Positions 1 to 64,000 of a stretch of DNA of 64,000 bases are shown here, piece by piece (the stretch's first letter is position 1; the number at the start of each line of letters is the position of its first letter). The notes under the pieces were generated by a model, which did not search any database, was not told the DNA's origin, and saw only the letters and a list, made by a program, of their open reading frames with translations. The position numbers and the translations under genes were made by a program. This DNA is from Nonomuraea angiospora (GTDB lineage: Bacteria > Actinomycetota > Actinomycetes > Streptosporangiales > Streptosporangiaceae): contig NZ_JADBEK010000001.1 in NCBI RefSeq assembly GCF_014873145.1, positions 10,416,001 through 10,480,000 on the forward strand, written 5' to 3'.

Positions 1-639
1 GAGAACTTCGCCACCACCTTCCCCGACGGGCGGGTCACCACCTGCGCCGCCTGCGAGAACGTCAACGCCGACGACTTCGGTCAAAAGGTGATCCGGAACC
101 GGGCGGTCGACATCTCCTTCGTGCTCGACCAGCTGATCGGTTCACACCCCAAGTGGAAGGGCGCCTCCCTGATCAATCCCGCCCGGGTCGCGATGGCGGG
201 CCAGTCCATCGGAGGGGCTGCCGCCCCGGAGACCATGCTGAAGGACTCCCGGGTGCGCGCCGGGATCAACATGGACGGCAGCATGTTCCTCCCGATCCCC
301 AAGAGCGGACTCGCGCGACCGTTCATGCTGATGGGCGCCCCCGCAGGCGACAGCACGTGGAAACGTGACTGGGAGCACCTGACCGGGTGGAAACGCTGGC
401 TGGTGGTGAAGGGGGCGGTGCACCCGTCCTTCACTGACTACGACATGCTGCTTCGGCAACTCGGCGTAGACCTCGGCGGCGACCTGAAGGGAACCCGCTC
501 GTTGGACATCACTCGTAAGTTCGTCCGGGCCTTCCTCGACCTGCATTTGCGAGGCAGGCCACAACCTGTGCTCGACAAGCCCTCTCCGCGCTACCCCGAG
601 GTCCAATTCTGCTCACCGCCGGCGAAGAGCTGTCAATGA
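1..639 (+). CDS. alpha/beta hydrolase, C-terminal part (gene enters from left edge)
   Basis: The reading frame is open from base 1, so the N-terminus lies outside the window. The visible 212 residues have a nucleophile elbow GQSIGG (serine codon near 205) and a late histidine in GAVHPSF (near 425), as expected for the Ser and His of an alpha/beta hydrolase. The spacing and the acidic/His tail resemble the platelet-activating-factor acetylhydrolase or chlorophyllase-like group of actinomycetes, which are usually secreted esterases. The substrate cannot be told from the sequence. The stop codon overlaps an ATG that opens the decayed regulator remnant downstream; that overlap looks accidental. 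Confidence 0.75.
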   Translation, partial: ENFATTFPDGRVTTCAACENVNADDFGQKVIRNRAVDISFVLDQLIGSHPKWKGASLINPARVAMAGQSIGGAAAPETMLKDSRVRAGINMDGSMFLPIPKSGLARPFMLMGAPAGDSTWKRDWEHLTGWKRWLVVKGAVHPSFTDYDMLLRQLGVDLGGDLKGTRSLDITRKFVRAFLDLHLRGRPQPVLDKPSPRYPEVQFCSPPAKSCQ

Positions 640-1046
640 GAACGCGCCAAGCCTGTGGTTCTGTGGAGGTCTTCGCCCGCCACTATCGCCGCCTGTGCGA
701 CGACCCGGACGCGTCGCGCCACCTGTCGTTCGAGGTCAGCCTGCAGGATTTGGCCCTGCGCGACCCCGAACTGGCGCCCAAACTCGCCGCCTCCGTCCGG
801 GCCCACGAGGAACGCCTGACTACGCTGCTGCCCGGCAGAACGCACAAGGGGGCCGCCGTCACCCCGCGGTAGGCAGAGCGCCTGGCCACGGCGCTGCGCG
901 CGCTTCCGGTCGGCCTCAGCCAGGGCGTCATCCTGGGCCTCTCCGACGCCGCCCCCGGGGTTATTTCGCCGCCGCCTGCGCACTGGTCACCCCAGACGTG
1001 CTCGGACCGCCCTGTCGGCGACTCTGGCAAGATCCAGCGATGTTAA
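636..1046 (+). pseudogene. TetR-family regulator remnant (C-terminal ligand domain only)
   Basis: Frame 3 reads like the second half of a TetR regulator: helices with ALRDPELAPKLAASVRAHEERL, then LATALRALPVGLSQGVILGL. No helix-turn-helix half is present. An amber stop at 870-872 interrupts the frame, which then continues in register for 26 codons of typical TetR C-terminal sequence. Near 958 the homologous frame appears to shift to frame 2 (YFAAACALVTPDVLGP). A missing DNA-binding domain, an in-frame stop and a frameshift together indicate a dead gene. The family call rests on pattern similarity only. Confidence 0.55.
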
Positions 1047-1174
1047 TCTTCGGACACCCGACTACGACTTGAACATTTTGGAGCATCAAGCCCTGCCTTG
1101 ACGGCGAATTCGGCTTGGGTCAGGCCGCCTTCCGCTATCAGTTGACGTACTCGTGCTGGCGTGTCCCCGGCCAT
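1043..1174 (-). pseudogene. XRE-type helix-turn-helix remnant
   Basis: From an ATG at 1174 the minus strand reads 43 codons beginning MAGDTPARVRQLIAEGGLTQ and continuing AEFAVKAGLDAPKCS. This is the first half of a Cro/C1-type HTH (R-x-LI-x-EGGLTQAEFA-x-x-AGL). Full-length relatives continue with a recognition helix such as SKSLSG; here the homology ends at about 1070 and the frame stops at 1043. The stop overlaps the end of the TetR remnant, so two truncated regulators meet tail to tail, probably at an old deletion or rearrangement junction. Confidence 0.5.
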
Positions 1175-1457
1175 GGATGAATCTCATGTTCTGGTTGCGG
1201 AAATCGCAATCCGATTCCTGCTGTGCCCGTCGGGGTGCCGTTGTCGAGGTTCGGTGAGCGGGGTCGCGTCCGAGGGGTGCGGGGACCGGCAGGTCCCCGC
1301 TTGGGGGTGTGGGGGCTTGCCCCCACAGGGCGCTGCCCGAGCGCTCCATCGCGCGTAGCGCGCCTCAGTGCGAGGACCGAGCCGTTCCCCCCAGGGTTAC
1401 CCGAGCTCCCCCCGGGACCCCCGAGCTTCCCCCGGGAGTCCCGGGCTTTCCGTGAGG
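1175..1457. other. intergenic GC-rich stretch with strong hairpins
   Basis: No convincing gene. Two perfect hairpins lie in tandem: GGGGACC/GGTCCCC at 1281-1298 and TGTGGGGGC/GCCCCCACA with a 2-nt loop at 1308-1327. Further right, 1390-1450 has repeated CCCCCGGGA blocks. They sit downstream of the CGNR gene (minus strand) and could act as terminators, although no T-run follows in that direction. Confidence 0.4.
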
Positions 1458-2006
1458 TCAGGCGCGGCGGCGGGCGCGGTAGGCGGCTACGTGCATGCGG
1501 TTGCCGCACGTGCGGCTGTCGCAGTAGACGCGGGACCGGTTGCGGGACTCGTCGACGAAGACGCGGTCGCAGTCGGGGGCCGAGCAGGTGCGCAGGCGTT
1601 CGACCTCGCCCTCCACCAGCAAATGGGCCAGGGCGACGCCGCAGTCGGCCGCCACGTGCTCCGCCAGGGTGGAGTCCGCGGCGAAGTAGTGCACGTGCAG
1701 CGGGTGGCCGTCGTGCTCGGTCAGCCGGGGCGTGATGCGCGTCTCGGCGAGCAGGGCGTTCAGGGTGCGGACCGCCGTGGGCTGGTCGGGGGCGGTGAAG
1801 ACGCGGTGGAACGCCTCCCGTACGATCCGCACCTGGCCCAGGTCGCGGGGCGTCAGCTTGGTGACGCCGCTGATCTGGCGGGACTCCACGAACGCCTGCA
1901 ATTCGGCCAGGCCGGCCAGGCCCTCGTCGCCCCCGGTGGAGGGCGAGGTGTTGACCAGCTCGACAACGGTGGCCAAAGAATGCACCATGTCATGGCCAAA
2001 CGGCAT
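1458..2006 (-). CDS. CGNR zinc-finger (ABATE-type) protein
   Basis: A 182-residue protein. The N-terminal 110 residues form the helical stress-associated (ABATE-like) domain seen in actinomycete CGNR proteins. The C-terminus has the diagnostic zinc finger C-S-A-P-D-C ... Y-C-D-S-R-T-C-G-N-R followed by AYRARRR. Such proteins are taken to be DNA-binding regulators; no regulated system is established. It is transcribed divergently from the EamA transporter with about 70 bp between starts, so it may control that gene. ATG start at 2006. Confidence 0.85.
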   Translation of the reverse strand: MPFGHDMVHSLATVVELVNTSPSTGGDEGLAGLAELQAFVESRQISGVTKLTPRDLGQVRIVREAFHRVFTAPDQPTAVRTLNALLAETRITPRLTEHDGHPLHVHYFAADSTLAEHVAADCGVALAHLLVEGEVERLRTCSAPDCDRVFVDESRNRSRVYCDSRTCGNRMHVAAYRARRRA

Positions 2007-2077
2007 GTTGACTCCTGTCCGCGCCGGGTTCTAGCGTGGTCGCACTGTATCTCCTGCATGGCCGTACGGGGGTTTCT

Positions 2078-3004
2078 ATGAGTGCACATCGCCGTATCGT
2101 GCTGATCGCGATCGTCGGTGCACTGATCATCTCCACCTCCGCCCCCTTGGTTCGGCTCTCAGGTGTATCGCCTGCCACGTCCGCGTTGTTCCGTTGCGCG
2201 TACGCCGTGCCGCCCATGATCGTGCTGGCCTGGCTGGAGCGGCGCAGGCTCGGGCCGCTGCCGCGGAAGGGGATGGTGCTGGCGTGGCTGGCGGGCGTGG
2301 TGTTCGCGCTCGATCTGCTGTTCTGGCATCACGCGATCGACTACGTGGGCGCGGGGCTGGCCACCGTGCTGGGGAATCTGCAGGTGTTCCTGGTGGCGTT
2401 CGCGGCCTGGGCGCTGTTCGGGGAGCGGCCGTCCTCCCGGTTGATGGTCGCGACGCCGGTCGTGTTCGCGGGGGTGGTGCTCATCTCCGGGGTGTTCGAC
2501 AGCGCCGCCTACGGGCGCGATCCGGTCATGGGAGTGCTGGCCGGGATCGCCACGTCCATCTCGTACGCGGCGTTCCTGCTGCTCATGAAGGCCGGGCCGG
2601 CGCGGTCGGTGGGGCCGCTGGCGCACGCGACGGTGGTCGCCACCGTGGCCATCGCCCTGCTGAGCCCGCTCTTCGGCGGCGCCGACCTCATGCCGAGCTG
2701 GCCGGCGCACGGGTGGCTGCTGCTGCTCGCGCTGGGGCCGCAGGTGCTGGGATGGTCGCTGATCACGTTCTCGCTGCCGCGTCAGCCGGCCGCGCTCACC
2801 GCGTTGCTGCTGCTCGTCCAGCCCATGACGACGGTCGCGCTGTCCGCGGTGGTGCTGGGCGAGCGGCCGTCGGCGCTGCAGCTCGCCGGGTGCGCGGTGA
2901 TCGTCCTCGGAGTCCTGTACGGCTCCCGCACCCGGTCGCCGCAGCCCGCCGAGACCCGCCGGAAAGAGACCCGTAAGGAGCAGGTGCCGAAGGCCGCCGG
3001 CTGA
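2078..3004 (+). CDS. EamA-family (drug/metabolite superfamily) transporter
   Basis: About 308 residues with ten hydrophobic segments arranged as two EamA repeats (first ending near residue 140, second containing QPMTTVALSAVVLGERP). This is the usual architecture of DMT permeases that export metabolites or amino acids. I chose ATG 2078 (MSAHRRIVLIAIVG) over the in-frame upstream start at 2036 because it begins just before the first membrane segment and has a G-rich ribosome site. The last residues, EQVPKAAG, are encoded by the first copy of a tandem repeat that derives from the antisense of the zur 3' end. Substrate unknown. Confidence 0.85.
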   Translation: MSAHRRIVLIAIVGALIISTSAPLVRLSGVSPATSALFRCAYAVPPMIVLAWLERRRLGPLPRKGMVLAWLAGVVFALDLLFWHHAIDYVGAGLATVLGNLQVFLVAFAAWALFGERPSSRLMVATPVVFAGVVLISGVFDSAAYGRDPVMGVLAGIATSISYAAFLLLMKAGPARSVGPLAHATVVATVAIALLSPLFGGADLMPSWPAHGWLLLLALGPQVLGWSLITFSLPRQPAALTALLLLVQPMTTVALSAVVLGERPSALQLAGCAVIVLGVLYGSRTRSPQPAETRRKETRKEQVPKAAG

Positions 3005-3102
3005 CGCCGGTCAGCCCCTGGAGAAGACGGCGCAGGTGCCGAAGGCCCCCACCAGCTGACGTCGGTCAGCCCTTGGAGCAGGCGGCGCAGGTGCCGAAGA
3101 CC
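2981..3102. repeat. two-and-a-bit-copy tandem repeat of about 53 bp covering the zur 3' end
   Basis: The string CAGGTGCCGAAG starts at 2981, 3033 and 3088 (periods 52 and 55). The blocks between share TGACGyCGGTCAGCCC and TGGAGnAGrCGGCG. Read on the minus strand, the middle copy encodes FGTCAVFSRG plus a stop, a degenerate echo of the true zur end FGTCAACSKG. The outermost copy has become the coding end of the EamA gene. Confidence 0.85.
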
Positions 3103-3443
3103 TCGACGGTGTGGGTGATCTCGGTGAAGCCGTGCTCGCTGCCCACCGCCTCGGCCCACCGCTCGACCGCGGGGCCGGCCACCTCCACCGTGTGGCCGCA
3201 GCGGCGGCAGACCAGGTGGTGGTGATGGACGTCGCTGGCGCACGCGCGGTAGACGGACTCGCCCTCGTCCGTACGCAGCACATCGACCTGCCCGCCGTCG
3301 GCCAGCGCCTGCAGGGCGCGGTAGACGGTGGTCAGGCCGATCTTGGCTCCGTGCAGGCGCATCTCGGCATAGACGTCCTGCGCGCTGCGGAACCCCTCGC
3401 TCCTGCGGAGGGTGTCGTGCACGGCGTCGCGTCTTGTCGTCAT
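3066..3443 (-). CDS. zur: Fur-family zinc uptake regulator Zur
   Basis: A 125-residue Fur-family repressor. It has a winged-helix N-terminal domain (LTTVYRALQALADGG), the metal-sensing stretch SDVHHHHLVCRRCGH, and a second CxxC at the C-terminus (GTCAACSKG) completing the Cys4 structural zinc site. With zinc bound, Zur represses uptake genes. It is the last gene of znuA-znuC-znuB-zur; its ATG overlaps the znuB stop (ATGA), so it is translationally coupled. A Zur-box-like palindrome lies before znuA, implying autoregulation of the whole operon. It could be a Fur paralogue, but the neighbours favour Zur. Confidence 0.92.
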   Translation of the reverse strand: MTTRRDAVHDTLRRSEGFRSAQDVYAEMRLHGAKIGLTTVYRALQALADGGQVDVLRTDEGESVYRACASDVHHHHLVCRRCGHTVEVAGPAVERWAEAVGSEHGFTEITHTVEVFGTCAACSKG

Positions 3444-4315
3444 GCGACCTCCTCCACGCGCATCTTCGGTCGCTCGCTCACTGTCGACTCCTGGGTACGG
3501 CCTCGGCGTACGAATTTACCGACACCGAGGGCCAGGACGAAGCCGGCGAGAGCAAGAAGCACGATCGCCGCGCCGGGAGGCACCTTGGCCGAGTAGGTGG
3601 AGGCGAGCAGGCCGCCCACCGAGGCGAGCACCCCGAACAGCATGGCCAGCCCCATCGTCGTCCGGAACCCCCGGGTGAGCTGCTGGCTGGTGGCCACCGG
3701 GATCACCATCAGCGCGCTGACCAGCAGCAGGCCCACCACGCGCATCGCGATCACGACGGTGAGCGCGGCGGTGACCGCGATGAGCAGGCTGAGGAAGCGG
3801 ACCGGCAGGCCGCTCGCCCTGGCCATCTCCTCGTCCTGGCAGAGCACGAACAGCTCCCTGCCGAAGACCACGACCACGCCGATCACGGCCACGGCCAGCG
3901 CGGCGATGACCCAGATGTCCTGGACCGTGACGCTGGCGATGGCGCCGAACAGGTAGGAGTTCAGCTTGGCGTTGCTGCCGCCCGGCGCGATGGCCATGAG
4001 CATGACGCCGCCCGCGATCCCGCCGTAGAACAGCAGCGCCAGCGCCACGTCGCCGCTCGTCCGCCCGCGCGCCCTGACCAGCTCGATGGCCACCGCCCCG
4101 ACGACGGAGACGATCACGGCGGTGAGCACGGGCGTGGTGCCGGTCAGGAAGCCGAGGGCGACGCCGGTCAGCGCCACGTGGCCGATGCCGTCACCCAGCA
4201 GCGCCAGCCTGCGCTGCACGATGAACGTCCCCACGGCGGGCGCGCACAGGCCCACCAGCAGCGCGGCCACCAGGGCGAGCTGGAAGAGCTGCTCCTGGAG
4301 CAGATCCATGATCAT
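3440..4315 (-). CDS. znuB: zinc ABC transporter permease ZnuB
   Basis: About 291 residues with some eight membrane spans, of the ABC-3 (FecCD-like, metal-specific) permease family. It shows the conserved QRRLALLGDGIGHVALTGVALG region near the N-terminus. The start is set by a GGGGGG ribosome site seven bases before ATG 4315; an upstream in-frame ATG at 4330 lacks a site. It forms the membrane channel for zinc delivered by the lipoprotein ZnuA and is powered by ZnuC. The stop overlaps the zur start. Confidence 0.93.
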   Translation of the reverse strand: MIMDLLQEQLFQLALVAALLVGLCAPAVGTFIVQRRLALLGDGIGHVALTGVALGFLTGTTPVLTAVIVSVVGAVAIELVRARGRTSGDVALALLFYGGIAGGVMLMAIAPGGSNAKLNSYLFGAIASVTVQDIWVIAALAVAVIGVVVVFGRELFVLCQDEEMARASGLPVRFLSLLIAVTAALTVVIAMRVVGLLLVSALMVIPVATSQQLTRGFRTTMGLAMLFGVLASVGGLLASTYSAKVPPGAAIVLLALAGFVLALGVGKFVRRGRTQESTVSERPKMRVEEVA

Positions 4316-4340
4316 CGCGGTTCCCCCCATCGGCCGCCGT

Positions 4341-5120
4341 TCACGGCGCCTCCCCCTGCCAGCCGGTCAACGGCCCCGCGGCCGGTGTGGCCGCGTGCGG
4401 ATGCTGATGCTCGTGGCCCGGCCGGGCGCAGTCGCCCTCCGGGCGCGGCGGCCTGCCGTCGTGCGCGACGCGGCCCTCGCGGATCACCACGCCGCGCGTG
4501 ATGATCGGCTCCAGCGGCCCCAGCTCGTGCGCGACCAGCACCACCGTCTTGCCGTCGCGCACCAGCCCGGCCAGCGTGTCGGCCAGCAGTTGCTGCGTGT
4601 CGGCGTCCACGCCCGCCGTCGGCTCGTCCATCACGTACGTGTCCGGCTCCCCGGCCAGCGCCCGCGCGATGAGCACCCGCTGCTGCTGGCCGCCGGACAG
4701 CGACTGGACGGGGTCGTTCGCGCGGTCGGCCAGCCGGACGGCCTCCAGCGCGCCGGCCACGGCGGCCTTGTCGGCCGGGCTGGTCCTGCGCAGCCGGCTC
4801 TGCCTGGCGATCCGGCCCGAGGCCACGACCTCGCGTACGGTGGCGGGCACGCCGCCCCCGACCTGCAGCCGCTGCGGCACGTAGCCGATGCGCCACCAGT
4901 CGCGGAACCTGCCCGGCGGGGACCCGTACATCAGCGTCGAGCCGCCGGTCAGCGGCGTGAGGCCGAGCAGCGCGCGGACCAGCGTCGACTTGCCCGAGCC
5001 GTTGGCCCCCAGGAGGGCGACGACCTCGCCCGGGCAGACGGTCAGGTCGATCCCCCGCAGGACGGGCTTGCCATCGAAGGAGACCCGGCCGTCGGTCATC
5101 GCGAAGGCCGTTTCGCTCAT
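4341..5120 (-). CDS. znuC: zinc ABC transporter ATP-binding protein ZnuC
   Basis: About 259 residues with Walker A GANGSGKST, the signature LSGGQQQR and Walker B YVMDEPTAGVD. The C-terminus ends in a histidine-rich segment (PGHEHQHPH) that could bind zinc, common in metal-transport ATPases. The start ATG 5120 overlaps the znuA stop (ATGA), which decides it over the in-frame ATG at 5129. It is the energising subunit of the Znu system. Confidence 0.93.
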   Translation of the reverse strand: MSETAFAMTDGRVSFDGKPVLRGIDLTVCPGEVVALLGANGSGKSTLVRALLGLTPLTGGSTLMYGSPPGRFRDWWRIGYVPQRLQVGGGVPATVREVVASGRIARQSRLRRTSPADKAAVAGALEAVRLADRANDPVQSLSGGQQQRVLIARALAGEPDTYVMDEPTAGVDADTQQLLADTLAGLVRDGKTVVLVAHELGPLEPIITRGVVIREGRVAHDGRPPRPEGDCARPGHEHQHPHAATPAAGPLTGWQGEAP

Positions 5121-6031
5121 GCCGTACACCCCAGTGCTGTTTGTAGGGTTTTGAGGTTATCGCGCATGGCTGAGAGGTAATCGCCGGAGGGTCGGCTCTC
5201 CAGCGGGTCGAGCACGGCGGTCTTCGCGCCCACCTGGTTCGCGAGCACCTCGGCCACCTTGGGGCTGACCAGGGACTCGGTGAAGATCGTGGTCACGCCC
5301 TCGGCCTTGGCCAGCTTGGCCACCTCGGAGATGCGCGCGGGCGACGGCTCGGTCTCGGGGTCGAGTGTGATGCCGACCTGCTTGAGTTTGTAACGGTCCG
5401 CCAGGTAGCCGAACGCCTCGTGCGCCGTGACCAGCGACTTGGTTCTGCACGTGCTCAGGCCCTTGGCGAACTCCTGATCGAGCGTTCCAAGCGCGCCCGC
5501 CGTCTTGGCGGCGCGGTCCTTGTACGCCTGCGCGTGCGCCGGGTCGGCGGCGGCCAGGCGCTCGCCGAGCTTGGTGGCGACGGTGGCCAGGCGGGTGGGG
5601 TCCAGCCAGAGGTGCGGGTCGTACGAGACCTCGTGGCCGTGCTCCTCCTCGCCCTCCTCGTGCCCGCTCGCGGGCAGGGTCGTGACGGCCGTGGCGGCGT
5701 CGAAGCTCTTTTCGGCGTCGACCGCGTCGTCCACGGCGGGCTGGACGCCCTTGATGTAGACGGTGAGCGCCGCCTTCTGGATCTCGGTCACCTGCTGGAT
5801 GCTCAGCTCGAGGTCGTGCGGTTCGACGCCGGGGGCGGTCAGGACGGTCACGTGCGCGTCGGATCCTCCCACCTGCTCGGTCAGCCATTGGAGCGGGTAG
5901 AACGCGGCGACCACCTCCGGCTTGCCCCCTGCGGCGGTCTCGGCGGAGCCGGATCCGCAGGCAGCGGTGGTGAGGAGGGTGGCTCCGGCCAGCAATCCGA
6001 CAGCGTACGACCGGGAAAATCCTGACATCAT
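5117..6031 (-). CDS. znuA: zinc-binding lipoprotein ZnuA
   Basis: A 304-residue cluster A-I solute-binding protein. The signal peptide ends in a lipobox LTTAAC, giving membrane anchoring. Metal-site histidines are visible in VEPHDLELS, in DPHLWLDP and in TAHEAFGYL, and a charged His/Glu loop (GHEEGEEEHGHE) between them is typical of zinc-specific members. First gene of the znu operon; the near-palindrome TGAAAATGGTTGTCA lies 22 bp upstream of its start. Confidence 0.94.
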   Translation of the reverse strand: MMSGFSRSYAVGLLAGATLLTTAACGSGSAETAAGGKPEVVAAFYPLQWLTEQVGGSDAHVTVLTAPGVEPHDLELSIQQVTEIQKAALTVYIKGVQPAVDDAVDAEKSFDAATAVTTLPASGHEEGEEEHGHEVSYDPHLWLDPTRLATVATKLGERLAAADPAHAQAYKDRAAKTAGALGTLDQEFAKGLSTCRTKSLVTAHEAFGYLADRYKLKQVGITLDPETEPSPARISEVAKLAKAEGVTTIFTESLVSPKVAEVLANQVGAKTAVLDPLESRPSGDYLSAMRDNLKTLQTALGCTA

Positions 6032-6052
6032 GTGAGTCAGTATGCGCCAAAA

Positions 6053-6067
6053 TGAAAATGGTTGTCA
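6053..6067. promoter_or_regulatory. putative Zur box upstream of znuA
   Basis: TGAAAATGGTTGTCA, 22 bp upstream of the znuA start, matches the actinobacterial Zur operator pattern TGAAAATnATTTTCA at 12 or 13 positions. It is AT-rich in otherwise very GC-rich DNA. Expected to repress the znuA-znuC-znuB-zur operon when zinc is plentiful. Confidence 0.75.
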
Positions 6068-6080
6068 AAATCCCCCGGCG

Positions 6081-6435
6081 AGGGAGCGCCGTCGCCTGGA
6101 CTGAGGAGCGTAGGGAGCGTAGCGACTGGAGCGACGAGGGAAGGCGGCGGCTCGGGGCGACTGAGCCCGCCTCCGCGGAGCGGAGGCCATAAGCGCGCGA
6201 GGGAGCGCCGTCGCCTGGACTGAGGAGCGTAGGGAGCGTAGCGACTGGAGCGACGAGGGAAGGCGGCGGCTCGGAGCGACCGAGCCCGCCTCCGCGGAGC
6301 GGAGGCCATAAGCGCGCGAGGGAGCGCCGTCGCCTGGACTGAGGAGCGTAGGGAGCGTAGCGACTGGAGCGACGAGGGAAGGCGGCGGCTCGGGGCGACC
6401 GAGCCCGCCTCCGCGGAGCGGAGGCCATAAGCGCA
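6081..6435. repeat. three tandem 119-bp repeats
   Basis: Near-identical units start at 6081, 6200 and 6319. Each begins AGGGAGCGCCGTCGCCTGG and ends AGGCCATAAGCGC; the copies differ by only a few bases. Each contains the hairpin GCCTCCGC/GCGGAGGC near its end. Long arginine/serine-rich frames cross them on both strands but look like composition artefacts. They lie between znuA (its promoter side) and the end of fdhD. Confidence 0.9.
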
Positions 6436-6487
6436 GAGGGGATGCCGACGGCGGCTGGGGGCCAGGGCGCCGTGCGGCATCCCGCCA

Positions 6488-7348
6488 TCACCCCGGTGAG
6501 TGCGCGCCGGCCGAGCCATAGCCGGCGCCCGAGGTGATGCTCAGGCGGCGCTCGCCCGTGTAGACGTTCATCGAGTTCCCGCGCAGGAACCCGATGAGCG
6601 TCAGCCCCTCCTCCGCGGCCAGTTCGACCGCGAGCGACGACGGCGCCGAGACCGCGGCGAGCACGGGGATGCCCCCCATGACCGCTTTCTGCACCAGTTC
6701 GAACGAGGCCCGGCCCGACACCATCAGCACCGTCCCCCGCAGGGGGAGCCGGTCGTTGCGCAGGGCCCAGCCGAGCAGCTTGTCCACCGCGTTGTGCCGG
6801 CCCACGTCCTCGCGCACGCACAGCGGCTCGCCGTCGGACGTGAACAGGCCGGCCGCGTGCAGGCCCCCGGTCCGGTCGAACACCCGCTGGGCCGCGCGCA
6901 GCCGGTCCGGCAGGGTGGCGACGGTCGGCTGCGCCAGCTCGACCGGGTCGTCCGCGGCGCTCCAGCGAGCCACCGTGCGTACCGCCTCCAGCGACGCCTT
7001 GCCGCAGACGCCGCAGGAGGACGTGGTGTAGAAGTTGCGCGGCGCGGGCGCGGCCACGCCGGGTGCCAGCCGCACGTCGAGCACGTTGTACGTGTTCCCG
7101 CCGTCCACCGTCGCGCCCGCGCAGTAGCGGATCGTGTCGAGGTCGTCCGCCGAGCCGACGGCCCCCTCGCTGACCAGGAACCCGGCGGCCAGGTCGAAGT
7201 CGTCGCCGGGCGTGCGCATGGTGACCGTCAGCGGCGTGCCGTCGAGGCGGATCTCCAGCGGCTCCTCGGCGGCCAGCGAGTCGATCTTGGGGATGCGGGC
7301 GGTGTCCTTGATCCGCAGGATCCGCCGTTTCACCGCGACCCTAGACAC
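6488..7348 (-). CDS. fdhD: formate dehydrogenase accessory sulfurtransferase FdhD
   Basis: 286 residues. FdhD transfers sulfur to the bis-MGD molybdenum cofactor, without which formate dehydrogenase is inactive. The catalytic cysteine motif is visible as [12 protein letters not shown] near residue 120, followed by the conserved GGLHAAGLF and [13 protein letters not shown] blocks and [12 protein letters not shown]. The GTG start at 7348 has AGGAG six to seven bases upstream. It lies 29 bp after the split FdhA Fe-S gene and closes the formate dehydrogenase operon. Confidence 0.95.
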
Positions 7349-7377
7349 GAGCGCTCCTCTCGGCCCGAGTGGGCGCC

Positions 7378-8220
7378 CTAGACATAGCCGTACCCGAAGC
7401 GGCCCTTGACGCAGAGGTTGCCCTTGGTCACCGGGTTGTCGTGCGGCGAGCTCACCTTGACGATCTTGTTGTCCTGCACGTGCAGGGTCAGGTTGCAGCC
7501 GACCCCGCAGTAGCTGCAGACCGTCGTGGTCTCGCTCTGCCGCGACTCGTCCCAGGTGCCCTCGGCCCGCATGTCGAACTCGGTCTTGAACGACAGCGCG
7601 CCCGTCGGGCACACCTCCACGCAGTTGCCGCAGTAGACGCAGGCCGAGTCGGTGAGCGGCGCCTCGAACTCCGTGGAGATCGTCGCGTCGAACCCGCGGC
7701 CCGCCACGGCGATGGCGAAGGTGTTCTGCCACTGGTCGCCGCAGGCGTCCACGCACTTGTAGCACAGGATGCACTTGCTGTAGTCGCGTACGTAGAGGTC
7801 GTTGTCCACCTTGGCGGGCTGCTCGACCGTGGCCGCGTCGTCGCCGAAGCGCGCGGGGTCGGCGCCGTACTCCTCGGTCCACTCGGCGGCGCGGGGGGTG
7901 GTCGACAGGTCCACGGAGGAGCCGAGCAGCTCCAGCACCACCTTGCGGCTCTGCCGGGCGCGCTCGGTGTCGGTGCCGACCTTCATGCCGGCCTCGGCCT
8001 TGCGGGAGCAGGCGGGCGCCAGCGTCCTGGCGCCCTCCACCTCGACGACGCAGACGCGGCAGGCGTTCTTCGGGGTCAGCGTGTCGCCGTAGCAGAGGGT
8101 GGGGATGTCCTTGCCCGCCGCGTGGCAGGCGTCGAGGATCGTCGAGCCCTCCGGCACCCGTACGTCCTCGCCGTCGATCTGGACGTCGATGAGCCGCCGG
8201 GGCGGCTGGAGCGGGATCAT
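7378..8220 (-). CDS. formate dehydrogenase alpha subunit, N-terminal Fe-S half (separate polypeptide)
   Basis: 280 residues equivalent to the first third of an FdsA-type formate dehydrogenase alpha subunit. In order: a [2Fe-2S] plant/NuoG-like domain (CYGD..., [15 protein letters not shown]); two [4Fe-4S] motifs ([11 protein letters not shown] and [16 protein letters not shown]); then the proximal cluster motif CSYCGVGC ... [10 protein letters not shown]. The protein stops three residues later, exactly where a normal alpha subunit continues into the molybdopterin domain. That domain is a separate gene two genes upstream. ATG at 8220 overlaps the stop of the beta subunit (ATGA). It carries electrons from the molybdenum site towards the flavin subunit. 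Confidence 0.88.
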
Positions 8221-10010
8221 CTGAACACTCCCAGACGGTCGATGGCCGATTCGACGGCGTTCCAGGCGGTCTGTCCGAGGCCGCAGATCGAGGCGTCCCG
8301 CATGGTCTGGCCGACCTCGCGCAGCAGCACGAGATCGTCGTCGGAGACCCGGCGCGAGAGCCGGTGCAGGGCCTCCTCCTGCCGTACGGTGCCCACCCGG
8401 CAGGGCACGCACTGGCCGCAGGACTCGTCGCGGAAGAACTCCGCGATGCGCAGCAGCAGCCGTTTCATGTCCACGGTGTCGTCGATGACGAGCACCACGC
8501 CGGAGCCGAGCGTCGCCCCCGCGTTCCTGGTGCCCTCGAAGGTGAGAGGGATGTCCAGGTCGGTGACGAACGCGCCGGCCGCGCCGCCGAGCAGCACCGC
8601 GCGGGTCGTGCCGGTGGTGCCGGTCAGATCCAGCAGCTCGCGCAGCGTCGCGCCGAACGTGAGCTCGTACACGCCGGGCCGCTCGACCGCGCCCGAGACG
8701 CAGAACAGCTTGGGCTCGGCCGCCGCGTACGCCCGGGCGCCGCGCTCCAGGATCGGCAGCACGTTGACCAGCGTCTCGACGTTGTTGACCACGGTCGGCT
8801 TGCCGAACAGCCCCTTCTCCACGGGGAACGGCGGCTTGCTGCGTGGCTCGCCCCGCTGCCCCTCGATGGAGTTGAAGATCGCGGTCTCCTCGCCGCAGAT
8901 GTACGCGCCCGCGCCCCTGCGCAGCTCGATGTCGAACGACAGGCCCTTGCCGAGGATGTCGTCGCCGAGCAGGCCCCGCGCGCGGGCGGTCGCGATGGCG
9001 TGCTGGAGCCGCGCGGTCGCCCTGGGGTATTCGCCCCTGATGTAGAGGTATCCCTTGGCGCAGCCGGTGGCGTAGGCGGCGATCGTCATCGCTTCCACCA
9101 GCGCGTACGGGTCGCCCTCCATGATCACGCGGTCCTTGAACGTGCCCGGCTCGCTCTCGTCGGCGTTGCAGACCAGGTAGTGCGGGTGGTCGGGCTGGCG
9201 CGCGGTGGCGTCCCACTTGCGGCCGGTCGGGAACGCGGCGCCGCCCCGGCCGACCAGCCCCGACTCCAGGACCTCCCGGATGACCCCGGCGGGCCCCAGC
9301 TCGAACGCCCTCCTGAGCGCGGTGTAGCCGCCGGCCGCCCGGTAGTCGTCCAGGCTCGCGGGGTCGGTCGTGCCGACCCTCCTGAGCAGCGTCAGCCCGT
9401 CCTGCCCGGCCTGCGGCACGGCCGCCGCCACCGGGGCGTCACCGGCGACGTCGAGGCTCGGGGTGGTGCCGTTGGGGGTGGGGGAGCCGAGGGTCAGGGA
9501 GGCGTTCGCGGGCGCGTACACCTGGGCCTTGGGAGGCGTGCCCGCCTCCAGGGCGAGCGCGGCGGGGGCCCGCTCGCACAGGCCCAGGCAGGGGCTCTCG
9601 TGCCACGACGTGCCGGGCGGGCCGAGCCGCTCCTCCACCTGCCTGCGTACGTCCTCGCCGCCCTTGGCCTGGCAGGCCAGGTCGGTGCAGACGTGCAGCA
9701 CCCGCTTCGGGCGCGGCTCCATGGAGAACAGCGAGTAGAACGTCGCCACCCCGTACGCCTCGGCGGGTGGCACGGTCAGGCGGCGGCAGATGTAGTCGAG
9801 CGCGCCCTCGCTGATCCACCCGACCCGGTCGTTGACCGCGTGCAGCGCGGGCAGCAGCATGTCGCGCTGGGACTCGGCGCGCACGGCCACCCGCAGGTCG
9901 GCCTCGCTCCTCCCGCCGCCGTCCCACGCCGACGCGGGCGGCCCGAGCAGGGCGTCGACGGCCGCGCGCTCCTCCTCGGACGGCTCTGCGCCGCGGAACC
10001 TCAGATCCAT
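8217..10010 (-). CDS. NAD-dependent formate dehydrogenase flavin subunit (NuoE-NuoF fusion)
   Basis: 597 residues. Residues 1-150 are a NuoE-like [2Fe-2S] thioredoxin fold (CTDLAC ... [10 protein letters not shown]). Residues 190-597 are NuoF-like, with the FMN/NAD motifs [26 protein letters not shown] and [12 protein letters not shown], and the C-terminal [4Fe-4S] motif [13 protein letters not shown]. This fusion is typical of the FdsB/FdhB subunit of cytosolic NAD-linked formate dehydrogenases, passing electrons from formate to NAD+. It sits between the two halves of the alpha subunit, four bases after the catalytic gene. Confidence 0.92.
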
Positions 10011-10014
10011 CTGA

Positions 10015-11916
10015 TCACCCGGCCTTCACGAGCTTCTCGACGCGTACGGCCGCCGCCTTGAACTCGGCGGTGCCCGCGATGGGGCAGGTGGCCTCGATGG
10101 TGAGGGAGTTGGTGTCCACTTCGTCCGGGAAGTGCATGGTCATGAACACCAGCCCCGGCCGCAGGGCGGGGTCGATGAAGACGGGCGCGACCACCGACCC
10201 GCGCCGCGAGGTGATCCGCACCTCCTCGCCCGCGACGACGCCGAGCCGGTCGGCGTCCTCGGGGCAGAGCTCCACCGTCTCGCCCCGGCGCAGGGGAGAG
10301 GCGAACCCGGAGGACTGCACGCCCGTGTTGTAGGAGTCGAGCCGCCGCCCGGTCGTCAGCCGAAGCGGATATTCCTCGTCCAGCAGGTCCACCGGCGGCG
10401 AGTGGCGCAGCACCGCGAACGGCGCCGGCGTGCCCCGCCTGACCGGGTCGCTCTCCCACAGCCTGCCGTGCAGGTAGGGCGGCTCCAGGGAGTCCTCCGA
10501 CGGGCAGGGCCACTGGATGCCCTGCAGGTCGGCCAGCCGCTGGTAGGTCATGCCGTGGTGCTGGGGCGACATGGCGCGCAGCTCGTTCCAGACCTCTTCG
10601 GCGCCGTCGTAGTGCCAGTCGTGGCCCAGCCTGCGGGCCAGCTCGCACATGATCCAGATGTCGTCGCGCGCCTCGCCCGGCGGATCGAGAGCCTTGCGCA
10701 CCCGCTGGACCCGGCGCTCGCTGTTGGTGAACGTGCCGTCCGCCTCGCACCAGGCGGCGCTCGCGGGCAGCACGACGTCGGCCATCTGGGCGGTCTTGGT
10801 GAGGAAGATGTCCTGCACGACCAGGTGGTCGAGCATGGACAGGCGCTTGATGCAGGCCAGCGAGTCGGCCTCGGACTGCACGGGGTTCTCACCGATGAGA
10901 TAGCAGGTGGTCACCTCGCCTTCGGCCATGGCCTCCAGCATCTGGGTGAGGTTGAGGCCGTAGCGCGGCTGGATCTCCCTGCCCCACGCGCTCTCGAAAC
11001 GCGCCCTGATGCCCGGGTCGAGGAGGTCCTGGAAGCCGGGCAGGCGGTTGGGGATGGCGCCCATGTCGCCGCCGCCCTGCACGTTGTTCTGGCCGCGCAG
11101 CGGCGACAGTCCGGAGCCGTAGCGGCCGACGTGGCCGGTGAGCAGCGACAGGTTGATCAGGGCCCGTACGTTGTCCGTCGCGTTGTGGTGCTCGGTGATG
11201 CCGAGCGTCCAGCACAGCTGGGCGCGGTCGGCGCGGGCGTAGGCGTGGGCCAGCTCGCGGATGGCGTGCGCGGGCACGCCGGTGACCTGCTCGGCGACGG
11301 TGAGCGTCCAGGGCTCGACCGACTCCTTGAACTCCTCGAACCCGACCGTGGCCCGCTCGATGAACGCCTCGTTGTGCAGCCCGGCGTGGATGATCTCCCT
11401 GGCCACCGCGTGGGCGAGGGGGATGTCGGTGCCCACGTTCAGCCCGAGCCACAGGTCGGCCCACTGGGCGGTGCCGGTGCGGCGCGGGTCCACCGCGAAC
11501 ATCCGGGCCCCGTTGTGGATGCCCTTCAGCACGTGCTGGAAGAAGATGGGGTGGGCGTTACGCGCCGCCGAACCCCACATCACGATCACATCGGTGTCCT
11601 CCACCTCCTGGTAGGAGGACGTGCCGCCACCGCTGCCGAACACCGCCGACAGCCCCGCCACGCTCGGCGCGTGGCAGGTGCGGTTGCAGGAGTCCACGTT
11701 GTTGGTGCCGATCACCACGCGGGTGAACTTCTGCCCGACGTAGTTCATCTCGTTGGTGGAACGGGCGCACGACAACATGGCGAAGCAGTCGGGCCCATGT
11801 GCGGCGAGGTTGCGGCGGAAGCCCTCCGCCGCCCGCTCCAGGGCCTCCTCCCAGGTCGCCCTGCGCAGCACGCCGTTCTCACGCACCAGTGGATGGGTCA
11901 GGCGGTCATAGCTCAT
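10015..11916 (-). CDS. formate dehydrogenase catalytic (molybdopterin) subunit, lacking the N-terminal Fe-S domain
   Basis: 633 residues beginning MSYDRLTHPLVRENG, the point just after the proximal cluster in full-length enzymes. The metal ligand region reads NNVDSCNRTCHAPSVAGL: cysteine takes the place of selenocysteine and is followed by the catalytic histidine. The substrate arginine lies in PLRGQNNVQGGGDMG. The C-terminal MopB/molydop-binding domain (TTGRRLDSYNTG, MHFPDEVDTN) is complete. With the Fe-S half (280 residues) it sums to a normal alpha subunit. ATG 11916 has GGAGGG upstream. Oxidises formate released from formyl-CoA to CO2. Confidence 0.93.
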   Translation of the reverse strand: MSYDRLTHPLVRENGVLRRATWEEALERAAEGFRRNLAAHGPDCFAMLSCARSTNEMNYVGQKFTRVVIGTNNVDSCNRTCHAPSVAGLSAVFGSGGGTSSYQEVEDTDVIVMWGSAARNAHPIFFQHVLKGIHNGARMFAVDPRRTGTAQWADLWLGLNVGTDIPLAHAVAREIIHAGLHNEAFIERATVGFEEFKESVEPWTLTVAEQVTGVPAHAIRELAHAYARADRAQLCWTLGITEHHNATDNVRALINLSLLTGHVGRYGSGLSPLRGQNNVQGGGDMGAIPNRLPGFQDLLDPGIRARFESAWGREIQPRYGLNLTQMLEAMAEGEVTTCYLIGENPVQSEADSLACIKRLSMLDHLVVQDIFLTKTAQMADVVLPASAAWCEADGTFTNSERRVQRVRKALDPPGEARDDIWIMCELARRLGHDWHYDGAEEVWNELRAMSPQHHGMTYQRLADLQGIQWPCPSEDSLEPPYLHGRLWESDPVRRGTPAPFAVLRHSPPVDLLDEEYPLRLTTGRRLDSYNTGVQSSGFASPLRRGETVELCPEDADRLGVVAGEEVRITSRRGSVVAPVFIDPALRPGLVFMTMHFPDEVDTNSLTIEATCPIAGTAEFKAAAVRVEKLVKAG

Positions 11917-11928
11917 GATCCCTCCATT

Positions 11929-11938
11929 CTGTATACAG
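11929..11938. promoter_or_regulatory. putative GntR operator O1 before the formate dehydrogenase operon
   Basis: Perfect 10-bp palindrome CTGTATACAG, 13 bp upstream of the catalytic subunit start and just past the end of the PanE-like gene. It shares the GTATAC half-sites of the other operators in the island and suits an FCD-type GntR protein. Confidence 0.55.
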
Positions 11939-11954
11939 GCTACGGTATTCCTCG

Positions 11955-12932
11955 CTAGACCGCGCGGACAAGGTTGGCGTTGAGGAGGTCGCTCACCGCG
12001 TGGATCGCGCGCAGCGTCGGCACCTCGGCGCCGGTGAGGTCGGCCAGCTCGACCACCGCCGCGAGCAGCACGTCCAGCTCCAGCGGCTTGCCCTTCTCCA
12101 GGTCCTGCAGCGTGGAGGTCTTGTGCTCGCCCGCCTTCTCCGCCCCCTTCAGGCGGCGCTCGATGGAGATCCCCGGGTCGCACCCGACCCGCCTGGCCAC
12201 CTCGACGGTCTCCCGCATCATGGCCACGACCAGCTCCCTGGCGCCGTCGTGGCGGCAGATCCCGGCCATGGTCGCCCTGGCCAGCGCGCTGATCGGGTTG
12301 AAGGCGATGTTGCCCATGAGCTTGACCCACACGTCTTTGCGCAGGTCGCGCTCCACCGGGCACTTGAGCCCGCCCGCTATGGCGGCCTGGCTGAAGGCGT
12401 CGCACCGCTCGGTCAGCTCGCCGTCCGGCTCGCCGATGGAGAAGCGGGTGCCCTCGAGGTGGCGGATCACGCCGGGCCGCTCGATCTCGGTGGCGGCGTA
12501 CACGACGCAGCCGACGGCACGGTTCAGGGGCAGCGCGGTCGTGACCGCGCCGCCCGGGTCGACGCTCTCGATGCGGTAGCCCTCGTAGGGGCCCTTGAGC
12601 CCGTGGAAGTACCACCACGGGATGCCGTTCTGCGCGGCGATGATGCTCGTGGCCTCGTGCAGGAGCGGCCTGATCATGGGGCCGGCGGAGGCGTAGCTGT
12701 TCGCCTTGAGGCCCAGGAAGACGTGGTCCACCGGGCCGACCTGGGTGGGGTCGTCGGTGGCATGGGGATGGGCGGTGAAGTCGCCTCGGGGGGTGAGCAC
12801 CCGCACACCGGCGCGCCGGATCGCCTGGAGGTGCTCGCCTCTCGCGATGAGGTGCACCTCGACTCCCGCCCGGTGGAGGGCGGCCCCCACGTATGCGCCG
12901 ATGGCGCCGGCGCCAAGAACAGCGACCTTCAT
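11955..12932 (-). CDS. PanE-family reductase, probable oxalyl-CoA reductase
   Basis: 325 residues of the ketopantoate reductase family: an N-terminal Rossmann motif GAGAIGAYVGA for NADPH, the conserved LKANSYAS lysine, and a helical C-terminal domain with KLMGNIAFNPISAL. Annotation pipelines would call it 2-dehydropantoate 2-reductase. In Methylobacterium extorquens a PanE paralogue (PanE2) is the oxalyl-CoA reductase that makes glyoxylate. Given its place beside frc and formate dehydrogenase, opposite the gcl operon, that role is more likely here. I chose ATG 12932 (MKVAVLGAG) over an upstream in-frame start. A GntR-type operator lies in its divergent promoter with moeA. Confidence 0.7.
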   Translation of the reverse strand: MKVAVLGAGAIGAYVGAALHRAGVEVHLIARGEHLQAIRRAGVRVLTPRGDFTAHPHATDDPTQVGPVDHVFLGLKANSYASAGPMIRPLLHEATSIIAAQNGIPWWYFHGLKGPYEGYRIESVDPGGAVTTALPLNRAVGCVVYAATEIERPGVIRHLEGTRFSIGEPDGELTERCDAFSQAAIAGGLKCPVERDLRKDVWVKLMGNIAFNPISALARATMAGICRHDGARELVVAMMRETVEVARRVGCDPGISIERRLKGAEKAGEHKTSTLQDLEKGKPLELDVLLAAVVELADLTGAEVPTLRAIHAVSDLLNANLVRAV

Positions 12933-12966
12933 GCTGCGCTCCGTTCTCGCGTCGGATTTGCATTCG

Positions 12967-12979
12967 GTATACAGTATGG
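12967..12979. promoter_or_regulatory. putative GntR operator O2 in the panE-like/moeA divergent promoter
   Basis: GTATACAGTATGG with the core ATACAGTAT at 12969-12977. It lies between two divergent starts (12932 and 13006), so it can serve both genes. Same core as sites O3, O5 and O6. Confidence 0.65.
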
Positions 12980-13005
12980 AAAAACGCGGGTCAAGGAGCA
13001 TGCCT

Positions 13006-14184
13006 GTGACCGTTCTTCGGCATGATCTAGTGGTGGAGTCGACGACCTGGGTGACCGCGCGGGCCCTCGCGAAGGGGGCCGCGGCGCCCCTGGAGCCCGC
13101 GTCCGTGCCGCTCGCCGACGCTCTCGGCGGCCGCCTGGCAGCGCCTTTGCCGGCGCTGGTGGCGGTGCCCGGGGTGGACGTGTCGGCGATGGACGGCTAC
13201 GCGGTGGCCGGTGCCGGGCCGTGGCGGGTGGTCGGCCGGGTCCTGGCCGGTGGCGCCTGCTACGGGGAGGAGCTGCGGCCAGGGGAGGCGGTCGAGATCG
13301 CCACCGGCGCTCCGGCGCCCCCGGGCGCCTTGGCGGTGCTGCCGTACGAGCAGGCCGCGGTGGACGGGGCGCGGGTGGACGGCGCCGTCGAGCCCGGGCG
13401 GCACCTGCGGCGGCGGGGCGAGGACATCGCCGAGGGCGCGGTCGTGCTGGGCGCGGGCGCGGTGGTGACGCCGGTGGCGCTCGGGCTGGCCGCCGCGCTG
13501 GGCCACGACGAGCTGCTGGTACGGCCCCGCCCGCGGGTGGCGGTGCTGATCACCGGGGACGAGGTCGTCCACGAGGGCCTGCCCGCGCCGGGCCGGGTGC
13601 GCGACGCCATCGGCCCGTTCCTGCCGGGCCTGGTGTCGTGGGCCGGCGGCCGGGTGGCGAGCACGGACCGGCTGCCCGACGGCCCGCAAGCGCTCCGCGC
13701 CGCGCTGGCGGCTGACGGGGCGGACGTGGTCGCCGTGTGCGGGGCCTCGTCCAAGGGCCCGGCCGACCACCTCAGGGCCGTGCTCGGCGACCTCGGCGCC
13801 GACGTGATCGTCGACGGCGTCGCCGTGCGGCCAGGGCACCCGCAGCTCCTGGCCCGGCTGCCGGGCGGATCGCTGGTCGTCGGCCTGCCGGGGAACCCGT
13901 TCGCGGCCCTCGGCGCGGCCCTCACGCTGCTCGCGCCCATCCTGCGCGAGCTGGCCGGGATCCCCGTCCGCACGGAGGCGTCGGCGCTGGCCGGGGCGGT
14001 GCGGGCGCACCCGCGCGACACGCGGCTCGTGCCGGTCAGGCGGTCGGGCCGGGGAGCGGTGCCGGTGGGGCACGACCGGCCGGGTTCGCTGTGGGGTGCG
14101 GCGCTGGCCGACGCGCTGGCCGTAGTCCCGCCGGGGTGGGCCGGTGAGCAGGTCGAGCTGATCGAGTTGCCTCCTGGGGGCTAG
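13006..14184 (+). CDS. moeA: molybdopterin molybdenumtransferase MoeA
   Basis: About 392 residues. MoeA inserts molybdate into adenylylated molybdopterin. Visible family motifs are VSAMDGYAV near the N-terminus, EIATGAPAPPGALAVLPYE, RRRGEDI, VLITGDEV and GLPGNPFAAL; the C-terminal domain is present. GTG 13006 is preferred because AAGGAG lies seven bases upstream; the ATG at 13000 is too close to it. In this setting it would supply molybdenum cofactor to the adjacent formate dehydrogenase, and it shares an operator with the PanE-like gene. Confidence 0.88.
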   Translation: MTVLRHDLVVESTTWVTARALAKGAAAPLEPASVPLADALGGRLAAPLPALVAVPGVDVSAMDGYAVAGAGPWRVVGRVLAGGACYGEELRPGEAVEIATGAPAPPGALAVLPYEQAAVDGARVDGAVEPGRHLRRRGEDIAEGAVVLGAGAVVTPVALGLAAALGHDELLVRPRPRVAVLITGDEVVHEGLPAPGRVRDAIGPFLPGLVSWAGGRVASTDRLPDGPQALRAALAADGADVVAVCGASSKGPADHLRAVLGDLGADVIVDGVAVRPGHPQLLARLPGGSLVVGLPGNPFAALGAALTLLAPILRELAGIPVRTEASALAGAVRAHPRDTRLVPVRRSGRGAVPVGHDRPGSLWGAALADALAVVPPGWAGEQVELIELPPGG

Positions 14185-14218
14185 ACAGGCCGAACGGGAG
14201 GGAGTAACCATTGCGTTC

Positions 14219-14237
14219 ATACGGTATGCAGTATGCG
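14219..14237. promoter_or_regulatory. putative GntR operator O3 before the ThDP enzyme-frc operon
   Basis: Two overlapping copies of the palindrome: ATACGGTAT at 14219-14227 and ATGCAGTAT at 14226-14234, ending 29 bp before the ThDP enzyme start. The first copy has the same core as O2, O5 and O6. Confidence 0.65.
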
Positions 14238-14265
14238 GAAGACAGCCGACGCCGGAAAGGGTGGC

Positions 14266-15939
14266 ATGATGTCGGAAACGATCTCTGGTGGTCATCTCGT
14301 AGCCAAGGCACTCAAGGCCGAGGGCGTGGATGTGATCTACACGCTCTGCGGCGGCCACATCATCGATATCTATGACGGCTGCGTCGATGAGGGCATCGAG
14401 GTCATCGACGTACGCCACGAGCAGGTGGCGGCACACGCGGCCGACGGGTACGCGCGCATCACCGGCAAGCCCGGCTGCGCGGTCGTCACCGCCGGGCCGG
14501 GCACGACCGACGCGGTCACCGGCGTGGCCAACGCCTTCCGCGCGGAGAGCCCCATGTTGCTCATCGGCGGCCAGGGAGCGCTGAGCCAGCACAAGATGGG
14601 CTCGCTGCAGGACCTGCCGCACGTGGACATGATGAACCCGATCACCAAGTTCGCGGCCACCGTGCCGAGCACGGAGCGGGTGGCGGACATCGTGTCGATG
14701 GCCTTCCGCGAGTGCTACAACGGCGCGCCGGGCCCGTCGTTCCTGGAGATCCCGCGCGACGTGCTCGACGCGAAGGTCCCCCTGGAGAAGGCGCGTATCC
14801 CCAAGGCCGGGCACTACCGGGCCTCGACCCGCCAGCAGGGCGACCCGGAGGCGATCGAGCGGCTGGCCGACATGCTGGCGCACGCGGAGAAGCCGTGCAT
14901 CCTGCTCGGGAGCCAGGTGTGGACGTGCCGGGCCACGGACGCCGCGATCGACTTCGTCCGCGCCCTGAACGTGCCCGCGTACATGAACGGCTCGGGCCGC
15001 GGCACGCTCCCGCCCGGCGACCCGCACCACTTCCAGCTCAGCCGCCGGTACGCCTTCACCAACGCCGACCTGATCATCATCGTCGGCACCCCGTTCGACT
15101 TCCGGATGGGCTACGGCAAGCGCCTGTCGCCGACCGCCGCCGTCGTCCAGATCGACCTCGACTACCGCACCGTCGGCAAGAACCGCGACATCGACCTGGG
15201 GATCGTCGGCGACGCCGGCCTCGTCCTCGCGGCGGCGGCCCAGGCCGCCAGCGGCCGCATCGAGAACGCGGTCACCAAGCGCAAGGAGTGGATGGACGAA
15301 CTGCGCGCCGTCGAGACCCAGGCGTACGAGAAGCGCCTGCCCCGCCAGCTCTCCGACGCCCAGCCCATCGACCCCTACCGCCTGGTCCACGAGATCAACG
15401 AGTTCCTCACCGAGGACACGATCTACATCGGCGACGGCGGCGACATCGTCACCTTCTCCGGCCAGGTCGTGCAGCCCAAGTCGCCCGGCCACTGGATGGA
15501 CCCGGGCCCGCTCGGCACGCTCGGCGTCGGCATGGCCTTCGCCATGGCGGCCAAGCAGGCGCGGCGCGACAAGGAGGTGCTCTGCCTCTTCGGCGACGGC
15601 GCCTTCAGCCTGACCGGCTGGGACTTCGAGACCATGGTCCGCTTCGACCTGCCGTTCATCGGGGTCATCGGCAACAACTCCTCCATGAACCAGATCAGGT
15701 ACGGCCAGGCCGCCAAGTACGGCGAGGACCGCGCCCGCGTCGGCAACACCCTCGGCGACATCCGCTACGGCGACTTCGCCAAGCTGCTCGGCGGCTACGG
15801 CGAGGAGGTGCGCGACCCGGCCGAGATCCGCCCCGCGCTGGAGCGGGCCAGGGAGTCGGGCAAGCCCTCGCTGATCAACGTGTGGGTCGATCCCGAGGTC
15901 TACGCCCCCGGAACCATGAACCAGACGATGTACAAGTAG
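14266..15939 (+). CDS. thiamine-diphosphate enzyme, candidate oxalyl-CoA decarboxylase (2-hydroxyacyl-CoA lyase-like)
   Basis: About 557 residues with the three ThDP-enzyme domains. The activating glutamate is in DVRHEQVAAHAADG near residue 50, and the Mg/ThDP motif is GDGAFSLTGWDFE...IGNN. Directly followed by frc, it occupies the position of oxalyl-CoA decarboxylase, which would release CO2 and formyl-CoA. Yet the Tyr-Glu pair that lines the active site of Oxalobacter Oxc (in DYEEMDQMN) aligns with LPHVDMMNP here, and the overall sequence is not close to that enzyme. It may be a separate lineage with the same reaction, or a 2-hydroxyacyl-CoA lyase. Start chosen at ATG 14266 after a GGAAAGG site. 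Confidence 0.65.
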   Translation: MMSETISGGHLVAKALKAEGVDVIYTLCGGHIIDIYDGCVDEGIEVIDVRHEQVAAHAADGYARITGKPGCAVVTAGPGTTDAVTGVANAFRAESPMLLIGGQGALSQHKMGSLQDLPHVDMMNPITKFAATVPSTERVADIVSMAFRECYNGAPGPSFLEIPRDVLDAKVPLEKARIPKAGHYRASTRQQGDPEAIERLADMLAHAEKPCILLGSQVWTCRATDAAIDFVRALNVPAYMNGSGRGTLPPGDPHHFQLSRRYAFTNADLIIIVGTPFDFRMGYGKRLSPTAAVVQIDLDYRTVGKNRDIDLGIVGDAGLVLAAAAQAASGRIENAVTKRKEWMDELRAVETQAYEKRLPRQLSDAQPIDPYRLVHEINEFLTEDTIYIGDGGDIVTFSGQVVQPKSPGHWMDPGPLGTLGVGMAFAMAAKQARRDKEVLCLFGDGAFSLTGWDFETMVRFDLPFIGVIGNNSSMNQIRYGQAAKYGEDRARVGNTLGDIRYGDFAKLLGGYGEEVRDPAEIRPALERARESGKPSLINVWVDPEVYAPGTMNQTMYK

Positions 15940-15966
15940 GCGGACGAAGTTAGGAGAGACGCCCAG

Positions 15967-17190
15967 ATGAAGGCCCTCGAAGGTGTCCGCGTCCTCGACA
16001 TGACCCACGTCCAGTCGGGCCCGTCCTGCACCCAGCTGCTCGCCTGGCTGGGCGCGGACGTCGTCAAGCTGGAGGCCCCGACCGGCGACATCACCCGGCA
16101 GCAGCTGCGCGACCTCCCGGACGTCGACAGCCTCTATTTCACGATGCTCAACTGCAACAAGCGCAGCATCACCCTCAACATGAAGAGCGAGCGCGGCAAG
16201 GAGATCTTCACCGAGCTGGTGAAGAGCGCCGACATCCTGGTCGAGAACTTCGGCCCGGGCGCGGTCGACCGCATGGGCTTCACCTGGGACCGCCTCCAGG
16301 AGCTCAACCCGCGCCTGATCTACGCCTCCATCAAGGGCTTCGGCACCGGCAAATACGCCAAGTTCAAGGCGTACGAGGTGATCGCCCAGGCCATGGGCGG
16401 CTCGATGACCACCACCGGCTTCGAGGAGGGCCCGCCGCTGGCCACCGGGGCGCAGATCGGCGACTCGGGCACCGGCATCCACGCGGTCGCCGGCATCCTG
16501 GCCGCCCTCTACCAGCGCCAGCGGACCGGCCGCGGGCAGCGCGTACAGGTGGCCATGCAGCACGCCGTGCTGAACCTGTGCCGCGTCAAGCTCCGCGACC
16601 AGCAGCGCCTGGCGCACGGCCCGCTGCGCGAGTACCCGAACAAGACGTTCGGCGACGAGGTACCCCGCTCGGGCAACGCCAGCGGCGGCGGACAGCCCGG
16701 CTGGGCGGTGCGCTGCGCGCCCGGCGGGCCCAACGACTACATCTACGTGATCGTGCAGCCGGTCGGCTGGAAGCCGATCTCGAACATCATCGGCCGCCCC
16801 GAGCTGGCCGAGGACCCCGAGTGGGCCACGCCCGAGGCGCGGCTGCCGAAGCTGGACAAGATGTTCCAGCTCATCGAGGAGTGGACGATCCGCCACGACA
16901 AGTGGACGGTCCTCGACCGGCTCAACGCCGAGAACATCCCGTGCGGGCCGATCCTGTCCACCAAGGAGCTGGTCCAGGACGAGAGCCTGCGCGAGGAGGG
17001 CATTGTCGTCACGGTCGACCACCCGCAGCGCGGCGAGTTCGTGACGGTAGGCAGCCCGCTGCAGCTATCGGACTCCCCGGTCGACGTCCGCACCCCGCCC
17101 CTGCTCGGCGAGCACAACCAGGAGATCTACGGCGAGCTCGGCGTCAGCGCGGACGAGCTCGCCGAACTCAGGACGAACGGAGTCATCTAG
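15967..17190 (+). CDS. frc: formyl-CoA:oxalate CoA-transferase
   Basis: 407 residues, a class III (CaiB/BaiF) CoA-transferase that aligns along its whole length with Oxalobacter Frc. Shared blocks include [13 protein letters not shown] (Gln16), [23 protein letters not shown], the nucleophile Asp166 in [20 protein letters not shown] and the glycine-rich loop [10 protein letters not shown]. It moves CoA from formyl-CoA (or another donor) to oxalate. The tryptophan at position 48 of Oxalobacter Frc is glutamine here (TRQQLRD), which may alter substrate or donor preference. ATG with AGGAGA upstream, 27 bp after the ThDP enzyme. This is the anchor identification for the oxalate island. Confidence 0.93.
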
Positions 17191-17258
17191 TGGAGCGGCG
17201 AGTAGGGTCCGACAGCGGCAGCTTGCGTAACCAGGGAGGACCCGTAGGGAGCGCGACC

Positions 17259-19376
17259 ATGGGCGCAGTCCGCGAAGTCATCGAGAAGGCGCTCGCCGAG
17301 GGCCGCACGGCCCTGACCGCCCCCGAGGGGCGCCAGATCTGCGAGGAGTACGGCATCGCCACCCCGGGCGAGGGCCTGGCCACCTCGGCCGACGAGGCGG
17401 TCTCGATCGCCGAGCGCATCGGCCTCCCCGTCGTCCTGAAGATCGTCTCCCCGGACATCCTGCACAAGACGGACGCGGGCGGCGTGCTGGTCGGCCTGAA
17501 GAGCGCGGAGGAGGTCCGCGCCGGCTACGACACGATCCTCGCCAACGCCCGCGCCCACAACGCCGACGCCGCCATCGACGGCGTCCAGGTGCAGCAGCTC
17601 GTCGGCGGCGGCCACGAGGTCATCGTCGGCGCCGTCACCGACCCCACCTTCGGCAAGGTCATCGCGTTCGGGCTGGGCGGCGTCCTGGTCGAGGTACTCA
17701 AGGACGTGACCTTCCGGCTTGCCCCGGTTTCGGGTGAAGATGCCCTTGGGATGCTGGACGACATCAGGGCGGCGGAAGTGCTCCGTGGGGCCCGTGGCGC
17801 GGAGCCCGCGAACAGGGAGGCGCTCGCGGAGCTGATCGAGCGCGTCGGCCGGCTGGTCTCCGACGTCCCCGAGATCGTCGAGGTGGACCTCAACCCCGTC
17901 TTCGCCGACGCCAACGGCGCGGTCGCCGCCGACGTGCGCATCCTCATCGGCGACAGGCCCGCCGAGGTCGCCCGCCTGCCGCGGGAGGAGATCCTCCGGC
18001 AGATGACGCGGATCTTCAAGCCGCGCTCGGTGGCCGTGATCGGCGCCTCCGCCGAGACCGGCAAGATCGGCAACTCGGTCATGCGCAACCTCATCAACGG
18101 CGGCTACCAGGGGCAGATCTTCCCCATCAACCCCAAGGCCGACGAGATCATGGGGCTGGCCGCGTACAAGAGCATCTCGGACGTGCCCGGCGACGTGGAC
18201 GTGGCCGTGTTCGCGATCCCCGCCAAGTTCGTGGCGCCGGCGCTGGAGGAGGCCGGGCGCAAGGGCGTGGCGGGCGCGATCATGATCCCGTCGGGGTTCG
18301 CCGAGACGGGGAACGTCGAGGGCCAGAAAGAGATCGTCGAGATCGCGCGCAGGCACGGCGTGCGCATGCTCGGGCCCAACATCTACGGCTACTACTACAC
18401 GCCGGAGAACCTCTGCGCGACGTTCTGCACCCCGTACGACGTCAAGGGCAGCGTGGCGCTGACCTCGCAGAGCGGCGGCATCGGCATGGCCATCCTGGGC
18501 TTCAGCCGCACCACCAAGATGGGCGTCTCGGCCATCGTCGGCGTCGGCAACAAGGCCGACGTGGACGAGGACGACCTGCTGACCTTCTTCGAGCAGGACG
18601 ACAACACCAAGGCCGTCGCCATGCACCTGGAGGACCTCAAGGACGGCCGCGGCTTCGTCGAGGCCGCGCGCCGGGTCGTCAGGCAGAAGCCGGTCATCGT
18701 GCTCAAGGCCGGCCGCACCGCGATGGGCGCGCGGGCGGCGGGCTCGCACACGGGCGCGCTGGCGGGCGACGACAAGGTCTACGACGACATCCTGCGGCAG
18801 GCCGGGGTCGTGCGCGCGCCGGGGCTCAACGACATGCTCGAATACGCCCGCGCGCTGCCGATCCTGCCCGCGCCCCAGGGCGAGAACGTCGTCATCATCA
18901 CCGGGGCGGGCGGCTCGGGCGTGCTGCTGTCGGACGCCATCGTGGACGCCGGGCTGACGCTCATGGACATCCCGCCCGACCTGGACGCGGCCTTCCGCGC
19001 CTACATCCCGCCGTTCGGCGCGGCGGGCAACCCCATCGACATCACCGGCGGCGAACCCCCCTCGACCTACGAGAACACGGTCCGCCTCGGCCTGGCCGAC
19101 GAGCGCATCCACGCGCTCGTCCTGGGCTACTGGCACACGATCGTGACGCCGCCGATGGTCTTCGCCGAGCTCATCGCCCGCGTCGTGGCGGAGGAGCGGG
19201 CGAAGGGCAACGTCAAGCCGGTCGTCGCGTCGCTCGCCGGCGACACCGAGGTAGAGGAGGCCAGCGAGTACCTGTTCGAGCACGGCGTGGTCGCGTACCC
19301 GTACACGACGGAGAAGCCCGTGGCGGTCCTCGGCGCGAAATATCGCTGGGCCAGGGCCGCCGGACTGTTGCGCTAA
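17259..19376 (+). CDS. ADP-forming acyl-CoA synthetase (fused ATP-grasp and CoA-ligase), candidate oxalate- or formate-CoA ligase
   Basis: 705 residues in the order ATP-grasp domain (about 1-230: VLKIVSPDILHKTDAGGVLVGL), CoA-binding Rossmann domain (about 250-380: SVAVIGASAETGKIGNSV) and succinyl-CoA-synthetase-like ligase domains (TSQSGGIGMAILGF, GSHTGALAGDD, GAGGSGVLLSDA). It belongs to the acetate-CoA ligase (ADP-forming) family, which makes an acyl-CoA from acid, CoA and ATP. As the third gene of the ThDP enzyme-frc operon it may prime the cycle by making oxalyl-CoA, formyl-CoA or another CoA donor; the substrate is not readable from sequence. ATG 17259 with a GGGAG site. Confidence 0.8.
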   Translation: MGAVREVIEKALAEGRTALTAPEGRQICEEYGIATPGEGLATSADEAVSIAERIGLPVVLKIVSPDILHKTDAGGVLVGLKSAEEVRAGYDTILANARAHNADAAIDGVQVQQLVGGGHEVIVGAVTDPTFGKVIAFGLGGVLVEVLKDVTFRLAPVSGEDALGMLDDIRAAEVLRGARGAEPANREALAELIERVGRLVSDVPEIVEVDLNPVFADANGAVAADVRILIGDRPAEVARLPREEILRQMTRIFKPRSVAVIGASAETGKIGNSVMRNLINGGYQGQIFPINPKADEIMGLAAYKSISDVPGDVDVAVFAIPAKFVAPALEEAGRKGVAGAIMIPSGFAETGNVEGQKEIVEIARRHGVRMLGPNIYGYYYTPENLCATFCTPYDVKGSVALTSQSGGIGMAILGFSRTTKMGVSAIVGVGNKADVDEDDLLTFFEQDDNTKAVAMHLEDLKDGRGFVEAARRVVRQKPVIVLKAGRTAMGARAAGSHTGALAGDDKVYDDILRQAGVVRAPGLNDMLEYARALPILPAPQGENVVIITGAGGSGVLLSDAIVDAGLTLMDIPPDLDAAFRAYIPPFGAAGNPIDITGGEPPSTYENTVRLGLADERIHALVLGYWHTIVTPPMVFAELIARVVAEERAKGNVKPVVASLAGDTEVEEASEYLFEHGVVAYPYTTEKPVAVLGAKYRWARAAGLLR

Positions 19377-19454
19377 GAGCCGAGCGCAGCAGAGCCGGGT
19401 GAGGGGGCTAATCGGGGCGCACGAGGAAGTAACAACCCCCCAGGAGGTCCGTAG

Positions 19455-20945
19455 GTGGACACATCGAAAACACCACCGGCGACGGCCACGCCGCCGGTCG
19501 AGGACGAACGAGTATGGAAAGCGGGCCGGCTCGCGCCGATGCCCATCAGGAAGCTGCCCGACGCGCCTCCGTCGGTGCACATTCTCGGGCCGACGGTCTT
19601 CCTCGTCGCGCTGGGCGTGGGCATGGGCGAGTCGTACATGTGGCCCCGGCTGGTGCTGCTGTTCGGGCCCGAGATCAGGTGGCTGTTCCTGATCGGCGTC
19701 ACGCTGCAGGCCTTCGTGATGCTGGAGATGGCGCGCTACGCCATGGCCACGGGGGAGAGCATCTTCTCCGGCGCGGCCCGGGTGTTCAAGCCGCTGATGT
19801 GGTTCTTCTTCATCGTGGCCATCGCCGTCTACATCTGGCCGGGCCACCTGTCGGCGGGAGCGGCGGCGTTCGAGGAGATCACCGGCATCCCATGGATGGT
19901 CACCGCCATCGTCGGGCTCATCCTGGTCGGCGTGGTGTTCAGCCTGGCCAAGGTGATCTACAACGTGCTGGAGAACGTGCTGTCGCTGCTCATCGGCACA
20001 CTCGTGATCGGCACGGCGGTGGTCGCGGCCATGGTCGGCTCCTGGGGCGACGTGGCCTCCACGCTCTCGGGCATGTTCTCCTTCGGCTACTTCCCGTCGG
20101 AGGCCATGTCGGCGGCCTGGTTCCCCGTCATCGTGGGGGCGTGCGCCTTCGCCGGACCCTCCGGCATGCAGCAGATGTGGTACACGCTGCACCTGCGTGA
20201 CTCCGGGGCCGGCATGGGCGCGCACATCCCGCAGATCCGCGGGCTGCGGCACGCGGGGGAGCAAGAGGAGATGCCCGCGCGCGGGTTCATGTTCGACACC
20301 GAGGACCCGGCCGAGATGGCCAAGTGGAAGGGGTGGCGGCGCTGGGTCACGTTCGACGCGCTGCTGCTGTTCTGGGGCGTCACCATGCTGGTGACGATCT
20401 CGTTCACGGTGATCGCGCAGTCCGCCGTGCGGCTCAACCCGGGCGTGCGGGCCGTCATCCAGGGCGACGACCGCGAGGTGGCGCTCACCGCGATGGCCAA
20501 CGCCGTCTCCCACGCGGGCAGCTCGGTGCTCGGGGCGGTCTTCCTCGGGTTCATCGCGCTGATCGGCCTGAACGCCACCCTGGGGCTGTTCGACTCCTTC
20601 TCCCGGGGCCAGGCTGACATGACGTACCACTTCGTGCCCGGGGCGAAGAAGCTGGGCATGTCGCGCCTGTACGGGGTCTTCCTCTGGGGCGTGATCATAT
20701 TCGGCATCCTGATCCTGCTGTTCGGACCGGCCGACGGGCCGAGCGGGATCCTGGACACGCTGGCGTTCCTGTCGACGTTCGCGATGGGGGCGTACTGCGT
20801 GACCCTGCTCCTGGTGAACAACCGCATGCTCCCCAAACCGATCCGGCCCAAGTGGTGGACGAACGTCGTCATCGGCTTCGGCGCGGTGTTCTACCTGGGG
20901 ATGCTGTTCTACAGTCTGTTCGCCTTCGGCGTGGTCGTGGGCTGA
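19455..20945 (+). CDS. Nramp-like multi-spanning transporter
   Basis: 496 residues, about eleven hydrophobic segments after a 40-residue proline-rich cytosolic N-terminus. The pattern LGPTVFLVALGVGMGESYMWP in the first span and AFAGPSGMQQMWYTLHLRD in the middle resembles Nramp-related carriers of the APC superfamily. I could not find the exact DPGN and MPH metal motifs of true Nramp proteins. GTG start with AGGAGG seven bases upstream. It follows the acyl-CoA ligase by 78 bp and overlaps the next gene by one base. In this island it could carry oxalate, a metal-oxalate complex or the metal. Confidence 0.55.
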   Translation: MDTSKTPPATATPPVEDERVWKAGRLAPMPIRKLPDAPPSVHILGPTVFLVALGVGMGESYMWPRLVLLFGPEIRWLFLIGVTLQAFVMLEMARYAMATGESIFSGAARVFKPLMWFFFIVAIAVYIWPGHLSAGAAAFEEITGIPWMVTAIVGLILVGVVFSLAKVIYNVLENVLSLLIGTLVIGTAVVAAMVGSWGDVASTLSGMFSFGYFPSEAMSAAWFPVIVGACAFAGPSGMQQMWYTLHLRDSGAGMGAHIPQIRGLRHAGEQEEMPARGFMFDTEDPAEMAKWKGWRRWVTFDALLLFWGVTMLVTISFTVIAQSAVRLNPGVRAVIQGDDREVALTAMANAVSHAGSSVLGAVFLGFIALIGLNATLGLFDSFSRGQADMTYHFVPGAKKLGMSRLYGVFLWGVIIFGILILLFGPADGPSGILDTLAFLSTFAMGAYCVTLLLVNNRMLPKPIRPKWWTNVVIGFGAVFYLGMLFYSLFAFGVVVG

Positions 20946-21433
20946 TGGACGGACGGCACAGCCTCGAACTCGCCCTGCCAGGGGCGTCGATCGGAGCCGT
21001 CGCCGGAGCCATGGCCGGTGGGCTGACCCTGTTCGCGGGGCAGCCCACCGGGATGGCCGCGCTGTCGGCCCTGTCGCTCGCCATGCCGCTCGCCCTCTTC
21101 GGCGGCCTGTACGGCGTGCTGCTCGGCCACGGCGTGTTCCGTCCGGGGACCTTCGGGCCGGTCGGCCTGTACTGGGTGGCGGCCTTCCCCGTGTCCCGGC
21201 TCGCGCAGGAGAGCCTGGTCGGGATCGGCCTGGCCGACGGAGTGCTGCCGTTCCTGGCGTACCAGGCGATGGTGAGCCTCGGCTTCGCGATCGGCTTCGT
21301 CTGGCTGCACGAGCGGATCATGCCGCACTGGCTGATCCGCCGCGCCGCCGCCAACCCCCTGGCCCACGACCTGCTCGGCGTCTACGTCCGGCACGCCGGG
21401 ATGCTGCGCGCACGGAAGGGGACCCGCCGGTGA
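20945..21433 (+). CDS. small integral membrane protein of unknown function
   Basis: 162 residues with four hydrophobic stretches (LPGASIGAVAGAMAGGLTLF, MAALSALSLAMPLALFGGLYGVLL, YWVAAFPVSRLA, MVSLGFAIGFVWL) and a basic C-terminal tail. I do not recognise the family. ATG 20945 overlaps the stop of the Nramp-like gene (TGATG), and its own stop overlaps the GTG of the TerC gene (GTGA), so all three are translationally coupled and probably act together. Confidence 0.75.
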   Translation: MDGRHSLELALPGASIGAVAGAMAGGLTLFAGQPTGMAALSALSLAMPLALFGGLYGVLLGHGVFRPGTFGPVGLYWVAAFPVSRLAQESLVGIGLADGVLPFLAYQAMVSLGFAIGFVWLHERIMPHWLIRRAAANPLAHDLLGVYVRHAGMLRARKGTRR

Positions 21434-22419
21434 ACCTGCCCCCCTGGATCTGGCTGGCCACGATCGCCGGCTTCGCGGTCGTGCTCGCCGTGGACTTCTG
21501 GCTCGTCGCCAGGAGGCCGCACGAGCCGTCCATGAAGGAGTGCGTGGCCTGGGTCTCGTTCTACGTCGCCCTGGCCGCGGCCTTCGGCGTGGGACTCCTG
21601 CTGCTGTCGGGCCCCGCGCACGGCGGGGAGTTCTTCGCCGGCTGGATCACCGAGTACTCGCTCAGCGTGGACAACCTGTTCGTCTTCCTGCTGATCATGA
21701 GCCGCTTCCAGGTGCCGCGCGAGTACCGCCAGAAGGTGCTGCTCATCGGCATCATCCTGGCGCTCGGGATGCGAGGCGCGTTCATCGCCGCGGGCGCGGG
21801 CGCGGTGGCCAGGTTCGACTGGCTCTTCTACGTCTTCGGCGCCTTCCTCGTCTACACGGCGTGGAAGCTCATGGGCGGCGAGGACGACGAGGCGGAGTTC
21901 TCCGAGAACGTCGCCCTGCGCGCGGTGCGCCGGGTGCTCCCGACCACGGACACCTATCACGGCGCCCGCCTCACCGTGCACCTCGGGCGCAGGATGGTCA
22001 CCCCGATGCTGATCGTCATGGTCGCCATCGGGACCACTGACCTGCTCTTCGCGCTCGACTCCATCCCGGCCATCTTCGGCCTCACCAAGGAGCCGTACCT
22101 GGTCTTCACCGCCAACGCCTTCGCCCTCATGGGGCTGCGCCAGCTCTTCTTCCTCATCGGCGGGCTGCTCGACCGGCTCGTCTACCTGAGCAAGGGGCTG
22201 TCGGTGGTGCTGGCCTTCATCGGCGTGAAGCTGATCCTCGAGGCCCTGCACCACGACGGTGTGTCGTGGGCGCCGGAGATCCCGATCCTGGTCTCTCTCG
22301 GCGTCATCATCGGCACCCTCGCCGTCACCACGGTGCTGAGCCTCATCAAGTCGGCCCGTGACGCGAGGGCGTCCGCCGCGGCCTCGGAGGGGGTGGAGCC
22401 CGAGCCCGTGGAACGCTGA
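21430..22419 (+). CDS. TerC-family membrane protein
   Basis: 329 residues with about eight membrane spans and the two TerC signatures: EYSLSVDNLFVFLLI and the later TTDLLFALDSIPAIFGLT, each placing acidic residues in the membrane. Some bacterial TerC proteins (Alx, MeeY, YceF/YkoY) export manganese, and others are linked to tellurite resistance. Last gene of the ThDP enzyme-frc operon, starting with GTG overlapping the upstream stop. Metal export would make sense if metal-oxalate chelates are imported and broken down; this is inference. Confidence 0.88.
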   Translation: MNLPPWIWLATIAGFAVVLAVDFWLVARRPHEPSMKECVAWVSFYVALAAAFGVGLLLLSGPAHGGEFFAGWITEYSLSVDNLFVFLLIMSRFQVPREYRQKVLLIGIILALGMRGAFIAAGAGAVARFDWLFYVFGAFLVYTAWKLMGGEDDEAEFSENVALRAVRRVLPTTDTYHGARLTVHLGRRMVTPMLIVMVAIGTTDLLFALDSIPAIFGLTKEPYLVFTANAFALMGLRQLFFLIGGLLDRLVYLSKGLSVVLAFIGVKLILEALHHDGVSWAPEIPILVSLGVIIGTLAVTTVLSLIKSARDARASAAASEGVEPEPVER

Positions 22420-22423
22420 CCAC

Positions 22424-22457
22424 GCCGCGGCATCGGGGCGATCGTCCCGGCCGCGGC
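22424..22457. terminator. hairpin between convergent genes
   Basis: Nested inverted repeat GCCGCGGC ... GCCGCGGC with an inner GGGGCGATCGTCCC, in the 41-bp gap between the TerC gene and the small minus-strand gene. It could terminate in both directions; no clear T-run. Confidence 0.45.
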
Positions 22458-22460
22458 TGC

Positions 22461-22640
22461 TCAGTGATGCGGGCAGTTGGGTACGTCGTGCTCCACGGCC
22501 GCCCACTCGCGCAGGTAGCGCTCCGCTTCGTCGGCGGAGTAGTGCTTCTTGAGAGCTGTGCTCAGGCCCAGGCCGATCACCCGGCCGTCCGCCGCCTGGC
22601 CCGGGGGATCACCGAGGAGAAAGCGGAAGAACGCCTTCAC
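22461..22640 (-). CDS. small hypothetical protein
   Basis: About 59 residues: VKAFFRFLLGDPPGQAADGR, then a helical region (STALKKHYSADEAERYLREW) and an ending with Cys and two His. GTG 22640 is chosen because GGAGG lies nine bases upstream; the in-frame GTG at 22646 is too close. It follows the GntR gene on the same strand, with a gap of about 78 bp. I do not recognise it; the C-terminal CPHH could bind metal. Confidence 0.55.
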   Translation of the reverse strand: MKAFFRFLLGDPPGQAADGRVIGLGLSTALKKHYSADEAERYLREWAAVEHDVPNCPHH

Positions 22641-22718
22641 GGTCACGCACCTCCATTCGTCCGGCTCCATCCTCTACCCGAGGTGTTTCGGAGCATGCGG
22701 TCTCTTGTGAACGACAGA

Positions 22719-23462
22719 TCAACCCGGCTGCCGCGTCCGGCGCCGCCGCACCGGCTTGGGCGCCGGCAGGACGGGCTCCTGCTCGCGCTGGGCCATGTAC
22801 GAGGCGCGGGTGTGCTCGGTGTGCTCGCGCATGATCTTGGCGGCGCGCCGCTCGTCGCCCGCCTCGATGGCGTCGATCAGCGAGGTGTGCTCCTCCCACG
22901 AGGCCATGCCGCGCTGGCGGGCCACCGGCGTGTGGTACCACCGCACGCGCCTGGCCACCTGGCTGGCCAGCTCCGAGAGGACCTGGTTGCCCGACAGGGC
23001 GGTCACCAGGGCGTGCAGCTCGGAGTTGGTCGCCACGGCGGAGTCGACGTCGTCGGCCTCCACCGCCGCGATGCCCCGCGCGCACAGGGCGCGCAGCCGC
23101 CTGACGCCGTCCTCGCCCGCGTGTTTGGCGGCGAGCCTGGCGGACTCGGTCTCCAGCAGCGTGCGCACGGCCAGCAGCTGGTCGGCCTCCTCCACGGTCG
23201 GGACGTGCACGAACGCGCCCTGGCCGGGGAACAGGTCGACCCAGCCCTCGCCGCTGAGCTGCTGCAGCGCCTCGCGGACCGGCTGCCTGGACACGCCAAG
23301 CAGCTCGGCCAGCTCGCTCTCCACGAGGTGCTGGCCCGGCTTGAGCTGCCCGGAGACGATGAGCTCCTGGATAGCCTCGATAACGCTCTCGCGGAGCGTG
23401 GCAGGGCGGGGAATCTTGGTGGCCGCCGCCTGACCGGCCTGATCCGACAGCAACATGGTCAC
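22719..23462 (-). CDS. GntR-family (FCD/FadR subfamily) regulator, probable local regulator of the oxalate island
   Basis: 247 residues. The N-terminal winged helix-turn-helix (about 25-90) has LRESVIEAIQELIVSGQLKPG and SELAELLGVSRQPVREAL; the all-helical FCD ligand domain (about 95-225) has the metal-binding histidines in NSELHALV, EEHTSLIDAI and REHTEHTRASY. FCD regulators usually sense small organic acids. It lies between the frc operon and the MFS/sucCD promoter, where ATACnGTAT palindromes occur, and a related imperfect site sits in front of its own gene. Its effector may be oxalate, oxalyl-CoA or glyoxylate (inference). Confidence 0.88.
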   Translation of the reverse strand: MTMLLSDQAGQAAATKIPRPATLRESVIEAIQELIVSGQLKPGQHLVESELAELLGVSRQPVREALQQLSGEGWVDLFPGQGAFVHVPTVEEADQLLAVRTLLETESARLAAKHAGEDGVRRLRALCARGIAAVEADDVDSAVATNSELHALVTALSGNQVLSELASQVARRVRWYHTPVARQRGMASWEEHTSLIDAIEAGDERRAAKIMREHTEHTRASYMAQREQEPVLPAPKPVRRRRTRQPG

Positions 23463-23497
23463 GTCTCCAGGGCTGCGTACGGTTTTTCGTCGACTGC

Positions 23498-23510
23498 CTA
23501 CAGCATACTG
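23498..23510. promoter_or_regulatory. putative autoregulatory operator O4 before the GntR gene
   Basis: CTACAGCATACTG (reverse CAGTATGCTGTAG), 36 bp upstream of the GntR start. Same half-site (AGTATG / CATAC) as the other operators but imperfect, which would suit weaker autoregulation. Confidence 0.4.
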
Positions 23511-23605
23511 GCCAGGGGTCTGTCCTGGCTGGTGAGCCTTGTCACAGGCGCCTTCTATCCCCGTTCCTCACCGTTACTCCCGCTGCGAGCGCGGGCGGCC
23601 GTGGG

Positions 23606-24868
23606 TCACAGGGGGATGGTGGCCGGGAGGCCGGGGATGCGCAGGCGGGGGATGGCCAGGGCCGGGAGGGCGGCGAGGGCCGCGGCGACGGCCAGCGCGG
23701 TCACAGGCGTGCCCAGGGCGAGCAGGGCCAGGGCGGCGGCCCCCGCGCCGGCCAGGGCCTTGGCGCTGTAGACGACGGCGTGGATCTCGCCCGCCCGCTC
23801 GGCCCCGAAGAACTCCCGCACCAGGCTGGCGAGCAGCGGGTAGAACGCCCCGCCCCCGAGACCGGCCGCCACGGCCCCGAGCCACAGCAACGGCCCCCCG
23901 GACGGCACCGGGCCGGCACCCCCGGCCGTGGCGGCGAGGGCGGTGGCGAGGAGCACCTGGCCGACGGCGAGGGTGGTCAGGACGGCGGCGAGCACGCGGC
24001 GCCGCCCGAACAGCTCCGAGCAGCGCATCGCCACCGACCGGCTGGCCCCGTTCAGCGCCACCAGGACGGCCAGCGCGCCCCACGACCCGGTCCCCGCGAC
24101 CACGATCACGTCGACGACCGACACCGCGCCCGCGCACGTCAGGATCAGGGCCAGCGCCGGCAGCGTACGCGTGCGCAGCGCCTGCGCCGGCCCGAACTGC
24201 CGGGCGGCTTCCGGGGTCGTGCGCAGCCGCGCCGCGTCCAGGGCGTGCGAGCGCGGGTCCACGTCCTCGGGCCACCACAGCGCGGGAGGCAACCGCAGGT
24301 GCCGGGCCGCGGTCCCGATGACCGCCAGCGCGACGACCGCAGCGACCAGGAACGCGGTGGACGTGGCGGCCGGCGCGAGCCCGGCCCAGACGAGCAGGGG
24401 CACCGCGCCGTACCCGAAGGCGCCGGTGATCAGCCCGACCCGGGCGGCGGGCCGTTCCGGGTACCAGGAGGAGACGACCTCGCCGCAGACCCCGTAGACC
24501 AGGCCCGCGCCCAGACCGCCGAGGAGCGCGTACCCGGCGAAGGCTCCGGGGCCGCTCAGCGGGAGCGCCGCCGCGGCGAGGCCGGCGAAGCTCAGGGCGG
24601 CTCCCGCGGCCAGGCTGGCGCGGACGCCGAGGCGGCCCCGCCGTACGAGGTGGAGCGCGGGCAGGGCGCCCGCGGCCTGGCAGGCGATCCAGACGGCCAG
24701 GAGGGTGAGCCCGGTGGCCTCCTTGGCGAGGAGGGCGGCGTAGCCGTACTGGAGCGGGCTGATCGCCGCCATGGCGCCCCAGGCCAGCCAGAACATGCGC
24801 GTGCGGTCGGCGGGGACGGGCCCGGGGAGGTACGAGCGGCCGCGCCAATCTCTAGCTGCATTCTCCAT
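23606..24868 (-). CDS. MFS transporter, oxalate/formate antiporter-like
   Basis: About 420 residues with twelve predicted membrane spans. The central loop (WWPEDVDPRSHALDA ... TTPEAARQFGPAQALRTRTLP) and the GLGAGLVYG / GAFGYGA motifs are characteristic of the OFA (oxalate:formate antiporter) branch of the MFS. It would bring oxalate in, possibly in exchange for formate. The start is uncertain: ATG 24868 (MENAARDW) or ATG 24928. Each ATG lies inside an operator palindrome and neither has a ribosome site, so the transcript may be leaderless. Divergent from sucC. Confidence 0.75.
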   Translation of the reverse strand: MENAARDWRGRSYLPGPVPADRTRMFWLAWGAMAAISPLQYGYAALLAKEATGLTLLAVWIACQAAGALPALHLVRRGRLGVRASLAAGAALSFAGLAAAALPLSGPGAFAGYALLGGLGAGLVYGVCGEVVSSWYPERPAARVGLITGAFGYGAVPLLVWAGLAPAATSTAFLVAAVVALAVIGTAARHLRLPPALWWPEDVDPRSHALDAARLRTTPEAARQFGPAQALRTRTLPALALILTCAGAVSVVDVIVVAGTGSWGALAVLVALNGASRSVAMRCSELFGRRRVLAAVLTTLAVGQVLLATALAATAGGAGPVPSGGPLLWLGAVAAGLGGGAFYPLLASLVREFFGAERAGEIHAVVYSAKALAGAGAAALALLALGTPVTALAVAAALAALPALAIPRLRIPGLPATIPL

Positions 24869-24877
24869 ACTGTATGG
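24865..24877. promoter_or_regulatory. putative GntR operator O5 over the MFS start codon
   Basis: Perfect 13-bp palindrome CCATACTGTATGG. The MFS start codon (24866-24868, minus strand) is its outer edge, so a bound repressor would sit on the translation start. Confidence 0.7.
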
Positions 24878-24924
24878 AATATCCAGTAGACGAGAGACTG
24901 TCGAGACCCTAGACGAGGGATTTT

Positions 24925-24940
24925 CCATACGGTATACCGT
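24925..24940. promoter_or_regulatory. putative GntR operator O6 before sucC
   Basis: CCATACGGTATACCGT holds the core ATACGGTAT (24927-24935) overlapping the perfect palindrome GGTATACC (24931-24938). It lies 18 bp before the sucC ATG and over the alternative MFS start at 24928. Confidence 0.7.
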
Positions 24941-24957
24941 CTACAAAGGAGGCTCGA

Positions 24958-26088
24958 ATGGACCTGTACGAGTACCAGGCGAAGGAGCTCTTCGGGCGTC
25001 ATGGGATCCCGGTCCCGGCCGGCAGGATCGCGGCCACCCCGGCGGAGGCCCGCGCGATAGCGGCCGAGCTGAACGCGCCCGTCGTCATCAAGGCCCAGGT
25101 GAAGACCGGCGGACGCGGCAAGGCGGGCGGGATCAGGACCGCCGCCGGGCCGGTCACCGCCGAGGCGGAGGCCGAGCACGTGATCGGGATGGACATCAAG
25201 GGGCACGTCGCGCGCAGCGTGCTCGTCGAGGCGGCGACCGTGCCGTTCGAGGAGTACTACGCGGCCTTTCTCGTCGACCGGGCTGAGGGCGGTTTCCTGG
25301 CGATGGTGTCCGGCCGGGGAGGCATGGAGATCGAGGAGCTGGCCGCCACCGACCCCGACGCCCTGGTGCGGCTGCCGGTCGACCCGGTGACGGGCGTGGA
25401 CGCGGACACCGCGCGCCTGCTGGCGGCCAAGGCGGGGCTGCCCGAGCAGGCGGCTGAGGTGCTGGAGAAGCTGTGGCGGGTCCTGGTCGCGGAGGACGCC
25501 CTGCTGGTCGAGGTGAACCCGCTGATCTGCACCACCGACCAGCGCATCGTGGCCCTCGACGGCAAGGTCACCCTGGACGACAACTCCGCCTTCCGGCACG
25601 CCTGGGAGTACGGGGAGACCACCGGCAGCCTGGAGGACCGCGCCCGGGCCAAGGGGCTGAACTACGTCAAGCTCGACGGCCGGGTGGGCGTGATCGGCAA
25701 CGGCGCCGGGCTGGTCATGAGCACGCTCGACGTGGTCGCCGGGGCCGGGGCCGCCCCCGCGAACTTCCTGGACATCGGCGGAGGCGCCTCCGCCAAGATC
25801 ATGGCCGACGGGCTGGAGATCATCCTGGCCGACCCCGACGTGCGCTCGGTGCTGGTCAACGTGTTCGGCGGCATCACCGCCTGCGACGCGGTGGCCAGCG
25901 GCATCGTCACCGCGCTCGAGCTCCTCGGCGAGCGCGGCCTGGCCCGGCCCATCGTCGTACGCCTGGACGGCAACAACGCCGAGGTGGGCCGGCGCATCCT
26001 GAGCGACGCCCGGCACCCGGCGGTCCGGCAGGTCTCCACCATGGACGGCGCCGCCGAGATGGCGGCCAGACTCGCGGCAGGTGCGTGA
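24958..26088 (+). CDS. sucC: succinyl-CoA synthetase beta-like subunit (island paralogue)
   Basis: 376 residues: an ATP-grasp domain ([37 protein letters not shown]) and a C-terminal ligase flavodoxin-like domain ([35 protein letters not shown]). The family makes succinyl-CoA, or malyl-CoA in MtkA relatives. First gene of a six-gene coupled operon with hyi, garR and gcl, so it is unlikely to be the housekeeping TCA enzyme. It may supply a CoA donor for Frc or act on another acid. AAAGGAGG precedes the ATG, with the GntR-type operator just upstream. Confidence 0.85.
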
Positions 26089-26963
26089 TGGCGATCTTTC
26101 TGACCAAGGACAGCCGGGTGCTCGTGCAGGGCATGACCGGCGCGGAGGGCACCAGGCACACGGCCCGCATGCTGGCCGCGGGCACCGACGTCGTGGCCGG
26201 CGTGACGCCCGGCAAGGGCGGCCGGTCCGTGGACTTCGGCGAGCGCGCGGTGCCCGTGTTCGGGTCCGTGGCCGAGGCGATGGGGGAGACCGGGGCCGAC
26301 GTCTCCGTGGTGTTCGTGCCGCCGCGCTTCACCGGCCCGGCGGTGGAGGAGGCGGTCGAGGCCGGCATGCCCTTGTGCGTGGTGATCACCGAGGGCGTCC
26401 CCGTGCACGACGCGGTGCGCTTCCGCGCCCTCGCGCACGGCCGCACCAGGATCATCGGCCCCAACTGCCCGGGGCTCATCAGCCCGGGGCAGTCCTCGGC
26501 CGGGATCATCCCCGCCGACATCACCTCCGCCGGGCGCATCGGGCTGGTGTCGAAGTCGGGCACGCTGACGTACCAGCTCATGTACGAGCTGCGCGACCTC
26601 GGCTTCTCCACCGCCGTCGGCATCGGCGGCGACCCGGTCGTCGGCACCACCCACATCGACTGCCTCCAGGCGTTCCAGGACGACCCCGGCACGGACGCCA
26701 TCGTCATGATCGGCGAGATCGGCGGCGACGCCGAGGAGCGGGCCGCCGCCTACATCGCCGCGAACGTCAGCAAGCCCGTGGTCGCCTACGTGGCCGGGTT
26801 CACCGCGCCGGAGGGCAAGACGATGGGGCACGCGGGCGCGATCGTGTCCGGCTCGTCCGGCACCGCCCAGGCCAAGAAGGAGGCGCTGGAGGCGGCCGGG
26901 GTCCGGGTCGGCCGCACGCCGTCGGAGACCGCCCGCCTCATGCGCTCGGCGATCTCGTCATGA
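26088..26963 (+). CDS. sucD: succinyl-CoA synthetase alpha-like subunit (island paralogue)
   Basis: 291 residues with the CoA-binding Rossmann domain ([28 protein letters not shown]) and the ligase domain carrying the phosphorylated histidine in [12 protein letters not shown]. Pairs with the preceding beta subunit; its ATG overlaps the beta stop (TGATG). The substrate (succinate, malate or a C2 acid) cannot be decided from the sequence. Confidence 0.87.
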
Positions 26964-27724
26964 AATTCGCCGTCAACCTCTCCATTCTCCTCACCGACCT
27001 GCCGCTGCTGGAGCGGCCAGCGGCGGCGGCCAAGGCCGGGTTCGACGCGGTCGAGCTGTGGTGGCCGTTCGGCGTCCCCGACCCCGCGGGCGCCGAGCTG
27101 GCGGCGCTCCGGCAGGCGATCGAGGACGCCGGGGTGCGCCTGACCGGCCTCAACTTCGACGCGGGCGACATGGCCGCCGGTGAGCGCGGCCTGCTGGCCA
27201 GGCCGGACGGCTCCGCGCGGTTCCTGGCCAACATCGACGTGGCGGTCCGGCTGGCGGGCGAGCTCGGCTGCGGCGTGCTCAACGCCCTGTACGGCAACGA
27301 TCCCGGCACCGACCGGGCCCTGGCCGTGGCGAACCTGCGCGCGGCGGCCGACGCGGCGGCCTCGATCGGCGCGACCGTGGTGGTCGAATCCCTCAACTCC
27401 CACGAGAACCCGAAATATCCGATCACGTCGTCGCAGGCGGCGTTCGAGCTGATCGACGAGGTGGACCGGGAGAACGTGGCCTTCCTGGCCGACCTCTACC
27501 ACCTGCACCGGATGGGCGAGGACGTGCTGGAGCTCATCGACCGGCACAGCGCCAGGTTCGGTCATGTGCAGATCGCCGACGACCCCGGCAGGGGACGCCC
27601 CGGCAGCGGCCAAATGCCGTACGACGAGATCTTCGCCCGGCTGGCGGCGGCGGGCTACCAAGGCCACGTCGGCCTGGAGTACCGGCACGAGGGGCCGGGC
27701 GCGTTCGACTGGAGGCAGGCGTGA
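26960..27724 (+). CDS. hyi: hydroxypyruvate isomerase
   Basis: 254 residues, a TIM-barrel of the AP-endonuclease-2/xylose isomerase-like family. Motifs [61 protein letters not shown] and [11 protein letters not shown] supply the metal-binding Glu/Asp/His residues of Hyi. It interconverts hydroxypyruvate and tartronate semialdehyde, the product of Gcl. ATG overlaps the sucD stop (ATGA). Confidence 0.9.
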
Positions 27725-28581
27725 ACATCGGCTTCGTCGGCTTGGGGATCATGGGCAGCCCGATGGCGGCCAACCTCCTCAAAGCCGGACATGTCGTGAC
27801 CGGTTATGACGTGAGCGCCGAGCGGGTCGAGCAGCTCGTCGGCCTGGGCGGCAAGGGCGCCTCCGGCGTGGTCGACGCGGTCGGCGGCGCCGAGGTGGTG
27901 ATCACGATGCTGCCCGACTCGCCGCAGGTGGAGGAGGTCGCGCCGCTGATCGTCGAGTACGGCCGCCCGAACCTGCTCTACATCGACATGAGCACCATCA
28001 AGCCCGAGACCTCCCGCTGGGTGGCCGGGCGGGCGGCGGCCGCCGGCGTACGGGCGGTGGACGCCCCCGTCAGCGGCGGCGAGCGCGGCGCGATCGACGG
28101 CACCCTGTCGATCATGGTGGGCGGCGCGGCCGAGGACGTCGAGGCGGCCCGGCCCGTCCTGGGCACCCTGGGCACGACCGTCGTGCACGTCGGCCCGGCC
28201 GGCGCGGGACAGACCGTCAAGGCGGCCAACCAGCTCGTCGTCGGCGGCATCTACGGGCTCGTGTCGGAGGCGATCGTGCTGCTCGAAGCCTCGGGCGTGG
28301 ACCCCCTGGCGGGGCTGGACGTGCTCGCGGGCGGCCTGGCGGGCTCCAGGATCCTGGAGCTCAAGCGGCACACGATGGTCAGGCGGGAGTTCAACCCCGG
28401 CTTCCGGATCGACCTGCACCACAAGGACATGGGCATCGCCGTCGCCGCCGCCCGCGAGGCCGGGGTCAGCCTGCCGCTCACCGGGCAGGTCGCCCAGCTC
28501 GTGGCCGCGGCCAGGGCGCAGGGCCACGGCTCGCTCGACCACTCCGCCCTCCTGAAGGTCGTGGAAAGGCTCAACGGATGA
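27721..28581 (+). CDS. garR: tartronate semialdehyde reductase (beta-hydroxyacid dehydrogenase family)
   Basis: 286 residues with the N-terminal NAD(P) motif FVGLGIMGSPMAANLLKAGH, the substrate loop DAPVSGGERGAIDGTLSIMVGG and the catalytic lysine in GAGQTVKAANQLVVG. It reduces tartronate semialdehyde to glycerate after Gcl. GTG start overlaps the hyi stop (GTGA). No glycerate kinase is visible in the window, so that step must be encoded elsewhere. Confidence 0.92.
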   Translation: MNIGFVGLGIMGSPMAANLLKAGHVVTGYDVSAERVEQLVGLGGKGASGVVDAVGGAEVVITMLPDSPQVEEVAPLIVEYGRPNLLYIDMSTIKPETSRWVAGRAAAAGVRAVDAPVSGGERGAIDGTLSIMVGGAAEDVEAARPVLGTLGTTVVHVGPAGAGQTVKAANQLVVGGIYGLVSEAIVLLEASGVDPLAGLDVLAGGLAGSRILELKRHTMVRREFNPGFRIDLHHKDMGIAVAAAREAGVSLPLTGQVAQLVAAARAQGHGSLDHSALLKVVERLNG

Positions 28582-30299
28582 AGCGCATCCCGTGCATGGA
28601 GGCCGTGGTGGCGGTGCTGGAGTCGGAGGGGGTGGACACCGTCTTCGGCATCCCGGGCGCGGCCATCCTGCCGCTCTACGCCGCGCTCCAGCACAGCTCG
28701 ATCAGGCACGTCACCGTACGCCACGAGGAGGGCGGCACCCACGCGGCCGACGGCTGGTCCAGGGTGACCGGGAACGTCGGCGTCTGCATCGGCACCTCCG
28801 GCCCCGCCGGCACGAACATGATCACCGGCCTCTACACCGCCCTGGCCGACTCGATCCCCATGATCTGCGTCACCGGCCAGGCCGTCTCCTCCAAGCTGCA
28901 CCAGGAGGCGTTCCAGGCGGTGGACATCGTGGAGATCGCCCGGCCGGTGACCAAGTGGGCGGTGCAGCTCAAGGAGCCGGCGCAGGCGCCGTGGGTGTTC
29001 AGGGAGGCGTTCAGGATCGCGCGGTCGGGGCGGCCCGGCCCGGTGCTCATCGACCTGCCGGTGGACGTGCAGCGCGGGACCTGCCTGTACGACCGGGAGC
29101 TGGACGCGCCGCTGCCCGTCGAGGAGCCCGCGCCGCTGCCCAACGCCATTCGCAGGGCCGTGGACCTGCTGGCCGAGGCCAGGCGGCCGATCATTCTGGC
29201 CGGCGGCGGCGTGATCATCGCGGACGCGACCGACCAGTTGCGCGCGCTGGCCGAGCACCTCCAGGTGCCCGTGCAGGTGACGCTCATGGGCAAGGGCGCC
29301 TTCCCCGAGGACCACCCGCTGTTCGCGGGCATGGCGGGCATCCAGACCCAGACGCGGTGGGGCAACGCCGCGTTCCTGGAGAGCGACCTGGTGCTGGCCG
29401 TCGGGGCCCGCTTCGGCGACCGGCACACCGGCGACCTCGACGTCTACCGCCGGGGCCGCACGTTCGTGCACGTGGACATCGAGCCCACGCAGATCGGCCG
29501 GGTCTTCGAGCCCGACCTGGGGATCGTCGGGCACGCCCGGCCCGTGCTGGCGGAGCTGCTGGGCGAGGCGCGCCGGCGCGGCGGGCCGCGGCAGCCCGGC
29601 AAGTGGGTGCGGAAGGTCGCCGACCTGCGCAGGACGATGGCCCGCCGCGACGACTTCGACGACGTGCCGATCAAGCCGCCCAGGGTGTTCAGGGAGATCA
29701 ACGAGTATTTCGGCAGGGACACCACGTTCGTCACCGCCATCGGGCTCTACCAGATCTGGTCGGGCCAGTTCCAGACGACCTACCTGCCGCGCCGCTACCT
29801 GGTGTGCGGGCAGGCCGGGCCGCTGGGCTGGGAGGTGCCCGCGGCGATGGGCGTCAAGTGCGCGCACCCGGAGCGGCAGGTCGTGGCAGTGGTGGGCGAC
29901 TACTCCTTCCAGTTCCTCATGGAGGAGGTGGCGGTGGCCGCCCAGTACCGGATCCCGTTCGTCATCGTCATGATCAACAACGAGTACCTGGGCCTCATCA
30001 GGCAGGCCGAGATCCCGTACGGCATGAACTACGCCGTGGACCTGCACTACGGAGAAGGCGGCATCGACCATGTCAAGGCCATGGAGGCGTTCGGCTGCCC
30101 GGCGCGCCGGGTGGAACTGCCGGGCGACATCCGGGACGCGCTGGCCTGGGCGACGGCGGAGTCGGCGCGGGAGCGGCTGCCCGTGCTGGTGGAGGTGATG
30201 GTGGAGCGCGAGGCCAACGCCGCCATGGGGCCCTCGCTGGAGGCGATCAAGGAGTTCGAGCCGCTGCCCGAGCTCATCACCGCCGACTGGTCCGACTGA
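28578..30299 (+). CDS. gcl: glyoxylate carboligase-like ThDP enzyme
   Basis: 573 residues, aligning with E. coli Gcl throughout: FGIPGAAILPLYAAL, GVCIGTSGPAGTNMITGLY, HIDIEPTQIGRVFEPDLGIV, CGQAGPLGWEVPAAMGV, GDYSFQFLMEEVAVAAQ (ThDP site) and the Gcl-type tail IDHVKAMEAFGCPARRVELPGDI. Gcl joins two glyoxylates to tartronate semialdehyde with loss of CO2. Oddly, the position that is Val51 in E. coli Gcl (RHVEG) is Glu50 here (RHEEGG), the residue of ordinary ThDP enzymes. Function from context is still glyoxylate condensation. The start overlaps the garR stop. Confidence 0.83.
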   Translation: MKRIPCMEAVVAVLESEGVDTVFGIPGAAILPLYAALQHSSIRHVTVRHEEGGTHAADGWSRVTGNVGVCIGTSGPAGTNMITGLYTALADSIPMICVTGQAVSSKLHQEAFQAVDIVEIARPVTKWAVQLKEPAQAPWVFREAFRIARSGRPGPVLIDLPVDVQRGTCLYDRELDAPLPVEEPAPLPNAIRRAVDLLAEARRPIILAGGGVIIADATDQLRALAEHLQVPVQVTLMGKGAFPEDHPLFAGMAGIQTQTRWGNAAFLESDLVLAVGARFGDRHTGDLDVYRRGRTFVHVDIEPTQIGRVFEPDLGIVGHARPVLAELLGEARRRGGPRQPGKWVRKVADLRRTMARRDDFDDVPIKPPRVFREINEYFGRDTTFVTAIGLYQIWSGQFQTTYLPRRYLVCGQAGPLGWEVPAAMGVKCAHPERQVVAVVGDYSFQFLMEEVAVAAQYRIPFVIVMINNEYLGLIRQAEIPYGMNYAVDLHYGEGGIDHVKAMEAFGCPARRVELPGDIRDALAWATAESARERLPVLVEVMVEREANAAMGPSLEAIKEFEPLPELITADWSD

Positions 30300-30309
30300 G
30301 GAGGAGCGC

Positions 30310-31851
30310 ATGCGGCTCAAGCCGGGTACGGCCTGGCGGGACGCCTACGAACGGTGCTGTTCGGCGGCCCCCGAGGCATTCCACGACGACCGGGTGCTCA
30401 ACCACTGGGGCGGCATCTGGCACCGCGACGGGCGCCCCGTGCCCGGCTTCTCGCCGCTGGACGGCACCGCCATCGCGGGCCTGCCCCGGATCGACCGGGC
30501 GGGCGCGGGACGGGCGGTGGCGGGCGCGGTGGAGGAGCACCGGCGCTGGCGGCACCTGCCGCTCGCCGAGCGCAAGGCGATGGTGTCGGCCGCCGTCGAG
30601 TCGATGGCCGCCCACCGCGACCTGCTGGCCCTGCTGCTGGTCTGGGAGATAGGCAAGCCGTGGAAGACGGCCTGCGCGGACGTGGACCGCTGCCTGGACG
30701 GCGTGCGCTGGTACGTGGCCGAGATCGACCGCATGGTCGCCGGCCGGATGCCGCTGCCCGGGCCCGTCAGCAACATCGCGAGCTGGAACTACCCGATGAG
30801 CGTGCTCATGCACGCCATGCTCGTGCAGGCGCTGGCCGGCAACGCGGTGATCGCCAAGACGCCCACGGACGGCGGCCTGTGCTGCCTGACGCTGGCCTGC
30901 GCGCTGGCGGTGCGTGAGGGCCTGCCGTTCACGCTGGTGAGCGGGGGAGGGGCGGAGCTGTCGCCGGTGCTGGCCGGCGGGCGGGCGCTGGGCAGCGTGT
31001 CGTTCGTGGGCGGCCGGGACGCGGGGGCCAAGGTGGCGACCTCGCTGGCCGACCTCGGGCGCCGGCACGTGCTGGAGCAGGAGGGGCTGAACTGCTGGGG
31101 CGTGTGGGAGTACGGCGACTGGGAGCTGCTCACGAGGCAGATCCGGGCGTCGTTCGACTACGGCAAGCAGCGGTGCACGGCCTATCCGCGGTTCGTGGTG
31201 CAGCGGTCGCTGTTCCACGAGTTCCTGGGGGCGTATCTGGCGGCGGTGGAGTCCCTGCGGTTCGGCCATCCGCTCGCGGTGGCCGATCCCGACGATCCGC
31301 TGCCGGAGCTGGACTTCGGGCCGCTGATCAACGCCTCCAAGGCCAAGGAGCTGGCCGATCAGGTGGACGAGGCGGTGGCCAGGGGCGGGGTGCCGGTGCA
31401 CCGGGCGTCGCTCGATGCCGGACATTTCCTGCCGGGGCAGGATATTTCGGCGTATTTTGCGCCGACGGCGCTGCTCAACCCGCCCCGCTCCTCACCCCTC
31501 TTCCACGCCGAGCCGTTCGGGCCCGTGGACACCATCGTGCTGGTGGACACGGAGGCCGAGCTGCTGGCCGCCATGAACGCCAGCAACGGCGCCCTGGTGG
31601 CCACGCTGTCGTGCGACGAGGAAGAGACGTTCCACCGGCTGGCGCCGGAGGTGCGGGCGTTCAAGGTGGGGCACAACCGGCCGCGCTCGCGCGGCGACCG
31701 CGAGGAGCTGTTCGGCGGGCTCGGGGCATCCTGGCGCGGGGCGTTCGTCGGCGGCGAGCTGCTGGTGCGGGCCTCCACCGTGTCTTCCACCGGGGGCCCG
31801 GACGGCGAGCGCCTGCCGGGCAACTTCCCCCACTACACGCTGTTGCCCTAG
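30310..31851 (+). CDS. aldehyde dehydrogenase family protein with altered active-site motifs
   Basis: 513 residues of the ALDH fold: the N-terminal cofactor domain has NIASWNYPMSVLMHAM and GNAVIAKTP; the catalytic Cys is in FDYGKQRCTAYPR, and the final substrate domain is present. The usual base motif ELGGK reads LEQEGLNCWG, and the C-terminus is unusual. Last gene of the sucC-gcl operon, 10 bp after gcl, ATG 30310 with GGAGG. It may oxidise glycolaldehyde or tartronate semialdehyde, or act as an acylating glyoxylate dehydrogenase on oxalyl-CoA. The substrate is open. Confidence 0.75.
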   Translation: MRLKPGTAWRDAYERCCSAAPEAFHDDRVLNHWGGIWHRDGRPVPGFSPLDGTAIAGLPRIDRAGAGRAVAGAVEEHRRWRHLPLAERKAMVSAAVESMAAHRDLLALLLVWEIGKPWKTACADVDRCLDGVRWYVAEIDRMVAGRMPLPGPVSNIASWNYPMSVLMHAMLVQALAGNAVIAKTPTDGGLCCLTLACALAVREGLPFTLVSGGGAELSPVLAGGRALGSVSFVGGRDAGAKVATSLADLGRRHVLEQEGLNCWGVWEYGDWELLTRQIRASFDYGKQRCTAYPRFVVQRSLFHEFLGAYLAAVESLRFGHPLAVADPDDPLPELDFGPLINASKAKELADQVDEAVARGGVPVHRASLDAGHFLPGQDISAYFAPTALLNPPRSSPLFHAEPFGPVDTIVLVDTEAELLAAMNASNGALVATLSCDEEETFHRLAPEVRAFKVGHNRPRSRGDREELFGGLGASWRGAFVGGELLVRASTVSSTGGPDGERLPGNFPHYTLLP

Positions 31852-31859
31852 GGGTTGCT

Positions 31860-32210
31860 CTAGGGGGCTATGAAACCGAAGCGGGTCGCCGCCAGCAGCA
31901 CGAGGAAGGTCAGCATGGCGACCCGCATCACCTTTCCGCCGATCCCCAGCGACGGCCACGACAGGTACGCCAACCAGCCGATGAAGACGATCACCGGCAG
32001 CACGGCCACGCCGCCCAGCGGGTTGGCCACGGCGAACCCGGCCAGCAGCAGGACCACCAGCACCGTCGGCGCCGTCCATCGGGGCACCTGCGTGAACAGA
32101 TAGGTCATCGGCACGGCGCTGCGCTGCTCGACGGCCTTGCGCAGGCCGGTCGCGCCCGGCGTGAAGAACTGCTCGCCCTCGGGAAGCGGGCGCTTGCTGT
32201 CTGGGGCCAC
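31860..32210 (-). CDS. small membrane protein (DUF6703-like)
   Basis: 116 residues: a polar N-terminus of about 45 residues, then three membrane helices (APTVLVVLLLAGFAVA, GVAVLPVIVFIGWLAYLSWP, VMRVAMLTFLVLLAATRF). The WLAYLSWPSL centre matches a family of unknown function common next to glyS in actinomycetes. GTG start at 32210, divergent from the monooxygenase-fold gene; the 76-bp gap holds both promoters. Ends 8 bp from the aldehyde dehydrogenase stop. Confidence 0.7.
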   Translation of the reverse strand: MAPDSKRPLPEGEQFFTPGATGLRKAVEQRSAVPMTYLFTQVPRWTAPTVLVVLLLAGFAVANPLGGVAVLPVIVFIGWLAYLSWPSLGIGGKVMRVAMLTFLVLLAATRFGFIAP

Positions 32211-32286
32211 ACCCAGAGCCTACGGGAGACGGGACGCCGAGCGGGCGGGCCGCCCGCCGGCATCGTGGCGCGTTTAATCTGGTCGG

Positions 32287-32574
32287 GTGCTCGCCGTGAT
32301 CCGATACACCGTTCCAGAGTCCCAGTCCCAAGATTTCGTCAAGCAGGGCCACACCATCCTTGACACGTTCGCCGCCCAGCCGGGCTACCAGCGGGGCAGG
32401 CTGGCCCGTTCGGTCGATGAGCCCAATCTGTGGGCCCTGGTGACGGAGTGGGAAGGCGCCGGTTTCTACCGCAGGGCGCTCTCCGCCGCCCGGATGGTGA
32501 TGTATCCGCTGATGATTCTCATGGTCAACGAACCCAGTGCGTTCGAGGACGTTTACACGCAGGAAGGCGCTTAA
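32287..32574 (+). CDS. antibiotic biosynthesis monooxygenase-fold (ABM) protein
   Basis: 95 residues of the dimeric alpha/beta ABM fold: VIRYTVPESQSQDFVKQGHTILDTFAAQPGYQRGRLARSVDEPNLWALVTEWEG. GTG start at 32287. Such small proteins often sit before glyS in actinomycetes; their substrate is unknown, and many are not oxygenases. About 95 bp separates it from glyS. Confidence 0.8.
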   Translation: MLAVIRYTVPESQSQDFVKQGHTILDTFAAQPGYQRGRLARSVDEPNLWALVTEWEGAGFYRRALSAARMVMYPLMILMVNEPSAFEDVYTQEGA

Positions 32575-32669
32575 CGATTACTGGCGCGCGAGAGGGTCCG
32601 CGCGTCCCCTAAGCTGGGATCTCACCAATTTCACTCGCCGACCTCCAGCCGGAAAGAGAATCAACCAAA

Positions 32670-34055
32670 ATGGCACGACGCACCGACGTCATGGACACCA
32701 TCGTCAGCCTCGCCAAACGCCGCGGGCTCGTATACCCGTCGAGCGAGATCTACGGCGGACTGCGCGCGTCGTGGGACTACGGTCCACTGGGTGTCGAGCT
32801 CAAGAACAACGTCAAGCGGCAGTGGTGGCTGTCGACGGTCCAGTCGCGCGACGACGTGGTGGGCCTCGACTCCAGCGTGGTGCTGGCCCCCGAGGTGTGG
32901 CGGGCCAGCGGTCACGTCGAGACCTTCACCGACCCGCTGACCGAGTGCCTCTCCTGCCACAAGCGCTTCCGCGCCGATCACCTGATCGAGGCGTACGAGG
33001 AGAAGAACGGCAAGGAGCCCGAGGGCGGCCTGGCCGACATCACCTGCCCCAACTGCGGCAACAAGGGCACCTTCACCGAGCCCAGGCAGTTCAGCGGCCT
33101 GCTCAAGACCTACCTCGGCCCGGTCGAGGACGAGTCGGGCCTGGCCTACCTGCGCCCCGAGACCGCGCAGGGCATCTTCATCAACTACCTCAACGTGCAG
33201 CAGTCGGCGCGCAGGAAGATCCCGTTCGGCATCGGCCAGATCGGCAAGTCGTTCCGCAACGAGATCACGCCGGGCAACTTCATCTTCCGCACCCGCGAGT
33301 TCGAGCAGATGGAGATGGAGTTCTTCGTCAAGCCGGGCACGGACGAGGAATGGCACCAATACTGGATCGACGAGCGCTACCGCTGGTACTCCGACCTGGG
33401 CATCAACAAGGACAACCTGCGCCTTTACGAGCACCCGAAGGAGAAGCTGTCCCACTACTCCAAGCGGACCGTCGACATCGAATACCGCTTCAACTTCACC
33501 GGCTCCGAGTGGGGTGAGCTCGAAGGCGTCGCCAACCGCACCGACTTCGACCTGACCGCCCACTCCAAGGCGTCGGGCACCGACCTGAGCTTCTTCGAGC
33601 AGGACACGGGGGAGCGCTACGTCCCCTACGTCATCGAGCCCGCGGCCGGTGTCGACCGCGCCACGCTGACGTTCCTGCTCGACGCCTACAGCGAGGACGA
33701 GGCCCCCAACGCCAAGGGCGTCATGGAGAAGCGCACGGTCATGCGGCTCGACCACCGGCTCGCGCCGGTCAAGGCCGCGGTGCTGCCGCTCTCGCGCAAC
33801 GCCGACCTGTCGCCGAAGGCCCGCGACCTGGCCGCCCAGCTGCGCCGCCGGTGGAACGTCGAGTTCGACGACGCGGGCGCCATCGGCCGCCGCTACCGGC
33901 GCCAGGACGAGATCGGCACGCCGTTCTGCATCACGGTCGACTTCGACACGCTCGAGGACCAGGCGGTGACCATCCGCGAGCGCGACTCGATGGCCCAGGA
34001 GCGCATCTCCATCGAGGGCGTCGAGTCCTACCTGCGCCAGCACCTGAATGACTGA
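32670..34055 (+). CDS. glyS: glycyl-tRNA synthetase (alpha2 type)
   Basis: 461 residues, class II aminoacyl-tRNA synthetase of the single-chain dimeric type. Motif 1 ([22 protein letters not shown]), a Cys4 zinc insertion (CLSCHKRF ... CPNCGNKG), motif 2 ([26 protein letters not shown]) and motif 3 plus the anticodon-binding domain ([26 protein letters not shown]) are all intact. Housekeeping gene charging tRNA-Gly; a strong terminator follows. Confidence 0.98.
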
Positions 34056-34075
34056 TCTCTAGAGTGCGTCCCACG

Positions 34076-34106
34076 GGCCGCCCGCCGTGATCCACGGCGG
34101 GCGGCC
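34076..34106 (+). terminator. intrinsic terminator after glyS
   Basis: A 14-bp perfect stem (GGCCGCCCGCCGTG, then its complement) with a 3-nt loop, followed by GCTGTGTTTTCTCC. Placed 21 bp after the glyS stop. Confidence 0.9.
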
Positions 34107-34119
34107 GCTGTGTTTTCTC

Positions 34120-34227
34120 CATCTTTTACGGCTTCGCACGGCCGCTGTGTTCCTTCATCCTTTACGGCTGCGTACGGTGTGCGTGTCTTTCCATCCTTTA
34201 CGGCTGCGCACGGTGGGCTCCACCCGC
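34120..34227. repeat. three tandem 36-bp repeats
   Basis: CATCyTTTACGGCTkCGyACGG begins at 34120, 34156 and 34192, an exact 36-bp period; the second half of the unit is less conserved. Non-coding, downstream of the glyS terminator. On the minus strand the unit reads as a short AVKDG-like peptide repeat, which I regard as accidental. Confidence 0.75.
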
Positions 34228-34278
34228 CGCACCGCGCTGAGGGCCCTCCAGGGTGACGCTTCTCCGCCTCATCGCCGG

Positions 34279-34356
34279 GCCACCGTGACGCGCGCAAGCT
34301 TGACCGGCTCCGTGGTGATTCGTAGAGCGCCGGACGGACGGTCAGTCCGTTGCGGG
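34279..34356. repeat. direct repeat, copy 1 (63 bp identical plus imperfect edge)
   Basis: The stretch 34279-34341 is identical to 34977-35039, and similarity continues to 34356. It contains GCAAGCTTGACCGGCTCCGT and GATTCGTAGAGCGCCGG. The two copies are 698 bp apart and flank the DUF4190 gene. No transposase is nearby. Confidence 0.85.
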
Positions 34357-34623
34357 TGGCCCGCAGGCTCCGGGTGGAGTGGCCGGTGGACCGGGGGATC
34401 TGGAGGCGTGGGAGTGAGGCGGGCAGGGCCGCAGGAGCCGATCCAGGAGCAGCCGTCGTGGTCAGGCCGGCCGGCAGGCGCAACGGCGGTTCGCGCTCGG
34501 CGCGGCGCCGGCCGTCGCTGCGCTCAATACCCTTCCGATTGGTATGGGTTGATCGCGTAACCCCCGGACCTGTTAGATCAGGGAGGGATGAGGTTCGTAA
34601 CCATATGACGGGTGGAGTAGACG

Positions 34624-34875
34624 TTGAGCTATTCGTCTGGCGGGTACCCCAGAGGGGGGAACAGCAGCAAGGCGACGGCGGCTCTGGTGCTGGGCATCCT
34701 GAGCTTGGTCATGTGCGGGATCCTGAGCATCGTCGCCGTGATTGTCGGGCACAGCGCGATAAACGAGATCGACCGGGAGGGGCTGGAAGGGCGAGGGCTC
34801 GCGACGGCGGGGTTGGTGCTCGGCTACATCGCTCTGGTGCTGTGGGGGATCGGCTTTCTCATCTATCTGACCTAG
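34624..34875 (+). CDS. DUF4190-type small membrane protein
   Basis: 83 residues. A Ser/Gly-rich N-terminus (SYSSGGYPRGGNSS) precedes two membrane helices (TAALVLGILSLVMCGILSIVAVIVGHSAI and GLATAGLVLGYIALVLWGIGFLI) with the GRGLATAGLVLGYI motif typical of this family. The start is TTG 34624 with GGTGGAG upstream. Function unknown; these proteins are common in actinomycete membranes. It lies between the two copies of the 63-bp repeat. Confidence 0.8.
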   Translation: MSYSSGGYPRGGNSSKATAALVLGILSLVMCGILSIVAVIVGHSAINEIDREGLEGRGLATAGLVLGYIALVLWGIGFLIYLT

Positions 34876-34976
34876 CGTCATCAATGCCCGGGCGCGGGCG
34901 GGGGTGTTGTAGTGGCCCACGAACGCTCGGCGAGCGCGGCGCGCGGTATGTCACGGTCATTCGTCCAGTAGGGCGC

Positions 34977-35054
34977 GCCACCGTGACGCGCGCAAGCTTG
35001 ACCGGCTCCGTGGTGATTCGTAGAGCGCCGGACGGACGGCCACCCCGTTGCGGG
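34977..35054. repeat. direct repeat, copy 2
   Basis: Second copy of the 63-bp repeat (34977-35039 identical to 34279-34341; imperfect to 35054). It ends 73 bp before the small secreted-peptide gene, so it may lie in the promoter region of the MoxR operon. Confidence 0.85.
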
Positions 35055-35126
35055 CCTTCTTGGGGCGGGGACCGAAAGATCATGTAAAGGCGGGGGTTAC
35101 GCTGGTTTTCGCGGTCGCTTGATGAC

Positions 35127-35282
35127 ATGCGTTCCATGCGTACATCACGTTTCGCTCTTGTGCTGCTGGCCGCGGGCGCCGTGCTCATGACGGGAAGCGC
35201 CGCGTTCGCCGATCCCGAGCCGTCCGCGCTGGAGTTGCGGGTGGTCGTGGACGACTGCGACCACTCGGTGGTGCAGCCATGA
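35127..35282 (+). CDS. small secreted peptide ahead of the MoxR operon
   Basis: 51 residues with a classical signal peptide: basic N-terminus (MRSMRTSR), hydrophobic core (FALVLLAAGAVLMTGS) and an AFA cleavage site, then a short acidic tail with one cysteine (VVDDCDHSVVQP). A second in-frame ATG lies at 35136. Its stop overlaps the MoxR start (ATGA), so it appears translationally coupled to that operon. Either a real short exported peptide or the truncated front of a longer secreted protein. I do not recognise it. Confidence 0.5.
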   Translation: MRSMRTSRFALVLLAAGAVLMTGSAAFADPEPSALELRVVVDDCDHSVVQP

Positions 35283-36298
35283 CTGATCCCCTGCTGCTCG
35301 AACGGGCGTTGTTCGAGGTCAAGCGGGTGATCGTGGGTCAGGACCGCATGGTCGAGCGGCTGCTCGTGGCGGTGCTGGCCAAGGGCCACTGCCTGCTGGA
35401 AGGCGTGCCCGGCATCGCCAAGACGCTGGCCGCCGAGACCCTGGCCACCGTGGTCGGCGGCACGTTCGCCCGGATCCAGTTCACACCCGACCTGGTGCCC
35501 GCCGACATCGTCGGCACCAGGATCTACCGGCCGTCGACCGAGACCTTCGACGTCGAGCTCGGCCCGGTCATGGTCAATCTGCTGCTCGCCGACGAGATCA
35601 ACCGGGCGCCCGCGAAGGTGCAGTCGGCGCTGCTGGAGATCATGGCCGAGCGGCAGGTCAGCATCGGCGGGGTCTCGCACGACGTGCCGAGGCCGTTCCT
35701 GGTGCTGGCCACCCAGAACCCGATCGAGTCCGAGGGCGTCTACCACCTGCCCGAGGCGCAGCGGGACCGCTTCCTCATGAAGATCGACGTGGACTATCCC
35801 AGCGAGTCGGAGGAGCTGGCGATCGTCTACCGCATGAGCGTGGACCCGCCCGTCCCGCACGCCGTGCTGGACGCCGCTCAGGTCGTCGCGCTCCAGCGGC
35901 GGGCCGAGGAGGTCTTCGTGCACCACGCGGTGGCCGAGTACGCCGTCCGCCTCGTCTACGCCACCCGCGATCCCGACCGGTTCGGGGTGGAGGACGTGCG
36001 GCGGCTGCTGGCGTTCGGGGCGAGCCCCAGGGCCACGCTCGGCCTGCTGGCGGCCGGGCGGGCGCTGGCACTCCTGCGGGGGCGCGACTACGTGCTGCCG
36101 GAGGACGTGCGCGACCTGGCGCACGACGTCATGGCGCACCGGCTCGTGCTCTCCTTCGACGCGCTGGCCGACGGGGTGGTCCCCAGGCAGATCGTGGACC
36201 GGGTGCTGGCGGCCGTCCCGCTGCCCGTCATCGCCCCCCAGCAGCAAGCCCAGCAGCAAGCCCAGCGGCAAGTTCAGGAGAACGAGGCCGTGGCATGA
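35279..36298 (+). CDS. MoxR-family AAA+ ATPase
   Basis: 339 residues with Walker A GVPGIAKT, Walker B LLLADEINRAPAKVQSALLEIM and the sensor/lid region ATQNPIESEGVYHLPEAQRDRFLMKI. MoxR ATPases act as chaperones for maturation of protein complexes, usually with DUF58 and VWA partners, which follow here. A Gln-rich C-terminal tail (QQQAQQQAQRQVQ) is unusual. Its ATG overlaps the small peptide stop, and its stop overlaps the DUF58 start. Confidence 0.92.
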   Translation: MTDPLLLERALFEVKRVIVGQDRMVERLLVAVLAKGHCLLEGVPGIAKTLAAETLATVVGGTFARIQFTPDLVPADIVGTRIYRPSTETFDVELGPVMVNLLLADEINRAPAKVQSALLEIMAERQVSIGGVSHDVPRPFLVLATQNPIESEGVYHLPEAQRDRFLMKIDVDYPSESEELAIVYRMSVDPPVPHAVLDAAQVVALQRRAEEVFVHHAVAEYAVRLVYATRDPDRFGVEDVRRLLAFGASPRATLGLLAAGRALALLRGRDYVLPEDVRDLAHDVMAHRLVLSFDALADGVVPRQIVDRVLAAVPLPVIAPQQQAQQQAQRQVQENEAVA

Positions 36299-37227
36299 GA
36301 CCGTACCTGATGGCCGAGCCCGCGCTGCGCCGGCTCGAGCTGACGATCACCAGGAGACTGGATGGACTGCTTCAGGGGGAGCATCTGGGGCTGGTCCCGG
36401 GTCCGGGGAGCGAGCCGGCGGAGACCCGGCCGTACCAGGCGGGCGACGACGTGCGGCGGATGGACTGGAACGTCACCGCCCGCACCAACGAGCCCCACGT
36501 CCGGGACCTGGTCGCCGACCGCGAGCTGGAGATCTGGGCGCTGCTCGACGCCACCGCCAGCATGGACTTCGGCACCGCGGCCATGGAGAAGCGGGAGCTG
36601 GCCGTGTCGGCGCTGGCGGCGGTCGGCTTCCTCACCCAGCGGACCGGCAACCGGATCGGCACCCACCTGCTGCACGGCGGCGGCGTCCGGACGCTGCCCG
36701 CCAGGACGGGCCGGCCGCACCTGATGGCGCTGCTGCAGGCGGCGTTCGCGCTGCCCCGCACCCCGCCCGGGGTGGCCGAGCCGCTGCTGGGCGTGGCCGC
36801 CGACCAGCTAGGCCGGATGGTACGGCGCCGCGGCCTGGTCGTGGTCGTGTCGGACTTCCTCGACGCGCCCGAGACCTGGGAGCTGCCGCTGCGCAAGCTC
36901 ACCGCCAGGCACCAGGTGCTGGCCGTGGAGGTGCTCGACCCGCGCGAGCTGACGCTGCCCGACGTCGGGATCCTGACGCTGGTCGACCCGGAGACGGGGC
37001 GGCGGCGCGAGGTCGCCACGGGGAGCGCGCGGCTGCGCCGCAGGTACGCGCAGGCGGCGGCGGAGCAGCGGGACGCCGTCGCGCAGGCGCTGCGCCGGGC
37101 CGCGGCGACCCACCTGCGGCTGCGCACGGACCGGGACTGGGTGCGTGACCTGGTCCGGCACGTCATGAGCCAGCGCCGCCTGGCCGCCCTGGCCCGCCCC
37201 TCCGGGGGAGGAGGTGGTGTGGCGTGA
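36295..37227 (+). CDS. DUF58 domain protein
   Basis: 310 residues. The signature PGPGSEPAETRPYQAGDDVRRMDWNVTART is the DUF58 core, followed by a VWA-like part (IWALLDATASMDFGT). Partner of the MoxR ATPase; coupled to both neighbours through ATGA and GTGA overlaps. Probably a scaffold for assembling a membrane or secreted complex. Confidence 0.9.
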   Translation: MRPYLMAEPALRRLELTITRRLDGLLQGEHLGLVPGPGSEPAETRPYQAGDDVRRMDWNVTARTNEPHVRDLVADRELEIWALLDATASMDFGTAAMEKRELAVSALAAVGFLTQRTGNRIGTHLLHGGGVRTLPARTGRPHLMALLQAAFALPRTPPGVAEPLLGVAADQLGRMVRRRGLVVVVSDFLDAPETWELPLRKLTARHQVLAVEVLDPRELTLPDVGILTLVDPETGRRREVATGSARLRRRYAQAAAEQRDAVAQALRRAAATHLRLRTDRDWVRDLVRHVMSQRRLAALARPSGGGGGVA

Positions 37228-38168
37228 CGCTGCTCGCGCCCCTGTGGTTGCTGCTGCTCATCCCCGTGGCCGCGCTGGCCCTGGCGTACGTGGTCATGGC
37301 GTTGCGGAGCAGGACCGCGTACGCCGTCAGGTTCACCAACCTCGACCTGCTCGACAAGGTCGCCCCGAGGCGGCCGGGCTGGCGCAGGCACGTTCCCGCG
37401 GCGGCGCTGCTGCTGATGTTCGCCCTGCTCGTGATCGGTTTCGCGCGGCCGACGGCCGAGGTGCGGGTGCCGAGGGAGCGGGCGACGATCATGGTGGCGT
37501 TCGACGTGTCGGCGTCCATGAGCGCCACCGACGTCCAGCCCAACCGGTTCGAGGCGGCCAAGCAGGCGGCCCGGCAGTTCGTGGCGGGGCTGCCCGAACG
37601 GTTCAACCTGGGCCTGGTGTCGTTCTCCTCGTCGGCGTCCGTCGCCGTGCCGCCGACCACGGACCGGCAGGCGGTGCTGGGCGCGCTCGACCGGCTCAGC
37701 ACCGCCTCGGGCACCGCCATCGGCGAGGCGGTCTACTCCTCGCTGGACGCCATCGCCGCGCTCGACTCGCAGGAGGAGACGCCGCCCGCGCACATCGTGC
37801 TGCTGTCCGACGGCTCCAACACCACGGGCCGCACGGTCGGCGACGCGGCCGCGGCGGCCTCCGGGAGGGGCGTGCCGGTCACGACCATCGCCTACGGCAC
37901 GGCGGACGGCACGATCGACATCTCGGGACGCGAGATCCCGGTGCCGGTGGACGCTCCGGCGCTGCGCGGGCTGGCCGAGGCGGCCGGCGGCGGCTTCTAC
38001 GAGGCGGCCAGCGGCGACGAGCTGCAGGCGGTCTACGAGGACATCGGCACGTCGGTCGGCTACCGGACCGAGCGGCAGGAGGTATGGATGTGGTTCGTGG
38101 CGGCGGGGATGGCCTTCGCGCTGATCGCGGCGGTGACGTCGATGTTGTGGTTCTCGAGGCTGCCATGA
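37224..38168 (+). CDS. BatA-like membrane VWA protein
   Basis: 314 residues: an N-terminal membrane helix (PLWLLLLIPVAALALAYVVM), a second near residue 60, a von Willebrand A domain with the MIDAS motif DVSASMS and the downstream T and D residues, and a C-terminal membrane helix (MWFVAAGMAFALIAAVTSMLWF). It completes the MoxR-DUF58-VWA set. GTG start overlaps the upstream stop. Confidence 0.9.
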   Translation: MTLLAPLWLLLLIPVAALALAYVVMALRSRTAYAVRFTNLDLLDKVAPRRPGWRRHVPAAALLLMFALLVIGFARPTAEVRVPRERATIMVAFDVSASMSATDVQPNRFEAAKQAARQFVAGLPERFNLGLVSFSSSASVAVPPTTDRQAVLGALDRLSTASGTAIGEAVYSSLDAIAALDSQEETPPAHIVLLSDGSNTTGRTVGDAAAAASGRGVPVTTIAYGTADGTIDISGREIPVPVDAPALRGLAEAAGGGFYEAASGDELQAVYEDIGTSVGYRTERQEVWMWFVAAGMAFALIAAVTSMLWFSRLP

Positions 38169-38992
38169 GAGGGCTGGGCAGCCCGCGCGGGCCGGAGTTC
38201 GTCACGCCGGCGTCCGGAATCCCCGCCACGCCGCCGCAGGACGTGTCGCAGGACTCTCCCCGGAAGGGACGCCTGCTGGTGGCCGCCGCGCTCGTCGCGG
38301 CGCTCACCGGGGCGGCGGCGGGCGTGGCGGGGGCGCGGCTCTCCGAAGGGTCCCAGCCGGCCCCCGTCGCCGCCCTCCCCAGGGTGGCGCCCGCGCCGTC
38401 GGCCGGCCTCGGCGGGCTGAGCGCGACGGCGGCCCGGGTGCTGCCCAGCGTGGTCTCGGTGGAGACGGGCAGCGGGGGCGGCTCGGGGTTCGTGGTGGAC
38501 GGCAGCGGCCACATCCTCACCAACGCGCACGTGATCAGGGGCGGCGACCGGGCGACCGTCGTGCTGAACGACGGCCGCCGGATCAGCGCCCGCGTGATCG
38601 GCGAGGACGACGACGAGGACCTGGCCGTGCTGGAGGTGGACTACCCGCGGGAGCTCACGCCCGCCACCCTCGGCAGGTCCGGCGACCTGGCCGTCGGCGA
38701 CCAGGTGCTCGCGATCGGCTCCCCGCTGGGCCTGTCGGGCACGGTCACCGCCGGCATCGTGAGCGCTCTGGACCGGGAGGTACGGTTGGGCTCGGCGCGA
38801 CGCACGGCCGTGCAGACGGACGCGTCCATCAACCCCGGCAACTCGGGCGGCCCGCTGGTCAACGCCCGGGGCGAGGTCGTGGGGGTGAACACGGCGATCG
38901 CCTCCGGGCGCGGCGGCGGCAACATCGGCATCGGGTTCGCCATCCCCATCGACCGGGCGGCGCCGATCGCGGAACGAATCATCCGAAACTAG
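38165..38992 (+). CDS. membrane-anchored HtrA/DegP-like serine protease without a PDZ domain
   Basis: 275 residues. A signal-anchor helix (LLVAAALVAALTGAAAGVAGA, about 39-60) and a Pro/Ala linker lead to a trypsin-like domain with the triad His in TNAHVI, Asp in DEDLAVLEVD and Ser in NPGNSGGPL. It ends right after the protease domain, so the PDZ domain usual in HtrA is absent. Coupled to the VWA gene and followed at once by a two-component system, suggesting an envelope-stress unit. Confidence 0.9.
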   Translation: MRGLGSPRGPEFVTPASGIPATPPQDVSQDSPRKGRLLVAAALVAALTGAAAGVAGARLSEGSQPAPVAALPRVAPAPSAGLGGLSATAARVLPSVVSVETGSGGGSGFVVDGSGHILTNAHVIRGGDRATVVLNDGRRISARVIGEDDDEDLAVLEVDYPRELTPATLGRSGDLAVGDQVLAIGSPLGLSGTVTAGIVSALDREVRLGSARRTAVQTDASINPGNSGGPLVNARGEVVGVNTAIASGRGGGNIGIGFAIPIDRAAPIAERIIRN

Positions 38993-39002
38993 GGTGCGGG
39001 GC

Positions 39003-39668
39003 ATGCGACTGCTTGTGGTGGAAGACGAGGAGGACCTGGTCGACGCGTTGCGCGTCGGCCTCGTCCGGGCGGGATACGCGGTGGACGTCGCCTACGACGC
39101 GCCTTCCGCGCATGAGAAGTTGCAGCTCAACTCGTACGATCTGGTCCTGCTCGACCTCAACCTGCCCGGCGGGGACGGCTTCCAGCTGTGCCGCAGCGTG
39201 CGCGCGGCCGGGCAGGGCGCGCGGATCATCATGGTGACCGCCCGCGACCGGCTGGACGACCGGGTGCGCGGGCTCGACGAGGGGGCCGACGACTACCTGG
39301 TCAAGCCGTTCGCGTTCCCCGAGCTGCTGGCGCGGGTGCGGGCGCTGCTGCGCAGGGACACCGGCGCCGGCACGTCGGTGCTGGAGGTGGGCGGGCTGCG
39401 GATCGACACCGCCCGGCTGGAGGTGTCGCTGCACGGCAGGTCGCTGGCGCTCACCCCCAAGGAGTACGGGGTGCTGCACTACCTCATGCGCCGCCCCGGG
39501 CACGTGGTCTCCTCCGAGGAGCTGCTGGAGCACGTCTGGGACGAGCACGCCGACCCGTTCACCAGCACCGTCCGCGTCACGGTCGGCAACCTGCGCCGCA
39601 AGCTGCAGGAGGAGGGGCTGATCGAGACCGTGATCAGCCGGGGCTACCGGCTCAGGGAACCGGCGTGA
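39003..39668 (+). CDS. OmpR-family response regulator
   Basis: About 221 residues. The receiver domain has the acidic pair VEDEED, the phospho-acceptor Asp in LVLLDLNLPGGDG and the Lys in YLVKPFAFPE; the C-terminal winged helix includes LTPKEYGVLHYLMRRPG and VTVGNLRRKL. ATG 39003 is preferred to GTG 38994. Its stop overlaps the histidine kinase GTG. Confidence 0.95.
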   Translation: MRLLVVEDEEDLVDALRVGLVRAGYAVDVAYDAPSAHEKLQLNSYDLVLLDLNLPGGDGFQLCRSVRAAGQGARIIMVTARDRLDDRVRGLDEGADDYLVKPFAFPELLARVRALLRRDTGAGTSVLEVGGLRIDTARLEVSLHGRSLALTPKEYGVLHYLMRRPGHVVSSEELLEHVWDEHADPFTSTVRVTVGNLRRKLQEEGLIETVISRGYRLREPA

Positions 39669-40831
39669 TCCACACCATCCGCTTCCGGCTCACGGTCCTG
39701 TACTCGGGCCTGCTCTTCGCGCTGGCCGCGCTCGTGCTCGGCGGCACCTACTTCGCCGTGTCCAAGACCACCGAACAGCGGCCGATCACGACGGAGTTCG
39801 CCAAGACCTACAGCGGCACCACCTTCCTCGGCAAGCGCGAGGTGGTCTTCGTCGAGGAGGTCGAGAACGCGGTCAACGTCAGGACGATGGCCACGCTGCG
39901 CGACTACTCGCTGATCACGCTGGCCGGCCTCTACGTCGCCAGTCTCGGCATCGGCTGGGTGCTGGCGGGCCGCGTGCTGCGGCCGGTCAGGTCGATCACG
40001 CGTACGACGGAGGAGATCCAGGCCACCGACCTCAAACGGCGCATCAAGCTGAACGGGCCGCGCGACGAGCTCAAGGACCTGGCCGACACCATCGACACCA
40101 TGCTGGACCGGCTGGAGGAGGCGTTCAGGGCGCAGCGCCAGCTCATCGACGACGCCTCCCACGAGCTGCGCAGCCCGCTGACGATCATCCGGGCGAACGT
40201 GGACGCCGTGCTCGCCGCCCCCGAGGCCAGCGACGAGGAGCGGGTCAGGGCCGTGGCCATCGTGGACCGCGCCACCACCCGCATGACCAGGCTCGTCGAG
40301 GATCTGCTGGCCAGCGCCAGGCGGCAGGGCGGCGCGTTCGCCGACGCCGACCTCGACCTGGCCAGGGTGGTGGGCGAGGCGTGCGAGGAGTACGCGACGC
40401 CGGCCGCCGCCCGAGACCTGACCATCACCCGGCGGCTGGGAGCGGGCCTGGAGGCGACCGGCGACGCCGACGCGCTGCGCCGCGCCGTGGCGAACCTGCT
40501 CTCCAACGCCGTGCGCCTCTCACCGCCCGGCGGGGCGATCCGGGTCGCGGCGGGCAGGTCGGAGGGCTGGCTGTGGGTGGCGGTCCGTGACGACGGCCCC
40601 GGAATCGAGGCGGCCGACCAGGCGCGGGTGTTCGACCGGTTCTGGCGCGGAGAGGCCAGCCGCCGCGACCGCCACACGGGCCTCGGCCTGGCCATCGTCC
40701 GCCAGATCGTGGAGTCGCACGGAGGGCGGGTGGCGGTGTTCTCGCGGTTGGGGGAGGGGGCCACGTTCGTGCTCTGGCTGCCGCCGCGGGACGGCGTGCC
40801 CGGCGCGCCGCCCGATCACAACCCTCTCTGA
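39665..40831 (+). CDS. sensor histidine kinase
   Basis: 388 residues: membrane helix 1 (about 8-30), a short extracytoplasmic loop of about 50 residues, membrane helix 2 (about 84-103), HAMP, then the H box IDDASHELRSPLTIIRANVD and the N, G1 and G2 ATP-binding boxes (NLLSNAVRLS, VRDDGPGI, HTGLGLAIVRQIVESHGG). Cognate partner of the preceding regulator. The small sensor loop suggests sensing of envelope state rather than a large ligand. Its 3' end overlaps the convergent cytochrome b gene by 16 bp. Confidence 0.94.
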   Translation: MIHTIRFRLTVLYSGLLFALAALVLGGTYFAVSKTTEQRPITTEFAKTYSGTTFLGKREVVFVEEVENAVNVRTMATLRDYSLITLAGLYVASLGIGWVLAGRVLRPVRSITRTTEEIQATDLKRRIKLNGPRDELKDLADTIDTMLDRLEEAFRAQRQLIDDASHELRSPLTIIRANVDAVLAAPEASDEERVRAVAIVDRATTRMTRLVEDLLASARRQGGAFADADLDLARVVGEACEEYATPAAARDLTITRRLGAGLEATGDADALRRAVANLLSNAVRLSPPGGAIRVAAGRSEGWLWVAVRDDGPGIEAADQARVFDRFWRGEASRRDRHTGLGLAIVRQIVESHGGRVAVFSRLGEGATFVLWLPPRDGVPGAPPDHNPL

Positions 40832-42198
40832 CCGGCCCGCCCGCGGCAGACCGCCCGCGCGACCAGGAACGCCACCACCGGCACCACGAACACGGCCACC
40901 CGCAGCCCGAGCACGATCGTCGCGTAGGTGTCGTGCGGGACCGTGAGCAGCGCGTGCGGGGCCGGGGGCGGCTGCGGGAAGCCGGGCGCGGAGTGCATCG
41001 GAGGCGCCGCCTCCGAGACCCACGTGCCCGCCCACAACACGGTGAAGAACGCGATGACCGCGATGCCCAGCGCCGTGCGCACCGGGGCCTGCGACGGCCG
41101 GTCGAGCAGGTGGTGGTGGTCGCCGTCGCCGGTGAAGCGCCGCTCGAGGAACGGGTAGAGCAGCAGGATCCCGAAGAAGACCGTCAGGATCAGCGGCGGG
41201 ATCCAGAGGCCGGGCTGCAGGACGTACCCGCCGATCGTGAGCTCCCACGGCGGGACGAGCCGCTGCGCGCCGTCCAGCACCCCGAAGTACCAGAACGGCT
41301 GCGCCGACGGGACGTGACCGCCCGCGCTGTACGCGCCGTGCTCCCACACCGGGTTGACCCGGACGAACGTGGCCAGCGCCGCGATGGCCCCCATCGTGAA
41401 CAGCGCCGTCGCGCCGTTCTTGACCGCGAAGTAGGGAAAGAACGGGCCGCCGGTGACCCAGCCCTCCACGGCCTTGCGCTCGTGTTCATGGTCGCGACCG
41501 CTTCGCTCGGTGTGCTTCTGCCGCCAGGTGAGGATCAGCGCGTGCAGCGGCACGACCGCCATCAGGATCCCCGGCACCAGCAGCACGTGGGTGACGAAGA
41601 TCCGCGGAAGGACCTGCCCGGGGAACTCGCCGTCGAAGGCGAACGCCGACAGGTACGTGCCCACCACCGGGATCGACAGCAGCAGCCCCTGCGCCTGCCG
41701 CAGCCCGGTCATCGCGAGCTGGTCGCCCGGCAACGAGACGCCCAGGAACGACTCGAACAGCACCAGCCCGAACAGCACCACCCCGAGCATCCACGTCAGC
41801 TCGCGCGGCCGCCGGAACGCGCCGGTGAAGAAGACGCGGCACAGGTGGGCCACGATCGCCAGCACGAACACCGTCGCCGACCAGTGGTGGAGCTGCCGCA
41901 TCAGCAGCCCGCCCCGCACGTTCAGGCTGATCTCCGCCGCGGACGCGAAGGCCACGTCGGGGTTGGGCTTGTAGAACAGCGTGAGGAACGTGCCCGTCAG
42001 CACCAGCAGCGCGAACGAGTAGAGCGCCAGCTCGCCCAGCAGGAACGACCAGTGGCTCGGGAACAGCTTGCGCAGCTGGGGGCGGAGCCAGCGGGCGAAG
42101 GGCAGGCGATCGTCGAGGTAGATCGCCGAATCGACGGCCGTTTTTGCGGATCCCGCGACGATACGGGCGCGTCGCTTGGGCTTGGTAGGAGTGGCCAT
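40816..42198 (-). CDS. orphan cytochrome b (QcrB-like) protein
   Basis: 460 residues of the cytochrome b/b6 family. Paired haem-ligand histidines are visible in RQLHHWSATVF and VTHVLLVPG / VVPLHALILTW. The C-terminal transmembrane domain has the quinol-site-like region PSAQPFWYFGVLDGAQRLVPPWE. Actinobacterial QcrB is normally encoded in a qcrCAB cluster; here neither the cytochrome c nor the Rieske gene is adjacent. ATG 42198 is set by AGGAGG. It may be a secondary quinol oxidoreductase. Divergent from ppdK across an operator-rich promoter. Confidence 0.85.
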   Translation of the reverse strand: MATPTKPKRRARIVAGSAKTAVDSAIYLDDRLPFARWLRPQLRKLFPSHWSFLLGELALYSFALLVLTGTFLTLFYKPNPDVAFASAAEISLNVRGGLLMRQLHHWSATVFVLAIVAHLCRVFFTGAFRRPRELTWMLGVVLFGLVLFESFLGVSLPGDQLAMTGLRQAQGLLLSIPVVGTYLSAFAFDGEFPGQVLPRIFVTHVLLVPGILMAVVPLHALILTWRQKHTERSGRDHEHERKAVEGWVTGGPFFPYFAVKNGATALFTMGAIAALATFVRVNPVWEHGAYSAGGHVPSAQPFWYFGVLDGAQRLVPPWELTIGGYVLQPGLWIPPLILTVFFGILLLYPFLERRFTGDGDHHHLLDRPSQAPVRTALGIAVIAFFTVLWAGTWVSEAAPPMHSAPGFPQPPPAPHALLTVPHDTYATIVLGLRVAVFVVPVVAFLVARAVCRGRAGQRGL

Positions 42199-42256
42199 GG
42201 GGGCCTCCTGGTGGGGGTGTGATCCGATTCTGCACCCATACGCCGACTTTCTCAAG

Positions 42257-42323
42257 AATTGGTGTAAACCAATTGGTCTAATCCAATTTCTGGTCTTCCA
42301 GAACTATAATTGGATTAGACCTT
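42257..42323. promoter_or_regulatory. three operator-like palindromes between cytochrome b and ppdK
   Basis: TTGGTGTAAACCAA (42259-42272, inside the perfect AATTGGT-4-ACCAATT), TTGGTCTAATCCAA (42273-42286, directly abutting) and the inverted AAGGTCTAATCCAA (minus strand of 42310-42323). The outer two form a 14-bp perfect inverted repeat, GGTCTAATCCAATT with its complement. They resemble the DasR (GntR/HutC) operator TGGTCTAGACCA, matching 9-10 of 12 positions. Local AT content is far above the surroundings, with TATAAT at 42305-42310. Confidence 0.65.
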
Positions 42324-42427
42324 TGGTGGGGCTTTGACCAGGACAAACAAGGACTTATCCGAGGAGTGCAGTTTCATCATCAATTTCGCCGGTAGAGTCC
42401 GGGCAGAGCCGTTGATTGGAGCGTGTG

Positions 42428-45061
42428 GTGGCCAAGTACGTTTACGACTTCACCGAGGGCAACAGGAATCTCAAGGATCTTCTTGGCGGCAAGGGAGCGA
42501 ACCTTGCCGAAATGACCAACCTCGGGCTCCCCGTTCCCCCCGGATTCACGATCACCACTGACGCCTGCCGTCACTACCTGGCGGCGGGCGTCGTACCGGA
42601 CGGCCTCGAGCAGGAGGTCGCCGAGCACCTGGACGCGCTCGAGAAGCAGATGGGCCGGCGGCTCGGGCAGGCCGACGACCCGCTGCTGGTGAGCGTGCGC
42701 TCCGGGGCGAAGTTCTCCATGCCGGGCATGATGGAGACCGTCCTCAACATCGGGCTCAACGACGAATCGGTACACGGCCTGGCCAAGCAGGCGGGCGGCA
42801 ACGACCGCTTCGCGTGGGACTCCTACCGCCGGCTCATCCAGATGTTCGGCAAGACGGTGCTCGGGATCGACGGCGACCTGTTCGAGCACGCGCTCGACAC
42901 GCTGAAGGGCAAGCGCCAGGACACCGACCTCGACGCGGGCGAGCTGCAGGGGCTCGTGGAGACGTTCAAGGGCATCGTCCACGAGCAGACCGGCAAGGAC
43001 TTCCCCACCGACCCGCGCGAGCAGATGCGCCTGGCCGTCATGGCGGTCTTCGACTCCTGGAACGCTCCCCGGGCCATCCTCTACCGCCGCCAGGAGCGCA
43101 TCCCCGCCGACCTCGGCACCGCCGTGAACATCGTGGCCATGGTCTTCGGCAACGTCGGCAACGACTCCGGCACCGGCGTCGCCTTCACCCGCGACCCGGG
43201 CACCGGCAGGCAGGGCATCTACGGCGACTACCTGCAGAACGCCCAGGGCGAGGACGTGGTGGCCGGCATCCGCAACACGATCCCGCTGGAGGAGCTCGAG
43301 CGCATCGACAAGCGTTCGTACGACGAGCTGCTCGGGATCATGGAGACCCTCGAGAACCACTACCGGGACCTGTGCGACATCGAGTTCACGATCGAGCGCG
43401 GCAAGCTGTGGATGCTGCAGACGCGGGTCGGCAAGCGCACGGCGGCGGCGGCGTTCTGCATCGCCACCCAGCTCGTGGACCAGGGCCTGATCACGATCGA
43501 CGAGGCCGTCACCCGCGTCACCGGCGACCAGCTGGCGCAGCTCATGTTCCCCCGCTTCGACGGCGGCGCGGACAAGAAGAAGATCGCCAAGGGTATGAAC
43601 GCCTCGCCCGGCGCGGCCGTGGGCAAGGCCGTCTTCTGCTCCGAGCGGGCCGTGGAGCTGTCGGAGCAGGGCGAGGACGTCATCCTCGTCCGCCGCGAGA
43701 CCAACCCCGACGACCTGTCCGGCATGATCGCCGCCAAGGGCATCCTGACCAGCCGGGGCGGCAAGACCTCGCACGCCGCCGTGGTGGCCAGGGGCATGGG
43801 GAAGACGTGCGTGTGCGGGGCCGAGGAGCTGGAGGTCTCGACGAGCGAAGGCCGCTTCACCGCGCCCGGCGGGGTGGTGGTGTCGGAGGGCGACGTCATC
43901 TCGATCGACGGAACGTCCGGGGAGATCTACCTCGGCGAGGTGCCGGTCGTGGACTCGGCCGTGGTCGAGTACTTCGAGGGCGCCGAGCCGGAGGACGAGC
44001 TGGTCAAGGCCGTGGACCGGATCATGAGCCACGCGGACTCGGTCCGGCGGCTGGGCGTGCGGGCGAACGCGGACACCCCGGACGACGCGGCGCGGGCCCG
44101 CCGGTTCGGGGGGCAGGGGATCGGGCTGTGCCGGACGGAGCACATGTTCCTGGGCGAGCGCAGGCAGCTCGTGGAGGACCTGGTCCTGGCCTCGACGGAC
44201 GAGGCCCGCCAGGCGGCCCTGGACGCGCTGGAGCCGCTCCAGAAGGCCGACTTCACTGAGATATTTCGGGCTATGGACGGAAATCCCGTCACAATTCGGC
44301 TGATCGACCCGCCGCTCCACGAGTTCCTTCCCGACATCGTGGATCTGTCGGTCAAGGTCGCCACGGACGGGGCCACGGACAAGGACCGCAAGCTCCTGGC
44401 GGCCGTGAAGCGCCTCCACGAGCAGAACCCGATGCTCGGCCTCCGCGGCGTCCGCCTCGGGCTGGTGATCCCGGGCCTGTTCGCCATGCAGGTGAGGGCC
44501 ATCGCCCAGGCGGCCAAGGAGGTGCCGGGCGCGCGGCCGGAGATCATGATCCCGCTGGTGGCGGCCGTACAGGAGCTGGAGTCGGTACGCGAGGAGGCGG
44601 CGAAGATCCTCGCGGAGACCGGCGTGGAGGCCCTGATCGGCACCATGATCGAAGTCCCCCGGGCGGCCCTGACCGCGGCCCAGATCGCGGAGGCGGCGGA
44701 GTTCTTCTCCTTCGGCACCAACGACCTGACCCAGATGACCTGGGGCTTCTCGCGGGACGACGTGGAATCGGCGTTCTTCTCCCGCTATCTCGACCAGGGC
44801 ATCTTCGGCGTCTCCCCGTTCGAGACCCTGGACCGGGAGGGCGTCGGACGCCTGATCAGGATCGCGGTCGAGGAGGGCCGCTCGACCCGCCCGGACCTCC
44901 ACCTGGGCATCTGCGGCGAACACGGCGGCGACCCCGACTCCGTCCACTTCTGCCACGACGTGGGCCTGGACTACGTCTCCTGCTCCCCCTTCCGCATCCC
45001 GATAGCCCGCCTGGAAGCAGGCCGCGCCGCCCTGACCGACTCAGACTCCGACACCCGCTGA
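42428..45061 (+). CDS. ppdK: pyruvate, phosphate dikinase
   Basis: About 877 residues with the three PPDK regions: an N-terminal nucleotide-binding domain (KDLLGGKGANLAEMTNLGLPVPPGFTI), the phospho-histidine domain (TSRGGKTSHAAVVARGMGKTCVCG) and the PEP/pyruvate TIM barrel ending FGTNDLTQMTWGFSRDD and CGEHGGDPDSVHFCHDVGLDYVSCSPFR. It interconverts pyruvate, ATP and Pi with PEP, AMP and PPi. I chose GTG 42428 because GGAG lies six bases upstream; GTG 42425 and TTG 42416 are in frame. Operator-like palindromes precede it. Confidence 0.96.
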   Translation: MAKYVYDFTEGNRNLKDLLGGKGANLAEMTNLGLPVPPGFTITTDACRHYLAAGVVPDGLEQEVAEHLDALEKQMGRRLGQADDPLLVSVRSGAKFSMPGMMETVLNIGLNDESVHGLAKQAGGNDRFAWDSYRRLIQMFGKTVLGIDGDLFEHALDTLKGKRQDTDLDAGELQGLVETFKGIVHEQTGKDFPTDPREQMRLAVMAVFDSWNAPRAILYRRQERIPADLGTAVNIVAMVFGNVGNDSGTGVAFTRDPGTGRQGIYGDYLQNAQGEDVVAGIRNTIPLEELERIDKRSYDELLGIMETLENHYRDLCDIEFTIERGKLWMLQTRVGKRTAAAAFCIATQLVDQGLITIDEAVTRVTGDQLAQLMFPRFDGGADKKKIAKGMNASPGAAVGKAVFCSERAVELSEQGEDVILVRRETNPDDLSGMIAAKGILTSRGGKTSHAAVVARGMGKTCVCGAEELEVSTSEGRFTAPGGVVVSEGDVISIDGTSGEIYLGEVPVVDSAVVEYFEGAEPEDELVKAVDRIMSHADSVRRLGVRANADTPDDAARARRFGGQGIGLCRTEHMFLGERRQLVEDLVLASTDEARQAALDALEPLQKADFTEIFRAMDGNPVTIRLIDPPLHEFLPDIVDLSVKVATDGATDKDRKLLAAVKRLHEQNPMLGLRGVRLGLVIPGLFAMQVRAIAQAAKEVPGARPEIMIPLVAAVQELESVREEAAKILAETGVEALIGTMIEVPRAALTAAQIAEAAEFFSFGTNDLTQMTWGFSRDDVESAFFSRYLDQGIFGVSPFETLDREGVGRLIRIAVEEGRSTRPDLHLGICGEHGGDPDSVHFCHDVGLDYVSCSPFRIPIARLEAGRAALTDSDSDTR

Positions 45062-45065
45062 CCTC

Positions 45066-45083
45066 GGGGGGCCTCAACCCCCC
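45066..45083 (+). terminator. probable terminator after ppdK
   Basis: GGGGGG, a 6-nt loop CCTCAA, then CCCCCC, starting 5 bp after the ppdK stop. No T-run follows. Confidence 0.5.
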
Positions 45084-45201
45084 CCGCTCGCTTCGCTCGC
45101 CGGCACCCACCCGCTACTCGGTTACCGGTCGGGCCCGCCGGACCGCTCGCTTCGCTCGCCGGCACCCGCCCGTTGCGTGGTTACCGGGTGGGCCTGCTGG
45201 A
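45084..45201. repeat. two tandem 59-bp degenerate repeats
   Basis: CCGCTCGCTTCGCTCGCCGG begins at 45084 and 45143; each is followed by CACCCrCCCG and later GGTTACCGG(G/T)(T/C)GGGCC. Non-coding. The rest of the 440-bp gap to the arginase-family gene shows no gene I can support. Confidence 0.7.
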
Positions 45202-45503
45202 TCCCGCCCCGAGCGGTCCTCGCTGACGCTCGGCCGTGTCGATGGGGGCTCGCAGCTTCGCCCCGAGCCCCCGGGCGAGGTGGCCTGCCGGCCCCCTCGC
45301 GCTCCCCCGGCCGTGGGCCACATTCCACAGGAGTGTCGTAGGCACTGAGACGAGAATACGAGCGGCGTTCTACGGCTGCGGAGGGACAATGCTAAGCGGC
45401 GTGAGCCTCGAATCGGACCGATGCGAGATCATGCCAGAGGTGCGCCGGACATCGGCGTCCAGGGCAGCGGCCAGGTGGCGTAGGAGCGCGACGGTTGGTG
45501 CAG

Positions 45504-46295
45504 TCAGCGCGTCAGCGCGGTGCCCAGGCGGCGGATCACCTCGGCCTCGCCCGGGTCGGCGTCGTCGCCGGACGGCGCGTGTTCGGTGATGGCCGCCCCG
45601 ACGACGTCGTCCACCTGGGAGAGGAGGTCGAGCAGCCGCTGCGGCCGGACGCCGTCGGGCTCCGGGTAGCAGGTCGAGCCGAAGGCGGTGGGCTCCAGGA
45701 CGTCGAGGTCGACGTGGACGTACACGGGGCCCCGCAGACCGTCGAGCGCGCGCTCCAGGTCGTCCACGCCGTACCTGCGCAGGCCGGTCTCCGCGAGGTA
45801 CTCGTGCTCGGACGCGTCGCCCGCCCGCTCACCGGCGATGATCACCTGGTGCGGCCGCAGCGGCCGCTCCGGCGTGAGGCCGGCCGGGCCGTCCCCGAGC
45901 AGCGCGCGCACCACCATCCCGTGGAAGGCGCCCGACGGCAGGGTACGCGGGCTGTAGACGTCCGGGTGCGCGTCGATCCACAGCACCGTCAGAGCGTCCC
46001 CGAAGCGGGCGTGGGCGGCGTCGATCGGCGCGATGTCGACCGCGCAGTCGCCGCCGACGGTGACCACCCGGTCGTCGATGCCGGCCAGCGCCTCGCGCGT
46101 CCGCCGCTGGTTCTCCACGAGCACGTCGTACGCGCGAACCCCGGCCGCCCTGTCCCCGCCCGTCTCGAGCACCGGCACGGTCACCACCGCGTCGGCCGGA
46201 ACGAGCGCGGCGGCGCGGCGGGCACCGGCCATCAGCCGCGGCGCGCCGTCGGACGCCGAGCCTTGCCATTGCGGCACGCAGAGCACAGTGGTCAT
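45504..46295 (-). CDS. arginase/agmatinase (ureohydrolase) family protein
   Basis: 263 residues. Metal-site motifs are VGGDCAVDIAPI, WIDAHPDVYS and VHVDLDVLEP, in the right order and spacing. The first motif has Cys where classical arginases have His (GGDHS), leaving one metal ligand changed; several actinobacterial relatives share this. The substrate is unknown. ATG 46295; the 218-bp gap to the next gene holds divergent promoters. Confidence 0.82.
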   Translation of the reverse strand: MTTVLCVPQWQGSASDGAPRLMAGARRAAALVPADAVVTVPVLETGGDRAAGVRAYDVLVENQRRTREALAGIDDRVVTVGGDCAVDIAPIDAAHARFGDALTVLWIDAHPDVYSPRTLPSGAFHGMVVRALLGDGPAGLTPERPLRPHQVIIAGERAGDASEHEYLAETGLRRYGVDDLERALDGLRGPVYVHVDLDVLEPTAFGSTCYPEPDGVRPQRLLDLLSQVDDVVGAAITEHAPSGDDADPGEAEVIRRLGTALTR

Positions 46296-46513
46296 GCGGC
46301 GACGATACGGGGCGCCGTGATCGGAGTGCCAGATCGTTCATGAGGAGGCCCAGGTCCGGTGTGGGCGTCGCCCACTTCGGAGGTCACTTCCATGGAAACC
46401 CTTGCCGCATCCGGATCGTAGTCGTACCGTCACGGATAGCGTTTCCCGAGATGTGGAGGTGGAGCAGTGGGGAGGCACGTATGCGGGCATCCTTTCGCGA
46501 ACGGGGAGGTGTG

Positions 46514-47371
46514 ATGTTCACGCACATCGCGTGGCGGCTCGACGCGATGATCGAGGCGATCACCGACCACCGCCCGCCCCTCACCCGCCCGATCGAGCAG
46601 GCGCTGCGGGCGGTCCCGCGCCACTGGTTCGTGCCGCCGGTGGGGGAGTCGCTCGAACGCGACGGGCGCGGCGCGCCGATCGACCGGGAGGCCGACCCGC
46701 CGGCCTGGTGGGACGCCGTTTACGCCGGGCGCCCGATCGTGGCCGCCGACGGGTGCTCGTGTCCCGCGCCCAGCGCGGTCGCCGACCTGCTGGAGCTGCT
46801 CGGGCCGGCGCCGGGCCAGCGGGTGCTGGAGGTGGGCACGCGTACGGGGTGGACCGCCGCCCTGCTGTGCCGGCTGGTCGGGCAGGCGGGGAGCGTGACC
46901 TCCATCGAGGCGGACCCCACCGTGGCCGAGCAGGCCGCCAAAAACCTGGCCGCCGCGGGAGCGCTCCCGCACCTGGTCGTGGGCGACGGCACGGGAGGCC
47001 GGTCCGAGCGGGCGCCGTACGACGGGGTGCACGCGACGTACGCGACGCGCACCGTGCCGTACGCCTGGATCGCGCAGACCAGGCCGGGCGGGGTGGTGGT
47101 CGCGCCGTACGGCGACGGGCACGCCCTGCGGCTCGTGGTCGGTCCGGACGGCACGGCCGCCGGACGGTTCTCGCCGCTGACGACCATGACGTGGACGCGG
47201 CGCGACACCCCGCCGGGCGCCGTCCTGGCCGAGGACGTCCTCGCCGGGCCGGGTGACGCCCGCCGGACGTGGGCGGAGTGGGGCGAGCCGGAGCGGGAGC
47301 GGTTCGGCGTGACGATCACGCCCGACGGGCAGCGGGTCTGGCTGGACAGCCCCGAGCGCGTGATCGGCTGA
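46514..47371 (+). CDS. PCMT-like (protein-L-isoaspartate O-methyltransferase family) SAM methyltransferase
   Basis: About 285 residues: RAVPRHWFVPP, then APSAVADLLELLGPAPGQRVLEVGTRTGWTAALLCRLVG, the SAM-binding motif I of the PCMT family, followed by VTSIEADPTVAEQAAKNL. This branch of actinomycete proteins repairs isoaspartate or methylates ribosomal peptides. No peptide precursor is obvious here. Start uncertain: ATG 46514 (MFTHIAWRLDAMI) has GGAGG close upstream; an in-frame ATG lies at 46481. Confidence 0.8.
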   Translation: MFTHIAWRLDAMIEAITDHRPPLTRPIEQALRAVPRHWFVPPVGESLERDGRGAPIDREADPPAWWDAVYAGRPIVAADGCSCPAPSAVADLLELLGPAPGQRVLEVGTRTGWTAALLCRLVGQAGSVTSIEADPTVAEQAAKNLAAAGALPHLVVGDGTGGRSERAPYDGVHATYATRTVPYAWIAQTRPGGVVVAPYGDGHALRLVVGPDGTAAGRFSPLTTMTWTRRDTPPGAVLAEDVLAGPGDARRTWAEWGEPERERFGVTITPDGQRVWLDSPERVIG

Positions 47372-47422
47372 GCTGCCGAAATCCGGTTGACCCCGCGCGG
47401 AGCCCGCCAGAAGGATGCGGGG

Positions 47423-47959
47423 GTGCAGATCGAGTTCACGCGATTCTCCCCGGACGACGTCGAAGCGCTCGTCGGCTTCCTCACCGGGCACGAATGGCCC
47501 TTTCACGCGGGCGTCCAGGACCCCGGGACCGTGCGCGAGCGCGCCGCGGGCGGCCTCTACGACGACGAGGAGTCCAGGACGTTCTGGGTGCTCGCCGACG
47601 GGGAGCGGGCGGGCCTGGTGCGGCTGCAGGACCTCGCCGACGACACCCCCCTGTTCGACCTTCGGATAGCGGAGCGATGGCGGGGCCGGGGCCTCGGCGC
47701 CGCGGCGGTCGCCTGGCTGACCGGATATCTCTTCACGGAGCTGCCGCACGTCAACCGGATCGAGGGCACGACCCGCCAGGACAACCACGCGATGCGGGCG
47801 GTCTTCCGCAAGAGCGGCTACGCCAAGGAGTCGCACTACCGGGAGTCGTGGCCGGGCCTGGACGGCACGGTCCACGACGCCGTCGGCTACGCGATCCTGC
47901 GCCGCGACTGGCTCTCCGGCACGGTGACGCCCCCCGACTGGGACGACGAGCCCCGCTGA
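47423..47959 (+). CDS. GNAT-family N-acetyltransferase
   Basis: 178 residues with the acetyl-CoA binding motif AERWRGRGLGAAAVAWLTGYLF and the following motif HVNRIEGTTRQDNHAMRAVFRKSGYAKESHYRESW, typical of RimJ/RimL-like GNAT enzymes. GTG 47423 starts at VQIEFTRF with AGGA upstream. Substrate unknown. Confidence 0.88.
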   Translation: MQIEFTRFSPDDVEALVGFLTGHEWPFHAGVQDPGTVRERAAGGLYDDEESRTFWVLADGERAGLVRLQDLADDTPLFDLRIAERWRGRGLGAAAVAWLTGYLFTELPHVNRIEGTTRQDNHAMRAVFRKSGYAKESHYRESWPGLDGTVHDAVGYAILRRDWLSGTVTPPDWDDEPR

Positions 47960-47971
47960 CCGCGGGCGGCG

Positions 47972-47996
47972 CGCCTGGCCGGAGACCGGCCAGGCG
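47972..47996. terminator. bidirectional hairpin terminator
   Basis: Perfect 11-bp stem CGCCTGGCCGG / CCGGCCAGGCG with loop AGA in the 44-bp gap between convergent genes. Confidence 0.7.
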
Positions 47997-48003
47997 CGGG
48001 GGG

Positions 48004-48447
48004 TCAGGAGGTCTTGCGGGGGCGGTGGCGGGCCACGGCGCGGGCGTGGGCGTCGGTCAGGAGGGGGCGGGCCTGCTCGCCCGGGTTCACGATGGCGATC
48101 CAGCCCTGGGTCGCGTACTTGGGGTGGGGCAGGACGCGGTCCTCGGCCGTGTAGTCGACCTCGGAGTCGTCGCCGGCGAGCCGCTGGAGGGTGGCGCGCC
48201 CGACGGCGATGTTGAGCCGGAACACGCCCGGCCTGTTCAGGTCGGAGAAGGTGTCCCAACCCGGGTAGTCCTTGATGACGATCGTGGCGAACGGCTGACG
48301 GGGGTGGGTCTCCAGGGTGCCTTCCGGGTCGTAGAAGAAGAACGTGTCGCCCCAGGCCACCTCGGGGGCTTCGCTGTTCGCCTCGATGGTCTGGGTCACG
48401 ACTCCGGGAAAGCCGGAAACGAAGCTGATGATGTCTTCCTCAGTCAT
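48004..48447 (-). CDS. DUF6194 family protein
   Basis: 147 residues from ATG 48447 (MTEEDIISFVSGFPGVV). The pattern APEVAWGDTFFFYDPEG, QPFATIVIKDYPGWDTFSDLNRPGVFRLNIAVG is typical of this family of unknown function, related to small MmcQ/YjbR-like proteins. Divergent from the phosphotransferase gene. Confidence 0.75.
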   Translation of the reverse strand: MTEEDIISFVSGFPGVVTQTIEANSEAPEVAWGDTFFFYDPEGTLETHPRQPFATIVIKDYPGWDTFSDLNRPGVFRLNIAVGRATLQRLAGDDSEVDYTAEDRVLPHPKYATQGWIAIVNPGEQARPLLTDAHARAVARHRPRKTS

Positions 48448-48540
48448 GCCTTCAAGTGTTTCATTGACCAACCCAGTGAGACTTTTCGCGCAGAACAGTC
48501 CCTTGACCGAGCGAAAGCTTCAAACCGCAGGAGGACAACC

Positions 48541-49272
48541 ATGTCTGAGACACACCTTCCCGGGGGCTTCGTCAACGCCGTCGTCCGCGTCGGCGAGACC
48601 GTCCGCCGCACGCCCGGGCAGCGGGCCGCGTACGTGCACGAGCTGCTGCGCCTCCTGGAGGCGAGCGGGTGGGCGGGCGCGCCCCGGTTCCTGGGCCTCG
48701 ACGAGCGCGGGCGGGAGATCCTGAGCTTCGTGGACGGCCACGTGGCCTGGGAGGACGTCCAGCCGGACGGCGTCGCCTCGGACGAGAGCCTGGCGCGGGT
48801 GGCGGAGCTGGTGCGGGAGTTCCACGACCTGACCGCCGGCACCTCACTGGCCGGGGAGGAGGAGGTGGTCTGCCACAACGACCTGTCTCCCAAGAACACC
48901 GTCTACCGGGGCGAGGAGCTGCGGCCGGTGGCGTTCATCGACTGGGACCTGGCGGGGCCGGGACGGCGCGTCCACGACGTGGCGCACGTCTGCTGGCAGT
49001 ACGCGGGCCTCGGCCCGCTGCTCGCCGACCCGGCCGACGCGGCCCGGCGGGTGCGGCTGATCTGCGACGCCTACGGGCTGCGGGAGCGCGGCGAGGTGGT
49101 CGAGACGATCCTGTGGTGGCAGGACAGATGCCGGCGCGGCATCGAGCAGCAGGCCGCGGAGGGGCTCGCTCACGCGGTCAGGCTGCGCGAGCAGGGGGTG
49201 GTGGCGCAGGTGCGCGCCTGCCACGACTGGGTCGCCGAGCACCGCGCCGGATTCGAGCGGGCGCTGCGCTAG
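48541..49272 (+). CDS. aminoglycoside phosphotransferase-family (APH) kinase-like protein
   Basis: 243 residues with the APH catalytic loop VVCHNDLSPKNTVY and the metal-binding FIDWDLAGPG; the N-terminal lobe is short. Family members phosphorylate small molecules such as choline, homoserine or aminoglycosides; substrate unknown here. AGGAGG precedes ATG 48541. Its stop overlaps the convergent M48 protease gene by four bases. Confidence 0.85.
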   Translation: MSETHLPGGFVNAVVRVGETVRRTPGQRAAYVHELLRLLEASGWAGAPRFLGLDERGREILSFVDGHVAWEDVQPDGVASDESLARVAELVREFHDLTAGTSLAGEEEVVCHNDLSPKNTVYRGEELRPVAFIDWDLAGPGRRVHDVAHVCWQYAGLGPLLADPADAARRVRLICDAYGLRERGEVVETILWWQDRCRRGIEQQAAEGLAHAVRLREQGVVAQVRACHDWVAEHRAGFERALR

Positions 49273-50789
49273 ACCGTGGGCGTCACGGCCTGGGCGGGCT
49301 GCCCGGGGGAGGGCTCCTCGACCGGGACGTAGTCGTGGCGCATGCCGTGGTCCCCGAGCCACCGCCGCAGCCCGGAGACGGCCTCCGGATTGGCCGACAC
49401 CTGGGCCGCGTACTCCGACAGCGCGACCTCCTCGCCGTCGTCGAACAGCAGCCGCGCAGGCCCCGACCACGACAGCGTCCACTTGGCCTCGCCGAGCTGG
49501 ATCAGCACCGCCTCCAGCGCCTGCCCCAGCACCCCGGCGAGCAGGGTCTCCGAGGCGTTCCAGCCCTGCTCGCGCAGGACGGCCTCCAGCTCCGCCTGCC
49601 GGCCGCGGGCGATCGCCTCGAAGGCGGCGTCCAGGTACGGCCGCGCGGCCCCCATCACCCGCTGGCCGGCCACCGCCAGGTCGTGGAGGGCGTCGGCGTT
49701 GCGGCCCGCGTACATGGCGTGCGCCACCAGCTCCTCCCACGGCACCGGCCGCAGCCCGGTCAGCGCCTCCGGCGTCCACATGGACTGCTCCACGGCGTTC
49801 ACCGCCACGTTCGCGTCACGCAGCAGCGTCAGGGCCGAGCGGGGGTCGGGGACGTGCGGCGGCTCCGGCAGGTGCTCGATGGCGGCCAGGCGCTCGGCCA
49901 GGCTCGGATGGGAGTCGTACGGCGAGACCTCCTGCGGCTCCTCGCCCAGCTTGGCGATCTCGGCCTGCCGGTCGGAGTCGCTCATGAGCGCGTGGAAGCC
50001 CCCGAACACCGAGACGGGCCTGGTGCCGCCCGCGCCGGTGAGCGACAGGTAGTTGGCGACGTAGAGGTCCCAGCCGGTCGCGGTGGTCTGGATCTTGCGC
50101 AGCGCCCCGGCCATGGCCTGCCGCCCGCCGATCGCGACCGCGAACTGGTCGGCCTCCAGCTCCTGCTTGCGCGAGACGGACTGCGAGACCCGCAGGTAGA
50201 ACTTGGCGTACCAGGTGAACAGGCGCTGGACGAACGGGTGGTTGCGCAGCCCCTGGACGGTGGCGAGGAGCGCGACCCGCCCCCGGTAGACCGGCGCGCC
50301 CAGCCGCGTGTGCGCGCCGCTGTAGTGGCCCAGCTCGTGCCCCAGCACCGCACGCATCTCGTCCACCGTCAGCGTCTGCAGCAGCGGCAGCCCGATGAAC
50401 ATCCGCCGCCGCGTCGCCTTCATCCCCAGCCAGCGCGTGTCCTCCGAGACGGCCGCGTTGACCTCCGCCACCAGCCGGATCTCGTCCGGCGGCGCCGTGC
50501 GCACGCGCTGGGCGAGCTCCTCGACCGTCTGCCAGAGCACGGGCTCGTGCTCGCGCCCGATCGGCACGCCGGGCTGCTCGCCGCCCTGGCGGCGGCTCAC
50601 CACGAACAGGGCCCGTACGAGCGCGCCCGCGACCAGGGTGAGGACGATCGCGGCCTTGAGGGCGTTGGCGTGGAAGTCCACGAGGAGCAGGACGTCGAAG
50701 AAGACGGCGGCCACCAGGAAGAGGCCGACCAGAACGTAGAAGCCGGCGAGCAGGATGAAGGCCAGCACTGCTCGGAACGCTGTCGTCAT
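49269..50789 (-). CDS. M48-family membrane zinc metalloprotease (HtpX-like)
   Basis: 506 residues. Two N-terminal membrane helices (AVLAFILLAGFYVLVGLFLVAAVFFDVLLLV and ALKAAIVLTLVAGALVRALFVV), then the zinc motif VLGHELGHYSG and the third ligand Glu in RKQELEADQFA. It has a long C-terminal helical extension (about 200 residues) after the protease domain. Probably membrane protein quality control. ATG 50789; divergent from dgt with about 80 bp between starts. Confidence 0.88.
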   Translation of the reverse strand: MTTAFRAVLAFILLAGFYVLVGLFLVAAVFFDVLLLVDFHANALKAAIVLTLVAGALVRALFVVSRRQGGEQPGVPIGREHEPVLWQTVEELAQRVRTAPPDEIRLVAEVNAAVSEDTRWLGMKATRRRMFIGLPLLQTLTVDEMRAVLGHELGHYSGAHTRLGAPVYRGRVALLATVQGLRNHPFVQRLFTWYAKFYLRVSQSVSRKQELEADQFAVAIGGRQAMAGALRKIQTTATGWDLYVANYLSLTGAGGTRPVSVFGGFHALMSDSDRQAEIAKLGEEPQEVSPYDSHPSLAERLAAIEHLPEPPHVPDPRSALTLLRDANVAVNAVEQSMWTPEALTGLRPVPWEELVAHAMYAGRNADALHDLAVAGQRVMGAARPYLDAAFEAIARGRQAELEAVLREQGWNASETLLAGVLGQALEAVLIQLGEAKWTLSWSGPARLLFDDGEEVALSEYAAQVSANPEAVSGLRRWLGDHGMRHDYVPVEEPSPGQPAQAVTPTV

Positions 50790-50870
50790 GGGGTGAGGGC
50801 TCCCGGGGAAGGGGTTCTCGCGAGGCTCGACCTTAGCGGAGACCTGAAACTGGATAAAATCACCAAAGCA

Positions 50871-52091
50871 ATGCCGTACTACGATGACCACGATCAGGAA
50901 CGCTGGATTCCGGAACCTCCCGGCAATCCTGAGCGCTCCGCGTTCGAGCGCGACCGCGCCCGCGTGCTGCACAGCGCCGCCCTGCGCAGGCTGGCCGCGA
51001 AGACGCAGGTCGTGGGCCCTGCCGAGTCCCTCGGCGGCGGCCAGCACATCCCGCGCACGCGCCTGACGCACTCCCTCGAATGCGCTCAGGTCGGCAGGGA
51101 GATGGGCGCCACGCTCGGCGTCGATCCCGACCTGGTGGAGACCGCGTGCCTGGCGCACGACCTGGGGCACCCGCCGTTCGGCCACAACGGGGAGATGGCG
51201 CTCAACGCGCTGTCGGCCTCGTGCGGCGGCTTCGAGGGCAACGCGCAGAGCCTGCGCCTGCTCACCAGGCTGGAGGCCAAGGTCCTCACGGAGGACGGCC
51301 GCAGCGCCGGGCTCAACCTGACGCGGGCGGTGCTCGACGCTTCCATCAAATATCCCTGGACATGCGAAAAATCCGCAAAATTCGGCGTATACGACGATGA
51401 TCTACCCGTGTTCCGGTGGATCCGGGACGGCGCGCCGGACGGGCGGGTGAGCTTCGAGGCCCAGATCATGGACTGGGCCGACGACGTCGCCTACTCCGTG
51501 CACGACCTCGAGGACGCGCTCCACTCCGGCCACGTCACCCCCGAGGCGCTGCGCTCGCCCATCGAGCGCACGCTGGTGTGCGAGACCACCCGCACCTGGT
51601 ACGCCCCCAACTCCGACCTCGGCGAGCTGGAGGAGATCTTCGCCAAGCTGATCACCGACCCGCTCTGGCCGCGCCGCTTCGAGGCCACGCTCGCCGACCT
51701 GGCCGGGCTCAAAGCCCTCACGAGCGGCCTCATCGGCCGCTTCTGCCGCTCGGCCCAGACCGCCACCAAGGAGGTGTACGGCTCCCGCCACCGCGCCGAC
51801 CTGGTCGTGCCCCACGCCACCCGCCTGGAGTGCGCCCTGCTCAAGGGCGTCACCGCCCACTACGTCATGGCCACCAGGGACCACAACGCCAACCAGGCCA
51901 GGCAGCGCGAGCTGATCACCGAGCTGGCCTCGATGATCACGCTGGGCGCGCCGGGCACGCTGGAGCCCGCCTTCAGGCCCGCGTACCTGGGCGCCGCCGA
52001 CGACGCCGCCCGGGTCCGCGTGGTGATCGACCAGATCGCCTCGCTCACCGACACCTCCGCGGTGGCGTGGCACCGCAGGCTCTCCCGCTGA
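50871..52091 (+). CDS. dgt: deoxyguanosinetriphosphate triphosphohydrolase-like HD protein
   Basis: 406 residues with the HD-domain metal ligands in HSLECAQVGREMG, HDLGHPPFGHNGE and the later DWADDVAYSVHDLED. It hydrolyses dNTPs to nucleosides and triphosphate. Upstream of dnaG and rpoD, the conserved actinomycete order. ATG 50871 (MPYYDDHDQERW) is preferred. Confidence 0.93.
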   Translation: MPYYDDHDQERWIPEPPGNPERSAFERDRARVLHSAALRRLAAKTQVVGPAESLGGGQHIPRTRLTHSLECAQVGREMGATLGVDPDLVETACLAHDLGHPPFGHNGEMALNALSASCGGFEGNAQSLRLLTRLEAKVLTEDGRSAGLNLTRAVLDASIKYPWTCEKSAKFGVYDDDLPVFRWIRDGAPDGRVSFEAQIMDWADDVAYSVHDLEDALHSGHVTPEALRSPIERTLVCETTRTWYAPNSDLGELEEIFAKLITDPLWPRRFEATLADLAGLKALTSGLIGRFCRSAQTATKEVYGSRHRADLVVPHATRLECALLKGVTAHYVMATRDHNANQARQRELITELASMITLGAPGTLEPAFRPAYLGAADDAARVRVVIDQIASLTDTSAVAWHRRLSR

Positions 52092-52157
52092 CCAAGTTTC
52101 TCCATGAGTCGGCACACCCGGCTTTCCCGATGACCCGCGCGGGCGGATACTGCGCCC

Positions 52158-53315
52158 ATGGCCACATATGTGATCGTCGGTGCCGGACTCGCGGGGGCCA
52201 AGGCCGCGGAGACGTTGCGCGAGGAGGGCTTCGACGGCGAGATCGTGCTGATCGGCGCGGAGAACGAACGGCCCTACGAACGACCGCCCCTGTCCAAGGA
52301 GTACCTCCAGGGCAAGGGCGAACGCGAGAGCATCTTCGTCCACGGCCCGCAGTGGTACGCGGACAACGCCGTCGACCTGCGGCTCGGCACGCGCGTCACG
52401 CGCCTCGAGCTCGACAACCACCTGGTCAGGCTCGGCGACGGGTCGCGCCAGCCGTACGACAAGCTGCTCATCGCCACCGGTGCCACGCCGCGACGCCTGC
52501 CGGGGCCCGCGTACTACCTGCGTACCGTGCACGACAGCGAGGCGCTCAGGGAGCGCCTGGCCGGCGCCGGCAGCGTGCTCATCGTCGGCGCGTCCTGGAT
52601 CGGGCTGGAGACCGCGGCGGCCGCCCGCGCGGCCGGTTGCGAGGTCACCGTCGTCGAGCCCGAGCCCACCGCGCTCAACCGGCCGCTCGGCCACGAGCTC
52701 GGCGACCTGTTCGCCCGCCTGCACCTCAGCAAGGGCGTGGACCTGCGCTTCGGCACCGCCGCCGCCGAGATCACCGAGACGGGCGTGCGGCTCAGCTCGG
52801 GCGAGCGGCTCGCCGCCGACTTCGTCGTCGTCGGCATCGGCGCCGCGCCCGAGGTCGGGCTCGCCCGTGACGCCGGGCTCGACGTCGGCCAGGGCATCCG
52901 CACCGACGCCGCGCTGCGCACCTCGCACCCCGACGTGTTCGCCGCCGGCGACGTGGCCGAGTCCTTCCACCCCCTGTACGGGCGCCGCCTGCGCGTCGAA
53001 CACTGGGCCAACGCCCTGCACGGCGGCCCCGCCGCGGCCCGGTCCATGCTCGGCCAGGACGTGGTCCACGACCGGATCCCGTACTTCTACACCGACCAGT
53101 ACGAGCTGGGCATGGAGTTCTCCGGCGACATCGAGGGCTACGACGAGATCGTCTACCGCGGCGAGCCGGAGAGTCTGGAGTTCGTCGTCTACTGGCTGCG
53201 CGAGGGCCGCGTGATCGCCGGCATGAACGTCAACGTCTGGGACGTCGTGGATGAGATCCAGGAGCTCATCAGGTCACGCGTCATTGTTGACCAAAAGGAG
53301 CTATCGACGGGGTGA
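52158..53315 (+). CDS. FAD-dependent ferredoxin/rubredoxin reductase-type oxidoreductase
   Basis: 385 residues: FAD motif VIVGAGLAGAKAAETLREEGF, the family signature ERPYERPPLSKEYLQG, NAD motif LIVGASWIGLETAAAARAAG, and TSHPDVFAAGDVAE with a C-terminal reductase domain. It passes electrons from NAD(P)H to a small iron-sulfur or flavin carrier, often for a P450; no ferredoxin or P450 is adjacent. ATG 52158. Its last 35 bases overlap the convergent LytM gene. Confidence 0.9.
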   Translation: MATYVIVGAGLAGAKAAETLREEGFDGEIVLIGAENERPYERPPLSKEYLQGKGERESIFVHGPQWYADNAVDLRLGTRVTRLELDNHLVRLGDGSRQPYDKLLIATGATPRRLPGPAYYLRTVHDSEALRERLAGAGSVLIVGASWIGLETAAAARAAGCEVTVVEPEPTALNRPLGHELGDLFARLHLSKGVDLRFGTAAAEITETGVRLSSGERLAADFVVVGIGAAPEVGLARDAGLDVGQGIRTDAALRTSHPDVFAAGDVAESFHPLYGRRLRVEHWANALHGGPAAARSMLGQDVVHDRIPYFYTDQYELGMEFSGDIEGYDEIVYRGEPESLEFVVYWLREGRVIAGMNVNVWDVVDEIQELIRSRVIVDQKELSTG

Positions 53316-54165
53316 CGGTGACCACGCCCTTGTCGGTGCGCTTCGGCTTCGGCTCCTGGGTCTTGCCGGCCTGCGGGACCTTCTTCGTCCCGCCGCACTG
53401 CACGGCGCAGGCCGGCGTCTCGCCCAGCTTGCCGCGCAGCGCCAGCGTCTTCTCCCTCGGCGAGTACGTGCGGTTGCCCGTCGCCCAGGCGTCGAGGTAG
53501 TCCCACGGCTCGACCATGCCCCTGCGCACCCACCAGTAGGCCGGGCCCGTCTTCCACGAGATCGCGAAGTAGAGGTTGGGCCCGGTGTCGCGGGCGTTGC
53601 CCGTCCGGCCCACCCGCCCGAGCAGCTGGCCCGCCTTGACCTTGACGCCCGGCCGGACGCCGTCGGCGATCGTGTCGAGGTGGCCGCCGAGGTAACGCAC
53701 GCCGTCCTCGCCGATGATCGTGACGAACTTGCCCTCGCGGGCGGCCCCCGCGTCGGTGGCCGGGCTCCAGTTGTTCTGGAGGTTCACCTCGTCCACGACG
53801 CCGCCGATCGGCGCCACGAACGCGCACCCCTGCGGCGCCCAGATCGTCGTCTTGGGCAGCACGAGGAGCTGGCGCTGGTAGGTCGTCTTGCAGCCCTTCA
53901 CCGGGAAGGTGTACTCGTACTTCGACAGCTTCGGCGGCGGCACCTTCACCGGGTCGTCGCCCTTGGGCGGCTGCTCGGCGGCCTGGTGCTCGGCCGTCGG
54001 CTCCGCCGACTCGCCGGTCTGCGCGGCGGCCGGGGGGCTCGTGGCCGGCGGGGTCGAGGGCGACGTCGCGTTGACCCCCGCCAGGCCGGTGACCTGGGAG
54101 CAGGCGCCGGTCAGCAACAGAGCGGCCGTGACGGCCGCCCATCGTCCGAGATGCCCCGTACGCAT
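53281..54165 (-). CDS. lipoprotein with a degenerate LytM (M23) domain
   Basis: About 294 residues. Signal peptide with lipobox ALLLTGAC, a Pro/Ser/Thr-rich linker of about 70 residues, then an M23-like beta domain (CAFVAPIGGVVDEV ... RYLGGHLDTIADGVRPGVKVKAGQLLGRVGRTGN). The zinc ligands are lost: no HxxxD in the first motif, and the HLHFE motif reads NLYFAI; only the middle His (GGHLD) remains. It is therefore probably a non-catalytic cell-wall-binding or regulatory LytM protein. ATG 54165 chosen as the start of the signal peptide. Confidence 0.8.
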   Translation of the reverse strand: MRTGHLGRWAAVTAALLLTGACSQVTGLAGVNATSPSTPPATSPPAAAQTGESAEPTAEHQAAEQPPKGDDPVKVPPPKLSKYEYTFPVKGCKTTYQRQLLVLPKTTIWAPQGCAFVAPIGGVVDEVNLQNNWSPATDAGAAREGKFVTIIGEDGVRYLGGHLDTIADGVRPGVKVKAGQLLGRVGRTGNARDTGPNLYFAISWKTGPAYWWVRRGMVEPWDYLDAWATGNRTYSPREKTLALRGKLGETPACAVQCGGTKKVPQAGKTQEPKPKRTDKGVVTVTPSIAPFGQQ

Positions 54166-54333
54166 GATCTCCACCCGTGTCACCGTTTCCACCGACAACC
54201 TTTACCTTTGTAGCCGACCGGGAGCCCCCACAGAGCCGGTTTCCCCCTTTAGCAACCGACAGGTAATGCCCGTCTACCCCGGACCGCGCCCGGACGGGCG
54301 GAACCGTCGGTGGGGCGGAATAGACTCACCGGC

Positions 54334-56175
54334 GTGGCTGGCCGGATCCGTGATGTCGACATCGCGCTCGTACGCGAGCGTTCACCCATCGCCGACGTGA
54401 TCGGCGAACACATCCAGTTGCGCAACGCCGGGGGCGGCAACCTCAAGGGCCTGTGCCCCTTCCACGACGAGAAGAGCCCGTCCTTCAACGTCACCCCCGA
54501 GCGCGGGATGTACTTCTGCTTCGGCTGCTCCGAGGGCGGCGACGTGATCACGTTCGTCGAGAAGATCGAGCACCTGTCGTTCGGCGAGGCGGTCGAGCGG
54601 CTGGCGCAGCGGGCCGGGATCACGCTGCAGTACGAGCAGGGCGGCTACGTCCCCAGGCGCGACCACGGCGAGCGGGCCCGGCTGATCGAGGCGCACAAGG
54701 CGGCGGCGGAGTTCTACGCGGACAAGCTGCTGGTGCCCGACGCGGCGCCCGGCCGGCGGTTCCTGTCGGAGCGCGGCTTCGAGCGGGCCGACGCCGAGCT
54801 GTTCGGGGTGGGCTACGCGCCGGCCGAATGGGAGGCGCTGACGCGGCATCTGCTGGGGCGCGGGTTCACCACCGAGGAGCTCGTGAAGGGCGGGCTGGCC
54901 AAGGAGGGCCGGCGGGGGCCCATCGACCGCTTCAGAGGGCGGCTGATCTGGCCCATCAGGGACGCCACGGGCGACGTGATCGGGTTCGGCGCGCGGAAGT
55001 TGCTCGATTCCGATGATGGGCCGAAATATCTCAATACGCCTGACTCGCCGCTTTACAAGAAGAGCCAGGTCCTTTATGGGATTGATCTCGCCAAACGGGA
55101 GATCTCCAAGCGCGCCCAGGCCGTGATCGTCGAGGGCTATACCGATGTGATGGCCTGCCACCTGGCCGGCGTGCCGACGGCGGTGGCCACCTGCGGCACG
55201 TCGTTCGGCGAGGAGCACATCAAGATCCTGCGCAGATTCCTGCTCGACCAGGCCGAGTTCCGGGGCGAGGTGATCTTCACTTTCGACGGCGACGCGGCCG
55301 GGCAGAAGGCGGCGCTGCGGGCGTTCGCCGACGAGCAGAAGTTCGTCACCCAGACCTACGTCGCGGTGCAGCCCGACGGGCTCGACCCGTGCGACCTGCG
55401 GGTCAAGCAGGGCGACGCGGCCGTGCGCGATCTCATCGCCAGCCGGGAGCCGCTCTTCCAGTTCGCGATCAGGAGCACGATCTCCCGCTACGACCTGCGC
55501 AGCAACGAGGGCAAGATCGCCGCGCTGGACGCCGCCGCGCCGATCGTGGCCGGCATCAAGGACGTCGGGCTGCGCAAGCGCTACGCCATCGACCTCGACC
55601 GGTGGCTGGGGTTCATGGACGAGCGGTTCGTGATGCAGCGCATCGCCGAGGTGGGCGGGGCGCAGCAGGGCCGCCCGCGGCGCGCGCCCCAGGCCGCGCC
55701 CGTCGATCCGAGCGTGCGGGTGGAGGGCGAGCTGCTCAAGCTCGCCGTCCAGCGCCCGGCGCTGCTCGGGCCCCGCTTCGACGCGCTCGACCCGCAGGCT
55801 TTCACGGCTGCCGACCACGTGATGCTGCACAAGGTCATCCTCGCGGCGGGCGGCGTGGCCGCGGGCGCCTACGGCGGGCGCGAGTGGGTCGACCGGCTGC
55901 TGGAGCACGCGCACGAGGAGGGGGCGCGGGGGCTGGTGACCCGCTTCGCGGTGGAGCCCATCCAGGCCGACGCGCACGCCGAGGAGCGCTACGCCGGCGC
56001 CATGCTGGCGGCCATCGAGGCCATCGCGGTCGACCGGGCCATCGCGCAGGCGAAGTCGCGGATGCAGCGGCTCAATCCGGTGGAGGAGCAGCAGGAGTAC
56101 AACAAGCTGTTCGGGGAGCTGGTGGCGCTGGAGCAACAGCGCCGCGTCCTCCGCGACCGCGCCGCCGGCAGCTGA
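54334..56175 (+). CDS. dnaG: DNA primase
   Basis: About 613 residues: a CHC2 zinc finger ([25 protein letters not shown]), the TOPRIM catalytic core ([13 protein letters not shown] and [13 protein letters not shown]) and a C-terminal helicase-binding domain. GTG 54334 gives the family-typical start [19 protein letters not shown]; an upstream in-frame start at 54310 is less likely. Makes RNA primers for replication. Conserved dgt-dnaG-rpoD order. Confidence 0.96.
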
Positions 56176-56525
56176 CCCCCCGAACCCGTGTGAAGCGGGC
56201 ATACCACGCAGACGGTTGATAACAGTTCGGCCGCGATGACAACCTGGATACCAGGGCGGTTGAGCGGGGAATCTCAGGGAGCCTGGCGCGGTCCAATGCA
56301 GCGTCAAAGAGGACGGGTGACGACTTCCGGGCAGCGAAAGAGTCGCGTCCGACCGGAGGGTGTCGCCGGGCGCCGGGAATCCAGACCGCGTAATTGACTT
56401 TTCTTTCCTGATCAAACTCCGGCTAAACCTTTAAGTGATCTCAATTCGGTAAGGACGTTCGTCTTACCTTCGGTGACAAAAATGGGTCTGCCATTTGATG
56501 GAACCAATACTGCAGACTGTCTCCC
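56176..56525. promoter_or_regulatory. rpoD upstream region with an inverted repeat
   Basis: A 350-bp non-coding gap. It becomes AT-rich from about 56390. At 56448-56468 lies a 21-bp near-palindrome GGTAAGGACGTTCGTCTTACC, and TTGATG at 56493-56498 could be a -35 element. No gene seen. Confidence 0.45.
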
Positions 56526-57674
56526 GTGGGTGCATCGGTGCTGCCAAGCAGTCCGCCATCGGTAGATCAGGTGGCGGACCTCGTCGCTAAGGGAAGAGAG
56601 CGCGGGAGCGTAACCGTCGATGACGTCGCAGCCGCGCTTGACCGATCCGAGTTGCCATCCGACGCGCTGGAACGCGTCGTGCGCATGCTCGCAGAGAACG
56701 GCGTGGAGGTCCTCGAGCCCCAGGGCGACGAGGAATCCACCCGCGCCGATGAGGAAGACGTCGGCAAGCGGGCGCCGACCAGCGATCTGGTCCGTATTTA
56801 TCTACGGGAGATCGGCCGCGTGCCTTTGCTGACGGCAGAGGAGGAGGTGGAGCTCGCCAAGTCGATCGAAGCCGGTCTGTTCGCCGAGGACAAGCTGGGC
56901 AGCGGGGTCTCGCGCCTGGCCTTCCCGGAGTTCAGGGAGCTCGTCTGGCAGGGCACCCGGGCCAAGCAGCGGCTCATCGAGGCCAACCTCAGGCTCGTGG
57001 TGTCGATCGCCAAGCGCTACGTGGGCCGCGGCATGCTGTTCCTGGACCTGATCCAGGAGGGCAACCTCGGGCTCATCCGGGCGGTCGAGAAGTTCGACTA
57101 CACGAAGGGCTACAAGTTCTCCACCTACGCCACCTGGTGGATCAGGCAGGCGATCACCAGGGCCATCGCCGACCAGGCGCGGACGATCCGCATCCCCGTG
57201 CACATGGTGGAGACCATCAACAAGCTCGTGCGCGTACAGCGCCAGCTCCACCAGGACCTCGGCCGCGAGCCGATTCCCGAGGAGATCGCCAAGGAGATGG
57301 ACCTCCCTGTCGATCGCGTGGTGGAGATCCAGCGCATCGCCCAGGAGCCGGTGTCGCTGCAGTCGCCGATCGGCGAGGAGGACTCCGACCTCGGCGACTT
57401 CATCGAGGACGCCGACGCCGTCGTGCCCATGGAGGCCGCGGCCTTCATCATGCTGCAGGACCAGCTCGACGACATCCTGGCCACGCTGTCCGACCGCGAG
57501 CAGCGCATCATCCAGCTCCGCTTCGGCCTCGCCGACGGCCATCCGCGCACGCTGGAGGAGGTGGGCAGGGAGTTCGGGGTCACGCGGGAGCGCATCCGGC
57601 AGATCGAGTCGAAGACCCTGGCCAAGCTCCGTCACCCGACGCGGGCGCAGATGCTGAGGGACTATCTGGACTGA
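56526..57674 (+). CDS. rpoD: principal (primary-type) RNA polymerase sigma factor
   Basis: 382 residues: region 1.2 ([30 protein letters not shown]), region 2 ([59 protein letters not shown]), region 3 ([29 protein letters not shown]) and region 4 ([18 protein letters not shown] ... [30 protein letters not shown]). The N-terminal extension is only about 85 residues, shorter than in many HrdB proteins. GTG start; position after dnaG supports the housekeeping sigma. Confidence 0.93.
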
Positions 57675-57696
57675 TCCGGAGGGATCCCAAGGGAAC

Positions 57697-57722
57697 GGGC
57701 CCGGGCCGCTTCGCCCGGGCCC
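57697..57722. terminator. terminator between convergent rpoD and glnH-like genes
   Basis: Perfect 10-bp stem GGGCCCGGGC / GCCCGGGCCC with loop CGCTTC, then TT. It can serve both strands. Confidence 0.85.
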
Positions 57723-57740
57723 TTCCCACGCCCGCGGCCG

Positions 57741-58547
57741 TCAGGAGCAGCCCTCGAACTGCGGCACCGCGACCGTCGACAGGTCCAGCCCCGACTTGCC
57801 GAACCACCGGTGCAGCAGCCGCCCGGCCGTCCCGTCCTGGTACATGTCGGTGATCGCCCGGTTGACCGCCTCGCACCCGGCCACGTCGCTCCTGCGCATG
57901 CCCACCCCGGTGCGCTGCTCGTTGAACTGCGCGTTGGCCAGCTTCAGCCCCGTCCCGTCCTGGTTGGCCAGCCCGGCCAGGATGACGTCGTTGGTGGTGA
58001 CCGCGTCGACCTGCTTGGTCTTCAGCGCCGTCAGGCACGCCTTGTAGTCGTCGAACGGCACCAGCTTCGCCGGCACCTCGCGCTCCTCCACGACCCGCTG
58101 GGCCGCGTTCGAGCCCTTGACCGCGCAGATCCTGCGGCCCTTGAGGTCGCGCACGTTCTTGATCGTCTCGTCGGGCCGCTGCAGGATGTCCTGGTAGGAG
58201 ACGTGGTACGGCCCCGCGAACAGCACGTCCTTCTTGCGCTCCTGGTCGATCGTGAACGTGGCCAGCACCAGGTCGGCCTTGCCGTCCGTGATCACCTTCG
58301 CCCGGTCGGCGGCCAGCACGGGGATGTAGGAGACCTGCTTGTGCAGCTTGCGCGCGATGTAGGCGGCCACGTCCACGTCGAAGCCCTCGAACCCGCCGTC
58401 CGGGCGGCGGAACCCGACCGACGGCAGGTCGGGCCGTACCGCGATGACGATCCGGTCCTTGTCCACGACCGATTCCTGCCCGTCCGTCCCGCAGCCCGCG
58501 ACGACCGTCGCGAACAGGGCCAGCACCGCTGCCAACGCCCGCTTCAC
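57741..58547 (-). CDS. glnH: GlnH-like amino-acid-binding lipoprotein
   Basis: 268 residues. Signal peptide with lipobox TVVAGC and a periplasmic-binding-protein (SBP_bac_3) domain: DKDRIVIAVRPDLPSVGFRRPDGGFEGFDVDVA, LVLATFTIDQERKKDVLFAGPY and DLKGRRICAVKGSNA. In mycobacteria GlnH binds Asp/Glu-type amino acids and signals through GlnX to PknG instead of serving a transporter; no ABC genes are present here either. GTG start overlaps the GlnX-like stop (GTGA). Confidence 0.88.
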   Translation of the reverse strand: MKRALAAVLALFATVVAGCGTDGQESVVDKDRIVIAVRPDLPSVGFRRPDGGFEGFDVDVAAYIARKLHKQVSYIPVLAADRAKVITDGKADLVLATFTIDQERKKDVLFAGPYHVSYQDILQRPDETIKNVRDLKGRRICAVKGSNAAQRVVEEREVPAKLVPFDDYKACLTALKTKQVDAVTTNDVILAGLANQDGTGLKLANAQFNEQRTGVGMRRSDVAGCEAVNRAITDMYQDGTAGRLLHRWFGKSGLDLSTVAVPQFEGCS

Positions 58548-59929
58548 CGGTACTCCTTGAGTCGTGGCCACACCCCTGCGATCAGCAGCAGCCCGATCGC
58601 GCCGATGGCGAACGGCAGCAGCCGCCACAGGTTGTCCAGCGAGCTTTCGCCGGTCTGGATCGCCCGCGTGAACGCGGCCTGGTGCCCGGCGGACAGCGAC
58701 ACCAGCGCGCGGTCATAGGCGTCGAACGACTGGGCCACCGGCCCGAGCCGCTCGGCGACCGCCTCGTTGGTCCGGCCGCTCGCCACCAGCTCGCGGAACT
58801 TCCCGTCGGCGGCCTGGAAACTCCGGTACGCCTCCATCGCCTGGACGCCCTGCGGGCCGACGAGCTCGGGCCCCAGCAGGCCGAGGACGTCGTTGTCACC
58901 CTTGGCGACCTGGTCGTGGTAGGTCCGCAGGTTGCCGGCCTTGAGGAAGACGACCGACATCGCCTTGTCCAGGAACGTGTGCTCGTAGGTGTCGGCCCAC
59001 TCCTTGTCGAGCAGGTAGCGGCTCTGGTCGCCCTGCATGCTGTTGCTGATCGAGCGCGCCTTGGCCAGCGTCAGCACCGAGTCGAACCCGGCCGACTTCG
59101 CCGTGCGCAGCGCGTCCTGGTCCCGCGCGAGCACGTTCATGCCGATGATCAGCGCGACCGCGGTCGTCACGGTGGCGACCAGCAGCGCCGGGCCGAACAC
59201 CCGGCGGAACCGCCGTGCGAGGAAGATCTGCAGCCAGAGCAGGCAGCCCAGCGCGAGCAGCCCGGCCACCACCACGGCGGCCCGCAGCAGGGGCACCATG
59301 ACGGCCTTGTCGTCGTAGGTGGCGCGCACGATCGTGCCGCTCTCCAAGGTCAGGTTGTACGCCTGGGGCAGCAGCTCGACCCGCATCAGCTTGGTGGCCT
59401 CGCGGTAGGTGAGCACCACCTCCTGGGGCGGCGGCCCCGGCGCGTGCTTGGACCGCTCGTCCAGCAGCAGCGCCTGGCCGGTCAGCCGTTCGTAGCGGCC
59501 CAGCCGGTCGAGCACCGAGTGGACCGTCTCCTGCTCCGCCTTGGTGTCGGCCAGCGACAGCGCCTGCATCAGCGCCCCGTTGGCCCTGGACCGCGCCGCC
59601 TCGTAGCGGTCGAGCGCCTGCGCGCGCTGCGGCGCGTACTGGTCGCCCATCACCAGCACGTTGGCCACCTGCGCGTCCATGTCGCTCAGCGCCAGGTAGA
59701 GATCGGCGGTGGCGACCACCTGCGGGCCCGCGTCGCGCCCGATGACCTGCAGGCCGTCGCGGGCGGTCATGCTGCCGACCGCGAGCGCCCCGAAGAGCAG
59801 CGCCAGCGAGGCCACGGTGACGCCGGTGATGACCCGGATCCTGCCGGGCACGCTGCGCCGCGCCGGCGGCGGACCGGCCGCCGCCGGCACCGCGGGGGCC
59901 TGGGGCGCCTGGGGCTGTGCGAGGGTCAC
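58544..59929 (-). CDS. glnX: GlnX-like four-helix membrane signal transducer
   Basis: 461 residues. After a Pro/Ala-rich N-terminus there are membrane helices at about 32-54, 212-234, 242-264 and 435-455. Two extracytoplasmic helical-bundle regions (57-205 and 268-430) resemble chemoreceptor-type sensor domains. Length and topology match mycobacterial GlnX, which relays the GlnH signal to PknG. GTG 59929 overlaps the stop of the FHA gene. Confidence 0.8.
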   Translation of the reverse strand: MTLAQPQAPQAPAVPAAAGPPPARRSVPGRIRVITGVTVASLALLFGALAVGSMTARDGLQVIGRDAGPQVVATADLYLALSDMDAQVANVLVMGDQYAPQRAQALDRYEAARSRANGALMQALSLADTKAEQETVHSVLDRLGRYERLTGQALLLDERSKHAPGPPPQEVVLTYREATKLMRVELLPQAYNLTLESGTIVRATYDDKAVMVPLLRAAVVVAGLLALGCLLWLQIFLARRFRRVFGPALLVATVTTAVALIIGMNVLARDQDALRTAKSAGFDSVLTLAKARSISNSMQGDQSRYLLDKEWADTYEHTFLDKAMSVVFLKAGNLRTYHDQVAKGDNDVLGLLGPELVGPQGVQAMEAYRSFQAADGKFRELVASGRTNEAVAERLGPVAQSFDAYDRALVSLSAGHQAAFTRAIQTGESSLDNLWRLLPFAIGAIGLLLIAGVWPRLKEYR

Positions 59930-60555
59930 GGCGTGCCCTCCCTGATGGTGATGACGGTCCACGCGCCCAGGTGGATCTTGTCGCCCGCGCCGACCCTGAC
60001 CGGCACGTTGACCTTGACGGGCCTGCCGTTCACCTGGGTGCCGTTGGAGGAGCCGGGGTCGACCAGCATCCACGAGCCGTCCGGCTGCGCCAGCAGCACG
60101 GCGTGCAGGTGGGAGACGCCCGGGTCCTCGGGCGGCCCGGTCAGGTCGATCTCGGGCGCCATGTTCCTGGCCCGGCTGCGCCGCCCGATGCGTACCTGCT
60201 CGCCCATCAGCGCGAACGAGCGCTCGGGGCAGTACGGCGGGAACGCCATCGCCGCCGCGTCGGGCCCGCCCTCGGCGACGACCTTCTCGTAGTAGGTCCG
60301 GTCGGCCGCCGTGACGGCCTCGAACCGCACCCCGCTCACGGGGACCGAGACGGGCGCGCTGCCGCCGGTGAAGTCGTGCCCGCACACCTCGCAGAACTGC
60401 CCGGCACGCGGCGTCTGGCAGACCGGGCACGCCTCCGCCGACGGGCCCGGAGCCTGGGGCTGGGGCGCGGCCGCGGGCGCGCCCCCCATCTGGGCGCCGC
60501 AGACGTCGCAGTAGTCGTCGGCGCCTGACGGGTGCCCCTGCGGACAGGTGGCCAT
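59926..60555 (-). CDS. zinc-ribbon plus FHA domain protein
   Basis: 209 residues. Two N-terminal zinc-ribbon pairs (CPQGH...CDVC; CPVC...CEVCGHDF) lead to a C-terminal FHA domain with VRIGRRSRARN, VSHLHAVL and DPGSSNGTQVNG, the phosphothreonine-binding residues. A likely target or adaptor of the PknG-type kinase in the same operon, in the role GarA plays in mycobacteria, though GarA is a smaller protein. Its start overlaps the VWA stop, and its stop overlaps the GlnX-like start. Confidence 0.88.
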   Translation of the reverse strand: MATCPQGHPSGADDYCDVCGAQMGGAPAAAPQPQAPGPSAEACPVCQTPRAGQFCEVCGHDFTGGSAPVSVPVSGVRFEAVTAADRTYYEKVVAEGGPDAAAMAFPPYCPERSFALMGEQVRIGRRSRARNMAPEIDLTGPPEDPGVSHLHAVLLAQPDGSWMLVDPGSSNGTQVNGRPVKVNVPVRVGAGDKIHLGAWTVITIREGTP

Positions 60556-61841
60556 CAGTTTCCTTCCTTGCGCAGCCGGCTGGTACGGACGGAGCCGGTG
60601 TCGAGCTCGAGCTCGTCGGCCTTGTCCACGTTCCTGCGCAGCCTGGCCGTGCCGGTGGCCGGATCGACCTCGACCACCTTCTCCAGCAGCCTGGCCGTGT
60701 CCTCGCGGCCCGACTGGGCGGCCAGCTGCTGGGCCTTGGCCAGGCGGGCGGTCGCGGTGTCGACGTCGCCCATCGCCCGGGCGCTGAGGCCGTCCTGGAT
60801 GAGCTCGTGCAGCTCGGCCTGGCCGGTGTAGTGGGCGACCTTGCCGTTGATCCGGGTGGACTGCGCCAGGTCGTCGGTCCACTGGGCGAGCACGTTCCCG
60901 CTGGCCAGGACCTCCTGGGTGTCGGGGCGTACGAGCTTGACCCAGCCGGCCCTGATCTCGTGCCCGATCTGCCCCGGCGGCACCTCCACGCAGATGTGGT
61001 ACTCGCGCTCCTCCGTGCCCCAGGAGCCGGTCGGGTAGTCGCCGGTCAGCGGGTTGACGTCGGTGCGCTTGCCGGTCAGGTCGAGCAGCGTGGGGGAGAC
61101 CTGCTTGACGAACTTCAGCGTCGCCGTCTGCGGCACCCACACCCGCAGCGACAGCTCGGCCACGGTCTTGCTCATCGACGTCCGCGTCAGCCTGCGGAAG
61201 AACTCCGACAGATCCCCTTGGTTGCGTACGTAGTCGAACGAGCCGAGCATGGCCTCCGCGACCTTGCGCAGCTCGGCGGGCACCCAGTCCTCGCCGATCC
61301 CCAGGGAGTCGACCACGAACTTGCCGCTCCAGCCCGCCAGCACCGAGGCGAACACCTCGGGCCGCTCGTTGTTCTGGCCGTCGGTCATCAGCAGCGCGTG
61401 CCGGATCGCCGACGGGTGCGCTGAGAGGAGATGCCCGGCCAGCTTCAGCCACTCGCCCATGGCGGTGCCGCCGTGCGCGCTCAACCGGCTGATCGCCCGC
61501 TCGGCCTCGGCCCTGGTGGCTGGGCTCGCCTTGACCAGGTTGGCGTTGCCGCCGGGGTAGACGACCTTGGCCCGCTCGGTGCCGGCGACCACCGCGAAAT
61601 ACACCCCGTCACGCAGGGTGTGGACGGCGGCCGTGGCCGCCTGCCTGGCCTCGCGGATCTTGCTGCCGCTCATCGAGCCGGACGTGTCAATGATGATCAC
61701 TTCGGCGGCCTCGGCGGCGACGGTCTGCGTGGTGACGCCGCCGGTGGAGCTGACCGTGAGGATGGCGTGCACGTCGCGGCCGTCGGTGGACAGGTACTTG
61801 TTCTGGTCGATCGTCAAGGTGAAGGTCGGCTGCTCACCCAT
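60555..61841 (-). CDS. cytosolic VWA domain protein
   Basis: 428 residues with a complete MIDAS motif (IIDTSGSMSGSK, later DxxNN-type LLMTDGQNNE) and a C-terminal helical region (ARLLEKVVEVDPATGTARLRRNVDKADE). No signal peptide or membrane helix. It may be a scaffold or a kinase substrate in this signalling operon. ATG 61841; overlaps the phosphatase gene by eight bases. Confidence 0.88.
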   Translation of the reverse strand: MGEQPTFTLTIDQNKYLSTDGRDVHAILTVSSTGGVTTQTVAAEAAEVIIIDTSGSMSGSKIREARQAATAAVHTLRDGVYFAVVAGTERAKVVYPGGNANLVKASPATRAEAERAISRLSAHGGTAMGEWLKLAGHLLSAHPSAIRHALLMTDGQNNERPEVFASVLAGWSGKFVVDSLGIGEDWVPAELRKVAEAMLGSFDYVRNQGDLSEFFRRLTRTSMSKTVAELSLRVWVPQTATLKFVKQVSPTLLDLTGKRTDVNPLTGDYPTGSWGTEEREYHICVEVPPGQIGHEIRAGWVKLVRPDTQEVLASGNVLAQWTDDLAQSTRINGKVAHYTGQAELHELIQDGLSARAMGDVDTATARLAKAQQLAAQSGREDTARLLEKVVEVDPATGTARLRRNVDKADELELDTGSVRTSRLRKEGN

Positions 61842-62667
61842 GCGTCACTCCTAGGGGGATCAAGGCGATGGTCACGTTGTCCTGGCCGCCGGAGTCGAGC
61901 GCGTGGCGCAGCATCTCGCGGGCCATGTCGATGGGGGTTCCGGAGCTGGGGAAGGCGTAGCCGTCCAGGTAGCGCCACAGGCCGTCGCTGCAGACGAGCA
62001 GCAGGCCGGGCTCCTCCGGGGTGAGGACGCGTACGTGGAGCGGGACGTCGACCGCGTCGGCGCCCAGCCAGCCGGTGATCTCGCCGGTCTCGATCGCGTC
62101 GTCCACGGTCAGCATGACGCCGGGCCGGCCTGCCGGTCCCGGCAGCCAGTAGGCCCTGGTGTCGCCGGCCCAGCCGAGCGTGATCCGGCCCCGCTCGACC
62201 ACGGCGGCGATGTACGTGCAGGCGGGGGCGTCGTCCACGGATGTGGCGAGCTTGCTCACCGCGCGCCCGGCCAGCTCGAACGCCTCCTGCTGCCCCAGCC
62301 CCCTGGCCAGCGCGGCCGAGGCGGTCTCGACGGCCACCGCGGACGCCTCGTCGGCCCTGGGCGAGCTGCCCACGCCGTCGCAGACCACGGTCACGACCGC
62401 GTCGCCGGACGTCAGCAGCGCCACCGCGTCCTCGTTGCGGCTGCGGCGCAGGCCCTTGTCGGTCACGGCCGCCGCGCCGCCGTCGATCACGGTCTCCGCG
62501 TGGTCCCTGTCGGTGGGCTGGCGCAGGCCGCACCGCTCGCAGTAGCCCTCGGCGTCCACGGCCGCCGCGCCGCACGAGGCGCAGGTCGGCGCGCCCAGGG
62601 CGTGCCCGCACGCCTCGCAGTAGGTGTCACCCGCCAGCACGGGCGCCTCGCAAACCGGACAGCTCAT
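61834..62667 (-). CDS. zinc-ribbon plus PP2C-type Ser/Thr phosphatase
   Basis: 277 residues. The N-terminus has zinc-ribbon CxxC pairs (CPVC, CEAC, CASC, CERC), followed by a PP2C domain with RSRNEDAVAL, VVCDGVGSSPRADEAS, GWAGDTRAYWL, LLLVCSDGLWRYL and GGQDNVTIALI, the metal-binding aspartates of an active enzyme. Probably reverses phosphorylation by the PknG-type kinase encoded just upstream. ATG 62667 overlaps the kinase stop (TAATG). Confidence 0.92.
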   Translation of the reverse strand: MSCPVCEAPVLAGDTYCEACGHALGAPTCASCGAAAVDAEGYCERCGLRQPTDRDHAETVIDGGAAAVTDKGLRRSRNEDAVALLTSGDAVVTVVCDGVGSSPRADEASAVAVETASAALARGLGQQEAFELAGRAVSKLATSVDDAPACTYIAAVVERGRITLGWAGDTRAYWLPGPAGRPGVMLTVDDAIETGEITGWLGADAVDVPLHVRVLTPEEPGLLLVCSDGLWRYLDGYAFPSSGTPIDMAREMLRHALDSGGQDNVTIALIPLGVTHG

Positions 62668-64000
62668 TAGATCCAGCTCCTCGGCCGTACGGCGTTCGCC
62701 CGGTCGATGAGGGCGTGGCGTTCCTGGCGGGAATCGGCCGCGACGGCCAGCCTGCGGAAGATCGACTCCAGCCTCTTGCGCAGCCCCTGCTCGGTGAACG
62801 GCGCCTCGGCCAGCCGCGCGCCCTTCGGCGGGGAACCGCTCTCGAGCCAGGTCAGCGCCGAGGTGAGCAGCTCGGCGGTCAGCAGGTCGCGGCGGCGCGG
62901 GTCGAGGTCGGCCTGTCTGGCCAGGCGGTCGGCCGAGCCCACCAGGTCGTCCGTGGTGAGCGTGCTCAGGTCGGCCCCCCGTACGACGGAGACCGCCAGC
63001 GCCACCTGCGCCCGCGCCCGGTAGACCGAGTGGGAGGGCACCTCGTCGAGCACGCTCATCCGGCCCGACCTGGCCAGCCCGAACACCGCGCTCACGTACG
63101 AGTGGTCGGTCCGCCAGACGGCCTCGTACCAGCCGGCGGCGGGCTTGCCCGCGCACTCCAGCGCGAACGCCAGCGCCAGCTTCGGCGCCAGCTCGCCGGG
63201 CAGCGCCGACAGGCACGCGTCGAACATCGCGACGGCCTCCTCCGGCCGCCCCGTGGTCAGGCAGAGCACCCCGCGGTACCAGGTCACCCGCCAGTCGCGG
63301 GGCAGCTCGATGTCCAGCTCGTTCAGCGCGACGGGGGCCTCGGGCGCGGCCCCCTCGGCCAGCAGCCTGGCCCGCATCAGCTTCGTCTCGGGCGTCCTCG
63401 GCAGCGCGGCGAGCTGGTCCATCAGCTCCTGGCCGTCGCTGCCCAGCAGCCCGGCCAGCGCGCCCGCCGCCGCGTCGGCGGGGTCGACCAGCGGCACCGG
63501 CAGCGCCTGCGCGACGGCCACCGGGTCGAGCGGCCCGAACACCACGTCGCTCTCCTCCGCCAGCACCGTGCCCACGGCGCTGCGCTCGGGCCCGAACATC
63601 GGCGAGGGCGCCGGGTACGGGACGTTGTCCTCGATGGCGCTGACCTCCCGCAGCACCCCGACGAGCTGCTCCTCCATCTCCTCCGCGCTCTGGAACCTGT
63701 CGGCGGGGTTGAGGGCGGTGGCCTTGCGCAGCAGCCGGGTGAACGACGGGTGCCCGCAGTCCTCGGGCAGCGGGGTGGCCACGCCGTTCGCATACGGGGC
63801 GAAGCCCGGGATCGCCAGCACCGCCAGCGTCCTGGCCACGGTGTAGAGGTCGGCGGTGACGGCGGCGGGGTGGGACTCCACCTCGGGGGCGTGGTAGCCG
63901 GGCGTGGCCCAGCCCGAGCCCGGCGGCGCGCCGACGGGCAGCACCGCGCCCAGGTCGATGAGCTTGAGCCGCTTGCCGACCCTGATCACGTTGGCCGGTT
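62667..64000 (-). CDS. pknG: PknG-like serine/threonine protein kinase, C-terminal part (cut by right edge)
   Basis: The frame is open to base 64000. The visible part starts in the catalytic loop (PANVIRVGKRLKLIDLGAV, with DLG in place of DFG) and runs through the activation segment (GSGWATPGYHAPEVES), the rest of the C-lobe, a linker and a helical TPR-like domain of about 250 residues (YRGVLCLTTGRPEEAVAMFDACL). This arrangement, with DLG and C-terminal TPRs, is that of mycobacterial PknG. First visible gene of the operon with phosphatase, VWA, FHA, GlnX-like and GlnH-like genes. Confidence 0.9.
   Translation of the reverse strand, partial: PANVIRVGKRLKLIDLGAVLPVGAPPGSGWATPGYHAPEVESHPAAVTADLYTVARTLAVLAIPGFAPYANGVATPLPEDCGHPSFTRLLRKATALNPADRFQSAEEMEEQLVGVLREVSAIEDNVPYPAPSPMFGPERSAVGTVLAEESDVVFGPLDPVAVAQALPVPLVDPADAAAGALAGLLGSDGQELMDQLAALPRTPETKLMRARLLAEGAAPEAPVALNELDIELPRDWRVTWYRGVLCLTTGRPEEAVAMFDACLSALPGELAPKLALAFALECAGKPAAGWYEAVWRTDHSYVSAVFGLARSGRMSVLDEVPSHSVYRARAQVALAVSVVRGADLSTLTTDDLVGSADRLARQADLDPRRRDLLTAELLTSALTWLESGSPPKGARLAEAPFTEQGLRKRLESIFRRLAVAADSRQERHALIDRANAVRPRSWI

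Follow-up and report, generated by a model that had tools for sequence, protein, structure and literature searches.

The genes frc and oxc serve as markers in surveys of oxalate turnover, and among the closest described counterparts of the locus reported here are the frc-oxc loci of Oxalobacter formigenes and Escherichia coli. In methylotrophs, glyoxylate is taken by the serine cycle. PanE2 of Methylobacterium extorquens has been named a putative oxalyl-CoA reductase and characterised (passages of PMC8411744), and Tyr120, Glu121, Tyr483 and Ser553 are described as residues important in the catalysis of oxalyl-CoA decarboxylase, Oxc (passages of PMC10192776 and PMC8411744).

We analyzed a window of 64,000 nucleotides of DNA from the soil actinomycete Nonomuraea angiospora that carries an oxalate-type island of 20 genes at positions 6488-31851, called from the open reading frame list and family matches in the window sequence. 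Fourteen of these genes passed the codon-composition filter as listed, while fdhD, fdhN, fdhA, acd, sucD and hyi lay only within longer mechanical open reading frames and were called from family matches. Enzyme, transport and DNA-binding activities given below are predictions. The initial annotation had proposed that the island encodes the whole oxalate route except glycerate kinase. Most of the enzymes were present, and a glycerate kinase gene was found outside the island, at G000:C1:11797693, but the proposal had overlooked the absence of canonical Oxc, in whose place another enzyme appears to stand, so that the island departs from the textbook set of Frc, Oxc and formate dehydrogenase (FDH). 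A literature search, with most subscription journals outside it, gave no description of the island or of the replacing enzyme, which we call OxcL, among the matches listed. A repeat search of the sequence returned mostly GC-rich chance matches.

Results

A canonical Frc beside a divergent ThDP enzyme

14266..15939, + strand: oxcL, ThDP enzyme at the place of oxalyl-CoA decarboxylase; by profiles, alignment and tree it is not canonical Oxc
15967..17190, + strand: frc, formyl-CoA:oxalate CoA-transferase (TIGR03253, 677.2 bits against a cut-off of 504.2)
17259..19376, + strand: acd, ADP-forming acyl-CoA ligase, beta-alpha fusion (Pfam ATP-grasp_5, CoA_binding_2, Succ_CoA_lig and Ligase_CoA_2)

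Judged from its sequence, the island Frc is canonical. It had been annotated with its catalytic Asp, and this was confirmed by the score over cut-off and by alignment to E. coli Frc, in which Gln17, Asp169 and the glycine loop were found in 81 of 81 actinomycete Frc sequences (the window plus the 80 loci described below).

The ThDP enzyme does occupy the decarboxylase position, as annotated, but by curated model it is not Oxc, scoring 258.6-259.1 bits against TIGR03254, whose cut-off is 739.4. We rejected the idea that canonical Oxc is encoded elsewhere, since none of 14 TIGR03254 matches in a genome scan passed the cut-off. The best curated models for OxcL were acetolactate synthase-like (NF004516/PRK05858, 500.8 bits against 587), and the 2-hydroxyacyl-CoA lyase model gave 352.4 against 600, both below cut-off. 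In 16 of 16 OxcL sequences the RHE motif with the ThDP-activating Glu56 aligned to E. coli Oxc; in the same 16, Tyr120, Glu121, Tyr483 and Ser553 were absent, with Leu-Gln, NNSSMN and TMNQ instead, in an alignment whose C-terminal part is gappy. At the Glu position, several canonical Oxc rows also had Gln. In the tree, OxcL formed a single clade (100/99) outside that of canonical Oxc (100/100), with long branches.

Rather than a decarboxylase, OxcL might be of the 2-hydroxyacyl-CoA lyase/acetolactate synthase type, a carboligase or lyase that takes formyl-CoA from some other, unrecognised enzyme. Among solved structures it matched 2-hydroxyacyl-CoA lyases most closely (277.8 bits, compared with 260.8 bits for the top chain labelled Oxc), and the water-network residues of Oxc are missing from it. 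When three such positions and one other were changed in M. extorquens Oxc, decarboxylation efficiency was less than 0.2% and formyl-CoA carboligation increased (a passage of PMC8411744). Nonetheless, we consider this reading unlikely. No other ThDP gene of the genome outscored OxcL against the Oxc model, a canonical Frc would be idle without a source of formyl-CoA, and the distribution of OxcL mirrors that of Oxc, as follows.

OxcL and canonical Oxc replace each other in Frc-bearing genomes

OxcL, at 78-100% identity, was present in 29 of the 34 actinomycete genomes with Frc (raw counts across related genomes) and in none of 46 without it. The five Frc-bearing genomes without OxcL were exactly the five that carry canonical Oxc. 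Within one Streptomyces-like genus, 99 of 199 genomes had Frc (again raw counts across related genomes); 85 of these had OxcL only, 13 canonical Oxc only and one both, and neither enzyme was found in the 100 Frc-negative genomes at E<=1e-66. The exception, G497, is the sole genome of the genus with both types, and it carries them in two separate Frc pairs. Three genomes kept a frc-acd cluster without oxcL and had canonical Oxc elsewhere: 21.5 kb off in G101, where frc-acd stands with sucCD-aldh; 3.2 kb off in G480; and on a different contig in G581, where frc-acd stands with panE-fdhA.

The two enzymes replace each other in genomes with Frc, and from these genome comparisons OxcL behaves as Frc's partner. 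Because of this mutual replacement and partnership, we infer that OxcL would be a second class of oxalyl-CoA decarboxylase.

A formate dehydrogenase with a split alpha subunit

6488..7348, - strand: fdhD, FDH accessory sulfurtransferase (NF001943, 386.7 against 269 bits)
7378..8220, - strand: fdhN, N-terminal portion of the FDH alpha subunit as a gene of its own, with 2Fe-2S, 4Fe-4S and Molybdop_Fe4S4 domains (Pfam Fer2_4, Fer4, PF04879)
8217..10010, - strand: fdhEF, fusion of NuoE- and NuoF-like NAD/FMN subunits (Pfam 2Fe-2S_thioredx, Complex1_51K, NADH_4Fe-4S)
10015..11916, - strand: fdhA, catalytic portion of the FDH alpha subunit, lacking the Fe4S4 domain (TIGR01591)
13000..14184, + strand: moeA-like molybdenum cofactor gene (Pfam MoeA_N, MoCF_biosynth, MoeA_C)

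Family models recovered the FDH that had been annotated together with fdhD and moeA, with one correction: its alpha subunit is split between two non-adjacent genes. The product of fdhN covers positions 1-48 only of TIGR01591, and that of fdhA covers positions 51-672 (652.8 bits, cut-off 666.25). Among the 120 matches listed for fdhN were full-length orthologues from Nonomuraea, Herbidospora and Streptomyces. In G480, by contrast with the island, the FDH that lies near canonical Oxc is encoded in a single frame of 950 aa.

Carriers and membrane proteins

19455..20945, + strand: carrier of the Nramp fold, lacking the canonical metal-site motifs and a candidate for oxalate uptake (NF037982, 446.8 against 50 bits)
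20945..21433, + strand: small membrane protein of 162 aa, missing from the earlier gene list (tblastn matches beside nramp in loci)
21430..22419, + strand: TerC/Alx family membrane protein (TIGR03718, 375.7 against 246.4 bits)
23606..24868, - strand: mfs, MFS carrier, distant relative of OFA carriers (TIGR00890, 55.9 against 374.85 bits)

Nramp metal transporters are marked by DPGN in TM1 and MPH in TM6, and E. coli MntH shows both. The structure model of the island protein (mean pLDDT 59) had an Nramp/LeuT-type fold. GMGE stands in register with DPGN, and MPH was not seen in an alignment of 22 orthologues; since hhalign of the profile to MntH was not significant, the motifs were compared by eye, in an ungapped alignment set on the shared Gly-Pro that starts TM1. 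The possibility of sequence relatives in the PDB was rejected, with no match at 1e-3 for the single sequence or at E 10 for the profile. The slot after acd holds this carrier in the island and an MFS carrier in many relatives.

To call the island's own MFS protein an OFA-type carrier, as had been done, overstates the likeness. Besides its low TIGR00890 score, it reached 29 bits against 335 for the OFA model TIGR04259, and its best model was an L-lactate carrier (78.9 against 320 bits). The small membrane protein had no Pfam or NCBIfam match.

CoA ligases and a divergent aldehyde dehydrogenase

24958..26088, + strand: sucC-like beta subunit of an ADP-forming CoA ligase (NF001913, 452.7 against 370 bits)
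26088..26963, + strand: sucD-like CoA ligase alpha subunit (NF004230, 429.6 against 336 bits)
30310..31851, + strand: divergent aldehyde dehydrogenase (Pfam Aldedh; best NCBIfam 130.6 against 521 bits)

All the genes that had been singled out as extra to such clusters (Acd-type and SucCD-type CoA ligases, TerC, the aldehyde dehydrogenase and the Nramp-family protein) were found by family models. The solved structures nearest to Acd are 4-hydroxybutyrate and 3-hydroxypropionate CoA ligases. The island sucC scored 370.3-370.7 bits against TIGR01016 (cut-off 375.55) and is a second copy; another sucC, at C1:8929774, is over cut-off, and we rejected the reading of the island sucCD as the sole, housekeeping copy.

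CoA-acylating aldehyde dehydrogenases have lost the hydrolytic Glu268. The island enzyme had been called odd, which holds for its divergent sequence and not for its active site, where the catalytic set Asn/Glu/Cys/Glu is kept in 25 of 25 sequences. Since the Glu is kept, hydrolytic chemistry is the simpler reading, and CoA acylation was rejected as such.

PanE-like reductase and gcl-hyi-garR

11955..12932, - strand: panE-like reductase, candidate oxalyl-CoA reductase (operator-like sequence upstream at 12963)
26960..27724, + strand: hyi-like hydroxypyruvate isomerase (TIGR03234, 262.5 bits, cut-off 353.45)
27721..28581, + strand: garR-like tartronate semialdehyde reductase (TIGR01505, 329.8 bits, cut-off 340.75)
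28578..30299, + strand: gcl, glyoxylate carboligase (NF008431, 879.8 against 791 bits; TIGR01504, 697.6 against 711.2)

The annotated PanE-like reductase belongs to PanE subfamily NF005089 (435.9 against 223 bits). The three glyoxylate genes were likewise present, with hyi and garR somewhat below equivalog cut-offs, but they are not integral to the island, lying within 20 kb of frc in only 2 of 20 genomes. They also occur in loci L042 and L052 of the best 80 of at least 589 relatives. The gcl-hyi-garR block is a variable add-on.

A shared operator-like sequence and conservation of the island

22719..23462, - strand: gntR, GntR/FCD regulator, probable island regulator (Pfam GntR and FCD)
14220..14233, + strand: putative operator upstream of oxcL (exact match)
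12963..12976, + strand: putative operator shared by the divergent genes panE and moeA, lying between them (1 mismatch)
24928..24941, + strand: putative operator shared by the divergent genes mfs and sucC, lying between them (1 mismatch)
11934..11947, + strand: operator-like site upstream of fdhA (2 mismatches)
23499..23512, - strand: operator-like site upstream of gntR (2 mismatches)
24861..24881, + strand: weaker sites of the operator-like kind where mfs starts (2 mismatches each)

The single GntR regulator of the initial annotation was found as one GntR/FCD gene. The shared operator-like sequence, CATACNGTATRCNGTATG, was found 13 times over both strands with up to 2 mismatches allowed, where 0.65 occurrences were expected. 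At no more than 1 mismatch it was conserved upstream of oxcL in 34/34 Streptosporangiaceae-type loci, of panE in 30/31, moeA in 24/25, sucC in 23/23 and mfs in 27/27; the fdhA site was found at up to 2 mismatches in 17/21 loci, and the gntR site in 31/31 at up to 2 and 19/31 at up to 1. Before internal genes no site was found at up to 2 mismatches for frc (0/34), acd (0/34), nramp (0/32), fdhEF (0/20) or terC (0/32), and fdhD had one in 2/25. The motif alone is unspecific, with 24 genome-wide matches at no more than 1 mismatch versus 15 for a reversed control pattern. In 28 loci from Streptomyces and the rest, no site at this stringency was found upstream of oxcL, so the regulon in its present form does not reach there. 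An operator at the glycerate kinase gene was rejected, as its 4.1-kb locus held none at up to 2 mismatches. A common operator ties the island blocks together, and the GntR protein may be what binds it.

Conservation of the blocks in relatives, which the initial annotation had made a test of its proposal, was borne out. Both frc and acd adjoin oxcL in 80 of 80 loci (neighbors counted by tblastn); these are the top-scoring 80 of at least 589 confirmed relatives, a sample therefore biased towards close kin, and with flanks of 10 kb a gene scored absent may sit further out. In five genomes of genera g3 and g12 the split FDH, panE, gntR and sucCD are rearranged yet stay no more than about 17 kb from frc. 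Some clusters lack FDH, some panE, some Nramp and some gcl.

It is very improbable that the blocks are adjacent merely through vertical inheritance, with no single functional unit. Most of the 80 loci do come from related families with shared synteny, and gcl-hyi-garR and nramp vary; against this, the content survives rearrangement in g3 and g12, and the shared operator stands before separate transcription units and not, at up to 2 mismatches, before most internal genes. Because the content is kept in relatives and the operator exceeds expectation, the island is not due to chance, and it is very probably a coordinately regulated gene set for oxalate use, that is, an oxalate regulon.

Such a regulon could serve mainly glyoxylate/glycolate turnover, or detoxification of oxalate and acid, over growth on oxalate. 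Gcl-hyi-garR and an aldehyde dehydrogenase with the hydrolytic residue set could use glyoxylate, and E. coli has frc and oxc. For E. coli and A. aceti, homologues of oxalyl-CoA reductase are described as apparently absent and formate as something that has to be disposed of (a passage of PMC3720670). We find this improbable, since FDH, fdhD and the moeA-like gene share the island regulon, which implies that the electrons of formate are used. OxcL-Frc is, moreover, present in some Streptomyces species, and that genus includes reported oxalate degraders, a genus-level link (Sahin 2004 and Sun 2019, in a passage of PMC11347878).

Discussion

Our preferred reading, which we hold to be probable, is that a GntR protein controls the whole island as a single regulon for oxalate use, in which OxcL decarboxylates oxalyl-CoA. 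Oxalate would enter by the Nramp-fold carrier, perhaps by the MFS carrier too; Frc would exchange formyl-CoA for oxalate, giving oxalyl-CoA, which OxcL would turn into formyl-CoA; and the molybdenum FDH with its divided alpha subunit would oxidize formate to CO2 and NADH. In a side branch, by analogy with PanE2, the PanE-like enzyme may reduce oxalyl-CoA to glyoxylate, which would pass to glycerate where gcl-garR-hyi occur. Because oxalyl-CoA reduction frees CoA and opens the closed CoA cycle, ATP-dependent re-activation would be needed, and the two ADP-forming CoA ligases may supply it.

A broader proposal is more tentative, and we regard it as possible rather than probable: that in most actinomycetes with oxalate genes OxcL is a second, independently evolved oxalyl-CoA decarboxylase without the four Oxc residues, that many of them import oxalate via an Nramp-fold carrier in which an organic-acid site replaces the metal site, and that ADP-forming ligases balance assimilatory CoA. 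If OxcL is a working decarboxylase, surveys that look for canonical oxc fail to register Frc's partner in 29 of the 34 actinomycete genomes here that bear Frc. It would also offer a natural example in which another kind of ThDP active site performs the same reaction, of use given the current engineering of Oxc-type enzymes for one-carbon synthesis (a passage of PMC8411744). For the carrier, oxalate would be a second organic acid of the Nramp fold after 5-oxoproline of PxpT, and annotation of this subfamily as metal transporters would be unsafe.

Compared with O. formigenes and E. coli, the island shares a canonical Frc with its key residues beside a ThDP enzyme, and the logic of CoA cycling; it differs in that this enzyme branches apart from the Oxc clade and has none of Tyr120, Glu121, Tyr483 and Ser553, and its cluster includes ADP-forming ligases where E. 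coli has the transferase gene yfdE near frc-oxc. PxpT/YcsG, the Nramp-family carrier of 5-oxoproline operons in C. glutamicum and B. subtilis, differs from the island carrier in proposed substrate, and YcsG has also been described as a Mn importer (a passage of PMC10448178). NAD-dependent molybdenum FDH of the FdsA/FdhA type has the same 2Fe-2S/4Fe-4S, NuoE/NuoF and molybdopterin modules and FdhD, whereas in the island the alpha subunit breaks off behind the Fe4S4 domain, with the NuoEF gene between its two parts. Like M. extorquens with PanE2, the island has a PanE-family reductase in its cluster, a likeness at the level of a PanE subfamily match; unlike there, panE adjoins FDH genes under a shared operator, and in some island members glyoxylate would pass to Gcl.

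The oxalate island and its conservation

The genome of Nonomuraea angiospora (G000) consists of one contig (C1) of 13.09 Mb, of which the window covers 10416001-10480000. The predicted oxalate-use genes are arranged as follows (window positions).

6488-31851, both strands: whole island, 20 genes
within 6488-31851, minus strand: panE (candidate oxalyl-CoA reductase), fdhA, fdhEF, fdhN, fdhD (fdh, formate dehydrogenase)
within 6488-31851, plus strand: moeA, then oxcL-frc-acd-nramp-small membrane protein-terC
within 6488-31851, minus strand: gntR and mfs, after terC
within 6488-31851, plus strand: sucC-sucD-hyi-garR-gcl-aldh, after gntR and mfs

The gene in the decarboxylase position, oxcL, had frc (formyl-CoA:oxalate CoA-transferase) and acd (ADP-forming CoA ligase) beside it in 80 of 80 loci. 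Where the upstream flank reached 4.5 kb or more, in 68 loci (12 others had no room), the fetched flanks contained panE in 47, aldh and sucC without panE in 19, sucC alone in 1 and none of the three in 1. We also read the surroundings of frc in 20 genomes, to a distance of 20 kb either way or to the contig end where that came sooner. Five of these, four from one other genus (g3) and one from a second (g12), kept fdhD, fdhN, fdhEF, fdhA, panE, gntR and sucCD in a changed order, with aldh kept in 4 of the 5 and moeA in 3, and gcl-hyi-garR lay within that distance of frc in only 2 of the 20 genomes. From two Streptomyces-like genomes with OxcL (G123 and G153), sucCD and aldh were absent within up to 20 kb of frc.

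Directly beside the island, at 3066-6031, we read by eye open reading frames resembling a Fur-type regulator and a ZnuA/metal-type ABC transporter; znuA matches occurred near the island in 14 of the 80 loci. The znuA-fdhD gap (6032-6487), read in the same way, contains three near-identical GC-rich copies of ~120 bases each.

OxcL differs from canonical Oxc

Frc scored 677.2 bits, over the curated cut-off of 504.2 (TIGR03253), and its Gln17, Asp169 and glycine loop were kept in 81 of 81 actinomycete sequences. The ThDP enzyme OxcL, whose best named relatives were from Nonomuraea species (up to 97%), reached 259.1 bits against a cut-off of 739.4 for canonical oxalyl-CoA decarboxylase (Oxc, TIGR03254), and none of the 14 Oxc-model matches in the source genome was over it. 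In an alignment of 16 OxcL sequences with 12 canonical Oxc from actinomycetes and the E. coli enzyme, the GDG..NN motif and catalytic Glu were conserved in all 16 OxcL, which also shared Leu-Gln where Oxc has Tyr-Glu/Gln, NNSSMN where Oxc has NNGG(I/V)Y, and TMNQ where Oxc has ESGH. A 37-row tree with several long branches placed the 16 OxcL rows and the 13 Oxc rows in separate clades (support 100/99 and 100/100, respectively), the sister of OxcL being a paralogue from its own genome at 38-39% identity. This paralogue is a 549-aa ThDP protein at G000:C1:6239284 (locus L090), and matches like it, at 38-41%, were present in a number of Frc-negative relatives.

Distribution of OxcL and Oxc

Across 394 actinomycete genomes, Frc was over the cut-off in 34 and Oxc in 13. 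We searched for OxcL in 80 of these genomes, namely all 34 with Frc and 46 without it chosen from two families. OxcL was found at 78-100% identity in 29 of the 34 and in 0 of the 46, where the best match was 41%. The five Frc genomes lacking OxcL (G049, G101, G159, G191 and G208) were the same five that had Oxc, counts that ignore shared ancestry. The other 8 of the 13 Oxc genomes (G066, G082, G169, G179, G241, G306, G329 and G345) had no Frc over the cut-off and may use another CoA-transferase.

In the genus of G101, probably Streptomyces judging from an OxcL identity of 84%, Frc was present in 99 of 199 genomes. With the Oxc model at E<=1e-66, canonical Oxc was found in 14 genomes and OxcL-type matches <=200 bases from Frc in 84, with one genome common to both lists; one further weak match, in G420, lay away from Frc. 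Two genomes, G428 and G440, had neither at this threshold, and reading their loci revealed OxcL (80%) adjoining Frc in both. The final tally for the 99 was 85 with OxcL only, 13 with Oxc only and 1, G497, with both, as two separate Frc pairs. Neither enzyme was detected in the 100 Frc-negative genomes at E<=1e-66, a strict threshold that missed G428 and G440.

The frc-acd-mfs / sucCD-aldh cluster of G101 was intact and oxcL was absent from it: the gap between the frc and sucC matches was just 176 bases, the same gap being filled by oxcL in G057, and canonical Oxc lay 21.5 kb from the frc-acd cluster. Likewise, G480 and G581 had frc-acd without oxcL, with Oxc 3.2 kb away and on another contig, respectively. 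We read these clusters as natural replacement, the genome tallies again being uncorrected for shared ancestry. Frc was accompanied by sucCD-aldh also in the canonical-Oxc genomes G101, G191 and G208. From the distribution of the two enzymes, OxcL is probably a second class of oxalyl-CoA decarboxylase, the main surprise of the island.

In G208 (locus L201, 363-7151) and G191 (joined loci L203 and L204), two similar inverted frc copies, full in G208 and partial matches in G191, flank sucCD-aldh, and a third frc adjoins canonical oxc. Three frc genes over the cut-off occurred in 7 of the 199 genomes, 7 of 7 with canonical Oxc, and two in 5 of the 199.

A shared putative operator

The 14-base motif TACNGTATRCNGTA occurred 13 times in the window at <=2 mismatches (both strands counted), where 0.65 would be expected and none of 100 shuffles gave more than 5; 12 of the 13 occurrences fell inside the island. 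Genome-wide, at <=1 mismatch, there were 24 matches, of which 6 belonged to three island sites, versus 15 for a reversed control pattern; the motif by itself is therefore unspecific, and it is its placement that is specific. In 34 Streptosporangiaceae-type loci at <=1 mismatch, the motif lay upstream of oxcL in 34/34, of the divergent pair panE (30/31) and moeA (24/25) at one common site, and of the divergent pair sucC (23/23) and mfs (27/27) at another; at <=2 mismatches it preceded gntR in 31/31 and fdhA in 17/21. At <=2 mismatches in these loci, frc (0/34), acd (0/34), nramp (0/32), fdhEF (0/20) and terC (0/32) had no such site in front of them, and fdhD (2/25) and znuA (1/14; 0/14 at <=1) seldom had one. 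Stretches of 212 bases drawn at random from these loci gave a background of 2.1% at <=1 and 3.4% at <=2 mismatches. Among 18 Pseudonocardiaceae-and-other loci, 16 had the motif before oxcL, and 14 of 17 had it before panE (<=1 mismatch); among 28 Streptomyces-and-rest loci, it preceded oxcL in none at <=1 mismatch and in 4 at <=2. Exact or near matches outside the island, at G000:C1:3699930 and 9784515, may serve paralogous GntR regulators or mark distant members of the regulon.

Formate dehydrogenase, CoA ligases and aldehyde dehydrogenase

The FDH alpha subunit is divided between two genes, the break coming after its Fe4S4 domain: fdhN matches positions 1-48 of TIGR01591, fdhA matches positions 51-672, and the NuoEF gene stands between the two. 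Among the best 120 of 8000 scored proteins, free-standing fdhN occurred in other genera, the Streptomyces proteins (286-296 aa) matching over their whole length at 80-82% identity. The source genome also encodes a further, unsplit alpha subunit (C1:7774651, 763.9 bits), and in G480 the FDH that lies near canonical Oxc is encoded by a single 950-aa frame.

Acd passed none of its matched NCBIfam models (best 549.5 versus 1300 bits). SucC, a second copy in the genome, was just under the TIGR01016 cut-off and over that of NF001913. As a matter of bookkeeping, we propose that the two ligases would re-activate oxalate or formate once the reductase branch frees CoA. Because Asn, Glu, Cys and Glu were kept in 25/25 aldehyde dehydrogenases, an oxidising role, for example on glyoxylate, seems as likely as a reductase role.

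Comparison with known systems

The island is very probably an oxalate regulon of known kind. A 2023 OXC survey (PMC10192776) includes one all-actinobacterial group and, in its residue statistics, reports Glu56, Tyr120, Glu121, Tyr483 and Ser553 in 93.5-100% of sequences; because the surveyed enzymes keep these residues, we infer that its actinobacterial group, as that source describes it, is unlike OxcL.
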